A stretch of DNA of 64,000 nt from Arenicola marina. Lineage: Eukaryota > Annelida > Polychaeta > Arenicolidae. The translations under genes were made by a program, and so were the position numbers. The DNA lies in contig OZ025260.1 of assembly GCA_964019135.1 (NCBI GenBank), positions 12,828,254 to 12,892,253 on the forward strand, read 5' to 3'. Every line of letters begins with the position of its first letter. The stretch's first letter is position 1. The notes under the pieces are model-generated. The model had not been told where the DNA came from. It did no database searches and saw only the letters and a list, made by a program, of their open reading frames with translations. Below, piece after piece: positions 1-64,000 of the stretch.

Positions 1-1815
1 TGCCACGTCAAAACCACTTTACTTTATAATAATCTCTGGAGTGTCACAAAGAAGTTATAGAACAAGTTCTTTGAGTGTCAGCATGGAGAAATAGTCTTTG
101 TGTCATAAAAAAGGATAACATCGCATAACAAATGTAAGTTTGGTATCATTAAAATGGTCTAGTGTTGCTTTCTGACGTCAGGAATTTTGAGAGTGATCGA
201 GGCAAATTCTCGGAAAATATGGGCCGAAACGTGTGTCTACGGCATTTATGACTTTGACTTTAGCACCAGGATACGTACAAGTATATATATAGAAACATAA
301 AGAAACCCGCCACTAAATACCTAAAGCTATATTCCATGAGGCGTGACTTTATGCTACAACTACATGACTCGGCTCCCTGTGTGCCGCGGCATACCGACAG
401 ACCTAGAGTTACCAAACACATTCAAACTGTAACGGTTTCCAGCCTCTAACCGATAGCCTATAGATACCCTTCTATAGTCGGGACGGAAAATATTCGCCCC
501 CTTGTTTTCTAATTTGACACGAAATATTTCATTGGCAAGCCTAAAATCTGTTCATATTTATCAGCTTCAACCAAAGGCCCAACAGAATTTGATGTAAGCT
601 TACTTAGAGTCCTCTTGCCAAAGGAATTCACATGATCCGAAAATTATTAGTTTCACGCAAACGAAGCAGACATTTTTTGCTCTGGCCGTCGCTCTGTTTA
701 CCTTGTCATCTATCATGTCTATTGGCAATAGTATTGTTGGCATTTTGGAAAGGAGGATAGGTTATATTCCATAACATGAATTACATGCGTTTTTTGTACC
801 TGTCATATACGCATGGATTCTATAAACTAAGTGCTTACTATTTTTCTGACTTGCATAAAACTTTTGCTCTTGGAAGCTAACGAAACTGTTAGTTTATGAA
901 ATGTGTATAAACAAATAATGCTCTGTCCCGTTTGCTTGTTTATTATATTAGACTCTTCCACGGGCGTATGTATTTTAACCAATGAAAACGCATTAATATG
1001 ACCTTCACCTTACGACGTCATAAAAACGCGACTGTCAACACACTTTCGTCTGCTATACTTTATGCTGGAGACTATCGTGTTGTGCTCTTATTAAACGAGA
1101 CACACTTTCAAGTAAGTTAAAATCACAAGGGTCTTGTGTAATGGATTACATAAATGCATAAATTGTGGCTGCAACTGGTGCGCAGACAAAATGATTCACG
1201 AAAACGAGGCGGCAGATATTAAACGCGCCGACTATAATTACATAAAAGTGCCTTAAACACAGTTAATGCACCAGCGATTCACATCCATCTATACTTCATA
1301 AACCAAACGACGTTAGCGTTAAATCGCAAATACATTACACCGCTTGAGAGATTCAGGGATTTCTCCTTTCCTGGTTTAATTGATAGGGCATGGATGATGT
1401 CCTGGGTCGCCGCGTTGTTGTTGGAAGTCGACACGTGCCATGGCATGAAAGATGTTTTTACCATGTACGGTTTCGACATTGATATCTATATGTTATCATC
1501 ATAATCATCATTGGAGTTACTCCGATACGCAACGTCGATATATATATATATATATATATATAACTGTACCAAATCAGGTCTAACATGTCGCCATCAAGGA
1601 TAATGGCCGCCATTGTGTCGTCCATTCGCGGAATGTCAGCTTAATTGCAGTGAAAAACATACGTTTTAACATAAAAAGTGCGACAAAAAGTCCCATGCCC
1701 TTTGCCCCACCTTTTTTAAAATGGCTGCCATGTTGTGTAAATCACTCTAATTGTTCCCAAATCGGGTAGGGTACAGTGGATACCACATGAATACTCATTT
1801 ACATCATAAAAAAAG
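1..1815. other. Non-coding stretch, nothing recognised
   Basis: I see no convincing exon here on either strand. The only simple structure is a short (TA)n run near 1540-1562. Open frames are short and carry no family signature. It is AT-rich and could be intergenic or part of an intron whose exons lie outside the window. Confidence 0.5.
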
Positions 1816-1827
1816 GTGTATTTGATT

Positions 1828-4800
1828 TCGATCTTTCCAACCGATCACGACTTTAACTGTGTATCGATCTTTCCAACCGATCACGACTTTAACTGTGTAT
1901 CACGACAACCGATCACGACTTTTTGCTGCGTATCGATCTTTCCATTTGATCCGGACTTTAACTGTGTATCGATCTCTCCAACCGATTACGACTTTAACTG
2001 TTTATCGATCTTTCCAATCGATCATGACTTTAACTGTGTATCGACCTTTCCAACCGATCACGACTTTAACTGTGTATCACGACAACCGATCACGACTTTT
2101 TACTGTGTATCGATCTTTCCAATTGATCAGGACTTTAACTGTGTATCGATCTTTCCAACCGATTACGACTTTAACTGTTTATCGATCTTTCCAATCGATC
2201 ATGACTTTAACTGTGTATCACGACAACCGATCACGACTTTAACTGTGTATCGATCTTTCCAACCGATCACGACTTTAACTGTGTATCACGACAACCGATC
2301 ACGACTTTAACTGTGTATCGATCTTTCCAACCGATTACGACTTTAACTGTTTATCGATCTTTCCAATCGATCATGACTTTAACTGTGTATCACGACAACC
2401 GATCACGACTTTAACTGTGTATCGACCTTTCCAACCGATCACGACTTTAACTGTGTATCACGACAACCGATCACGACTTTAACTGTGTATCGATCTTTCC
2501 AACCGATCACGACTTTAACTGTTTATCGATCTTTCCAATCGATCATGACTTTAACTGTGTATCACGACAACCGATCACGACTTTAACTGTGTATCGACCT
2601 TTCCAACCGATCACGACTTTAACTGTGTATCACGACAACCGATCACGACTTTAACTGTTTATCGATCTTTCCAACCGATCACGACTTTAACTGTGTATCA
2701 CGACAGCCGATCACGACTTTAACTGTGTATCACGACAACCGATCACGACTTTAACTGTGTATCACGACAACCGATCACGACTTTAACTGTGTATCGATCT
2801 TTCCAACCGATCACGATTTTAACTGTGGATCTTTTCTAACCGATCACGACTTTAACTGTGTATCGATCTTTCCAACCGATCACGACTTTAACTGTTTATC
2901 ACGACAACCGATCACGACTTTAACTGTGTATCGATCTTTCCAACCGATTACGACTTTAACTGTTTATCGATCTTTCCAATCGATCATGACTTTAACTGTG
3001 TATCACGACAACCGATCACGACTTTAACTGTGTATCGATCTTTCCAACCGATTACGACTTTAACTGTTTATCGATCTTTCCAACCGATCACGACTTTAAC
3101 TGTGTATCACGACAACCGATCACGACTTTAACTGTGTATCACGACAACCGATCACGACTTTAACTGTGTATCGATCTTTCCAACCGATTACGACTTTAAC
3201 TGTTTATCGATCTTTCCAACCGATCACGACTTTAACTGTTTATCGATCTTTCCAACCGATCACGACTTTAACTGTGTATCACGACAACCGATCATGACTT
3301 TAACTGTGTATCGATCTTTCCAACCGATCACGACTTTAACTGTGTATCACGACAACCGATCACGACTTTAACTGTGTATCGATCTTTCCAACCGATCACG
3401 ACTTTAACTGTGTATCACGACAACCGATCACGACTTTAACTGTGTATCACGACAACCGATCACGACTTTAACTGTGTATCGATCTTTCCAACCGATCACG
3501 ACTTTAACTGTGTATCGATCTTTCCAACCGATCACGACTTTAACTGTGTATCGTTCTTTCCAACCGATCACGACTTTAACTGTGTATCACGACAACCGAT
3601 CACGACTTTAACTGTGTATCGTTCTTTCCAACCGATCACGACTTTAACTGTGTATCACGACAACCGATCATGACTTTAACTGTGTATCACGACAACCGAT
3701 CACGACTTTAACTGTGTATCGATCTTTCCAACCGATCACGACTTTAACTGTGTATCACGACAACCGATCACGACTTTAACTGTGTATCACGACAGCCGAT
3801 CACGACTTTAACTGTGTATCGATCTTTCCAACCGATCACGACTTTAACTGTTTATCGATCTTTCCAACCGATCACGACTTTAACTGTTTATCGATCTTTC
3901 CAATCGATCACGACTTTAACTGTGTATCACGACAACCGATCACGACTTTAACTGTGTATCACGACAACCGATCACGACTTTAACTGTGTATCACGACAGC
4001 CGATCACGACTTTAACTGTGTATCACGACAGCCGATCACGACTTTAACTGTGTATCACGACAACCGATCACGACTTTAACTGTGTATCACGACAGCCGAT
4101 CACGACTTTAACTGTGTATCGATCTTTCCAATCGATCACGACTTTAACTGTGTATCACGACAACCGATCATGACTTTAACTGTGTATCACGACAACCGAT
4201 CACGACTTTAACTGTGTATCACGACAACCGATCACGACTTTAACTGTGTATCACGACAGCCGATCACGACTTTAACTGTGTATCACGACAGCCGATCACG
4301 ACTTTAACTGTGTATCACGACAACCGATCACGACTTTAACTGTGTATCACGACAACCGATCACGACTTTAACTGTGTATCACGACAACCGATCACGACTT
4401 TAACTGTGTATCACGACAGCCGATCACGACTTTAACTGTGTATCACGACAACCGATCACGACTTTAACTGTGTATCACGACAACCGATCACGACTTTAAC
4501 TGTGTATCACGACAGCCGATCACGACTTTAACTGTGTATCACGACAACCGATCACGACTTTAACTGTGTATCACGACAACCGATCACGACTTTAACTGTG
4601 TATCACGACAGCCGATCACGACTTTAACTGTGTATCACGACAGCCGATCACAACTTTAACTGTGTATCACGACAACCGATCACGACTTTAACTGTGTATC
4701 ACGACAGCCGATCACGACTTTAACTGTTTATCGATCTTTCCAATCGATCACGACTTTAACTGTGTATCACGACAACCGATCATGACTTTAACTGTGTATC

Positions 4801-7510
4801 ACGACAACCGATCACGACTTTAACTGTGTATCACGACAGCCGATCACGACTTTAACTGTGTATCACGACAACCGATCACGACTTTAACTGTGTATCACGA
4901 CAACCGATCACGACTTTAACTGTGTATCACGACAACCGATCACGACTTTAACTGTGTATCACGACAGCCGATCACGACTTTAACTGTGTATCACGACAAC
5001 CGATCACGACTTTAACTGTGTATCACGACAGCCGATCACGACTTTAACTGTGTATCGATCTTTCCAACCGATCACGACTTTAACTGTTTATCGATCTTTC
5101 CAACCGATCACGACTTTAACTGTTTATCGATCTTTCCAATCGATCACGACTTTAACTGTGTTTCGATCTTTCCAACCGATCACGACTTTAACTGTGTATC
5201 ACGACAACCGATCACGACTTTAACTGTGTATCACGACAACCGATCATGACTTTAACTGTGTATCGATCTTTCCAACCGATCACGACTTTAACTGTTTATC
5301 GATCTTTCCAACCGATCACGACTTTAACTGTGTATCGTTCTTTCCAACCGATCACGACTTTAACTGTGTATCACGACAACCGATCACGACTTTAACTGTG
5401 TATCGATCTTTCCAACCGATCACGACTTTAACTGTGTATCACGACAACCGATCACGACTTTAACTGTGTATCGATCTTTCCAACCGATCACGACTTTAAC
5501 TGTGTATCACGACAACCGATCACGACTTTAACTGTGTATCACGACAACCGATCACGACTTTAACTGTGTATCGATCTTTCCAACCGATCACGACTTTAAC
5601 TGTGTATCGACCTTTCCAACCGATCACGACTTTAACTGTGTATCACGACAACCGATCACGACTTTAACTGTGTATCACGACAACCGATCACGACTTTAAC
5701 TGTGTATCACGACAACCGATCACGACTTTAACTGTGTATCACGACAACCGATCATGACTTTAACTGTGTATCGATCTTTCCAACCGATCACGACTTTAAC
5801 TGTGTATCACGACAACCGATCACGACTTTAACTGTGTATCACGACAACCGATCACGACTTTAACTGTGTATCGATCTTTCCAACCGATCACGACTTTAAC
5901 TGTGTATCGATCTTTCCAACCGATCACGACTTTAACTGTGTATCACGACAACCGATCACGACTGTAACTGTGCATCACGACAACCGATCACGACTTTAAC
6001 CTTTGTATCTCGCCAACCGATCACGACTTTAACTGTGTATCGATCTTTCCAACCGATCACGACTTTAACTGTGTATCACGACAACCGATCACGACTTTAA
6101 TTGTGTATCGATTTTTCCAACCGATCACGACTTTAACTGTGTATCTCGCCTACCGATCACGACTTTAACTGTGTATCGATCTTTCCAACCGATCACGATT
6201 TTAACTGTGGATCTTTTCCAACCGATCCCGACCCTCACTGTGTATCGATCTTTCCAACCGATCACGACTTTAACTGTGTATCTCGCCTACCGATCACGAC
6301 TTTAACTGTGTATCACGACAACCGATCACGACTTTAACTGTGTATCGATCTTTCCAACCGATCACGACTTTAACTGTGTATCACGACAACCGATCACGAC
6401 TTTAACTGTGTATCGATCTTTCCAACCGATCACGACTTTCACTGTGTATTTCGCCAACCGATCACGACTTTAACTGTGTATCACGACAACCGATCACGAC
6501 TTTAACTGTGTATCACGACAACCGATCACGACTTTAACTGTGTATCGATCTTTCCAACCGATCACGACTTTAACTGTGTATCACGACAACCGATCACGAC
6601 TTTAACTGTGTATCGATCTTTCCAACCGATCACGACTTTAACTGTGGATCTTTTCTAACCGATCACGACTTTAACTGTGTATCGATCTTTCCAACCGATC
6701 ACGACTTTAACTGTGGATCTTTTCTAACCGATCACGACTTTAACTGTGTATCGATCTTTCCAACCGATCACGACTTTAACTGTGTATCACGACAACCGAT
6801 CACGACTTTAGCTGTGTATCGATCTTTCCAACCGATCACGACTTTAACTGTGGATCTTTTCTAACCGATCACGACTTTAGCTGTGTATCGATCTTTCCAA
6901 CCGATCACGACTTTAACTGTGGATCTTTTCCAACCGATCACGACTTTAACTGTGCATCACGACAACCGATCACGACTGTAACTGTGTATCGATCTTTCCA
7001 ACCGATCACGACTTTAACTGTGTATCACGACAACCGATCACGACTGTAACTGTGCATCACGACAACCGATCACGACTGTAACTGTGTATCGATCTTTTCC
7101 AACCGATCACGACTTTAACTGTGTATCGATCTTTCCAACCGATCACGACTTTAACTGTGTATCACGACAACCGATCACGACTTTAACTGTGTATCGATCT
7201 TTCCAACCGATCACGACTTTAACTGTGTATCGATCTTTCCAACCGATCACGATTTTAACTGTGGATCTTTTCTAACCGATCACGACTTTAACTGTGTATC
7301 GCTCTTTCCAACCGATCACGACTTTAACTGTGTATCACGACAACCGATCACGACTTTAACTGTGTATCGATCTTTCCAACCGATCACGACTTTAACTGTG
7401 TATCGATCTTTCCAACCGATCACGATTTTAACTGTGGATCTTTTCTAACCGATCACGACCCTAACTGTGTATCGATCTTTCCAACCGATCACGACTTTAA
7501 CTGTGTATCT
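1828..7510. repeat. Two-module satellite (32-bp and 36-bp units), about 5.7 kb
   Basis: The whole stretch is tandem copies of a core ACCGATCACGACTTTAACTG followed by TGTATC. The core ends in one of two tails: ACGACA, giving a 32-bp unit, or GATCTTTCCA, giving a 36-bp unit. The two unit types alternate irregularly. The 32-bp type dominates roughly 3.9-5.05 kb, and the 36-bp type is commoner near both edges. Minor variants recur, such as GATTACG for GATCACG, TTTATC for TGTATC, GCCGATC for ACCGATC, and a shorter tail GGATCTTTTCTA from about 2.8 kb on and again near 6.2-7.4 kb. Open frames of 60-160 codons in it are by-products of the periodicity. Confidence 0.97.
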
Positions 7511-7675
7511 TCTCAAGCGATGTCGACTTTCACGGTGCATCTTCCCAAACAATTTTGACTTCAAGAGTGCATCTTCGCAAGGAGCTAGTTTTGACTTGAA
7601 CAGTACATATTTAGGGATCAAAAGGCAGTTTATACAAATCTGGTGGTGGGGTTTCGCGGGTGCCTTGATGCCTGA

Positions 7676-7818
7676 GAGAGCGGACATTTATGATGAATTA
7701 GATACCCCTATAGAGCAGACATTTATGAGGAAAAAGATACCCCTATAGAGCGGACATTTATGATGAAACAGATACCCCTATAGAGCGGACATTTATGATG
7801 AAACAGATACCCCTATAT
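7676..7818. repeat. 35-bp minisatellite, about 4 copies
   Basis: Unit AGAGCGGACATTTATGATGA plus 15 more bases ending ATACCCCTAT, four near-identical copies in a row. The last copy decays into CTATATACCGGATATT. It lies between the satellite and the upstream region of the RING gene and has no coding potential that I can see. Confidence 0.85.
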
Positions 7819-7839
7819 ACCGGATATTGCGATTGGGGG

Positions 7840-8135
7840 GGCTTTGAAAATGTGCGTTCATAGAGCGGATTTTTTAGCGGTGACAAAGTGGGGCTTTACT
7901 GCGGATTTTCAAATGGTAAATGGTATATATATTATATAAATTTCGGGCCCTAAAAACGGGGGCCGGGGCCGGGTCGGCCCCCTTGGATCCGCCCCTGCCC
8001 CGGGTCTGTTCAACAGTTGGACTTCGCATGAAAACTGAGTTTTACGCCTTAGATGGCCTACATTTTTCACTGATAAATGGAAAAGAGTGGGGGAAGGGGT
8101 GTCCCCCCCGCCCGCGATCCGCCTCTGCTGACGTA
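7840..8135. mobile_element. Fragment of a DNA transposon with a GGATCCGCCCCTG end
   Basis: The stretch contains TGGATCCGCCCCTG near 7984-7997 next to GC-rich runs, and a second, decayed GATCCGCCTCTG near 8116. The same terminal motif recurs near 15361-15375 and, slightly changed, near 58033-58047 in this window. Ends of this type (CAGGGGCGGATCCA read outward) are known from non-autonomous DNA transposons, hAT-like as I recall, in many invertebrates. The element boundaries are not clear here. Confidence 0.4.
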
Positions 8136-8721
8136 ACCGTTATTTGTAATTTCTGTGTGTGATCCTTCTGGGTCAAACTGTTCCAGAGAGTTAGGAGTTT
8201 GCCTTCTTAGGCTTTTCAGTTCCCTCATTAACATGCTGAAATAATGTGCTGACCATTTTGCCCCTTTAGGGGGACAAAATAACCCACAGTGACATAAAAC
8301 ATGTTTTTTGTGCTAGTAAACATTTTTTTCGTGTCACTCGCATGTATCCAAGCAATGTTATTCACAGTGACAATACTACTGTTGTCAGCTTACCAAAATT
8401 TGGCTCTTTTTATAGCACTGCTTGTCCCCCAAAAAATACGGATAAAGTGAAGGTGGTAATTTTGCCCCATGTTCCCCTATGTCAGAGACAAACCGCCGCT
8501 TTCATTTAAAATATATATAACAGAACGGTATTCCATAGCACAGTCTGCCACCAGGGTCAGTTTTGCATGCACTCTGCCGGCAGAGGAAGCTCGTTTTGCA
8601 TCAGTAGAGATTGGGAGCATCAGTAACTATAGACGCTTCGGCAGTCTAGTTTAATTAGAGTTCGTTAATCCGTCTTTTACATTGCGTAAGGATCAACGAT
8701 CAACTCGTGTTGTTCTGAAAC

Positions 8722-11700
8722 ATGCCACCGAAATCTTCGAAAGCCAAGGAGTCTATAAAAGCCGAAATACACGACAAGGTGAGTCTTGTGCGAAACTTCA
8801 GTCTTGTAGGCGACGTTAATACCACATTATCGCCCACAATTTACAAATTACGTTGCCGCAGGTGCGGTGAACTGTGCGCAGACTGGAACACAAGGTAAGC
8901 GTTCAATTCAAATCAATTGATAACTTACGGCGCTTTATTTACGTGTAGGAGGCGGGCGTCCTATATCGACTGATCTGGGCGCCTGTGAACAGTGAATGGG
9001 ATAACTGTTTGTTTGGTCAGAATTGGTTTGATTGTATATTCAGGATGCTTTAACCACTTTTGGTCATATCGCGTCAATGGGAGGGTGTACATCCATGAAG
9101 GCTGCGCGGCGTAAGGGCCGCAGGATCTCCCCACCCCTTACATGGGGGTGGAGGGGGCGGGGGGGGGGGGTGTCGATGGGGGTGCGTCGCGGCTGTGGGC
9201 GAGGTGTGAATTGGGTCTGCAGGAGATTATGCCTGATACCTAAACAGGGAGGCTTTATCCCATTGTTCAGTTGTTACACCATGATTAGCTCTGATATCAA
9301 AACATCCACCTTGGTGGTGGTCTTGATGTCTGAGCTACACCAGGATATCCTTGATTCTTTAAGATTTTGTAAAGATACTTTAAAGATTAACTACCAGACT
9401 TTGCAGCCAAAGATTTACTGCCTATTTTGGAGCATGATAACATGTCCTAGACAATGAACTTTAATGCCAATGGAATACATGTAGTTGGCAGCATTTCTTA
9501 CAAATGGTAAAGAGTATTTACGTTTGATGTTATTGTCAATTCTCTTGATTCAAGGTTGATATCAGGATAACATGGATAACAGGTGATCAACATCAAACCC
9601 TTTTTTTCCCACCTGATTAAAACTACCAGTACTAAAAATAATTTATCTGGATTTTGGAACTACATGTAAGGTGATGTAAACTTAGAACAGCAAGTTTTCC
9701 CATTAGAAACCTTTGAATTATTCAAGTGGAAGTGATGTATTTTATTGTGTAGTAATTCTGTGGCTCACAAAGACATCCGCTCCATCCCCGGCAGACAGGC
9801 CCAAACCAGATGGGTGAAAACAACAGACCAGCTCAAAATGAGCTCACCACCATGTATATAACCAGCTAGACTGCCAGCTAACTCAAAACTCAACTCAAGT
9901 CTGCATACTATAATTGGATCAAACCACATATTTAGTGTGATATAAATAAGAGATACTTAGATGCTTCATGTTAGATACTTTATGCATCTGGCATAGCAAA
10001 TGAATAAATATTATAATATAACCCTTTACCATACCATCAAAATTTAGAAAGCAAGCACTACTACTTTTTTATCTTTTAAAATGATAATGGATATGAGAGT
10101 AATACACTAAATATTATTTATACTTGAGATATTAAGTTTTTGATTCTCTTCATGAAGCTGCAATTAGATGCAAACAATCTTTGTCTACGATGCATATGAT
10201 ACCCTGTATTGCACATAAAAAGGTAAATTTAATATAACTATTTAATCTCATGAAGAGAGAGAAGACTGTGAGAAGACTTAATTGTTTCAAGTATTAGATA
10301 TAATAATGATAACATGTACAAGCTGATACAAGTTTATAGAAAATTAAAGCTATATCTAAAGAGGTTTTTACTCTCAAATCAAGCCAAATTGGCAATATTT
10401 CATTGTTTGATTGCACTGTTTGAATAATGCATTCTTGTCACTAAACTTCATTCTCTAAAACTGTGTCATAAATCGTTAGAGTGTAAAGTAATTTAACTTA
10501 TAAATTGTCTACAATTAGACAACAACCAAAAAAAGGTTTAAGTTTGAAATGCATGCACAATCTTCTATCTCCTAACCATATAGGCCTAAATCCTTACTAT
10601 CTATTGCTATTGCATGATAAATCAGATACCTAAACATGTAACACCTAGCTATTTCAATGTATAGACAGGTCAGCCAAGTCAGACAACTAAGCAGGCACCA
10701 CCCCACTCTCCCCATCCCCCAGATATAAATTACAGACCTAGATTCTATAACAACACTATCATAAACTGGCCTAACAAGATCCCCTCCACCTGCAGCTGCT
10801 GTCTAGAACTGAGACCTTTGTCTAGACTTGATGTGAAGCTGCAAAGCTGATAACAACCATCCCCCCCACCTCCGCTACGCATCCCACCGCCCCACCCTCC
10901 CCACCACCCCTATCCTTCGTCCACACCACCCCCAAACATCCGCGCGGCCCTCACGGCACGCGGCCCTTATGCCTGACATCCAATGGGAGAGGGAAGGGAG
11001 AGTGGAGCCATGTCCCCAGGGATAACCCCCTACTCTTTGCGAAGAAGGATATGGGATCTTAATCCTACTACCACACAGACATGGTTACATGTAGTGCGTG
11101 ATAAACTACAAGGTGCCGTTATAAACTGTTAGGTGGCTAGTTAGAGCAGTCAATGGGAGTTTGGTCAGGAATGTAAGCGCTCGGTTCAATAGAAAAGAAT
11201 GTCTGGGGCATCTGTATGTTAGTGATAAAAAAATCCTTTGATCTAAAGGATAGATTTATTATTTATTTATCAATCATAAACAGCTATTATTTTGAAAGAA
11301 ATATATTCAATTTTACAGACAGGATTGTAAAAAATTATACCATCAGCGAAATCAATAAAATATTATATTTTTAGGTTATATCAATTAAAGTTGCATGTCA
11401 AGTTCTTTCCCGCTGAAACTAAGCCTAGGCGAAATTTATATCAAAATTTGCAGAAAACTCGATTGTTTCATTTTATAAATTCAAAAACCTGATAAACATT
11501 GCCGTTTCGGCTTTGATGTGGCAAACGTGTCTATCCCGGGACACCACAGAACTCGGTCGCGGTACGGCTACTTATACCAAAGCATCGCGAAACACACAAA
11601 CTGATGACGTTTACCACTAAAATGAAAACTTGTGGTAAATTGATATCACGGGCAAGGCTAAAAGATACTATTTGGCAGTCTGGCATGGGTGGAGTATAGA

Positions 11701-14700
11701 CAAAAGAAGTCTTGAATGATTCTGGGACTGATTCTTATTAGTATTTTGACCTCTTTAGTTTTGGCGGGAAAGAGCTTGACATGCAACTTTAATATCTATA
11801 TATTGTTTATTTCATATTATACCAACTGACACAATGTGAAGGATGCTGTTTACCTTACTATAGCTATAGCATATATTATATTAATAATTAACAATAACAT
11901 TACCATATATTAATAGGTTAACAATCTTTGTATGTTCATAATAATAAAATAATGACATGATGATTGTCCTTAATGATTCAGATTCTATTTATTTTGTGTA
12001 TCACAATCCTGTTTTAAAATCTGTCGATATATATGATTGCTGTTCTGCTCATGTTGTAGGTTCGAGGCCTTAGATTGAAGCAACAGAAATGGATGAATCA
12101 GAGGGATACATCTTTAAAACAAAGCTCTCAGCAAGTGGAAGGTATGATTAAATACTACATTAATTGTTATAATTGTATTTTACCTCAAGGAATGTACATG
12201 TGTTATCAGTGTGTATATATATATAGCCAATTAAGCTAGAACATGTGTATAGCTGTGTGTATAGCTTTTATATGAACTTTATCAGTATAACACTCATGTA
12301 ATTAACACATATTTGACAATTTGATTAAATTTTTATCACCTATGTCTCCCAGTGTGATTATCAGCATGATAGATCGATTTCATTATGTCATATTGGGGCT
12401 TCTAAAAAGCATGCATTTCATTGTCCCAACATTAAACAGTCCTAGCATGAGCAAGTTTAATGCCTGTCGTTGCTGAAACCGGATTTCTCCCAGCCTAATT
12501 GTCAGTTACAAGGAATGTTGACTGTTGCATTATCTTTATATTGTATTGAAAGAATAAATATTTGAAAACTCAATTGCAGGAACTTTACCTGCAAACACAA
12601 AAACAGTGGTTGGAAGACAGCTGAACAACAACAACAAACATGTGAAAGACTCGATAGACAATGGCAACTCACATGACAAGAAAACAGATCCCTCTTTAGT
12701 TCAAAAGAAGCCAGGATTTCAATCTTGGTTGTCTGCTAGACAAACGAATGAATGCCATCCTGATAGCTCTGTCACTCATGATAGGACGAATAGTCCCTCG
12801 ATGATGGAAACATACGGAGTCGCTGCTGAAGTTCAGTCTCCCTCTGTGTCGAAGGAGTACGACCCAACAAACTACCTCAGCCGAACACAAGGCAGTCGTT
12901 ACGACCGGTTAGTCGTCGACAATGGGAGGAACACACATGCTGGCGGGTCGACTGTCGAGTCAACAAACTCCTACGAGACATACACGTCTATCTCAGCAAA
13001 ATCGAGGAAAGGCAACGCCGCTAACGTGCCTGCGGATAAATTCGACGAACTCGCTGAGAGAATAATAGATCGGGTGAAAGATGAACTTGACATGTGTGAC
13101 ATCGATGCTGTTGACGTTGAGAATGAACGCGCGCCCTGTCGATCTAGAGAGTGGTCGGGTGAAGAAGCGGACCCCGGAGTTCATCTCAAGGAGGATGCCA
13201 TGTCCGACAGCCACGCATGTCCAACATGTCGGGCTAGAATGGTGAGGATATGTAGCACGATGTTAGAGAATATTGAGGCTCTTATATCAACTTGGACTTA
13301 TTCTCAAGGACCTTTGTGGAGATTTATTTAAAACCTGGATAAGTACGAGCTGGGCCTTAAATGGTCCGGTGTGGTATGCGGGATTGTCCCCCATGCGGAG
13401 ATGTCTCCCCTGTATCTATCATAATGGCACCAGACGAACACGTGGAGCGGAGAGGGTCTCAATATCATGTATTTATATAAGGGGGACAGCTGCGCATGGG
13501 GGTGGGGGGGGGGGACACTTCCGCATGCCACACCGGCTTTATAAACCATGCATATTCACAATAATTCAATGGTTCTTTTAAGTAAAACTCTGGAGGTCAT
13601 ATCGCGGTAGGAAGGATCAAGATAGACAGGAACATATATATCTTCGGGAGTAGCTTCCTCTTCTTTACGAATAAAAACAATAAATCAAAGACGGGTGCAT
13701 ATACCAGTGTTGTTGCCACTCATTATTCCGTGAAGGGCAATATATAAATCGCATCCGGTTTGGTTTATTTTAATCTGTGCCGTTAAGTGCGTAGATATCT
13801 GTATATACATGTATATCTTTATTTCTTTTCAGCTGCCACCATCCCATAACGCTATGCTGCTAATTCCATGCGGGCACACTGCTTGCAAATCCTGCGCACG
13901 CACCTCTATGACGTCATCCTGCCCCCAGTGTGGCGCTCGCGTCCAGTCGGTCACCCAGAACCTGATGTTGCAGCAGATTATCGTCGACTTCCATCACAAG
14001 TCTGGCGCGGCCCGTCACGAGTGCGATGTCGGGGGTGACGTTAACACTCCTTCGCTGCGGTCGTCACGGATAGAAGGAAATGGAGTACGGGAGTCTGACG
14101 CGGAGGGTCGTGTGAAGGGGAGGCGTATCACGGCTCAGCCAGGGGGACTAGGGGAGACGTATTCCCGCCATCCTCTCGAGGATAACGGAGTGACGTGTGA
14201 CGTGCCCAAATCATGTGAGTATGGCGTGAAAAATTAGAATAAATAAACGCATAGTCCTTGTTTGTTTTTTATTTAACTTTCTTTAATGTTACTCACGTAT
14301 TATAGCATTGTACAATTTCATATAGGGTCTGACATTATAACAACTTTTATTTTATGGGAGTCGGCAGGCACAACTGTTAGCAACTGGCTGCGTCTGAGAT
14401 AAGTTATATGTGGCTTTCGTCACTCCATGTAAAATTGGTTACATATATTGCTAGAATGATATTTAGCTCTCATAATTGTGTACTTTGTACAAATCTTAAT
14501 CAAGGACGTTTCGACCAGAAGCATAATTAATACCCATCCACAAAACGGTCCTGTTGGCGAGCGCATCATGACGACAAGAAGCAGACGACATTTGGTTTTG
14601 TTTTGCAGATGAGGAGCGGGAAGAGGATTACAGGAACCTGTGTCTCCGCTGTGAGGTTCTCCGCGAGGAGGAGTACGCCATCCAGACAACACTCGCCGAT

Positions 14701-14946
14701 CTGGACCACCAGCAATCACAGCAACGAATCCAAATGTCGAATATTTCAACGGCGCAAGATAAACTGAGGCAAAAAATTAGCCTCATTGAAGGGGAAATCA
14801 CCGAACTGGAACGCCATAAGAATGAATACAGCGCCACCTGTGATGAGATCGACGTACAGATGAATAAGCGAAGGAAGAAGCTTGAAATGGTCAGACAAAC
14901 CATCGGGCACCTTCGTAGTGACATGGAGCAAATGCGTCCTTTCTAA
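8722..14946 (+). CDS. RING-finger, coiled-coil protein, 5 exons, 506 aa
   Basis: Probable E3 ubiquitin ligase, inferred from the RING. I assembled five exons: 8722-8778, 12060-12141, 12580-13241, 13833-14214 and 14609-14946. All introns are GT-AG and the phases match. The start ATG at 8722 sits in an AAACATGC context. Residues 1-255 are mostly polar and low complexity. A C3HC4 RING spans about residues 260-300, with ligands C260, C263, C280, H282, C285, C288, C297 and C300. Intron 3 splits it just after the first Cys pair (CPTCRARM, then LPPSHNAM). Residues 300-394 look unstructured. Residues 395-506 (exon 5) are a long charged, heptad-like coiled coil ending MEQMRPF. RING plus coiled coil recalls TRIM or RNF proteins, but I see no B-box. 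An ATTAAA near 15094 could serve as poly(A) signal. The 3' end converges with paralogue A. I do not recognise a specific orthologue. Confidence 0.85.
9028..11095 (-). mobile_element. Truncated tRNA-type SINE interrupted by a 1.9-kb insertion
   Basis: The left part, 9028-9083, and the right part, 10981 to about 11095, together match the body of the SINE at 51345-51604 (GCTTTAACCACTTTTGGTCA, then TGGAGCCATGTCCCC, then CACACAGACATGG). The tRNA-like head is missing, so this copy is 5' truncated. The two parts are separated by the element at 9084-10980. It lies in intron 1 of the RING gene. Confidence 0.8.
9084..10980. mobile_element. 1.9-kb non-autonomous DNA transposon with 9-bp target duplication
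   Basis: The insertion is bounded by a perfect 9-bp direct repeat CAATGGGAG (9075-9083 and 10981-10989) that occurs once in intact SINE copies. Its ends form an imperfect terminal inverted repeat: about 21 of 27 positions match over AAGGCTGCGCGGCGTAAGG and following bases on the left against the reverse complement of the right end. G-rich subterminal stretches are also loosely inverted. A 9-bp duplication suggests a Mutator-like element. No transposase frame is visible inside; the interior is AT-rich non-coding DNA. Confidence 0.7.
11389..11788. mobile_element. 400-bp piggyBac-type MITE (family M1), complete copy
   Basis: TTAA flanks both sides (11385-11388 and 11789-11792). The inner ends form an inverted repeat of about 26 bp starting AGTTGCATGTCAAG and reaching CTTTCCCGC. 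TTAA target duplications are the mark of piggyBac-like elements. Related copies lie at 30424-30760 (3' end lost) and about 58772-58905 (interior deleted). It has no coding capacity and sits in intron 1 of the RING gene. Confidence 0.8.
13366..13536. mobile_element. Short palindromic MITE in RING-gene intron 3
   Basis: The left end CCGGTGTGGTATGCGG followed by GTCCCCC is mirrored by the right end, whose reverse complement reads CCGGTGTGGCATGCGG followed by GTCCCCC. This gives terminal inverted repeats of about 28 bp around a 170-bp element with a G-run near 13500-13515. It lies between the two halves of the RING coding sequence, inside the intron. Confidence 0.65.
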
Positions 14947-15093
14947 CCCATTGCGGTCCCCTTATGGTTGTGATTCAAAGACAAACTGCCACATTACCCA
15001 GCATGTAGTATTTACATAAGGGTGCATGCTGGCCCTTATTGAAGGTAATGTTAGCCCTTATATTTATGCATGTGATACATGTCTATCGTTGTT

Positions 15094-15099
15094 ATATTA
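15094..15099 (+). terminator. Possible poly(A) signal of the RING gene
   Basis: ATTAAA about 150 bases past the stop codon at 14946, followed by a T-rich stretch. It is the nearest canonical-type signal I see downstream. Weak by itself. Confidence 0.35.
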
Positions 15100-15184
15100 A
15101 ATATTTTGCTGCATCATGTTGAGCATTTGAACTTATATTTCATTTACTATAGGTTACGTGTATTGCCTTCGATCTATAGGGGGA

Positions 15185-15376
15185 ACGCTACCTGAGGCGG
15201 CGTGGACCCCCCACCCCCCCCGGGCGCAAGTTTTCTATTGACGTCACCACCCCCCCCCCAAGTCGTAAAAAAAGTGGTGGGTCTCCCCCGGTCGCAATTT
15301 TGTTCAGAGCCCCCCTCCCTACCGTCCCGGTCGCAAGTTTGGACATCCCCTTTCAAATTCCTGGATCCGCCCCTGC
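15185..15376. mobile_element. C-rich MITE-like fragment with GGATCCGCCCCTG end
   Basis: C-runs alternate with GTCGCAAGTTTG-like stretches and end in TTCCTGGATCCGCCCCTG, the same terminus seen near 7984 and 58033. It lies between the convergent 3' ends of the RING gene and paralogue A. No target duplication could be assigned. Confidence 0.4.
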
Positions 15377-15467
15377 GTGAGGGCACTGTTGAAACACCGC
15401 TTTGAACGACCAATAACTCAAAAGTTATCACTGATGTTTATCGCATAAAGTCAATATAACATCTGTA

Positions 15468-15473
15468 TTTATT
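15468..15473 (-). terminator. Poly(A) signal of paralogue A
   Basis: AATAAA on the minus strand, about 30 bases past the stop codon of paralogue A (stop at 15503-15505). This implies a very short 3' UTR. Confidence 0.6.
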
Positions 15474-15502
15474 CGTAATCATTCCGCGAGTAGGATAAAT
15501 AG

Positions 15503-18500
15503 TTAATTGCCACATTGTCTGTCTATGATGGCCATCTGACCGAAGCCAGTGTCGTCGAGCGGACAGCTGAGCTCCAAGTTCGTGCCTCCGAACACGTAGT
15601 GGACGGTCACCAGCTCGTTGGCTCCCCCGGTCAAGGTCAAGGTCATCTCGTTGGCGTCTATGACCATGTTTGTGAAGCGCGACTGTGACATAGGAACCCA
15701 CTTGCTTAATTCGCCCTGAAGGATCAGCTCTGTGTTCCTAAACAGATGAAAGCCGGTGCATACTACACTGAAGAATTTACGTAAATGTGCATATATATAT
15801 TGCGTGAAATAAAATAACGATGGATAAAAAAGGGGTCTGGAAGGGGTAAATGGCGACCTGCGAGACAGGCATATTTAAAAAATCGACATCCGACAGTGAT
15901 CCTCATATTCCGACGCTGAGGATGTGAAAAAGCGACATCGACACAGACTTTTTAAACAACGACACTGAGTTTAGCCAAAAAGCAACGTGGAACGTCGCGA
16001 AATAATGACATTCGACACCGAGAATTGAGCAAAATCGACACTGGATACTGCCCCCCCACCCACCCACCCCTGAGACCCTTATAAAAGAAACTACCAGGAG
16101 ACACTCTCGCACAGAAATAAAGTATGCTTACCCTAAAATTGAGGAGAAGCATATAACAATTAGTGCTGTAATAGGAAATCGAGGAATTTAAGCGGTACTA
16201 GAGCAGATATTAGGATGAAAAATACGATTTAATAAATGACTTAATAAACTCATTTAGAATGATATTGTATTAAAACAACGTCAATCGAAACCTAGCAATA
16301 TTAAGATTGGGCTAATCCTCCGAAAAAGAAGCTCGTGAAATACTTACTAAATTTTGTTGAGTGAAACAACTAACCTGACTGTGAAGACCGGACTGGTATA
16401 ATAGACGCAGAAATCAGATTTCGGACAGTCGTCGAATGTTATTGGATTATTGTCGTTGAAGTCGAAGACCACGGTGTGGTTATCCCGCGAGAAAGCTCGG
16501 CTTGTTGGAAACTTGAGAGAAAAGAATGTTATATTAACAACACAAGTTAAACGAGTGTTTTCAACCTCTGGCTTGAGATTTGTATGTTACGTACGTGACT
16601 ACACCTGGCGTCACAATCTTTCTGGCGTGATCACTGGCAGCGGTCAATACAATAGACACCGTACACCTATCTTCTTTCAGGTTCTCTTTACGTCAGCTTT
16701 TGATGCGCGACGACCAAGAGGCAGTTACAACCTAGTTTCCCATTGGACAGATCTTTCATTGCAATGGAAGCCAAAAACTAGACCCGTGATTGCGTTTCTT
16801 TTTCTCTAACAACTCCTAATTACCTATACCGATCGAGTTATGAATCACCATCTTGTTAGGTGAGTATGATATTGACCTTTGACCTACATAGCCCAATATC
16901 GACGTTGGCCTCACTTCATCGATCACCTTATGTCACAACCAATGCAGAATATTTCATATTTACATCAGATCCGAAGTGGGCATCCGTGGGGCCGATGGTG
17001 ATGGACTCGCCATCGGTGATGTCTGCTCCCAGCATGATTCCGAACATGGAGCCTGCGATACTGGTGTATGTGGACCACATCTCCCCAGTGAAGCCAGTGA
17101 ACGCTCTCTGCCAACACAAAAGTGTGTAAGACAATACATGTACGTACGAAAATCGTGGATGACTTTTACTTATCGATTTGTCTGCTTCTGCCATTATCTG
17201 TGGAATAGTGGAATCATTGCAGCACAGGTTGAGTTTCCGACCAAGACAATCATATTCGAGGTGATTATTTACATGTGAATTTGGTAACGAAAACCCATTG
17301 GAATAAACCAAAAACCAAACCTCTTCCATCCTTCATTATACTTGACAAAGAAATCTTTCAATTTTGGTTTCACATGAAGTTCAGCTCGTTGTCCAATTAT
17401 ATTCATTGGCCCAATTCAACACATGTGTGTTTAATGGTGGCCGCATAAAACATTAATCTATCTAATAATTCGTGATTGAATAAGGCCAACGACTGAATCG
17501 AAAGTGATCAAGTAATAACATTACGAACATATGTAAAATGTAATTTTTTAAGTGCACATTTCAAAATGTGCTAACTCACCTGCATGATTTGCTTGTCAAC
17601 TGCCATCGCAGGTTTAGCCGGCTTAAGAATCAAGCCTGAGGTTGAACATGACCTGTCAGTGTCAACGAAACGCTATTACCAGCATCATCACCATTAATTA
17701 CCACCATCATTATCCTCCTTAGATTATCAACGTCATCGTCATCATCATTATTATCATTAATATAGTGATGGTCAACATGTGAAATCGTGTGCACCAGAGT
17801 CATTTAAGGTTGCTATGAATTGACAACACATGGATGATTATGATAAAAATCTTAATGATGAATAGATAATATTTCAAAAAATGCGTGCTTTCCAATTAAA
17901 CCATTACGCCATGTCATTTGTACATCAGCGATCAGTTGTACCACTATTATATGTACACAACTGCCGACAGCACTGAGGTATATGAAAGGACAATCTTTGA
18001 TGTACAGTGTATAATGTTTGACATATGCACGCACTCCCTGCATTCGAATCACTCCGATTTGACTCCATTATATCTATGTTGTCGCTTACTTCCTCATTTT
18101 CACACTCGCTCTCCAGGGCGGCGGTGCGCAAATCGATGGTAAAAATGCGTCGCGCATTCTACAAATTAGCGCAGGGGACCCAATATAAACCTAATATGCA
18201 ACACTCTCAATTATAACTTTTTCAGAGTGGTAAAAGTTGTATTTTCCTGTATTAATTAATTAACACAGAGCTCGTTATTTTTATGTTTCATTCTTGAAAA
18301 TTTGAATGTAAGAAATTGCCCCGGCCGACAGCAGGGGTACAAGCGGAGCTTGCGTAGCGCCACCGGGTGGGGAGCTTGAGATGTACGTTGCGCCACCATT
18401 GTACTTGCCTCATAAGGAGTTCGATGTCGGTGTATCCTATCTTATCGCCCGGCCCTACGGGCCCTGTGCTCAGGGTGGCTACCACACTCTCCAGCTGCGG

Positions 18501-21500
18501 ATACAGCTCGTCCCGGACTGCAGCACGATGTGGGATGAATATTATATATTGCCCAATACTTTTCGGGTATAAATGCGCACCTATGTACCTATGACCCCCC
18601 CCCCCCTCCCTTGGTAGATAATTGAGGGTAACAGGGGTCCAGGCACAGGGGTCACATGTTGGTTCTTGCTGATGCTCTTCGCAAGGGCAATATGAAGATA
18701 TATGAGGGGGGGGGGGGGGTGTCTGAACCCGTCCCCCTTTTTGAGGTAGGTTGATCCGTGGTCAATGGTATATGTATGCCAGCTAAAGCCCCGTCCAGAA
18801 GACAGCTTGTTCCGAAGTCTGTCTCATATTTTTTTTTTCAATATCTGAGTCCGTTTCTAACGTGTGACAGAATGACGTACGCTGATTGGCCAGAAATTGT
18901 ATGAACTATAGGCTTGACCTAGCGAATGGAGCATGTTCTCTTCCACCCGATCTATCGGTCATAAAGTAGCCTGTGGGTTTGTCCGGGGGCCTGTCCAGGC
19001 GGTAAGGTAGACAGTGGCATATAGACAAACTTGTGTCCATAGATAAACTCTGGACGTGGCTTTAGATGTGGATGCCACACCCACCTTTTTGTACTGGACC
19101 TCCATATTATTTTGGTCCACCCCCCGCCCCCCTCCCCCCTGTCGTAAGAATTTCACACTCAAAGAGAATCATCCCTCGCAAATTCTCAATTTCCTGGATC
19201 CCCGCCAACTTGTGACTCCCACATGATTGCTTGCTGGCTTTGCCCCTGAACATGGTGGCCGTTTAGCATGGGGCTGACAGGCATATTTAGGCTCCATGCG
19301 GAGCAATTTTTTCTCAATATATATGGTGGTGGACATAACTATGTTGCTTATATTTAGGTGGCTAGCCAAACTATATTATTTATATTTGGGTGGCTAGCGA
19401 AACAATCTTAATCGTGATTGGGTGTTTCCATTCATGTTCGATAAGTATATCGACTCCATCTATATCAAGAGCGCCCGGCTGGACGCTTGTGGTGCAGAAC
19501 GTATCTTTATGAGATACAACACATGATATCTACCGTAAGGAGCGCCCGGCTGGACGCTTGTGGTCCAGAACGTATCTTTATGAGATGCAGCACATAATAT
19601 CTACCGTAAGGAGCGCCCGGCTAGACGCTTGTGGTCCAGAACGTATCTTTATGAGATGCAACACATAATATCTACCGTAAAGAGCGCCCGGCTAGACGCT
19701 TGTGGTCCAGAACGTATCTTTATGAGATGCAACACATAATATCTACCGTAAAGAGCGCCCGGCTGGACGCTTGTGGTGCAGAACGTATCTTTATGAGATA
19801 CAACACATGATATCTACCGTAAGGAGCGCCCGGCTGGACGCTTGTGGTGCAGAACGTATCTTTATGAGATACAACACATAATATCTACCGTAAAGAGCGC
19901 CCGGCTGGACGCTTGTGGTCCAGAACGTATCTTTATGAGATACAACACATAATATCTACCGTAAAGAGCGCTCGGCTGGACGCTTGTGGTCCAGAACGTA
20001 TCTTTATGAGATACAACACATAATATCTACCGTAAAGAGCCCCCGGCTGGACGCTTGTGGTCCAGAACGTATCTTTATGAGATACAACACATAATATCTA
20101 CCGTAAAGAGCGCCCGGCTGGACGCTTGTGGTCCAGAACGTATCTTTATGAGATGCAACACATAATATCTTCCGTAAAGAGCGCCCGGCTGGACGCTTGT
20201 GGTCCAGAACGTATCTTTAAGAGATACAACACATGATATCTACCGTAAAGAGCGCCCGGCTGGACGCTTGTGGTCCAGAACGTATCTTTATGAGATACAA
20301 CACATAATATCTACCGTAAAGAGCGCCCGGCTGGACGCTTGTGGTCCAGAACGTATCTTTATGAGATACAACACATAATATCTACCGTAAAGAGCGCCCG
20401 GCTGGACGCTTGCGGTGCAGAACGTATCTTTATGAGATGCAACACATAATATCTACCGTAAGGAGCGCCCGGCTGGACGCTTGTGGTCCAGAACGTATCT
20501 TTATGAGATACAAAACATGATATCTATCGTAAAGAGCGCCCGGCTGGACGCTTGTGGTCCAGAACTTATCTTTATGAGATACAACACATGATATCTACCG
20601 TAAGGAGCGCCCGGCTGGACGCTTGTGGTCCAGAACGTATCTTTAAATGGTGCGACGCCGAGCGCGTCGGCAAACATCGAGGTGATTCCAATCCTCCATT
20701 GATAACCACTCGGCTGGTAATCTTCGCTGACTCTACCCTAGAATAAAAAACATTGTCCACGAAAATAGTGTATATTTAAAACTGTGCATGCACTGTTGTG
20801 TATTCTTAGCAATATGTATCGTGCCTGCCTGATGTCACCACTTAGTGTTTGTACTTGATTTCTAGGGAGGTATGTTTCAATTAAAGGTGGGGCGGGGGTA
20901 GCCGGGGTGGGGCACATGGATACCAACTTAATTAAATATATAATAGTTTATAAATAATATTGAATTATGATGAAGATTTCGTCAAATTATGATTAAATTA
21001 TAATTAAATTATTACAAATTAAATAAGAGGGTATAGTTAATTATTACATCAATGACTTTTGAAATCTTTTGGGATCTTTTGGAAAGTTCACCGCATAAAT
21101 TGGATAAATATAACCCTGCGATCACATAATACGTGGACCTGGCTCCTGGTCCAGACTTTGAACGCGCAAATCATGGCACGACATGTTAACGATTAGCCCC
21201 CAGGTATTAACAAATCGTCACAGAAACTTGTAAATCGTGCGATTACCTGGCCAATGAGAGCTGACGATATATATATATATATATATATATAAATGTTCAG
21301 CTTACTTGTGTAACTCTGTTTATTTCGAGGCTCGCCAGAGCTATGCGGGACGGGGCCATGCAGTATTGGAGGGTGAGTCCCGCCCTCTCCGCCCCGAGCG
21401 CCATCTGGTGCAGCCAATCGCGCCCCAAGGTCAGGCTGGTCACCGTGGCCTCCATGAAGTTAAACTGTCTGTTCAGCCAGTCCTGTTCGTACGTGATCAG

Positions 21501-24500
21501 CCCCCAGGCGGCCGTAGGGAGCAGCAAATCGTCCCAGAAACGCTGTTAAGGAGATAATGAAAGTTGTTGGCTTACATTAATAGGGGGGGGGGGGGGGGGG
21601 GGGGCAAGGGGTATTTCCGTTCCTCGGGAATGGGTTTTTCATTTCACCGTGAACTGAGAAAATGAGTGAAATGGGGTATTAGCCGACTGGCGTGATGAGG
21701 GATGTTCATTAATCGTGAACTGGGAATTTTAATATTAAAGGGAACCGCTAGCCTGGCCTCTAACGCTGCTTTACCGATTCATATAAGACCCAATTGTCTA
21801 TCTTCCAAATTACAGAATATTTCGTCCTATCTATAGTTCACAATCACATTTAGAAGTGTCCACCGGGCACCCAGGCGGCAGCCCTTTTTGGAGGTGTGTC
21901 CGCGCTTGACCAATCAGGAGACGATACTTTATTTCTGCCGTTTTATATTGACTTATATTTCTATATCTATAGTTATATATGGAGAGCCCCGAGTCATTGT
22001 TATGCGTTTCCAAAGTTCCTTAACAATATGGCACTTTCACGGCTGTAATTCAAAACTCTGTCTGTGCCTCTGTTTGAGTCGCCATTAATTGATTGATGCC
22101 CCTATATGTAAATTGTACCTGTTCTGTAGGGAGGGAAGACCTGGGCTCGTCTTCCACAATAAAGCTGTAATTGCCTCCGTTTTGTGAGGCATACACTGTA
22201 TCCGCTGACCTGTGAGACGGAATGAATATACAGACGGAAACACCACACACGGAGCATATTGTATCAACCTATATTATTGTTCAGAAATAAATTACAGCTT
22301 CACACACGCATCACGTCGACATGAAGGCTTGATTGACATCACGCTACTGTGTAGCTTCAATGCCATGCTAATTCCATCCTTGACGTTTGTGCACATACGA
22401 CTACGTTTGTACTTTAATGCTTTGCGACGGAAGTAATTTGAAAGCATGTGAAGCTAAAGCATTAACTAAACTGCCTCTTGATACTGATATTATCATGCAC
22501 ACATTTTTGTTGCGTGCTGCAAATCCACGTTTTAGGATTGAGATATTCATGACATATACTCCGTATTTAATATGGGAATATTAAACACGTGAATTTATTA
22601 GCACGAGTGCAGAATAACGATGTGTTTCTTTGAATATTATCAGAAGTTACGTGTACATCATAAATTGAACTTACCACCATCGATTATGGGCAACTAAGGG
22701 CCACCCTGTCTGCTCGTGCAGGTAGCTATGGTGACACACACATGGTCTATTAGAGCAGCGCCACACAATTAGTGACACATGTTACCGCATAATAACCAAA
22801 AAATAATGGCATTATGAAGAGCTAACGTTCACTGATTGAAAATTAAATTTAATGTAACAAAATGAATCGAGTATCACGAATTAATAAAAAAATTATACAA
22901 ATAATATGTATATGTGGTTTTAGCTACGTTTCGCCACAAGCTAATTAACCTTAATTAACCCCAGCAGTAAATTAGGGAGAGAAAAATGAACAAAATGTGT
23001 TTGTCACCTGATTCCGTTTGGAAAGACATCTGGTCTGGCGACCCACTCCTTCACCCCGTTACCATCACCCTTGTAGTACCACCACGAGTCATACTGCACG
23101 TACCTGCATGGCCAAGGTCACTCCAAGGTTAAATGTCAAGTTATATATATAGCGTTGTACATCATGATGAGTCTGATCCATGATTACAAACTGGGAATGA
23201 AGGTCCCGGGTTCACTAGGTAGAGTGAAGGGAGTCTGATACCTTTTCCGATCTCCGCGATCGGCATCCAGGAATTCTTGGAGATTCGCGATCAGCTGTTG
23301 GCAATTTTTAGGGTTCATTATCCGTACAATTCTTGGTTCAACGCGAAGACCATTTGCCTATTTACTGCGATCCATTAAAGCAGTCCGTACATTCCTCGAT
23401 ATTCGCGATATCACCATTACGGCGCCTCCCCTAGAGTTCGCTGTCCAAAAGGCGTACAACCGCAGTAATCTTGAAGGTATTAGACATGTGGCGGGAGGGG
23501 GGGAGGGGGGGGGGGCGATTGTACATTAAATTCTAAGGTATAATGAGCGTATCGAATTTTAACGTTTAATGTCATTTATTAATTAGCACATTGATATTTA
23601 ACTCTTAAATTTATGTGCACATTTAATTTCAACGTTTGACATTAGATGTTATTGCGTGAAGCCTGCGGTACGTACTTGTAAGGTATGCTGTTGGTATCTG
23701 CGTATTCCTTGACAGCAAGAATTGTGTCTTCGTAATTCATGCCTCCTTCCGTGTTATAGTAATAATAAGCACCTGAAGGGTGTATCATGGAATTTAATAT
23801 TCAGTTACATTATTTGTAATTTCTACTGTAGTATGTACAGAGCTTTACAATGGATATTACCACCATAACGAATTACTGTTACGGTTCGAACCATCCTAAG
23901 ATATGGCGACGACCGAACAAATGGCACCACTACATATTTAACTCTAACCAATTATATAAAAAAAACATTCAAGCCGTATGTGTAACACGTAACAAAATAA
24001 GAAATTACTAATGATAATGTTAATATGACATATTAATACCGTTATCGGTCCAGAATCCGATGTAGTTGTTGACCAGGTCGGTGTCTCTCAGCGCCGTGTC
24101 TTTGTTGGTATTTGCTCTCATCATGGTACCCCAGTCAGCCATGGCCTGAAGCCAAGATAGGTTACGATAACGTTATAGGGCTATAAAGTCTCGTTCGCAT
24201 AGACTTCCGGTTTACTCATTTTGGGGACAAACAAACGAAGCACGTGTTCGGAACGAGTTTAGAATATCTGCGCACACTGGTATCCTGACTATCTGTGACG
24301 TTGGCGTGACCTGTATGTTACGCAAAGAGTGAGACTGGGAACCAGACTACCTGCGCAAAAGCCAGGCACCGAGGGGTGGGTCCATTGCGGAAGGCCTAGC
24401 GATATAATAAACAATATTTAAGAAATATAGCGTCAGAAAACGGATAGACGACATATTTTTTGTTCGTCTGCGCTATCACAATGACGAATATTTGTTACGA

Positions 24501-27361
24501 CGGGACAATACGACTGAGAAACTAACGTTTTTTTGCATTTAGTACGAACACGAGGCATTATGACGTCACACGGACTCTCCCCAAGGCAACGTTGGCGCAA
24601 CGCTTCAAACAGAAAACTTACAAAAATGAAGAAACTTGGTCTTTTCGTGATCCAAAAGTGATACGAAAACATCCGATTGGTCTTATTTTATCTTTACAAT
24701 GTAGTTTAATGACGCATCCGTGTGCTGTTACTCCATCACTGCACATTTTGACAGCGGAATGGTTAAGTCGATCACTTGTCCTCGCCATTTTTGTTACCGC
24801 GGAGGCACGCGAAACTCTGTGACGTCATTCACTTTTTGAGGAACTTGCGAAAGCCCGGGCGCAGGGCTAAATTTAGAACGTTATTTATAGCTTTCGAGTG
24901 TTTTTAAGACGGATTTTTCCTTGTATATTCCCAAAGTTCTGCGCTTCATCGCCTCCAAATATTTTAACGTATATCTCCCATAGCCATGTGTAGTGAAATG
25001 GTACTCATAGTCTTTAGAATAAACCTGGAAAGAAATTGACTTATAGCTGCCTATACTTCAACATGGAGCACGTGTGTTTGTTTGTCCCCAAAACTGAAGT
25101 CTCGCGGCCCGATCGCGAGAACTGTATAGCCCTATTGGGTTATCCCCTATCCAGCAGCCATGGGCGCATTTCTTTGGTAACCCGGGTGTATTCCTGTGGT
25201 GGACCGATTACGCACATTACGCATCGGTCCACCGCCCGACACTTCTTTCACCCGGGCATGGGTGCGCGCACATCCATTCGGTATGCCGATGTGTCCCGTT
25301 CAAAACAGCACGGGACATTCGGGATAAGATGGCGGCTGATTGAAAGGTGATGAGAGTAGGTTGGTTCCGGTGCCCCCTACGTGCACCGGATGTGAACGGT
25401 GTGTGCATTTCATTGGAATATGGATATCCCTGTCGGCACACCTGGAAATTCCCTGTCACGTGTTGCGGGTCCCGGGCGGGATACCGAACCTGGCCCAAAG
25501 AAATGCGCCCCATGAAAGCTGTGAAGTTTCTAGTCTGTCCAAGCGACAGGCTGGCTACAGTAATTAGGGCGCAATATATTCAGCCTATGTAGGTCATATT
25601 ACGACAATTGGAAGGGTCAAGGTAGAGAGGGGCCTTGTCTCTGGGAGTAACTTTCTGACAATTTGCAAAGAAACACATCTTTATTCTGCACAAGTGGGAT
25701 TCGATCCCCACACCGGCCGCTTGGCATAGCATAACGGCTATAGAACACACTCGACAAGTGGGATTCCATCCCGGCACCGGCCGCTTGGCATAGCATAGCG
25801 GCTATAGAGCACACTCGACAAGTGGGATTCGATCCCGGCACCGGCCGCTTGGCATAGCATAGCGGCTATAGAGCACACTCGACAAGTGGGATTCGATCCC
25901 CGAACCGGCCACTTGGCATAGCATAGCGGCTATAGAGCACACTCGACAAGTGGGATTCGATCCCCGCACCGGCCGCTTGGCATAGCATATCGGCTATACA
26001 GCACACTCGACAAGTGGGATTCGATCCCCGCACCGGCCGCTTGGCATAGCATAGCGGCTATAGAGCACACTCGACAAGTGGGATTCGATCCCCGCACCGG
26101 CCGCTTGGCATAGCATAACGGCTATAGAGCACACTCGACAAGTGGGATTCGATCCCCGCACCGGCCGCTTGGCATAGCATAGCGGCTATAGAGCACACTC
26201 GACAATATCCGAATATACCTACAGGGGAGAGGCCCAGTGTCTTCCGATTATTGCCGTTAAAATACCGATTGCCAGAAGCATATATTTCAGAATCTGTAAA
26301 TTGATAGAAATATATGATACGCCGTATACATGGTGTGAACCTGCAGTATTGTCCCACTCATTCTTTTTTCATTAGAAGAGACGCCGTATCTATACATATT
26401 CATCGGCGTTGAACCCATTTAAACCATCATCAATGTTGAAAAATCATTCCGGCTGACCAGTCTGCAAACACAAAACGATTAGGCCATTTATCCTTCGTCG
26501 TCTTGGGAGACTTCTCGGTCCGTTGTTTGCACAAAAGCAGGAAAAGACATCATGAATTTTCTCCTAAACTCACTGACCTTGTTAATACCCCCGTCCGTGT
26601 AGTACATGACGGTGGAATAGACGAAGCCCTGAGGCACTTCGGCCGCCCGCCCCATCAGGCCCCAGCTGACCGTCATGCCCCCGTCACGTGACGTGTACTG
26701 GGCCGACCCAGCCATCGGGTTCATCATCGATGACGTCAGAACTGTGCTGCCATCCGGCGTGAAGAGAGCGAGGGGGCCGTGGTCGAGGCCGTCCTTGATA
26801 GAGGTCACGTCCTCCGAGCTCCATCTGGCGGTCAAAAAACAAACAAACTAACTTTTCATTTAATATTTTTTTCAGAAGCGATTTTGGTCAACAAAATAAA
26901 ACAAAGCAAAAAAAATAATAATACTATAACTAATAGGCCTACATTTAACACTGACATTTAAGAAGTCATTCAACACTGGCCTATCCAATGGATGTGAGGC
27001 TGGGGGAGGTGGGTGTCATGACGTAACCACCTCACTTTACACCTTACCCCCCATTGATGTAAACATCTTAGGGTCCCATTATGAGAGAGGAGCCGAGGGT
27101 TAGAAAAGGAGAGCTCGGTATTGTCAGGGACACTGCTAGACCTCCACACTGATGGCCACTGACACGTTGAGCCGCTTGCTACGGTCTCCCCACATGTAGC
27201 CGCCGTAGGCCAGGTAACCCAGCTCCTCGGTCCGGTCGGCCTCTGTCGCGTTCTCCACGTAGAAGCTGGGGAAGGCGGACGACACCCACTCCCTGTCACC
27301 AACGCTGGAGTTAAACACGTAACTCAGGTAGGTCTGAAACCGAGAACACAACAAACCCGCT

Positions 27362-27400
<39 letters not shown>

Positions 27401-27506
27401 GGTATTATTCAACGACCCTGCTCCATATATATATATGTGATTGTATTATTCAACGACCCTGCTCCATATATATATATGTGATGGTATTATTCAACGACCC
27501 TGCTCC

Positions 27507-27537
<31 letters not shown>

Positions 27538-30500
27538 ATGGTATTATACAACGACCCTGCTCCATATATATATATGTGATTGTATTATTCAACGACCCTG
27601 CTCCATATATATATGTGATGGTAATACACAACGACCCTGCTCCATATATGTGATGGTATTATACAACGACCCTGCTCCATATATATATATATGATGGTAT
27701 TATACAACGACCCTGCTCCATATATATATGTGATGGTATTATTCCACGACCCTGCTCTATTTATATATATATGATGGTATTATAAAACGACCCTGCTCCA
27801 TATATACCTGACAGGATTGTTCAACGACCCTTCAACCTAAACACCCCTTGAATCCGCCACTCCCTGCTGTGACATTATTGTTCAACGACCATGATTCATA
27901 AATTGTTGACTTAATGAACCACCCTGCTCCATATACATGTGGCAGTATTGTTCAACGACCCTGCTCCATATACCTATGGTAGTATTGTTCAACGACCCTG
28001 CTCCATATACATCTGGTAGTGTTGTTCAACGACCCTGCTCCATATACATGTGGTAGTACTGTTCAACGACCATACTCCATATATATATGTGACTCTATTG
28101 TAGAACCTATGTGACAGTATTGTTCCGAAAACTATATGTACAGAGGTGGTTAAAGAAGCCAAGTTACCCGTTTGAACACTGTACACCATATGTACAGCGG
28201 TGGTTATAGAAGTCGTGTTACCTGTGTGGACACTACCCACCATATGTACAGCGGTGGTTATAGAAGCCAAGTTACCCGCTTGAACACTACACACCATATG
28301 TACAGCGGTGGTTATAAAAGCCAAGTTAATTACCTGTGTGAACACTACACACCATATGTACAGCGGTGGTTACAGGAGCCAAGTTACCTGTGTGAACACT
28401 ACACACCATATGTACAGCGGTGGTTATAGAAGCCAAGTTACCTGTGTGAACACTACACACCATATGTACAGCGGTGGTTATAGAAGCCAAGTTACCTGTG
28501 TGAACACTACACACCATATGTACAGCGGTGATTACAGAAGCCAAGTTACCTGTGTGAACACTACACACCATATGTACAGCGGTGGTTATAGAAGCCAAGT
28601 TACCTGTGTGAACACTACGCACCATATATATGTACAGCGGTGGTTATAGAAGCCGTGTTCCCTGTGTGAACACTACACACCATATGTACAGCGGTGGTTA
28701 TAGAAGCCAAGTTACCTGTGTGAACACTACGCACCATATATATGTACAGCGGTGGTTATAGAAGCCGTGTTCCCTGTGTGAACACTACACACCATATGTA
28801 CAGCGGCGGTTATAGAAGCCGTGTTCCCTGTGTGAACACTACACACCATATGTACAGCGGCGGTTATAGAAGCCGTGTTCCCTGTGTGAACACTACACAC
28901 CATATGTACAGCGATGGTTATATAGAAGCCGTGTTACCTGTGTGAACACTACACACCATATGTACAACGGTGGTTATAGAAGCCGTGTTACCTGTGTGAA
29001 CTCTGTACACGACATGTACAGCGGTGGTTATAGAAGCCGTGTTACCTGTGTGAACACTACACACCATATGTACAACGGTGGTTATAGAAGCCGTGTTGCC
29101 TGTGTGAACACTACACACCATATGTACAACGGTGGTTATAGAAGCCGTGTTACCTGTGTGAACACTGTACACCATATGTACAGCGGTGGTTATAGAAGCC
29201 AAGTTACCTGTGTGAACACTACACACCATATGTACAGCGGTGGTTATAGAAGCCAAGTTACCCGTTTGAACACTGAACACGGCATGTACAGCGGTGGTTA
29301 TAGAAGTCGTGTTACCTGTGTGAACACTACCCACCATATGTACAGCGGTGGTTATAGAAGCCAAGTTACCTGTGTGAACACTACCCACCATATGTACAGC
29401 GGTGGTTATAGAAGCCGTGTTACCTGTGTGAACACTGTACACCATATGTACAGCGGTGGTTATAGAAGCCAAGTGACCCGTGTGAACACTACACACCATA
29501 TGTACAGCGGTGGTTACAGAAGCCAAGTTACCTGTGTGAACACTACACATCATATGTACAGCGGTGGTTATAGAAGCCGTGTTACCTGTGTGAACTCTGT
29601 ACACGACATGTACAGCAGTGGTATAAAAACCGTTTTACCTGCGTGAACACCACAGCCGGATATGCTTGAAGCCACGATATCGTCGCCTCTATTTGTACAT
29701 CCTGATCGACGGGTTGGTACAAGAAACTGGTAGATGTATAAGTACCGATGTTGCTGTCGCCAGAACCGTCTGTGAGAGAGTGTATGGTAGAGTGTGGGCA
29801 TCTGTTCGAGAATGGTCAATACCTATACATATGGTTGATCTCTTTCGAAATAGAAAAAAAACTGATTTCATTTTAGATCATGGCATATTTTACTTGTGTT
29901 CAAAACATTATTATTCATTAATTGAAAAGAAAGTTTTACGCAAGATGACAAAATTCTGTGAAAAGGCATTAGAGCAGAATTTACACATACATGTAAATGA
30001 CAACAGATAGGTCGATCCTTGCATTCCCATAACTAGGGCTAAATGACAAGCCTGTAAGTCTACGTACGTTAGGTCTACTTAAGTTTTGCCCTATGAATTA
30101 ATTACTGGCAATATATAGCTAGATGGCAGAGCTCACCTGTGACACTAAGGAGGCTGAGGCCGCCATCGACTGTGCTGTATGTGGTGCCCTCTACAGTGAA
30201 GAATGTAGGAGCACTGCGCAGCCACAGCTTGCCATCGACGCGCAGCTCGTAGTTACCTTCGTTGTCCACGGTGACGTTGAACGTTGCCATGGACGGTACG
30301 CATAGCGACACGACTGCTGCGAGAAAAGTGAACACCACAAGCAACTAGACCTGATGGATCATCATAATTTAACCTCGGTATGTTGTCTCAATATTACCAT
30401 TTAACAAATGCAAAACATCAATTAAAGCTGCTTGTCGAGCTTTTCCCGCCACATCTAAGCCCAGGCTACATATATAGATGACAATTTGCAGAAAGCTCGA

Positions 30501-31316
30501 TTGTTTCATTATATAAACTCAGAAACCTAATAAACATCGTCGTTTAAGCTGTGATATGGCAAACGTGTCTATCCCGGGACACCGCAAAACTCTGTCGCGG
30601 CACTGCTACTTACACAAAAGTATCGCCCAGAGCAAAAACTGATGACGTTTAATTACCACAAAGTGGAAAACCTGTGGTTAATTGATATCACGGGCAAGGC
30701 TAAGAGCCCCCATTTGGCAGTCTGGCATGCGTGGAATATAGGCATGCCAGCCAGGCATGCGTTAAAAATTGCGAAAGCAGGTAACGTTACCCTTGGATTG
30801 GAGGTTTCCAACTGAGAAAAGAAGGTAGAGGTTCAATATACGCTTATATAATATATTTAACTTTGGTATACTTATATAATTAACCGAATAAACAGGTGCA
30901 TCGTCAGAAGAGCGGGGTATACATCTATGAACAGTGAGTATGGGCCTACCATTAATATCGGGTAGTACTTTTATCGTATCATGTTACTGATCATTTTATT
31001 AATAATGTCGTTCTTCCATGTTGGGGCCAACCATTGTTTCAGCATAGCTTACATATGTCTCACGCCTACCATTTACAACAATAATTTTTTTCGCGTACTC
31101 TAACATGGACGATGGACCAATCTTAAAGAACACAAAAACGGAACGAAAAAAATTAATGCTAATCATTGCCATAGCCCCTAATTATAGTTCCAGTAGTAAA
31201 CGAGTGATATAACATATTAAGATATATAATATATAAAATGCAATGAATGAAGTATATAGAGCAACTTATACAGATATATAGCGCTTACCTATGTGCAGCA
31301 GTAATATCGCGAACAT
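15503..31316 (-). CDS. Paralogue A: secreted protein of unrecognised family, 17 exons, 756 aa
   Basis: Function unknown. Exons in transcript order: 31316-31289, 30316-30137, 29769-29639, 27333-27164, 26824-26578, 24145-24040, 23772-23676, 23103-23008, 22725-22675, 22209-22119, 21542-21306, 20737-20599, 18517-18409, 17652-17580, 17107-16964, 16511-16375, 15737-15503. Phases match throughout and no internal stop remains. A signal peptide covers about residues 1-20 (MFAILLLHIAVVSLC). Next comes a beta-rich N-terminal region (WLRSAPTFF). The aromatic-rich middle has YVQYDSWWY at about 321-329, GWPLVAHNR at about 357-365, YEQDWL at about 417-422 and QYCM at about 458-461. A C-terminal beta-like region carries a probable disulfide pair (CPKSDFC). 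The YDSWWY and YEQDWL motifs could suit a TIM-barrel glycosidase with Asp nucleophile, but this is inference. Exon 13 uses a GC donor. Exons 3 and 12 each abut a minisatellite made from their own 5' splice site. A TATA-like palindrome TAAGATTATAATCTTA lies at 31371-31386. Confidence 0.85.
18407..18408 (-). other. GC splice donor of paralogue A exon 13
   Basis: The exon ends ATGAG and the intron begins GCAAGT, the usual consensus of GC-AG introns. Using it gives an exon of 109 nt in phase 2, exactly as in paralogue B, where the same border is ATGAA followed by GTGAGC. No GT at this position gives the same length. Confidence 0.8.
19469..20598. repeat. 71-bp minisatellite built on the 5' splice site of paralogue A exon 12
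   Basis: Sixteen units of exactly 71 bp precede (in plus coordinates) the true exon 12 end at 20599. Read on the minus strand, each unit holds about 46 nt matching the 3' end of exon 12 (AAAGATACGTTCTGGACCAC and onward to CTTTACG), then the donor GTAGAT and about 19 more intronic bases. The real exon end is in effect the 17th copy. Differences among units are few (TACAAC versus TGCAAC, AAGAGC versus AGGAGC, CCAGAAC versus GCAGAAC). It lies in intron 12 (18518-20598). Confidence 0.92.
21264..21290. repeat. (AT)n microsatellite
   Basis: Pure AT dinucleotide run in intron 11 of paralogue A, about 15 bases below the exon 11 donor at 21306. Confidence 0.9.
21583..21604. repeat. G22 homopolymer
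   Basis: Uninterrupted run of 22 G on the plus strand (C on the sense strand of paralogue A), about 40 nt upstream of the exon 11 acceptor at 21542. The length may be unreliable in sequencing. Confidence 0.85.
21739..21932. mobile_element. Truncated copy of piggyBac-like element P2
   Basis: It begins directly after TTAA (21735-21738) with AGGGAACCGCTAGCCTGGCC and follows the 663-bp P2 copies at 49996 and 62677 for about 190 bp, through CCTTTTTGGAGGTGTGTCCG and GACCAATCAGGAG. Then the match is lost. It lies in intron 10 of paralogue A. Confidence 0.75.
24175..25135. mobile_element. 961-bp inverted-repeat transposon (family T3), uninterrupted copy
   Basis: The left end ATAGGGCTATAAAGTCTCG and the reverse-complemented right end ATAGGGCTATACAGTTCTCG form terminal inverted repeats of roughly 65 bp with indels. 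Both continue through TTTTGGGGACAAACAAACG to CACGTG. No clear target duplication or transposase. The same element, inverted and carrying a nested insertion, is at 62333-63938. It lies in intron 5 of paralogue A. Confidence 0.8.
25690..26204. repeat. 64-bp tandem repeat with tRNA-like A and B box, 8 copies
   Basis: The unit contains TAGCATAGCGGCTATAGAGC, which resembles the tRNA D-arm (A box). About 15 nt later comes GGGATTCGATCCCC, which resembles the T-arm (B box GGTTCGANNCC). There is no room for an anticodon arm, so the unit is not a tRNA; it looks like an amplified fragment of a tRNA-derived SINE head. It lies in intron 5 of paralogue A. Short open frames across it are periodicity artefacts. 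Confidence 0.85.
27355..28100. repeat. AT-rich minisatellite with ACGACCCTGCTCCATATA core
   Basis: Units of about 35-40 bp combine a variable (TA)n run, GTGATGGTATTATTCA and ACGACCCTGCTCC. They are regular at 27360-27830 and diverged up to about 28100, where the (TA)n part is replaced by CATGTGGTAGT-type sequence. The array starts about 22 bases from the exon 4 acceptor (27333) of paralogue A and runs towards the 54-bp array, so the two fill intron 3. Confidence 0.85.
28150..29636. repeat. 54-bp minisatellite built on the 5' splice site of paralogue A exon 3
   Basis: About 27 units with plus-strand core GTTACCTGTGTGAACACTAC. On the minus strand each reads TAGTGTTCACACAG followed by GTAAC, matching the true end of exon 3, GTGGTGTTCACGCAG followed by GTAAAAC at 29639. 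About 25 nt are exon-derived and about 29 nt intron-derived; the true intron start (ACGGTTTTTATACCACTGCT) is recognisable in the unit as ACGGCTTCTATAACCACCGCT. The unit is a multiple of three, so frames stay open for over 220 codons on either strand without meaning. Confidence 0.9.
30311..30318 (-). other. NAGNAG acceptor of paralogue A exon 2
   Basis: The acceptor reads CTCGCAGCAGTCGTG on the sense strand. Splicing after the first AG (exon from 30316) or the second (from 30313) both stay in frame, adding or removing one Ala in the signal peptide. Confidence 0.7.
30424..30760. mobile_element. M1 MITE copy, right end missing
   Basis: TTAA, then AGCTGCTTGTCGAGC and the M1 interior: ATGGCAAACGTGTCTATCCC, then TGATATCACGGGCAAGGCTA. 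Compare 11389-11788. The match ends near 30760 without the right inverted repeat. It lies in intron 1 of paralogue A. Confidence 0.75.
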
Positions 31317-32230
31317 GACGTGGACGGTATCCCCTTAGCCTGGATCGTGTGCGTATGTGGGGTAAGAACCTAAGATTATAATCTTACATATATATGCATA
31401 TATATATATAGGTATATATATATATACAGGGACATCGCCCATGCAGTTTTAAAAACCATATGCACTTTCTCACGATTAATCAACGGACGCGCAATAGGGC
31501 GGCGGTAGCTTGATAAAGAAAGCAGTCGGGCATTTTGCCGTTGAACGTACAGATGCGGACATTTTCGTGAATATTGAAATTCGATAATTGCTTCCTGTTT
31601 AGAAACAGGACTAACCCTATGTTCCTTGCAAACAAATAGACCGTTATATCTCATAACGTGAAGAACGGCCGTATGTCCCTGTTACTCGTCTGTGCGAAAT
31701 TCATTTCGTTTCGAGACCAAGTATACTATAGTTATATTGACTAGGTAAATCAAGCCCGTAATCAAGGTTAGCAGCGATAAAGTAAAAGTTTACCTCCTGT
31801 GGGAGAAGGCCGGGGCCCAGGTTTCACAAAGATAGCAGTTGACCTCCCGTCCCAGCCATCACCCTTATATCTGCTCCCCACTGATATGGAAAAAACCACA
31901 TGGTGTATAATGGAGAGCTCCTCGTTTCCATGTATAGCCCCTGTATAGATATTAAAGAAGCTGGACGGCGGGGGGGGGGGGGGGGGGGGGGGGGGCTATG
32001 CCAGTTGGTTGTGTGCTGTAATTTACGTCAATGAGCAGCACCAGAATATCAAAGACAGTATGTTAAACCTGTACCAATCAGATCATTAATGGTGAAGGTT
32101 GTCATATCGGGCGTCGGTTGGGCAGTCTAATTTCTAGTCACAAAGTCAATTGACTGACAATAGTCTCACGAGATATAAATTGATTATTAGTATGCCTAAA
32201 ATAGCATATTTCATATGCCCCCGCCCCCCG
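31317..32230. other. 5' flank of paralogue A; simple repeats only
   Basis: No exon is seen. The stretch holds (TA)n-rich DNA at 31386-31430, a TATA-containing palindrome at 31371-31386 close to the predicted start codon, and a 26-nt G-run at 31970-31995. This is the presumed promoter side of paralogue A. Confidence 0.5.
31970..31995. repeat. G26 homopolymer
   Basis: Uninterrupted run of 26 G in the upstream flank of paralogue A. Long enough for quadruplex or triplex formation, and also a common assembly weak point. Confidence 0.85.
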
Positions 32231-32273
32231 CCTCGTGTCCTGCACTGGGCCCCCGCGGCACCTTCTGCTTGCA

Positions 32274-32744
32274 AGGCTCATCTCTGCTCGAGACCCTAGG
32301 CCCGGTTTGTGCCCATCTCGGGATATTAGCTCTGCTCGAGACCCTAGGCCCGGTTTGTGCCCATCACGGGATATTAGCTCTGCTCGAGACCCTAGGCCCG
32401 GTTTGTGCCCATCACGGGATATTAGCTCTGCTCGAGACCCTAGGCCCGGTTTGTGCCCATCACGGGATATTAGCTCTGCTCGAGACCCTAGGCCCGGTTT
32501 GTGCCCATCACGGGATATTAGCTCTGCTCGAGACCCTAGGCCCGGTTTGTGCCCATCACGGGATATTAGCTCTGCTCGAGACCCTAGGCCCGGTTTGTGC
32601 CCATCACGGGATATTAGCTCTGCTCGAGACCCTAGGCCCGGTTTGTGCCCATCTCGGGATATTAGCTCTGCTCGAGACCCTAGGCCCGGTTTGTGCCCAT
32701 CACGGGATATTAGCTCTGCTCGAGACCCTAGGCCCGGTTTGTGC
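32274..32744. repeat. 48-bp minisatellite, array 1 (about 10 copies)
   Basis: Unit GATATTAGCTCTGCTCGAGA followed by CCCTAGGCCCGG and TTTGTGCCCATCACGG. Copies are nearly identical; two carry CATCTCGG. The 48-bp period keeps several frames open on both strands, so the long open frames here are not evidence of a gene. It is followed by a LINE fragment and two further arrays of the same unit. Confidence 0.95.
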
Positions 32745-33499
32745 AAATTTACTTTGCTGGTATGAGGACTATATATGCAGGATCGATATCAGAGGGTTAA
32801 ATTACCATTAATTAGCTGAGGCGTCCGAGTGGGGTCTTATAAATGCGGGGATATAGGGTTCAGTTCTTGGACCGCTATTATTTCTTATTTATATAAATGA
32901 TATAACTGAAGGTCTGGAATCCAACATATTGCTGTTCGCAGATGACACCACATTTTATATTATTTCAGGGGACAATATTGATATAGCGACGATATTTATC
33001 TCAAGACTTATTGAAATTAGAAAGCTGGGCTAACAAATGGTTATTTAAATTTATGCCTCGAAGACAAATGCTATGGTAATGTCCAATAAGGTATCTGACA
33101 CTCAGATGGAGGTATGCATGGATGCACAGAGACTGCAAGTTGTCCATGATCATAAACATCTCGGACTAACGCTAAATAACAAATTATCTTGGTCTCCTCA
33201 CATTAATGAAATATATCATGAAGTTATGATCTAGAAGAGTGGCTGTGCTCTCACGATTAAGGTATTAAGGTATAAGGTCGTAGGTCGATCCCTGCATATA
33301 GCTTCATTAGACCGTCAATGGAGTATATGCTTGTGTGGTACGGGACGACTGTTTGCAGGCATGCATACACGGATCGATTGGAATCGGTGCAGCTGCGGGC
33401 GGGTAGGTTCGTTTGTGGAGCTATTAAATATACAAATTAAGCCATCTCCATATTTACAATGAACTGGGATGGGAGACACTGGCCAGGCGGAGGGAGAGG
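32745..33499 (+). mobile_element. LINE reverse-transcriptase fragment, repeat copy 1
   Basis: Conceptual translation gives GSVLGPLLFLIYINDI, LLFADDTTFYI (the (F/Y)ADD catalytic motif), HLGLTLNNKLSWSPHI and, at the end, LGWETLARRRERF. These are hallmarks of the reverse-transcriptase domain of non-LTR retrotransposons of the CR1/jockey kind. Several stops and frameshifts show it is dead. The two following copies look identical or nearly so. Confidence 0.85.
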
Positions 33500-33745
33500 T
33501 TTGTGCCCATCACGGGATATTAGCTCTGCTCGAGACCCTAGGCCCGGTTTGTGCCCATCACGGGATATTAGCTCTGCTCGAGACCCTAGGCCCGGTTTGT
33601 GCCCATCACGGGATATTAGCTCTGCTCGAGACCCTAGGCCCGGTTTGTGCCCATCACGGGATATTAGCTCTGCTCGAGACCCTAGGCCCGGTTTGTGCCC
33701 ATCACGGGATATTAGCTCTGCTCGAGACCCTAGGCCCGGTTTGTG
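33500..33745. repeat. 48-bp minisatellite, array 2 (5 copies)
   Basis: Same unit as at 32274-32744. The left junction is GGGAGAGGTTT of the LINE running straight into GTGCCCATCACGG; the right junction is TTTGTGC running into AAATTTAC. Confidence 0.95.
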
Positions 33746-34501
33746 CAAATTTACTTTGCTGGTATGAGGACTATATATGCAGGATCGATATCAGAGGGTT
33801 AAATTACCATTAATTAGCTGAGGCGTCCGAGTGGGGTCTTATAAATGCGGGGATATAGGGTTCAGTTCTTGGACCGCTATTATTTCTTATTTATATAAAT
33901 GATATAACTGAAGGTCTGGAATCCAACATATTGCTGTTCGCAGATGACACCACATTTTATATTATTTCAGGGGACAATATTGATATAGCGACGATATTTA
34001 TCTCAAGACTTATTGAAATTAGAAAGCTGGGCTAACAAATGGTTATTTAAATTTATGCCTCGAAGACAAATGCTATGGTAATGTCCAATAAGGTATCTGA
34101 CACTCAGATGGAGGTATGCATGGATGCACAGAGACTGCAAGTTGTCCATGATCATAAACATCTCGGACTAACGCTAAATAACAAATTATCTTGGTCTCCT
34201 CACATTAATGAAATATATCATGAAGTTATGATCTAGAAGAGTGGCTGTGCTCTCACGATTAAGGTATTAAGGTATAAGGTCGTAGGTCGATCCCTGCATA
34301 TAGCTTCATTAGACCGTCAATGGAGTATATGCTTGTGTGGTACGGGACGACTGTTTGCAGGCATGCATACACGGATCGATTGGAATCGGTGCAGCTGCGG
34401 GCGGGTAGGTTCGTTTGTGGAGCTATTAAATATACAAATTAAGCCATCTCCATATTTACAATGAACTGGGATGGGAGACACTGGCCAGGCGGAGGGAGAG
34501 G
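33746..34501 (+). mobile_element. LINE reverse-transcriptase fragment, repeat copy 2
   Basis: Same segment as 32745-33499, with the same stops and frameshifts, including FADDTTF and GPLLFLIYINDI. I noticed no difference on reading. It is part of a head-to-tail block of LINE fragment plus 48-bp array. Confidence 0.85.
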
Positions 34502-34939
34502 TTTGTGCCCATCACGGGATATTAGCTCTGCTCGAGACCCTAGGCCCGGTTTGTGCCCATCACGGGATATTAGCTCTGCTCGAGACCCTAGGCCCGGTTT
34601 GTGCCCATCACGGGATATTAGCTCTGCTCGAGACCCTAGGCCCGGTTTGTGCCCATCACGGGATATTAGCTCTGCTCGAGACCCTAGGCCCGGTTTGTGC
34701 CCATCACGGGATATTAGCTCTGCTCGAGACCCTAGGCCCGGTTTGTGCCCATCACGGGATATTAGCTCTGCTCGAGACCCTAGGCCCGGTTTGTGCCCAT
34801 CACGGGATATTAGCTCTGCTCGAGACCCTAGGCCCGGTTTGTGCCCATCACGGGATATTAGCTCTGCTCGAGACCCTAGGCCCGGTTTGTGCCCATCACG
34901 GGATATTAGCTCTGCTCGAGACCCTAGGCCCGGTTTGTG
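34502..34939. repeat. 48-bp minisatellite, array 3 (about 9 copies)
   Basis: Third array of the same unit with the same junctions as array 2. The different copy numbers (10, 5, 9) show that the arrays changed length after, or during, the block duplication. Confidence 0.95.
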
Positions 34940-36040
34940 CAAATTTACTTTGCTGGTATGAGGACTATATATGCAGGATCGATATCAGAGGGTTAAATTA
35001 CCATTAATTAGCTGAGGCGTCCGAGTGGGGTCTTATAAATGCGGGGATATAGGGTTCAGTTCTTGGACCGCTATTATTTCTTATTTATATAAATGATATA
35101 ACTGAAGGTCTGGAATCCAACATATTGCTGTTCGCAGATGACACCACATTTTATATTATTTCAGGGGACAATATTGATATAGCGACGATATTTATCTCAA
35201 GACTTATTGAAATTAGAAAGCTGGGCTAACAAATGGTTATTTAAATTTATGCCTCGAAGACAAATGCTATGGTAATGTCCAATAAGGTATCTGACACTCA
35301 GATGGAGGTATGCATGGATGCACAGAGACTGCAAGTTGTCCATGATCATAAACATCTCGGACTAACGCTAAATAACAAATTATCTTGGTCTCCTCACATT
35401 AATGAAATATATCATGAAGTTATGATCTAGAAGAGTGGCTGTGCTCTCACGATTAAGGTATTAAGGTATAAGGTCGTAGGTCGATCCCTGCATATAGCTT
35501 CATTAGACCGTCAATGGAGTATATGCTTGTGTGGTACGGGACGACTGTTTGCAGGCATGCATACACGGATCGATTGGAATCGGTGCAGCTGCGGGCGGGT
35601 AGGTTCGTTTGTGGAGCTATTAAATATACAAATTAAGCCATCTCCATATTTACAATGAACTGGGATGGGAGACACTGGCCAGGCGGAGGGAGAGGTTTAA
35701 ACTATTGCTTTTTCACAAACCGTTGTTCCCGAATACTCGTTAAATTTAATTCCTCTAACGGTCGATTCTAGAACTTCCTGGGCTCTACGAAATTCTTATA
35801 CCAACAGGGTCACGTACACCTATCAGGGTAAGATTGACTTCCTTCTGCAATACCTTTGTTCCCAGTACAATCAGAAGGTGGAACGTCCAAAATTTAGGGA
35901 AGCTTTATTATATCGGAAGTTGGAAGACGAATGTCATTCACGCGCGACTAAAGATGAATTGCAGCAATTTAACTGCTCATCTATTTCACATGCATATTTT
36001 TGACAGCCCGCGGTGCTGCTACCGAAGATAGCGTACATTT
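34940..36040 (+). mobile_element. LINE fragment, repeat copy 3, continuing into its true 3' coding end
   Basis: The first 755 bp repeat copies 1 and 2. At 35697 the sequence does not enter a 48-bp array but continues the LINE frame: LGWETLARRRERF is followed by KLLLFHK, then SWALRNSYTNRVT and, after a frameshift, FVPSTIRRWN. These match the usual C-terminal end of CR1/jockey-type second open frames. So the arrays in the other copies interrupt the LINE between the RERF and KLLLF codons. Confidence 0.8.
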
Positions 36041-37848
36041 TTTTCTATTCTTGTCCAACATACACAAATGAGCGTGAAATACCGATGGAAAAAACTAATT
36101 AATCATACCCCGATGTCACTAGGCAAACTTCTTTTTGGTAACCCATCCCTGACGATACAAACGTAGAAATCTTCACAGCTGTCCATAAATATATTGAAAA
36201 TAGTAAACGCTTTAAATAGACATCACGGGTACCTATCGCTGCGTGGGTTATTCATCGAACTAATGGTAAATATAATGTGAGTTCTTTGAATCTGTGTATA
36301 TTGGTGTGTGTGTTATATTATATATAAGTATTATGTGCAAAAGAATTAATATAGGCCTTGCATGTTATCCTATTGGGAAATAAAAATATATATGAACCCA
36401 TATGGAAAAATGGACCTCGTAAATTATGAGCAGAACGAATGCCATGTTGCAACAATTCTGTCTCAAATTCGTCAAATAAAACACCGACGCTGAGCCTCGT
36501 GCTTTATTTTAGCGAATGCACTCCAGCTGGTTTGTTATTTAGTACATAAAACACTGATCGATCAGTGCAGAGATGAAACAGGTTATGTACCATTAAGTCT
36601 TGGTTAACAAGATTAAGAGAAGCACCCCATAATAGCAAAGTAACAAATAGTAGATTCACGATAGCAAAATCCATTTGAAAAAGTTTATTTCTCACTTTCC
36701 TGTCGTTAACTCATTTACGATTAACGGAGCAAATGTATTTGATGGTAGGACAATAGTGGTATCTAAGTCTTGAACAGGTCGCCCGATCTTTTCCTCAATG
36801 CGAGACCTTCATTCTTGGTGTCGCAAGCTTAACTTTTGTGTGCCGTTTTATATATATAAGACATTGGCGATGAGCTCTAACTTGAGGAAACAAAAGTGTT
36901 CGGCGACACTGCGGAGGTTTCGGTGTCCCTACATTAATCTACTGACTGGAAATATAGCATACGTGGAAACACACTAACATAGGAAACAATCAATTAAAGA
37001 TAGAATTTATTAATTAGCAGCTTACAATTATGAACAGAACATGTACTTAAGAATCAGTCGGCACCCATTCAATTAAATACATTTCTCATATAGTAGAACC
37101 CAAAACCGAAACCAGAGTAAACTCCAGATCGGGTCCCGATTCCGTACTTGATAAACCAAAAGTCCCTGTTAGCTGCAGATCGCTCTGTGCCAGCACCTTC
37201 GGTTTAAAGAAGTTCTACTGTATATTAAATATGACATCGCACCAATAATATTCCCTTCCTGGTAGTATAAACTGTTCAGGCGACGGCAAGTTCTGTTAGA
37301 CACAACACACTATTAATTGGCAGTATGGTGTCAACACCGGTATCAATATTCAGCCATTAGTCAAAACTTCCCTCATAATTCGTATCCGTTGTAGGCCTCC
37401 ACTTACTACAATAACGTGGTAATGTGTTACGTGTTAATGTAACGACGGGGAGCGAACGAGAGCCGCGAACTGCACCGTGTGCAAATGGCCAGATGTCGGA
37501 CAACATGGTGTCTTCATCATTTGTGTGAGGTTCGCCTTTCTAGTGAAAGCGACCGCCGATTAATATCAAGCTGCGTTGTTACATAGCAAAACAGTCAGTC
37601 AATTACTCTAGGTCATCATTAGCAATTAATTCATTCATTCAACTTACACATCAGCATATGATCTACTATAAAACCAGAACACACATGTGTATATTTCGCC
37701 GTACAAAAATATAAATCGGTTAGATCAGACAATGAATACTATATATACGCGTAATTTAAATATCACAGGACGCCAATTGCATGGAATTGGAACAACACTC
37801 TGATTTTTGAAGAGTTAAATTCCATCGATCCCTTAAACATGGAAACGA
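36041..37848. other. Intergenic stretch, nothing recognised
   Basis: AT-rich sequence between the LINE block and the 3' end of paralogue B. I see no exon, RNA gene or repeat family that I can support; a short (TA)n stretch lies near 36850. Confidence 0.5.
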
Positions 37849-37854
37849 TTTATT
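37849..37854 (-). terminator. Poly(A) signal of paralogue B
   Basis: AATAAA on the minus strand about 70 bases past the stop codon of paralogue B (37923-37925). Confidence 0.6.
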
Positions 37855-37922
37855 GATAATAGATTTTTGCACCGATTTGCATATTATTTTAAGCCTCTTT
37901 GTCTTCTTGCATCTTAAGCAGT

Positions 37923-40900
37923 TTAAGAGCACATCCCTTGCCGAATGCTGAGGACAAGCGATCCGCTGGGTCCGAACGTGCAACGTGACGTCATCAGCTG
38001 GTTGGAGAGGACGTACGAGAAGGTCATCGTCTCCCGGACAGCGCCGTTCAAGGTCAAAAGAGCATCGTCGCTTTCGCGAGTGATGGATGAGACTCGTTGC
38101 GGAGACATGGGCACCCATTTGTCCAGCTCTCCCAGCAATAGAAGCGACTTGTCGCTGGAAGATAAACGGAAATAATCTTCATTTACCACAATCTATTGAT
38201 GCAACGAAATAAAATATTGTTGTTTTTAGGCCACCTTTGTCGTACCAACCTCCTGGGACAATGTCATTGGGCTTGGAGTGACATACATTGGTGTTGTATA
38301 GGCAGTTTTTTTGTACACCCAAGGGCTAAACAGGATTTTTTGAAACTCCCGGGACGATGAAGTATGGAAGGTTGGAACATGCACCATATATGATGGCTGG
38401 GCACAGATTCGAACCTGAGACCTGGTGATCTGTTGTCTAATGCGCTAAGCATTACACCAGAGAGACCCTCTAATACCAACACGACCTAGGCCCTACCCAA
38501 GGTGCAAAACCGGGGTTGTGTAGTGGAGACAGAATTTGGATCGACTGCACTTAGTCAGCACCAGGGGCTGAGTGTCCGAGAAGTCTGCAGTCCGACGACT
38601 GGCGTCTCCGTATTGGAAGACGACATTCACTAACGTCTGAAGGCAATAGAAACATTCTGCAATATGAACGTCAAACACATAGAAACAACTGGAGCAGTAA
38701 ACATAATGAAACGTATACATCCCCACACTGTAGAATCTTGCGCTGTGCCTAAAGATCTAGAATAACACCCTTTTAGTTTGCAAGGTAACCCTTAACCTCG
38801 TAATCAATACTTGTCAATTCTCGAATGATGCAAGATATCTATGTACATATATTTACGCCACATGTTCCCATTGTCTCTTCTATCAAACACTGTAGATGGC
38901 ATTTATTAATATTTATTCAACATGACCATAGTACAAGTCGGATCTTTGTATTGAGCCCGTTTCGTAATTTGAAAAGACGAGCTCACAATTCCAACGTCGG
39001 AGGGAATGACGGAGATTTTGTTGGCGATGTCAGCGGCCAGAATGATGCCAAAGCGTAATCCCGATATATCGGAGAACGTGGACCACAGCTGTCCCTTGAA
39101 GTCCTGATACGCCGCCTGAAAATATATGTGACGCATTGATGTCAAATGAGTGCCAAGGAGAACTATGGATATGAATTGGTGTTTTAGTCCGCGCTATGCT
39201 CACAATGCTAGAACTAGACCCAATGGCTCGCAAATTAGGTTGGGTCAGACACCAAATGGCAGGGCTCGAATCCAGGACCCGTCAATCTGTTGCTGATCAC
39301 GCAACTGAGCCAGAGAGGCGCCCCGAAATACGAATACACGAAACGATTTGATGTTTTAGGCCGCTTTTGTGCACACCAGGGCTACACTGGGCCAAGGAAG
39401 CTTCCGGAAGGATGAATGATGAATGGGTGAGATCTGCCCCACATTAGGTGCCCGGGCCCGGAGTTAAACGTGGCAGGCTAACGACTACAATTCTTTAATA
39501 TAACAGGAACAGTCAATTTTTATCGTATTGCAATTGCGAAAAAAAGTGTGTTGATATACACCTATGTATATTTCTACACATTAACAGATCAGCGACACTT
39601 GATCGTCATTAAGATGGCCTTGACCACCTCAAAGCAATACCTCTGTTAAAGACAATCTGGTTAGCCAGGAATGGCGTTTGGCAGAGCTGTGCTGTGTCGA
39701 CCCACTGTGTCGACCGGCTTAACCATAACAGCGATACAAATTGGCTGCATACCTTAGTCAATGTACCAAACCCAGGCAAGTGCAACTTTACAAGACTACC
39801 ATTAGTGGGCAGCACCGGAATATAACCCCAAATCCGCAAAGCAGTCAATAATGTATCAATATCCGGGTTATGCCACTAGAAAAATATATATATTAAATCA
39901 ATTGACATCTGCAAGCCAGACCCCAATGAGGTAATTTACCCTGTCCATGGTATATGGGCTGAAAGGCTCGTTGTAAAAGCCAACCAGTTTATACCGGTTT
40001 TACAATAAAGACATATATAGTGGGATTCACCGCTCTGTGTTATCAACTTCTATAAAAGTAACTGCGACACCTGAGGTTATGTTAACCAAAACCCAGAGTG
40101 CCCAGCTTACATGCGTAAATAATCATATATCATTTACACCCGGTTAAAACCCACAAAATCCTAGCTGGCCATTACATTTTAAGTATTGAACAGATATGCC
40201 TAATATAACTGGTGGATTGATATTACATAGATTTTGTACATGGGCGCTGTAAATACTGCCAGCCAGTAAAACCGTAGGACATAAATGTAGCTGTAGATCA
40301 CCCTTATGATAGTAAACCACCATATTCAATGGCCCACAATCAATTAATTAAAATTCTACAGCACAATCAAATATCTGGCGAAACAACAAAATATGAACCC
40401 ACAAATAGTCTATAGATTCTCGGTATATGTTGAATAATTCTTGATAGCAGTACTTATTCCCAGAATATAGAAATATAAATCCACTCCACCTTATAAGCTT
40501 ATCATGCGAGCCTGCACAACGAAAAATAACTTAGGAAAACCGTAATGACGGCTGTACCACGTGTTTCACAAGCACCCCATTTCATCCGACCCAGAACTAA
40601 GCCTGATAGTGATACATAAATTCTCACAGCAGATACACATGGGAACACACACAGTAAAAACATACAACAGTAAAGCATGGCATTTAAGGTGCTCATCGGG
40701 AGTTGTGGCCGAATTCTTAGCGTACATGTTCTTTCTCTGGATCCTCAGCAGCAAGTGACGCTGTGAGAACCAACGGAATCTGGCGCACCGGTAGCCCGCG
40801 AACCCCGCACCAAATTAACTTTAATAAACTAATTTGCCGAAAAAAGGAAAAATTTGATTGACTTAAAGAAGATTTGGACATTAGGGCGTCGTAGATGATG

Positions 40901-43900
40901 GCTATATATCGAGATTTCACACGGTGTAAGCATACTTACCATGGCAATCTGTTTATCCATGGCCATGGTAGGGCGGGACGGCTTGAGCAACAGCCCATCA
41001 GCATTACAGGACCTAAAAGTGGCAATTGTAAACCCGTCCAACCATCTTTGAATGAAGACACCAACGATAGATAGCGAAAAAGGTCGGGGAAGCAAACGTA
41101 TCTCTTCGTATGTTTCGCCGGTGATTTAAAGACTGCGGGATTCGGGAAAAGCACAGCGCAGTTAACAGCACCAGTAAACTTCAAACTTACTGTTCGTTTA
41201 AGAGCCTACTAGAGCCAGAGAAGAACCTTTCCGCCGTGAATATCAGAAAATACCGTGTAACACTTTCCAAACTGAGATGTTCAGATCATAGCTAGGTCCA
41301 ACAGGAGTATCACCTTCTATGTCTATGTGAGTATTACAAGGGTCTGCGCCAGAGACTCCTGCCAGAAGCTGCTAATTGTTCATATTTTCAACTTTAAGAA
41401 CGAGTGATGCCACTCTGCCTAACAGGATAGGTCGCTTTATTTACAAGGTACGCCTTTTATATGAGAACTGTGTGATGAAATAGTCTTTCTCGTTGACGTT
41501 GTTTGTATTATCTATACACCATGGGCCTGAGGACATGAAGTACAATAAAGAGTTACTTACTAACGATCGTTTGGCTTCCAGGTATATACCAAAAGGAATC
41601 ACACAGTTTACCTTTTAGTCGTTTAGGGCTCCGAGTATATAAAATCTCAGTTCTCTAGCGCGGAGATTTAACGGCAATTTTAGGCTGTCTGACTCTTCTT
41701 GAATCGCTCATATTTGACTACATGTAGCGGTCGCTATATCCATTAAGCCTTTGTTATTGTATTATTAAGTAGCTAATTGGCTCACTTCATGATGAGCTTG
41801 GGGTCCGAGTAGCCGATCCGGTCGCTGGGGCCCACTGGACCCGTGCTCAGCGTGGCGACCACGGCCTGCAGGGCAGGGAATGGCTCGCTCAGGTCTGGAT
41901 CAGGCAAAGGAAGCAATATTACAGGTAGAAGGAACCAATACCGTGCTCAGCGTGGTGACCACGGCCTGCAGGGCAGGGAATGGCTCGCTCAGGTCTGGAT
42001 CAGGCAAAGGAAGCAACATTACAGGTAGAAGGAACCAATACTGTGCTCAGCGTGGCGACCACGGCCTGCAGGGCAGGGAATGGCTCGCTCAGGTCTGAAT
42101 CAGGCAAAGGAAGCAACATTACAGGTAGAAGGAACCAATACCGTGCTCAGCGCGGCGACCACGGCCTGCAGGGCAGGGAATGGCTCGCTCAGGTCTGGAT
42201 CAGGCAAAGGAAGCAACATTACAGGTAGAAGGAACCAATACCGTGCTCAGCGTGGTGACCACGGCCTGCAGGACAGGGGATGGCTCGCTCAGGTCTGGAT
42301 CAGGCAAAGGAAGCAACATTACAGGTAGAAGGAACCAATACCGTGCTCAGCGTGGCGACCACGGCCTGCAGGGCAGGGAATGGCTCGCTCAGGTCTGGAT
42401 CAGGCAAAGGAAGCAACATTTCAGGCAGAAGGAACCAATACCGTGCTCAGCGTGGCGACCACGGCCTGCAGGGCAGGGAATGGCTCGCTCAGGTCTGGAT
42501 CAGGCAAAGGAAGCAACATTACAGGTAGAAGGATCCAATACCGTGCTCAGCGTGGCGACCACGGCCTGCAGGGCAGGGAATGGCTCGCTCAGGTCTGGAT
42601 CAGGCAAAGGAAGCAACATTACAGGTAGAAGGAACCAATACCGTGCTCAGCGTGGTGACCACGGCCTGCAGGACAGGGAATGGCTCGCTCAGGTCTGGAT
42701 CAGGCAAAGGAAGCAACATTACAGGTAGAAGGAACCAATACCGTGCTCAGCGTGGCGACCACGGCCTGCAGGACAGGGGATGGCTCGCTCAGGTCTGGAT
42801 CAGGCAAAGGAAGCAACATTACAGGTAGAAGGAACCAATACCGTGCTCAGCGTGGCGACCACGGCCTGCAGGGCAGGGAATGGCTCGCTCAGGTCTGGAT
42901 CAGGCAAAGGAAGCAACATTTCAGGCAGAAGGAACCAATACCGTGCTCAGCGTGGCGACCACGGCCTGCAGGGCAGGGAATGGCTCGCTCAGGTCTGGAT
43001 CAGGCAAAGGAAGCAACATTACAGGTAGAAGGAACCAATACCGTGCTCAGCGTGGCGACCACGGCCTGCAGGGCAGGGAATGGCTCGCTCAGGTCTGGAT
43101 CAGGCAAAGGAAGCAACATTTCAGGCAGAAGGAACCAATACCGTGCTCAGCGTGGCGACCACGGCCTGCAGGGCAGGGAATGGCTCGCTCAGGTCTGGAT
43201 CAGGCAAAGGAAGCAACATTACAGGTAGAAGGAACCAATACCGTGCTCAGCGTGGCGACCACGGCCTGCAGGGCAGGGAATGGCTCGCTCAGGTCTGGAT
43301 CAGGCAAAGGAAGCAACATTACAGGTAGAAGGAACCAATACCGTGCTCAGCGTGGCGACCACGGCCTGCAGGGCAGGGAATGGGTCGCTCAGGTCTGGAT
43401 CAGGCAAAGGAAGCAACATTACAGGTAGAAGGAACCAATACTGTGCTCAGCGTGGCGACCACGGCCTGCAGGGCAGGGAATGGCTCGCTCAGGTCTGAAT
43501 CAGGCAAAGGAAGCAACATTACAGGTAGAAGGAACCAATACCGTGCTCAGCGCGGCGACCACGGCCTGCAGGGCAGGGAATGGCTCGCTCAGGTCTGGAT
43601 CAGGCAAAGGAAGCAACATTACAGGTAGAAGGAACCAATACCGTGCTCAGCGTGGTGACCACGGCCTGCAGGACAGGGGATGGCTCGCTCAGGTCTGGAT
43701 CAGGCAAAGGAAGCAACATTACAGGTAGAAGGAACCAATACCGTGCTCAGCGTGGCGACCACGGCCTGCAGGGCAGGGAATGGCTCGCTCAGGTCTGGAT
43801 CAGGCAAAGGAAGCAACATTTCAGGCAGAAGGAACCAATACCGTGCTCAGCGTGGCGACCACGGCCTGCAGGGCAGGGAATGGCTCGCTCAGGTCTGAAT

Positions 43901-46900
43901 CAGGCAAAGGAAGCAACATTACAGGTAGAAGGAACCAATACCGTGCTCAGCGCGGCGACCACGGCCTGCAGGGCAGGGAATGGCTCGCTCAGGTCTGGAT
44001 CAGGCAAAGGAAGCAACATTACAGGTAGAAGGAACCAATACCGTGCTCAGCGTGGTGACCACGGCCTGCAGGACAGGGGATGGCTCGCTCAGGTCTGGAT
44101 CAGGCAAAGGAAGCAACATTACAGGTAGAAGGAACCAATACCGTGCTCAGCGTGGCGACCACGGCCTGCAGGGCAGGGAATGGCTCGCTCAGGTCTGGAT
44201 CAGGCAAAGGAAGCAACATTTCAGGCAGAAGGAACCAATACCGTGCTCAGCGTGGCGACCACGGCCTGCAGGGCAGGGAATGGCTCGCTCAGGTCTGGAT
44301 CAGGCAAAGGAAGCAACATTACAGGTAGAAGGATCCAATACCGTGCTCAGCGTGGCGACCACGGCCTGCAGGGCAGGGAATGGCTCGCTCAGGTCTGGAT
44401 CAGGCAAAGGAAGCAACATTACAGGTAGAAGGAACCAATACCGTGCTCAGCGTGGTGACCACGGCCTGCAGGACAGGGAATGGCTCGCTCAGGTCTGGAT
44501 CAGGCAAAGGAAGCAACATTACAGGTAGAAGGAACCAATACCGTGCTCAGCGTGGTGACCACGGCCTGCAGGACAGGGGATGGCTCGCTCAGGTCTGGAT
44601 CAGGCAAAGGAAGCAACATTACAGGTAGAAGGAACCAATACCGTGCTCAGCGTGGCGACCACGGCCTGCAGGGCAGGGAATGGCTCGCTCAGGTCTGGAT
44701 CAGGCAAAGGAAGCAACATTTCAGGCAGAAGGAACCAATACCGTGCTCAGCGTGGCGACCACGGCCTGCAGGGCAGGGAATGGCTCGCTCAGGTCTGGAT
44801 CAGGCAAAGGAAGCAACATTACAGGTAGAAGGAACCAATACCGTGCTCAGCGTGGCGACCACGGCCTGCAGGGCAGGGAATGGCTCGCTCAGGTCTGGAT
44901 CAGGCAAAGGAAGCAACATTTCAGGCAGAAGGAACCAATACCGTGCTCAGCGTGGCGACGACGGCCTGCAGGGCAGGGAATGGCTCGCTCAGGTCTGGAT
45001 CAGGCAAAGGAAGCAACATTACAGGTAGAAGGAACCAATACCGTGCTCAGCGTGGCGACCACGGCCTGCAGGGCAGGGAATGGCTCGCTCAGGTCTGGAT
45101 CAGGCAAAGGAAGCAACATTACAGGTAGAAGGAACCAATACCGTGCTCAGCGTGGCGACCACGGCCTGCAGGGCAGGGAATGGGTCGCTCAGGTCTGGAT
45201 CAGGCAAAGGAAGCAACATTACAGGTAGAAGGAACCAATACTGTGCTCAGCGTGGCGACCACGGCCTGCAGGGCAGGGAATGGCTCGCTCAGGTCTGAAT
45301 CAGGCAAAGGAAGCAACATTACAGGTAGAAGGAACCAATACCGTGCTCAGCGCGGCGACCACGGCCTGCAGGGCAGGGAATGGCTCGCTCAGGTCTGGAT
45401 CAGGCAAAGGAAGCAACATTACAGGTAGAAGGAACCAATACCGTGCTCAGCGTGGTGACCACGGCCTGCAGGACAGGGGATGGCTCGCTCAGGTCTGGAT
45501 CAGGCAAAGGAAGCAACATTACAGGTAGAAGGAACCAATACCGTGCTCAGCGTGGCGACCACGGCCTGCAGGGCAGGGAATGGCTCGCTCAGGTCTGGAT
45601 CAGACAAAGGAAGCAACATTACAGGTAGAAAGAACCAATACCGTGCTCAGCGTGGTGACCACGGCCTGCAGGACAGGGGATGGCTCGCTCAGGTCTGGAT
45701 CAGGCAAAGGAAGCAACATTACAGGTAGAAGGAACCAATACTGTGCTCAGCGTGGCGACCACGGTCTGCAGGGAAGGGAATGGCTCGCTCAGGTCTGGAT
45801 CAGGCAAAGGAAGCAACATTACAGGTAGAAGGAACCAATACCGTGCTCAGCGCGGCGACCACGGCCTGCAGAGCAGGGAATGGCTCGCTCAGGTCTGGAT
45901 CAGGCAAAGGAAGCAACATTACAGGTAGAAGGAACCAATACCGTGCTCAGCGTGGCGACCACGGCCTGCAGGGCAGGGAATGGCTCGCTCAGGTCTGGAT
46001 CAGGCAAAGGAAGCAACATTACAGGTAGAAGGAACCAATACCGTGCTCAGCGTGGCGACGACGGCCTGCAGGGCAGGGAATGGCTCGCTCAGGTCTGGAT
46101 CAGGCAAAGGAAGCAACATTACAGGTAGAAGGAACAAATACCGTGCTCAGCGTGGCGACCACGGCCTGCAGGGCAGGGAATGGCTCGCTCAGGTCTGGAT
46201 CAGGCAAAGGAAGCAACATTTCAGGCAGAAGGAACCAATACCGTGCTCAGCGTGGCGACCACGGCCTGCAGGGCAGGGAATGGCTCGCTCAGGTCTGGAT
46301 CAGGCAAAGGAAGCAACATTACAGGTAGAAGGAACCAATACCATGCTCAGCGTGGCGACCACGGCCTGCAGGGCAGGGAATGGGTCGCTCAGGTCTGGAT
46401 CAGGCAAAGGAAGCAACATTACGGGTAGAAGGAACCAATACCGTGCTCAGCGTGGCGCCCACGGCCTGCAGGGCAGGGAATGGCTCGCTCAGGTCCGGAT
46501 CAGGCAAAGGAAGCAACATTACAGGTAGAAGGAACCAATACCGTGCTCAGCGTGGCGACCACGGCCTGCAGGGCAGGGAATGGCTCGCTCAGGTCTGGAT
46601 CAGGCAAAGGAAGCAACATTACAGGTAGAAGGAACCAATACCGTGCTCAGCGTGGCGACCACGGCCTGCAGGGCAGGGAATGGCTCGCTCAGGTTTGGAT
46701 CAGGCAAAGGAAGCAACATTACAGGTAGAAGAACCAATACCGTGCTCAGCGTGGCGACCACGGCCTGCAGGACAGGGGATGGCTCGCTCAGGTCTGGATC
46801 AGGCAAAGGAAGCAACATTACAGGTAGAAGGAACCAATACCGTGCTCAGCGTGGCGACCACGGCCTGCAGGGCAGGGAATGGGTCGCTCAGGTCTGGATC

Positions 46901-49900
46901 AGGCAAAGGAAGCAACATTTCAGGCAGAAGGAACCAATGCCGTGCTCAGCGTGGCGACCACGGCCTGCAGGGCAGGGAATGGCTCGCTCAGGTCTGGATC
47001 AGGCAAAGGAAGCAACATTACAGGTAGAAGGAACCAATACCGTGCTCAGCGTGGCGACCACGGCCTGCAGGGCAGGGAATGGCTCGCTCAGGTCTGGATC
47101 AGGCAAAGGAAGCAACATTTCAGGCAGAAGGAACCAATACCGTGCTCAGCGTGGCGACCACGGCCTGCAGGGCAGGGAATGGCTCGCTCAGGTCTGGATC
47201 AGGCAAAGGAAGCAACATTACAGGTAGAAGGAACCAATACCGTGCTCAGCGTGGTGACCACGGCCTGCAGGACAGGGGATGGCTCGCTCAGGTCTGGATC
47301 AGGCAAAGGAAGCAACATTACAGGTAGAAGGAACCAATACCGTGCTCAGCGTGGCGACCACGGCCTGCAGGGCAGGGAATGGGTCGCTCAGGTCTGGATC
47401 AGGCAAAGGAAGCAACATTACGGGTAGAAGGAACCAATACCGTGCTCAGCGTGGCGCCCACGGCCTGCAGGGCAGGGAATGGCTCGCTCAGGTCCGGATC
47501 AGGCAAAGGAAGCAACATTACAGGTAGAAGGAACCAATACCGTGCTCAGCGTGGCGACCACGGCCTGCAGGGCAGGGAATGGCTCGCTCAGGTCTGGATC
47601 AGGCAAAGGAAGCAACATTACAGGTAGAAGGATCCAATACCGTGCTCAGCGTGGCGACCACGGCCTGCAGGGCAGGGAATGGCTCGCTCAGGTCTGGATC
47701 AGGCAAAGGAAGCAACATTACAGGTAGAAGGAACCAATACTGTGCTCAGCGTGGCGACCACGGCCTGCAGGGCAGGGAATGGCTCGCTCAGGTCTGGATC
47801 AGGCAAAGGAAGCAACATTTCAGGTAGAAGGAACCAATACCGTGCTCAGCGTGGCGCCCACGGCCTGCAGGGCAGGGAATGGCTCGCTCAGGTCTGGATC
47901 AGGCAAAGGAAGCAACATTACAGGTAGAAGGAACCAATACCGTGCTCAGCGTGGCGACCACGGCCTGCAGGGCAGGGAATGGCTCGCTCAGGTCTGGATC
48001 AGGCAAAGGAAGCAACATTTCAGGCAGAAGGAACCAATACCGTGCTCAGCGTGGCGACCACGGCCTGCAGGGCAGGGAATGGCTCGCTCAGGTCTGGATC
48101 AGGCAAAGGAAGCAACATTACAGGTAGAAGGAACCAATACCGTGCTCAGCGTGGCGACCACGGCCTGCAGGGCAGGGAATGGCTCGCTCAGGTCTGGATC
48201 AGGCAAAGGAAGCAACATTTCAGGCAGAAGGAACCAATACCGTGCTCAGCGTGGCGACCACGGCCTGCAGGGCAGGGAATGGCTCGCTCAGGTCTGGATC
48301 ACGCAAAGGAAGCAACATTACGGGTAGAAGGAACCAATACCGTGCTCAGCGTGGCGACCACGGCCTGCAGGGCAGGGAATGGGTCGCTCAGGTCTGGATC
48401 AGGCAAAGGAAGCAAAATTACGGGTAGAAGGAACCAATACCGTGCTCAGCGTGGCGCCCACGGCCTGCAGGGCAGGGAATGGCTCGCTCAGGTCTGGATC
48501 AGGCAAAGGAAGCAACATTACAGGTAGAAGGAACCAATGCCAGGCTCAACAAGACACCAAGATAACTCAAAATTAGCGAAAAGGGTAAACATTAGGTAAC
48601 TACAATTATACTTTAACATCAAAATAATCCCTTTGCATTAAAATTTCAGAAAAACTCTTAAGCTATTAACTAGATGTAATGTCTACTACTTTCAAACCTA
48701 AGTTCTTTTTCGGTTGAACTATATTACGTTTCAGCAATCAGCTTTCAATACCAATTTTACAGTAGAATAGAATACTGGAATGGGCTCACAGTGACGAAAT
48801 GCTGGCGGCATATGTGCAAGTATGAAGCTAAGAAGAACCCTGTTCAGACGACTCACTGTAGACGTTGCCAGGTTGTATGGAAGTTGTCCAGAAGTTGTCC
48901 TTAAACGGCGCCAATCCCAAGGCATGGGCCAACATGGAGGACACTCCAATTTTCCATTGATCATTTCCGGGTTGGTAGTCATTGCTGACTCGTATCTATG
49001 AATAATAATAGGTTTATTTCATCTAAAAAAATAGTACATTACATATTCATGTTCAAACTGAGCAGAAGCGGTGCTTATATGCTCGTACAGGAAAAAGAAA
49101 AAGAACAAAAAGAAGACCCCCCCCCCCCTAAAAAAAAATCACTCAAATCAAACCAATCAATCAGTTTTACCAATGTTGACTTTGTCATTAAACCCGTTGG
49201 CGACTTGATATCGGTCTGAAAGAGTTTGCGTGCCTGCACTTGTTCCTGTTAATGACCTCCTTAATGGTGTTCTAGGTTTTAAATAAATTATTTTGATTCT
49301 GCTTAATTAAGTTCTGGTAATACAGTTTCACCGCATGTCTGATAGTAATAAGCAGCATGTTTTCATACTTCTTACATTCTTGCGTATAAGTATCATTCTT
49401 TTGCATTTCAGATAAAGTTTAACAACCTGTTACGAAAGGCTTCCTTATTTTAATTTGGATATTTTCTTTTACTACAAACTTTAATATATCTGGTCAAGTG
49501 TTCAGCTTATGTCGACAATCAGTAATGACACTGTTGATGAGGGATTTTTTCGATGAGGCCTTCTTTTTAAAGAAAATGACTTGCGACAAATGCATTCTAT
49601 ATCAAAAGAGTTTTACTCCCACATTATATTGCGCCCCCCAACCACTTAAACTATTTTATTAAACTTAAATTATTTTTTAATGACAGATATCGGCTTAATG
49701 GTGTTTGCCATTGACACATAATCCGACGCCAATTGGCTGGATCAGGTAGAGACCTGCGTGACGACCGGGATCTCGAGGCTGGTCAGCGCGTGGCGACATG
49801 GCGCCATACAGTACTGGATGGTGATCCCGCTCTTCCAGGCTCCGCCCCCCATCTGTCTCAGCCATTCCCTGCCCAGCGTTACGTTGCTAACAGTAACGGA

Positions 49901-52900
49901 CATCGTGTCGAATTCAGTGTTCAGCCAGTCCTAGAAGAAAGAACGCCAATTAAAAAGAGTTTGGACAACGCGGCATTGGGAATTGCTGCATTTAAAGGGA
50001 ACCGCCAGCCTGGCCTCTAACACTGCCATACCGATTCGTATAATACCCAATTGTCTATCCTCCAAATTACAGAATTTTTGGTTCTGTCTGTAGCTCCCAA
50101 TACAATTTAGAAGTGACCGCCAGGCACAATTTTGCCGCCTACCCAGGCGGCAGCCCTTTTTGGAGGCGTGTCCGCTATTGACCAATCAGGAGGCGATACT
50201 CTAATTTATTCAAACCGGAAATTGCGCCTATTGTGTGAGCAAAACAAGAGCGTGTGATAATCGCTAATATAAATAGCTGCGATTCTAACTCCAATCATGG
50301 CATTGTTGCAGAGTCAATCGTCGCAAGACGTATATCAATTTGTTTGGATGGTACGTTTCCATAAAACACTAATATCTTGCGCTACTGCGAGGCTTGGAAC
50401 TGCCGATATTCATCTGTGAATCGCGGCCCTGATAGCTCTCTCCGCGAGTTATAACGTAAGACGGCGCCATATGAATAGTCACAATATGCGTCACTGCTCC
50501 CGGCAAAATGGCGCTCTGCTTGACATTCCTGGGGGCGGGTTGCCTTAATTTTTTTCTTCTTACCAGTCGGTCGAAACGAAGCGTTAACACTCGCCAATTT
50601 AATTTTAAGATGTAAACTTTCGGTGCACATCGCGATTAAATTAGGTTGGACACCCGCTTTAACGTAATGTATATACAGAAACAAAATTAAATGATTGTTA
50701 CCTTCAGCCGATTTGGCGCACTACGTTAGGCCAAGGAATCTCGGGGGAAAACGAATGATTTAGATGATATATGCCCCAGATGATATTATATCGCCAAGAC
50801 CGGCACGCTTCGAATCTCGAGTGTTCTACCGGGGCCGGCGCGATAGCTCAGTGGGCTAGAGCGCTCGCATTCGGTGCTCTGGTCATCTGAGAGGCTACCG
50901 GCGCGTGGATCGATGGTTTGAGCACTGCTGTGGCCATGTCTGTGTGGTCGCAGGATAAAGATCCCATGTCTTTCTTCGTGAAGAGTAGGGGGTTACCCCC
51001 GGAGACATGGCTCCACACTCCCTTCCTTCTCCCATTGACGCGATATGACCAAAAGTGGTTAAAGCGTCCTGAATAACCAACCAACCAACCAACCAATCGA
51101 GTGTTCACCAATCGAGCGGACACGGAGGTTCCCCCTATCGAGAAGCAGACTCAGTTTCCCAGCGTTAATGCCGTCTCGCTTGGAGACAGCACACGAATGA
51201 CTGCGACACTGAATACCATCAAATATGCAACCAATTAACACAAGATTAAGACAAATAACACTAATCGGGGTTAATAATAAGCAATAATCCAATTGATGGG
51301 TAGGACACGGTAAATAAATGAGCCAATATCGGGGACAAAAATATGGTTGGTTGGTTGGTTATTCAGGACGCTTTAACCACTTTTGGTCATATCGCGTCAA
51401 TGGGAGAAGGAAGGGAGAGTGGAGCCATGTCCCCGGGGGTAACCCCGTGCTCTTTACGAAGAAAGACATGGGATCTTTATCCTGCGACCACACAGACATG
51501 GCAACAGCAGGGCTCGAACCACCGACCCACGTGCCGTTAGGCTCTCAGGTGACCAGAGCACTGAATGCGAGCGCTCTAGCCCACTGAGCTGTCGCGCCGG
51601 CCCCACAAAATATGAAACAGCTTACTGGTGACGTACCTGTTCGTAAGTGATGAGGCCCCATTTCTTGGACTCCCTCATCAAGTCGTTCCAGAAGGACTGT
51701 AAAGTAAAATACAAAAATAATCTAAAACTTACATGAACATTAGGTGCATCCCCATGCTTACAGATACATCATGACAATTTGACTTGTAATGAAATGTGAG
51801 AGAGAAAACGTTCGGTGGTCTTCAAAAATGCGTAGAAAGGCCAGGAGTTTGGATCTTTCATCGGTATATACAAGAAAGCCGGCTGTTATCTGTAAGCAGG
51901 CGAGTGCTTTAAATATGTCTGGGGCGTTTATTGTAGACTTAATCCGAATAGGAAAGATGTCATTGTGACCACCTTAAGTTGTATGACAATTCGCTATGAG
52001 GTCATCATTTATATGTGCATACGATGCTGGAAACCTCAGCAAACAATATCATATGACATTTAAAGAAAAAGCAAAATTAGTAGTAGCAGAAAGATTGTTC
52101 AAAGCCCTATACGCACCTGATCCACGGGGATAGATTTGTTGTTCATAGGTTCGACAATAAAGTCGTATTTGCCCCCGTTCTGCTTTGCATAGACGGTCTT
52201 GTCAGACCTGAAGCATGGCAGATGGTTGGTTGGATGTATATTCAGGACGCTTTAACCACTTTTTGGTCACATCGCGTAAAGGAGAGAAGGAATGGAAAAT
52301 GGAGCCATGTCCCCGAGGGTCCATATGAGTAAATATGTATAACCTAATTATATCAACCACTACTTATAATATAGTTAGACTACATGTATAAAAGAAGCTA
52401 AAAAATCAGAAATACTATCTGGAGTTTAACTCCCTAAACAGTGCATTTACCAATGTTACATTACAGATACTTACACCCGTTACATCGCATATTGATAACT
52501 GGTGAAGTGATATCTTAAGTCACTGGTGAACCTCAATCCACATTAAACTTGGAGAGAATTGTATTATATGTTCAGGTGATGCGGAATGATATAGTAATAG
52601 TTTGTTATTACCAGAAACGATTGTGCGCTACAACAGGCCATCCGGTCTTGTCCCAAAGATACCTGAGAACAAAATCAGTTCATTTATTTTAAGAAATGCA
52701 ACGTTACTGTTTAAAGCCACTTGTTAACATGAAGGCTTAGCCCAATATCGGAGCGGACGCCGTTGCACCTCTGAGGACACACGCCTCAGATACAGGTGGC
52801 CGAGTGTGAACTCATGACCTGTTGGTCTGCAGCTCACCCCGCTTACCAACTGAGCAGGGGATGTTGCCGTACTTATTTCACGTATTCATAGGAAGAACTC

Positions 52901-55900
52901 TGGCATTCACTTATATGTTACTCATAAGGGGCGAAGCATACAATAGTATGCAGCGGTGTGAGTGAGAGGGCGTTCACATTATGGTAAATACAGTCTGTGG
53001 TGTATACGTCCTAGTGCAGACACAGCACTCGCGTCAACATGCAGACAAATATAGAATATGAAATCAATGAGACGTGTGACGGCGATTTGCCAAGCTCTTT
53101 ACGCTACTTACTTGAGTCCTTGAGGGAAGACCCGCATCATTGAAACCCACTCCGTCACTCCCTTCATGGGTCCCTTGGGGTACCACCAGGAGTCGTACTG
53201 AACATATCTACCACGAAAAGGAGCGTAAAACGTACGTCATTGACGTGTCGTACGTACCACAAGTCATTGAACATCCCCGGCAAAACCAATAATACAATAC
53301 TGCGCATTGCAAGATAATTCATCTCATTACCGTCCATACAGGACCAAGAAGCAGACATATAATGTGACACGAAAACTAACATAATATATATTATCCCTAA
53401 AAAACTGATCACCTTAGTGATGTTGACGGAGACCTTTAGAAGAGACATAATTAAAATGACTGATAATTTCATTTGGAGTGGTTTTTTCTCTCATGGGTAA
53501 GTGGCGCTACTTACTGGTAAGGAATACTCTCTTGGCCAGCATAAGCTTTGACCCCCACTATCGTATCCTGGTAATTTTTGCCATCTTCTGTCTTATAATA
53601 GTAATAGGCACCTGCAACGTTGCAAATAAGATGCATTTGTATGTAAGAAACCTTTCTACACCCCGACCGATTCAGCTTGGCAATATAGAGTAAATACAGT
53701 AAGAGCTATATAGCACCAATAAATGCAGTATACATGCAATAAACGGTGAAGCAAATACAGTATACACGCAATATACAGTAAAGCAAATACCGTATACATG
53801 CAATATACGATAAAGCAAATACAGTATACACGCAATATATGGTAAAGCAAATACAGTATACATGCAATTGATAGCAAATACAGTCTACAATAGTAAAATG
53901 TTTATGATATTGCAGATGACTAAGTTTTATGGCATTCAGACATGCAAATACACTAAATTAGGGACATGATCATATCTTATCATTAGCCCCAACGGATAGT
54001 TTAAAGTTTACAACAGAAACAAGCAATGGGTGAGCCACTAATTAACACCAAGAGACATACGTACAACAGTTACATTGTAATCCTACCATTATCAGTCCAG
54101 TACCCAAGATAATTGTTGGCAAAGTCAGACTTGGTGTAGCTGGTGTCCTTGCCGTAATAGTGCCTCATGGTCCTACCCCACTCTTCCAAAGCCTGGTCAG
54201 TGATGCAATAGTAACCTGATCAGACCTTTATGTATATCATGACCATAGGAGGAGATCGATCAAATGGAAGAGGCATCAAAAAGATGCAGGTGCGTGGTCG
54301 TACGTAATTGGAACGTTCAGCGACATATAACAGAGATATATCTAAGAAATTGGACTACGCTACGCAGTTAGAACATGTATTATATACTGAGTATGAGTCT
54401 CATCAGTCTCAATGCATAAAGTTCACCGGCCACACTGTAGCTGCAGTTGGCCAACTGAATTGATACTCAGAGCCAAATCGATGTCCATGCAAATATCCAG
54501 GAGGAAAATAATTATTTCCACATTTTGTGTAGATTATAGTTGTCAACACTGCACTAATGATTACACTATTATTTTACAAAAGCAATGCCTAACCTTATTC
54601 GTCCCATCTCCAGAATAAAATATCGATGTCCACATGCTGAATCCGGAAGGGATATGATCCACCAGGCCTAGCACACCCCAGGACGCCACCATCTGCCCAT
54701 CCTGCTTAGCGTACTGGGCGGATGACGCCATGAAGTTTGTGAAGGGTGAAATGATCACAGTGTTCTGAGCATCACTATTGAACAACACCAGTGGCCCACT
54801 GTCCAAGCCGGAGACTATCTTGTCCACAGAGTTGCTGCTCCATCTGATGTTAATTATTTCTTTTCAGAGAAATATGTGATGCATAAAAGTACATGAAAAA
54901 TGTCGCTGCACTCTAAGAACAGAAGGCGTTATAAAACTGGGTGCAGAGTGCAAGATAGTAATCTTCTTGTATCACCAAACATCATAAAAGTAAGCTTAAC
55001 ATGTATATATAATCTCAATCTGCGGCGGTTTCTGTAAAACAAGAAATAAAAAATATAACTTTTATGTCACTTCAAATGAAAATAATAAAGGCGACATACT
55101 TTAGCATGACCAATGAAGATAAATGATAATCCTAACATTATAATGAAATTATCAAAATGATCATAAAGAGTCATTGATAAAAATCTATTGTTTTTAAGAA
55201 ATGGATTTTAATTGGGAAGAAATTGGCAACTTACAAGCCCATAGCTTTCCTAGTATCTCCATTCATAATGCCACCAAATGCCAAATAGCCCAGTTCTTCA
55301 TTTCGGTTGATACTTTTTGCATCTTCCACAAAGAAACAAGGAAAGCCGGATGACACAGCATCTCTATCTCCAACACTTGTCTTCTCAAACTCACTAGAAA
55401 AATGCTGAAAAAAGAAATCTATGTAATTTCATGAATAATAATTAAATAATGTATCAAGTGGCTGAAAAAAAGTGCTATAAAGTTATAACTTTCACAGATA
55501 TGTTTTCCTTATTACCGGTAGTTGCACGGTCATATTTGGAAATATTATATAGCAATTACTCCAACTTGAGTAGTATGCTTCACAAAGATAAAAAGTTAGA
55601 GATGCTTCAGCTAACTTATTTACATGGACACATTTGGGAATATAACCATTATATTATATTACATAATATCAGTTGATCAGAAAAGGATTGAGGTATGGTA
55701 TTTTCATACCTTGATTAGTTTATCATATGTACTGGTACCTTTCTCAGTTTGAAACATTCACAGTGATTTGAATTAAAGTAAACAGCCCATGACAAAATTA
55801 CATCCTGGATGCAATATTTCATTAATTATTTATATGGGTATATTACCTGACCAAGGAGAACCAACTGCCTTTCTCTGTATCCTCTAAACTTAACAGTCAC

Positions 55901-56666
55901 TCTGTACTGTGTGCCTAGATGGCTGATCTGGTAATGGAAATGTTCCTCTATGAAGTAGCCCAAGGTATCCCATCCTTGCTCCGATGTGACATTGGCAAGC
56001 ACAAGGCCCTCTTGGGAGGAGAACTTTTTGCCGCCAACAGTAAAGAATGTTGGGGCACTCCGTAGCCAGACTTGATCATTGATGTTGACTGTGTAGGAAC
56101 CCTTGTCATTTACAGTTACAGAGAACTGTTGCGCAGATCTTTGAGAACACTCCACAGCACATATCAGGCCTAAAAGAGCTACAAAATAATTTAGAATACA
56201 TAGCATTAATACTGAGAACACTCCACAGCACATATCAGGCCTAAAAGAGCTACAAAAAAATTTAGAATACATAGCATTAATACTTAATTCCATTAATACC
56301 ACACAGCAAGTTAAAGACATTGAATAATGTGGTCGTCATATAACAAGCCAAAATGGTGGTCATAAATTGCTAGTCACATAATGAAGAGGCATTAACATGT
56401 AAAAGTATTCCATGCACAGTGAAAAGACAGTGCAAAAAGAGCCAGCGAGTGATTAAGAGGCCTGTCATAAAGATAGCCACTATAGGTGGAAGTTGGAAGC
56501 AGAGCTCATTAAGTTGTTAAAACTAGTCTATGGTATTATATGTTATGCAGGGAACAGGGAGAACGGCAACAGAATCGAGAGAACGAACAACCAACAGTCT
56601 AAGTCTTAACTGCTGAATTGATAACTTACTCCAGGAAGTCGCCTGCAGCAGTGTCAGAGATGTCAT
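37923..56666 (-). CDS. Paralogue B: secreted protein of unrecognised family, 17 exons, 762 aa
   Basis: Exons in transcript order: 56666-56630, 56178-55847, 55404-55235, 54843-54594, 54192-54087, 53611-53515, 53207-53112, 52662-52612, 52207-52117, 51696-51637, 49930-49754, 48995-48857, 41894-41786, 41012-40940, 39115-38987, 38636-38497, 38154-37923. All are GT-AG, in phase and free of stops. Homologous to paralogue A over its whole length; ten exons have exactly the same length as in A (170, 106, 97, 96, 51, 91, 139, 109 and 73 nt, and the 60+177 nt pair equals A's 237). Signal peptide at about 1-23 (MTSLTLLQATSW then LLGLICAVEC). Shared motifs are WLRSAPTFF, YVQYDSWWY (about 332-340), GWPVVAHNR, YEQ/DWL (428-433), QYCM (about 469-472), PFKD.FWT and STGPVGP. 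Function unknown; secretion is inferred. The 6.96-kb intron 12 is almost entirely a 100-bp array of its own acceptor. Paralogue A lies downstream on the same strand. Confidence 0.85.
38220..38472 (-). mobile_element. tRNA-derived SINE, second family
   Basis: On the minus strand it begins GAGGGTCTCTCTGGTGTAAT, then GCGCATTAGACAACAG and CAGGTTCGAATCTGTGCCC, which fits a tRNA-like head with a B box. The body contains CCTTCCATACTTCATCGTCC and ends near AGGTGGCCTAAAAACAAC. It lies in intron 16 of paralogue B (38155-38496). Confidence 0.65.
39225..39440 (-). mobile_element. tRNA-derived SINE-like element
   Basis: On the minus strand GCGCCTCTCTGGCTCAGTTG (A-box-like) is followed by GGATTCGAGCCCTGCC (B-box-like). 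The neighbouring TTTAGGCCGCTTTTGTGCAC and GGAAGGATGAATGATGAATG recall bodies seen near 38340 and 50715. It lies in intron 14 of paralogue B, about 110 bp from exon 15. Exact ends are unclear. Confidence 0.5.
41845..48545. repeat. 100-bp minisatellite (about 67 copies) built on the 3' splice site of paralogue B exon 13
   Basis: Nearly perfect 100-bp units. One unit near 46731 has lost a single G (99 bp). On the minus strand each unit reads GGTTCCTTCTACCTGTAATG, then a pyrimidine-rich TTGCTTCCTTTGCCTGATCC, then AG and ACCTGAGCGAGCCATTCCCT through CACGCTGAGCACGG. The last 50 or so bases equal the first codons of exon 13 (LSEPFPALQAVVATLST), and the first part is the end of intron 12. Only the lowest-coordinate copy runs on into GGTCCAGTGGGCCCC and the rest of the exon. 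It fills nearly all of intron 12 (41895-48856). The overlapping 82- and 182-codon open frames are artefacts. Confidence 0.95.
49996..50658. mobile_element. 663-bp piggyBac-like non-autonomous element P2, copy 1
   Basis: TTAA on both sides (49992-49995 and 50659-50662). It starts AGGGAACCGCCAGCCTGG and ends GGACACCCGCT. A second full copy of the same 663-bp length, also flanked by TTAA, is at 62677-63339. Inverted repeats at the ends are very short or absent. A minus-strand open frame of about 100 codons is shared by both copies but resembles no transposase that I know. It lies in intron 10 of paralogue B. Confidence 0.8.
50831..51096 (+). mobile_element. Full-length tRNA-derived SINE (plus orientation)
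   Basis: The head GGGCCGGCGCGATAGCTCAG and following GTGGGCTAGAGCGC is a clear tRNA 5' half with A box; a weak B-box-like stretch (GATGGTTTGAGC) follows. The body has CATGTCTGTGTGGTCGCAGG and CCCATTGACGCGATATGACC, and the tail is a CCAA repeat. A target duplication TCGAGTGTTC flanks it (50817-50826 and 51097-51106). It lies in intron 10 of paralogue B. Confidence 0.85.
51345..51604 (-). mobile_element. Full-length tRNA-derived SINE (minus orientation)
   Basis: Reverse-oriented copy of the SINE at 50831-51096: GGTTGGTTGGTT tail first, GCTCGAACC (B-box region) and the tRNA-like head ending CGCGCCGGCCCC. An imperfect target duplication (ACAAAAATAT and ACAAAATAT) flanks it. With its neighbour it forms an inverted pair about 250 bp apart in intron 10 of paralogue B. 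Confidence 0.85.
52222..52325 (-). mobile_element. Truncated SINE copy
   Basis: TTGGTTGGATGTATATTCAGG, GCTTTAACCACTTTTTGGTC and GGAGCCATGTCCCCGAGGGT match the 3' half of the SINE at 51345. The tRNA-like head is absent. It begins 15 bp beyond exon 9 of paralogue B, on the exon's acceptor side. Confidence 0.75.
52715..52865 (-). mobile_element. SINE-like tRNA-related fragment
   Basis: On the minus strand it reads CCCCTGCTCAGTTGGTAAGC (A-box-like), then ACCAACAGGTCATGAGTTC, a weak B-box-like stretch, and a body related to the sequences near 39350. It lies in intron 7 of paralogue B. Family assignment is loose. Confidence 0.45.
53690..53890. repeat. 32-bp minisatellite, about 6 copies
   Basis: Unit CAAATACAGTATACATGCAA plus TATACAGTAAAG, with scattered changes. 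It lies in intron 5 of paralogue B, about 80 bases upstream of the exon 6 acceptor. No exon-derived part is seen in this unit. Confidence 0.85.
56142..56283. repeat. 71-bp tandem duplication including the exon 2 acceptor of paralogue B
   Basis: Two direct copies, 56142-56212 and 56213-56283, differ at about one base (AAATAATT versus AAAAAATT). Each contains, on the minus strand, a T-rich tract, TTGTAG and the first codons CTCTTTTAGGCCTGATATG. Splicing to the copy next to the exon (exon from 56178) gives the intact protein. Splicing to the other (from 56249) brings an in-frame TAA about 45 nt later. Confidence 0.85.
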
Positions 56667-58260
56667 TTTGCATTTACAACCAAGCCAAAGGCAAAGGCCA
56701 AGGGCCGATACCAGGATAAGTCGATAGCTTGAAAACAAGCAAATACTGAAATAGGCCCTGCTGATCTGTCAGAAGGTCAGTTCCCTGACCTTGAAGTTGA
56801 TGCAATTCACGTATTTATCTATTGTTACTACAGTTTTGCACGGATAGGATGACTGTCACATAATCACGGCCATGAGATAAACCTTGAACGTTGCGGGTAC
56901 ATGGGGTAACAAGAGCCAGTTTGGCGCAGCCTCTTGCGGTGACAGCAGGAGGGAGGCATTATTATTTGAGTAAATGGTGTTACTCTTTCTCCCTTCGTCA
57001 CATTCCGCCAGGGGGCTGGCCTTACAGGTTACACACCAATAGAAACCAGTAATGGCAAAACGCCATTTTCAACCCCATGCGAGTGTGGTCAGGTACAGTT
57101 AGAAACTGGACAAAACCACAACCGGGGTAATTTTCCATGTCTAATTACGCGCTGGAAAACGGTGGCCCGGTAGTCTAAAAGTAAATTTTGATCTTGTGGT
57201 GATCTGCAGCAAGTACATGTGTGGTGTTCGGGTGGGGGTATGGACTCCTGTCCCTGCCCTAACCACGTACCCATCCGGGTCCGCGGATCTTGGCATTTAC
57301 ATTGCAAAACGTTGATTATTTTCAGCGATACATTTTATTTTCTAAATAACAAAACTGGACTGGTCTACACCGTTGTCATTGCTAGACTCCAGTTCACTAC
57401 TCTCCCGTCTGGATCAACCCGGGGAGCCCTGGTCCGATCTCTGGCTCAACCGAGCAAGCCAATCAGGCGGCAGGGGGTGGGGCTCAGTGACCGGTGGCGG
57501 CAGGACCAGCTAGCCGCCGCCACCCCATCCTGCACTTGTCACGCCCGGACACGGGGCGGATTCAGACTTTAGAGGGTGGGGGAGGCTTGAATTTTCCGAT
57601 TACAGGGCATACTACAGGGGCGCGAATCCAGACTTTAGTGGGGGGGGGGGGTTGTTCTCTGAAAACTTTCGACCGGGGGTGTGGGGTGTGCTCTCTGAAA
57701 GACTTGCTACCGCGGGGAGGGGGTGCTCGGAGAAGCCGACTTTAACAGTGTATGTTCAGGTTCCCAAGAGCGGGGGGGGGGGCGGGGGGGTGAAACCCGC
57801 GTAACCCCCCCCCCCCTCCTAGATCTGCCCCTTGGGGGCTTGAATTTCGAGATTACAGTGCATAGGCGGCGGAAGCGGGGTGGGCACTGGCCCTCCAGCA
57901 TTAGGTTAGTGCTCGTGGACAGGTGGACAGCGATAAGCTGCTTTATTCTCGGGGGGCTAACCCTGTCGGTGGGGGGGCTTCTGCGGCTTGAACAGGGCGA
58001 TGGGGGGCTATATATAGCCGCAGTAGCCCCCGCTGGATCCGCCACTGGACACTACACATGTACTCTCGTCATCGTCCCGCTCATCCAGACACTGCAGCCA
58101 AACTGACGCTTAAAAAATCCCGCGCGGCCAGGTTTTGTTGGAGTCGCTCAGGATTGTGGGTAAAAAAATTAACTGGACTACTTAATGTAATTAGGCCGGC
58201 GGACCACCACAAAGCGGACTACTGTGCGAGCGTATCAATACGCGGCAGATACCTATAGCT
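56667..58260. other. 5' flank of paralogue B and GC-rich repeat fragments
   Basis: No exon supported. 57540-58050 is a patchwork of G-runs with repeated GGCTTGAATTTCCGATTACA-like pieces (57588 and 57836), and ends CTGGATCCGCCACTG, the DNA-transposon terminus also seen near 7984 and 15361. The region upstream of 56666 presumably holds the promoter of paralogue B; I see no clear TATA box. Confidence 0.45.
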
Positions 58261-58665
58261 GTCCGAAACCTTACCTGTTACACAAGCGCAAAATCCGTAA
58301 CCGTGTTTGACTATTTTCCCCATATTAATGCATACTTCTATTGTTTCCTCGGAGTCGTGTTTTGCCGCTAAGGACCTGACAATGAGCAGGTCATTATTTT
58401 CTCAGAGCGGGTCATTATAGTTCACAATAAATGACTCCTCGCTCACATACTCCATGCCATCGCCGCCTCCTCGGAGGCAACAATAGAATTAAACATTAAG
58501 CCAGATAAGGAAGGAGTTGCCGGTCCTTATTGGGATCTCACAGCTTTTTCGATCCCAATAAGGACCTACAACTCATTCCTTATTTAATACGGAATTCATA
58601 GTGTCGGAACCTTACTTGTTACACAAGTGCAAAATCGGTAACAGTGTTGGACTATTTTCGCCATA
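58261..58665. repeat. Long hairpin between two 60-bp direct repeats
   Basis: 58505-58537 and 58551-58583 form an inverted repeat of 33 nt with about 3-4 mismatches (ATAAGGAAGGAGTTG and TCCTTATTGGGATC arms) and a 13-nt loop. Direct repeats of about 60 bp flank it at 58261-58320 and 58607-58665 (TTACACAAGCGCAAAATCCG and TTACACAAGTGCAAAATCGG). It may be a small hairpin transposon with its terminal repeats. Confidence 0.6.
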
Positions 58666-58771
58666 GGAAATTATAGAGAGCGTCGATCTTTGTATCGGTT
58701 AGCTACAGGTTGTCAGCAACCAGACAGCGTAAAGAGACACGTCGATATTTTTATTTTTTTTATTGAGATTT

Positions 58772-58905
58772 AATGTTAAAGTTGCATATCGAGCTCTTTC
58801 CCGCCCAAACTAAGCTCAGGCGACATATGTATCAGAATGTGCAGAAAACTCGATTGTTTCATTCTAGAAAGAGCTCCAAATGCAACTTTAAAGTTGCATG
58901 TCGAG
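58772..58905. mobile_element. M1 MITE, internally deleted copy plus a second inverted-repeat end
   Basis: TTAA then AGTTGCATATCGAGCTC, a short interior shared with 11389-11788 (GCAGAAAACTCGATTGTTTC), and the right end AGAGCTCCAAATGCAACTTT. This runs directly into another left end AGTTGCATGTCGAGCTC, suggesting two adjacent insertions or a rearranged copy. Confidence 0.7.
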
Positions 58906-59088
58906 CTCTTTCCTATTTTTGTTCTTTCAAAACATATATTTATTTTTTATTCTCTGATTATTGGGCAATGACCGATTGGCTGTTAACTTTTATTCCATTT
59001 GGTATTCACGTAAATAACTAGTTAAATTTAACTCAAAAAACAACTATTTGTCCATTGACCACGGAGCCAAACATTACGGCATCCAAAG

Positions 59089-59094
59089 TTTATT
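59089..59094 (-). terminator. Poly(A) signal of the METTL7-like gene
   Basis: AATAAA on the minus strand about 215 bases past the stop codon at 59308-59310. It is the first canonical signal downstream. Confidence 0.5.
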
Positions 59095-59307
59095 GCAAGT
59101 TTAAGTCATAAAAGAAGTTCGTTCAGTCATTAACATGATTTATAACTGTAACAGTTACGTTACCGTCAAACCGGCATTTAAAACCATCTCGGTTATTTAA
59201 GAGAAATAAGACGAAATCACAAGTTCCGTGACTCGCCATCGACTGGAACCGCCGTTATCAGACCATATATCAAAGTTTATAATCACCCACTACGTCGCGA
59301 TATGAAA

Positions 59308-61665
59308 CTATTTGGTCGCCACTCCCATTAAATGTGGTCGTATCACAGGAGGTAGCATAAACTTTGAACGGAAACCAGGTCGCTGTAAATAAAACTGCTC
59401 TTGATCGACTTTGCTGAATCCAGCCTGAGTCACATGTGTCCATGTTTCCCTGGTGATATTGCAACCATCTCCAATGACGTTCCACACTGGGTTCAGAAAG
59501 CCTTGCACCTTTCTGAGAAAGCTCTTTCTGCCTGCAGCCACGTGTTCCATGTAGAAAAAACAGCCGCCCTGCAATGAAAACTATTTAATTAAGAGTTTAT
59601 AATGATTGAATTCGTGGCGATTATGTCAAGAAAACTTTGAACAGTCCGTTCCTTGCAAAGTTCCGCCATTACGTAATTATAGGCCCTTTGGTGTAATGGA
59701 TGGCCGCGAGTGGTTATGGCGTCGGCCCATCCTCGCCTAATCGTAGGGCCCACTCAGGGGGTCATCGAAAGCTGACTGGGAACTAAACTAATATTACAAC
59801 ACCATTACATACTGAAATGTAGTTGTAGTTTCAGGCCAATTTTGTGCACATGAAGGCTTAGTTTCAGTTTCAGGCCTTTTATTTCCAATCTATATAGAAT
59901 TAATACATTTTACATGTTATATTTTACATATGTCGGAGTAGACCCTCACTAAAGAAAAAGCCGCTGGCATGAGGACCACCCAGGGTAGAGCACATTCAGT
60001 CTGTGTGTTTCAGGAGGACGTACGGTGCATGAATTACAAGTTTCTACCTAACTGGAACTTACCAAATTATTATATTAACAAATACAAGTAGAAAATAAAA
60101 TAATAACATTGAACAATGACAACAAAAGGGGAAAAAAACAAACAAATGTGCTCATTAAACAAAAACAATCATGTCCATGCCACTCAATAATACATTTGCA
60201 ACGTTATTAAAACTAGCGATATACAATCAATACTAATTCAATGAATTGCCAGATACATTTTTACAAAAATAGAATATGTATCGAGATAAAGCAAAGAAAA
60301 ACAACACTGCATTTATGGTAGTAATGTCTACGCCAACTGATTACAAATATAGCAGTTACGCAAGTTACAATAAATCTGGTAGTTTTCTATAGCCGTATGT
60401 TTCACATACTTTACAAAACTGTCTAGACTGTGGGTATATATTTTGTCTAAAATTTTCGGTGGTTCAACATTGAGTGTTGATATGACACTATGTTGGATAC
60501 ACCCTGTGGCAAAAACATGACGCACTCTTGCGGTTTGTATGTGTGTTTGATTCCTTATGTTATAGTCCTGTCTGTCAGAAGGATATTGTATAGAAATTCT
60601 ATCAAAATAGTTTGGTAAGTGATTATTTTTAGCCCTGATATATCGCAAACTGAAAGCTAAATTTTCAAACAATGACATGAGGTTGGATGAACATCTGAGC
60701 ATGTTACTAACTGAGCTAATGAGGCTTCCCATCAACAATTGATTATAGCCATTTCGCGGAGAGTGAGCAATATGACCACAACAAATGCATGGGTGATAGA
60801 TGTTCTATCTTCTGACATCAAGTGTGTTAACACTAGGTTGTTTCGTTTATATTTTCGCGAAGTGTCAGAAGATAGAACAAGGTATATAGAATACGTAAAT
60901 ACTATGATTGTACGTGTACACATTATGATAAAAGCTACAGTCGATTCCTGACTGGTGTCTAAAGAATTTAGCATGGACACCGTTGTGCCCCTAGAGGAGT
61001 GGGCTTACCTGGGGGCACTTGCGCCAAGGGTGATGGGAGTCAAGACAAGATCAATTCTTGTGGGCGTGTGCTAGGACATAAATATGCCCCCCCCCCCCCC
61101 TCACAATAATTTTAATTGCACCTGTCCTGGACCCCCTTCCCCCGGCCGGCTTCCTTCGCTCAGGTTATCTGCCTGTGCTTACCGGTCGCAAAACTCGCAG
61201 AACTTCATTGAGACACTGGTTAATGTCATCCACTGTGCATAGGACAAGTGTGCACACCACCGCATCCACACTGCTGTTGACCACGGGAGACATGTCCTCC
61301 GCTTTAGCCACGATCACATCATTCAGTTTGATTCCAGAGAACTTTCCGCTATTCGCCTTGAGGTAGCCACCGAAGTTAGGGTTGGGGTCCACACATGTCA
61401 CACTTGTATTTTTCGGATAAAACTGGAAGTTGGCCCCACTTCCAGCCCCGATTTCTAGCACCTCGTAACTCCGCTTCAGGGGTTCAGCTGCCTTGTGCAT
61501 GGGAGAGAATAGTTCTTGTTTACGGCGGAATGTCATCCTGTTGTACCGCAGCGCTATTCGGTTCATCATTATTGCGAATATATATTTATATATTTTTCTT
61601 CCATACTTCTTGCACACTTGCCAGAGCAAGACGAAAGCCGATATGGACAGGAGGTAAGTCCACAT
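59308..61665 (-). CDS. METTL7/TMT1-like membrane-anchored methyltransferase, 2 exons, 247 aa
   Basis: Likely a SAM-dependent thiol methyltransferase of the endoplasmic reticulum or lipid-droplet membrane, by homology to vertebrate METTL7A/B (TMT1A/B), which are of similar length (244 aa for the human protein). Exons are 61665-61183 (161 codons) and 59568-59308. The intron is GT-AG, phase 0, 1.6 kb. I chose the ATG at 61663-61665 because it directly starts the hydrophobic anchor (MWTYLLSISAFVLLWQV). Motifs are LEIGAGSGANF (SAM-binding motif I, about residues 70-80), VDPNPNF (about 92-98), VVCTLVLCTV (about 144-153), EVLRVLRP at the exon 1 end, then GGCFFYMEHVAAG, NPVWN and DGCNITRETW. The C-terminus ends IRPHLMGVATK. 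The reading frame is intact. The intron carries a dead LINE fragment. Confidence 0.93.
60310..60740 (-). mobile_element. LINE fragment (C-terminal coding end)
   Basis: A minus-strand frame of 136 codons contains LPNYFDRI, then NIRNQTHIQTARVRH and SFVKYVKHTAIENYQIYCNL. The pattern resembles the C-terminal end of CR1/jockey-type LINE open frame 2. The upstream part of the LINE is missing. It lies in the intron of the METTL7-like gene. Confidence 0.55.
60802..60880. repeat. Inverted repeat (16-18 nt arms)
   Basis: GTTCTATCTTCTGACATC near 60802 and its inverse GTGTCAGAAGATAGAAC near 60863-60880, with a palindrome AAGTGTGTTAACACTAG inside. It may be a small MITE remnant in the METTL7-like intron. 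Confidence 0.5.
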
Positions 61666-61998
61666 GATGCCCGAAGATTTGGCGTTCACTGCGGCCTTAA
61701 TTTTGCTCTGCCGGATATCAAACTAAAGTCTATAAGCAGCCCGAGAGAGACTAAATGACATAAATGTGTAGGCCTAGCTACTGTTGTAGACCTACTACAC
61801 AGTCTACAGAGTACAGTAGTGTGTAGGGGGATGTGAATCACATATAAATATATATAGTGTAGCACCTGTAACGGGTGTTTTACGGATCAGAGGTGGGGTT
61901 CATAATCAATAACGGTACACCTCACAGTATCACTACATATTCAACGTGGATGTGATCAGGTGATAGCGTCAGCGGTATACTTGAGTCTTGACCTTCGT
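61666..61998. promoter_or_regulatory. Putative promoter region of the METTL7-like gene, possibly bidirectional
   Basis: 333 bp lie between the METTL7-like start codon (minus) and the ATG of a candidate divergent exon (plus). A TATATATAGTG stretch sits near 61850. No element is well defined; the call rests on position alone. Confidence 0.3.
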
Positions 61999-62170
61999 AT
62001 GTCTGTCGCTGCGCGAACGAACACTTGTCACAAGGGATCATTTGTTATCCCAGATGACGACACTGTTGTTGGCACCTGGGCCCTGTGGGCTCTTCCGCAG
62101 CCCCACCTCCGCTCGCTCCTGAGTGAGCTGGCCACGCAGCGGGGGGCTGTGGAGGAGACTACTGGGCCCT
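61999..62170 (+). CDS. Candidate first coding exon of an unknown divergent gene (partial)
   Basis: An open stretch starting MSVAARTNTCHKG and continuing FVIPDDDTVVGTWALWALP and HLRSLLSELATQRG ends exactly at a strong donor, CCT followed by GTAAGT, in phase 1 (172 nt). GC content and composition look coding compared with the surroundings. I do not recognise the peptide. No following exon is visible, because the rest of the window is transposon DNA, so this stays a candidate; it could be chance. Confidence 0.35.
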
Positions 62171-62332
62171 GTAAGTTTGTATCAGTAGTCGGTACTAATG
62201 CCCAAATATATATGTATGTGTGTGTGTGTGTGTGGGTGTGGTGGGGGGGGGGGGGGGGGACTTGTAATTACTACTAACGGAAATCATCCTAAAAAGCAGG
62301 TTGATCTCAACGTTCCGTCACAGGATGAGCCA

Positions 62333-63938
62333 ATAGGGCTATACAGTTCTCGCGATCGGGCCGCGAGACTTCAATTTTGGTGACAAACAAACACACGTGC
62401 TCCATGTTGAACTATAGGCAGCTATAAGTCAATTTCTTTCCAGGTTTATTCTAAAGATTATGAGTGTCATTTCACTAAACATGGCTATGGAAGATAGATA
62501 AACTTTGGGAACATACAAGGAAAAATCCGTCTTCACAACACTCGAAAGCTAAAAATAGCGTTCTAAATTTAGCCCTGCACCCGGGCTTTCGCGAGTTCTC
62601 CAACCTGCGAGTGACGTCACAGAGTTTCACGTGCCTCCGCGGTAACAAAAATGGCGAGAGCAAGTGATCGACTTAAAGGGAACGGCCAGTCTGGCCTCTA
62701 ACGCTGCTTTACCGATTCATATAATACCCAATTGTCTATTCTCGAAATTACAGAATTTTTCGTCCTATCTATAGCTTACAATAAAATTTAGAAATGACTG
62801 CCGGGCACGATTTCGCAGCCTACCCAGGCGGCAGCCCTTTTTGGAGGTGTGTCCGCGATTGACCAATCAGGAGGCGATACTCTAATTTATTCAAACCGGA
62901 AATTACGCCTATTGTGTGAGCAAAACAAGAGCGCGTGATCATCGCTAATATAAAGAGCTGCGATTTTAACTCCAATCATAGCATTGTTGTGGAGTCAATC
63001 GTCGCAAGACGTATATCAATTTGTTTGGATGGTGCTTTTCCATGAAACACTAAGATCACGGTCTACTGCGCGGTTTGGAACTGCCGCTGTTCATCTGTAA
63101 ATCGCGGCCCTGATCTCTCTGTCCGCGAGTGATAACATAAGGCGGTGCCACATGAATAGTCACAATACGCGTCACTGCTCCCGACAAAATGGCGCTCTGC
63201 TTGACATTGCTGGGGGCGGGTTGCCTTAATTTTTTTCTCCTTACCAGTCAGCCGAAACAAAGCGTTAGCAATCGCCAATTTAATTTTAAGATGTAAACTT
63301 TCGGTGCAGATCACGATTAAATTAGGTTGGACATCCGCTTTAACCATTCCGCTGTCAAAATGTGCAGCGCATGGAGTAACAACACACGGTCGCGTCATTA
63401 AACCACATAGCAAAGGTAAATTAGGACCAGTAGGATGTTTTCGTATCAGTTTTAGATCACGAAAAGACAAAGTTCTTCATTCTTTGTAAGTTTTCTGTAT
63501 GAAGCGTTGCGCCAACGTTGTCACTCAGGGAGAATCTATGTGACGTCATAATGTCTCGTTTTCGTAGGAAATGCAACAAAAAAAACGTTGGTTTCTCAGT
63601 CGTGTTGTCCCGTCGTAACAAATATTAGTCATTGTGTTGGCGCAAATGAATGAAAAATATGTCGTCTATTCGTTTTGGGCAGCTATATTTCTTAAATATT
63701 CTTAATTATATCGCCAGGCCTTCCGCAATGGACCCACCCCTCGGCGCCTGGCTCTTGCGCAGGTAGTCTGGTTCCCAGTCTCACTCTTTGCGTAACATAC
63801 ACGTCACCCCTACGTCACAGATAGTCAAGATACCAGTGTGCGCAGAGATTCTAAACTCGTTCCGAACACGTGCTTCGTTTGTTTGTCCCCAAAATGAGTA
63901 AACCGGAAGTCTAGGCGAACGAGACTTTATAGCCCTAT
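62333..63938. mobile_element. T3 inverted-repeat transposon, inverted copy with nested P2 insertion
   Basis: Starts ATAGGGCTATACAGTTCTCG and ends GAGACTTTATAGCCCTAT. It matches the element at 24175-25135 read in the opposite direction. Without the nested 663-bp P2 element and its TTAA duplication it is about 940 bp, close to the 961 bp of the other copy. Confidence 0.8.
62677..63339. mobile_element. 663-bp piggyBac-like element P2, copy 2, nested in T3
   Basis: Flanked by TTAA (62673-62676 and 63340-63343). The uninterrupted T3 copy at 24175-25135 has a single TTAA at the matching site (reading GATCGACTTAACCATTCCGC in the same direction), so it serves as the empty site. It has the same length as the P2 copy at 49996-50658. 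Confidence 0.85.
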
Positions 63939-64000
63939 GTCCTTGTACTAAACAAAATGATCGTGCGCATGCACCACCAGCCAAGGTGTTCAGTCTTCGG

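Follow-up and report, generated by a model that had tools for sequence, protein, structure and literature searches.

Turri et al. reportedly described, in 1995, a minisatellite in the human IFI6 (6-16) gene that provides splice donors to the transcript. Mirages are described in amphioxus for Adh3, the globin genes BflGb6 and BflGb9, troponin C and PGBD5; according to the available sections of these reports, regular mRNA splicing is undisturbed, and length varies between haplotypes and somatically (PMC3087553, PMC3902484). Intron gain by tandem genomic duplication is illustrated, in the part of the paper available, by a potato RdRp case (PMC4974935), and Rogers' idea of intron gain by tandem duplication is discussed in the accessible part of PMC3087553. 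Among annelids, earthworm metallothionein genes carry large minisatellites in intron 1, according to the accessible sections of PMC12783039.

The window analysed here is a stretch of 64,000 nucleotides of the polychaete Arenicola marina (assembly GCA_964019135.1, contig OZ025260.1, positions 12,828,254 to 12,892,253). Two paralogous genes, A and B, were modelled by comparison of A with B and matching intron phases, as follows (exons in the order of transcription).

15503..30316, minus strand: gene A, 16 exons recognised by comparison with B
Gene A exons, first part, minus strand: 30316-30137, 29769-29639, 27333-27164, 26824-26578, 24145-24040, 23772-23676, 23103-23008, 22725-22675
Gene A exons, second part, minus strand: 22209-22119, 21542-21306, 20737-20599, 18517-18409, 17652-17580, 17107-16964, 16511-16375, 15737-15503
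37923..56178, minus strand: gene B, paralogue of A, 16 exons recognised
Gene B exons, first part, minus strand: 56178-55847, 55404-55235, 54843-54594, 54192-54087, 53611-53515, 53207-53112, 52662-52612, 52207-52117
Gene B exons, second part, minus strand: 51696-51637, 49930-49754, 48995-48857, 41894-41786, 41012-40940, 39115-38987, 38636-38497, 38154-37923

The spliced A and B proteins are 49% identical. An upstream first exon of gene A was not found; when one is counted, the exon numbering agrees with that of the earlier note, and exons 12 and 13 flank a homologous phase-1 intron in both genes. The family comprises six members in the 867 Mb genome, and the remaining four (C2, C8, C12 and C19) were examined as gene pieces, C12 in part; the exon ends of the other paralogues coincide with those of A and B by alignment. 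Neither the family nor any RNA in the window could be named from Pfam, PDB and Rfam. A methyltransferase was located by database search at 61165-61689 of the window.

Arrays and their periods were called by Tandem Repeats Finder. Four arrays in A and B each start inside a real exon and cross its border (shown by a slash):

28134..29654, minus strand: A54, 54 bp x 28, starting 16 nt within exon 3 of A, donor repeated (authentic donor TTCACGCAG/GTAAAACGG; copies TTCACACAG/GTAACACGG)
19467..20645, minus strand: A71, 71 bp x 16.6, starting 47 nt within exon 12 of A and repeating its donor, CTTACG/GTAGATA
41841..48538, minus strand: B100, 100 bp x 67, ending 54 nt within exon 13 of B (unit composed of a pyrimidine-rich tract, the acceptor CTGATCCAG/ACCTGAGC and the exon start)
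56142..56284, minus strand: B71, 71 bp x 2, containing the exon 2 acceptor of B, TTTTGTAG/CTCTTTTAGG, and 37 nt of exon

Because these arrays grow out of exon-intron borders, real splice sites are multiplied up to 67 times. B100 occupies most of intron 12 of B, which is homologous to the arrayed intron 12 of A, and presents a challenge to splice-site recognition: among 64 acceptor copies matched by motif, only the last is followed by a frame that stays open throughout exon 13. Likewise, 14 exact-motif donor copies were found in A71, of which 13 run into stops and only one is followed by an open frame. The earlier note had described border-seeded arrays in two paralogues, three in number, with intron 12 hit in A and B from opposite ends by unrelated units; both observations were borne out, the first with four arrays and the second extending to four paralogues.

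Four more border arrays were found in the paralogue pieces (two in C2, one in C8 and one in C19), and border arrays are present in five of the six family members, the sixth, C12, having been seen in part. As a descriptive count, the homologous intron 12 is arrayed in A, B, C2 and C19, with unrelated units. Six further border arrays lie in two unrelated neighbouring genes, WDR19 (4/12 arrays; its exons for approximately residues 97-235 were not found) and an SLC7-type transporter (2/12), which contradicts the restriction to one gene family assumed before and led to the rejection of a family-specific cause. The total is 14 border arrays, at 10 donors and 4 acceptors (donor preference, P = 0.18), each with one end in the real exon. 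Independent loci on C2, C8, C13 and C19, four contigs 38-62 Mb long, share this structure. The phenomenon is therefore countable, with 10 border arrays on 54 recognised introns of four genes (A, B, WDR19 and the SLC7-type gene).

The Arenicola arrays are a phenomenon resembling amphioxus mirages and are not special to one gene family. As far as the available sections on amphioxus go, both are minisatellite-like tandem duplications across an exon-intron border, at donors and acceptors, and a single gene or family can have two or more; units measure from some tens of bases up to approximately 160, and AG/GT is kept in many but not all copies. In Arenicola the unit spans the border of a real gene in 14 of 43 arrays, at both 5′ and 3′ borders. 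The earlier view that several arrays in one family lack precedent is countered by BflGb6 (acceptor) and BflGb9 (donor) in the accessible part of PMC3087553. Arenicola differs from the amphioxus cases, as described in those sections, in copy number (up to 67, versus 2-7 where numbers are reported, Adh3 aside), in arrays across neighbouring unrelated genes and in the same intron being arrayed in four paralogues; amphioxus has been examined for splicing and for variation between haplotypes, whereas the Arenicola arrays are known from the DNA of one assembly. The host lies outside the cephalochordates: in a WDR19 tree of 27 rows, where its own row fills 48% of the columns, it groups with the annelids Capitella and Lamellibrachia (support 95/98), Owenia, likewise an annelid, falling outside that fork. 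Full-text searches of the open-licence literature, which omits most subscription papers, listed no report of border arrays outside chordates.

The other systems are more distant. In IFI6, too, the unit of a minisatellite carries a splice donor, but those donors are used, to judge by the title of that work, whereas the inner copies in Arenicola look unused and acceptors are affected too; use of inner donors is disfavoured because 9 of the 14 units are not multiples of three and 13 of the 14 A71 donors lead to stops. The intron-gain model, as far as set out in the available part of PMC4974935, shares tandem duplication that copies splice signals, but wherever both A and B were resolved, an arrayed intron of one matches its counterpart in the other in position and phase, and no new intron position arising from duplication was seen when A and B were compared and the other paralogues aligned. 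The earthworm metallothionein genes share large minisatellites in annelid introns, but in the accessible part of PMC12783039 no splice border is reported in the units.

Of the 264 kb read, 44% consists of arrays with a period of at least 20, in 78 clusters. None of the 43 arrays counted in the genes lies wholly within a recognised exon (0/33 for A, B, WDR19 and the transporter together; 0/10 for the paralogue pieces). Arrays that only approach a border were excluded from the hits, and the non-border arrays of A and B and the near misses were as follows.

25690..26205, minus strand: intronic array of gene A, 64 bp x 8.1, counted as a miss
27368-27831 and 27917-28083, minus strand: pair of arrays inside intron 3 of gene A that cross no border, with mutually similar units of 41 and 37 bp, respectively
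19337..19424, minus strand: repeat of 32 bp x 2.3 inside intron 12 of gene A, not crossing a border
53721..53868, minus strand: non-border intronic array of gene B, 32 bp x 4.6
C8 intron 12: array excluded, its repeat-finder end lying 8 nt before the acceptor AG
WDR19, at -87362, -89915 and -69814: arrays excluded, within 15 nt of a border

The earlier note held that chance would rarely place a minisatellite on a splice site; yet seeds of the A/B array lengths, placed at random in these two genes, hit a border in 6-25% of cases, and in the pooled sample the chance is approximately 12% per array. Across the gene stretches of eight genes or gene fragments, 14 of 43 arrays cross a border against 5.09 expected (approximately 2.7-fold, P = 1.5e-4), and for arrays with at least five copies the figures are 12 of 23 against 3.26 (P = 1.1e-5). 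When A and B are left out, borders are crossed by 10 of 34 arrays (3.72 expected, P = 0.0016). The two genes alone exceed chance only weakly (4/9 against 1.37, P = 0.033; under two other null variants, 1.12-1.26 expected, P = 0.016-0.025). The paralogue group, which is free of the bias of having been noticed through donors, gave 4 of 10 against 1.76 (P = 0.069), and WDR19 with the SLC7-type gene gave 6 of 24 against 1.97 (P = 0.0097), a value that is optimistic because both genes were noticed through good donors in their arrays. When placement was weighted by GC in the four C13 genes, the excess was lowered but not abolished (10/33 against 4.02, P = 0.0033), and GC content was rejected as its whole cause.

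Donors were also scored independently of annotation, with a donor matrix entered by hand. Among 49 flanking units, five held a near-perfect donor, against 0.56 for non-array segments (P = 0.001) and 1.0 for shuffled units (P = 0.005). Acceptors in the flanking arrays were not enriched (2/47 at 9 bits, 1.4-2.0 expected). For WDR19, the SLC7-type gene and the paralogues, splice positions were taken from homology and consensus and entered manually, the C2 96-bp array had its lower end judged by eye, and the right-hand flank genes, being too poorly annotated, were left out of the count; the P values of the border excess are soft. The test is conservative for the SLC7-type array because its null assumed a period of 171 in place of the basic unit of 57. 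The SLC7-type gene also has an 87-bp two-copy duplication of a donor, which is absent from the Tandem Repeats Finder list and stands outside the counts.

These results support the repeated birth of arrays at splice borders proposed earlier, and the arrays are best read (probability roughly 0.65) as mirage-type minisatellites that stem from random tandem duplications and are silent across borders, the excess there being unexplained. Tandem duplications of 34-100 bp would arise at many places in a minisatellite-rich genome and would then expand, probably via unequal exchange. A duplication within an exon would break the protein and be lost, whereas one that straddles a border would be silent at any length, because the outermost copy leaves the exon intact next to a complete splice site, the others becoming intron; it would therefore be tolerated like an intronic duplication and could grow to dozens of copies. 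We infer from the sequence that only the outermost splice copy is used. An even spread of unit lengths modulo 3 (5/5/4 for the 14 border arrays) and similar donor scores (among 10 donor arrays, the authentic donor equals the copies in eight, is slightly higher in one and lower in one) are as expected if the inner copies are unused. The approximately 2.7-fold excess, which neither silent duplication alone nor GC content explains, may stem from slightly more frequent births close to borders or from exon-like seeds growing better.

A stronger claim, advanced here tentatively as a minority view, is that borders are preferred birthplaces of minisatellites in this lineage, a process coupled to transcription or splicing initiating short tandem duplications at borders approximately three-fold more often than in the rest of the genes. 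If so, some introns would be recurrent targets, among them intron 12 of the A/B family, where arrays with unrelated units have formed at either end in a total of four paralogues. A border-specific birth mechanism (transcription-coupled breaks, R-loops, or U1-bound or RNA-templated repair) is rather unlikely: it would accommodate the persistence of the excess after GC weighting, the 10 donors against 4 acceptors and the arrays in intron 12 of A, B, C2 and C19, but the excess is only two- to four-fold and acceptors are affected too. Moreover, no fixed anchor of the unit ends to the splice site was found among the 14 border arrays, the exon share of the unit ranging from 0.08 to 0.76 and fitting uniform breakpoints (KS P = 0.33, n = 14). 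No consistent GC skew was seen on the coding strand of these arrays (8/14 positive, P = 0.32), and a bias due to R-loops was rejected on this ground.

It is unlikely that minisatellites simply fall at random in genes dense with introns, without any excess at borders. Some border arrays are expected from the 6-25% crossing rate, the paralogue group alone does not depart clearly from chance, and flanking units outside the two recognised genes show little donor enrichment (2/29 at 10 bits, with P = 0.04 relative to non-array segments and P = 0.14 relative to shuffles), but the pooled, five-copy and GC-weighted counts and the annotation-free near-perfect donors all stand against it.

It is very improbable that selection keeps the arrays as redundant splice sites for robust or regulated splicing, as the earlier note had suggested, and the redundancy does not look selected, because the splice bases have no overall protection and unit lengths ignore the frame. 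In 11 of the 14 border arrays (B71, the C2 99-bp array and the SLC7-type 57-bp array were left out), 12 of 576 splice bases were mutated (0.021, versus 0.029 for other columns). The 564 that keep GT or AG, and eight arrays which alone have 2 mutated splice bases where approximately 10 are expected, can be read as protection, but the copies homogenise and the columns are consequently not independent. In six of the 11 arrays no splice base is mutated, whereas in A71 (2 in 16 copies), A54 (5 in 28) and B100 (3 in 67) the splice bases vary above the average column; unit lengths show no bias to multiples of three, and the inner B100 copies and nearly all A71 copies run into stops. An assembly artefact, with repeats collapsed or expanded in a draft genome, is scarcely credible: such array lengths are difficult to assemble and the data come from one assembly, but the units differ between arrays and carry copy-specific variants, and with the anatomy repeated on four contigs only the copy numbers are at risk.

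Border hotness, any use of inner copies and a possible contribution to intron gain can be tested genome-wide.

Gene models for the two paralogous genes of the window, A (15503..30316) and B (37923..56178), were obtained by comparing all the open segments of both regions and then reading the borders. Sixteen exons were found in each, all on the minus strand, with intron phases in agreement and 49% identity between the spliced proteins. Tandem Repeats Finder agreed with the array positions of the earlier note, which had counted three arrays crossing an exon-intron border (border arrays); these three are present, but the count was too low, and four of the nine repeat clusters of period at least 20 in A and B cross a border, as follows (repeated junctions on the coding strand; slash, splice border).

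A54, 28134..29654, minus strand: starts 16 nt within exon 3 of A, which directly adjoins this 54-bp array; junction TTCACACAG/GTAACACGG, 28 copies
A71, 19467..20645, minus strand: starts 47 nt within exon 12 of A; junction TACG/GTAGATA, 16.6 copies
B100, 41841..48538, minus strand: runs through intron 12 of B and ends 54 nt within exon 13; CTGATCCAG/ACCTGAGC with a pyrimidine-rich tract, 67 copies
B71, 56142..56284, minus strand: exon 2 acceptor of B, two-copy duplication

The homologous phase-1 intron between exons 12 and 13 was thus struck in both genes from opposite ends, at the donor in A and at the acceptor in B, as had been proposed.

Six family members were recognised by their exons in a protein search of the same genome (867 Mb, 762 contigs): A, B and one each on contigs C2, C8, C12 and C19, after which these paralogues are named. 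Arrays were read from the pieces fetched with this search, and three more paralogues carry border arrays.

C8, exon 10 donor: GAGCAG/GTCAGTG, 75 bp x 5.6
C19, exon 12 donor: CCCTATG/GTGAGGC, 34 bp x 13
C2, exon 4 donor: AACAA/GTAAGAG, 99 bp x 2
C2, exon 13 acceptor: CTTACAG/ACAAGACG (the authentic site reads CTTGCAG), 96 bp x 17

Intron 12 accordingly holds border arrays in four of the six members (donor in A and C19, acceptor in B and C2), with units unrelated to each other. The intron 12 array of C8 stops 8 nt short of the acceptor AG and was left out of the hits, and no array was found within the first approximately 268 nt of intron 12 in C12, a stretch without the acceptor.

The protein family, of about 750 residues, is uncharacterised, without a Pfam model or a solved relative; neither Pfam nor PDB gave a match, the exon pieces being likewise searched, and it is a worthwhile target for structure prediction. 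At E 0.001, 913 proteins match, and the named ones among the 120 listed are from invertebrates. Exon 11 of A (21306-21542) is a single piece corresponding to two in B (51637-51696 and 49754-49930), and the segments ...YEQ and DWL..., joined in A, were matched separately in B, C2, C8 and C19; by this comparison A seems to have precisely lost that intron. Exon 13 of A ends (18409) in an apparent GC donor, AG/GCAAGT, where the B counterpart has GT. Similar intronic stretches in A (21766-21930) and B (50023-50202) match one another in translation, so both may stem from a single mobile element.

The flanks were read for 100 kb on each side of the window (C13:12728254-12992253, 264 kb in total; negative coordinates denote bases before window base 1, C13:12828254). 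Clusters of repeats of period at least 20 number 78 and make up 44% of the 264 kb, with one stretch of 21.5 kb at window coordinates 136542-158045. In an annotation-free test of 49 flanking units with at least 3 copies, near-perfect donors (at least 10 bits) occurred in 5. Equal-length non-array segments gave 0.56 (P = 0.001) and dinucleotide-shuffled units 1.0 (P = 0.005); with the threshold at 8 bits, the difference from the shuffles disappeared (8 vs 5.6, P = 0.18). Several donor-bearing arrays have coding sequence upstream. Exon translation and homology identified WDR19, with best relatives in Capitella, Owenia and Lingula, and an SLC7-type amino-acid transporter matching xCT and LAT chains in PDB was also identified, with these arrays (unit in bp x copies).

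WDR19, three donor arrays: 77 x 14, 65 x 61, 58 x 9
WDR19, one acceptor array: 58 x 29
SLC7-type transporter, two donor arrays: 76 x 29 and a 57-bp unit

The transporter also has an 87-bp two-copy donor duplication, which was excluded from the counts. Without these two genes, only 2 of 29 flanking units reached 10 bits (P = 0.04 against non-array segments, 0.14 against shuffles). Border arrays in these unrelated neighbours contradict the earlier confinement to one gene family.

For the chance expectation, each array was collapsed to one unit and slid along its gene, positions entirely within exons being omitted. A random seed in A or B crosses a border at about 7-25% of positions, so the earlier view that random placement would seldom take in a splice site was too strong. 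An excess was nevertheless obtained in the pooled sample of 43 arrays, drawn from WDR19, the transporter and all six family members, whether whole or fragmentary, and in its subsets.

Arrays at borders, observed and expected
All arrays: 14/43, expected 5.09, P = 1.5e-4
At least 5 copies: 12/23, expected 3.26, P = 1.1e-5
A and B: 4/9, expected 1.37, P = 0.033
A and B omitted: 10/34, expected 3.72, P = 0.0016
WDR19 and transporter: 6/24, expected 1.97, P = 0.0097 (biased upwards, because these genes were noticed through their donors)
Paralogue pieces: 4/10, expected 1.76, P = 0.069 (free of that bias)
Four C13 genes, positions weighted to match the GC content of non-border array sites: 10/33, expected 4.02, P = 0.0033

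None of the 43 arrays lies entirely within a recognised exon.

Splice bases (two per copy) were compared with the other columns in 11 of 14 border arrays: 12/576 were mutated (0.021), against 0.029 elsewhere. Three arrays exceed their own average and eight fall under it, so individual arrays may or may not be protected, but there is no sign of protection overall. The 14 unit lengths are spread over the three frames as 5/5/4, the exon share of the unit ranges from 0.08 to 0.76, authentic donors mostly score the same as their copies, and coding-strand GC skew had no consistent sign. In B100, 63 of 64 matched acceptor copies run into a stop before exon 13 ends, only the last being open, and 13 of 14 matched donors in A71 lead to a stop.

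The arrays most likely arise by silent duplication at borders followed by expansion. A duplication over a donor would keep an intact exon and donor at its upstream edge, and one over an acceptor an intact acceptor and exon at its downstream edge; the remaining copies would count as intron, whatever their length, so that such duplications, unlike those within exons, would be tolerated and could then be enlarged by minisatellite expansion. This model accounts for the existence of border arrays, the real exon at one end of each and the disregard of frame. Alone it does not explain the 2.7-fold border excess, nor why intron 12 was struck repeatedly; borders may be mildly favoured as birthplaces, or seeds resembling exons may grow more readily.

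The anatomy is that of the amphioxus minisatellites named mirages, described for Adh3 and the globins BflGb6 (an acceptor array of 3 or 6 units, depending on haplotype) and BflGb9 (donor) (PMC3087553), and for PGBD5 and troponin C (PMC3902484). Splicing is apparently undisturbed by them (PMC3087553, PMC3902484), and the mechanism was called unclear, an intron-gain route being proposed (PMC3087553). Copies per array are far higher here than in the amphioxus cases whose copy numbers were compared. In a tree of 27 WDR19 proteins, this genome grouped with Capitella and Lamellibrachia (support 95/98), so the host is not a cephalochordate and is probably an annelid. With this anatomy in such a host, the arrays are an unusually rich new occurrence of a known phenomenon in another phylum.

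Other repeats were noted in the window. A 5.7-kb array past the 3' end of A (1831-7581) has a unit of 32 bp (or 68 bp), with about 168 copies of the 32-bp unit, and no gene was recognised around it. At 25690-26205, a 64-bp unit includes a stretch (GGGGATCGAATCCC) similar to a tRNA T-arm; it had no Rfam match at the gathering score and derives perhaps from a tRNA-derived SINE. Three arrays at 32282-34940 share one nearly identical 48-bp unit, spaced about 1 kb apart, as if the array-holding segment itself had been tandemly duplicated. At 61165-61689 there is a METTL7/TMT1A-type methyltransferase gene, and a predicted exon in the flank (76286-76697, window coordinates) resembles a relative.
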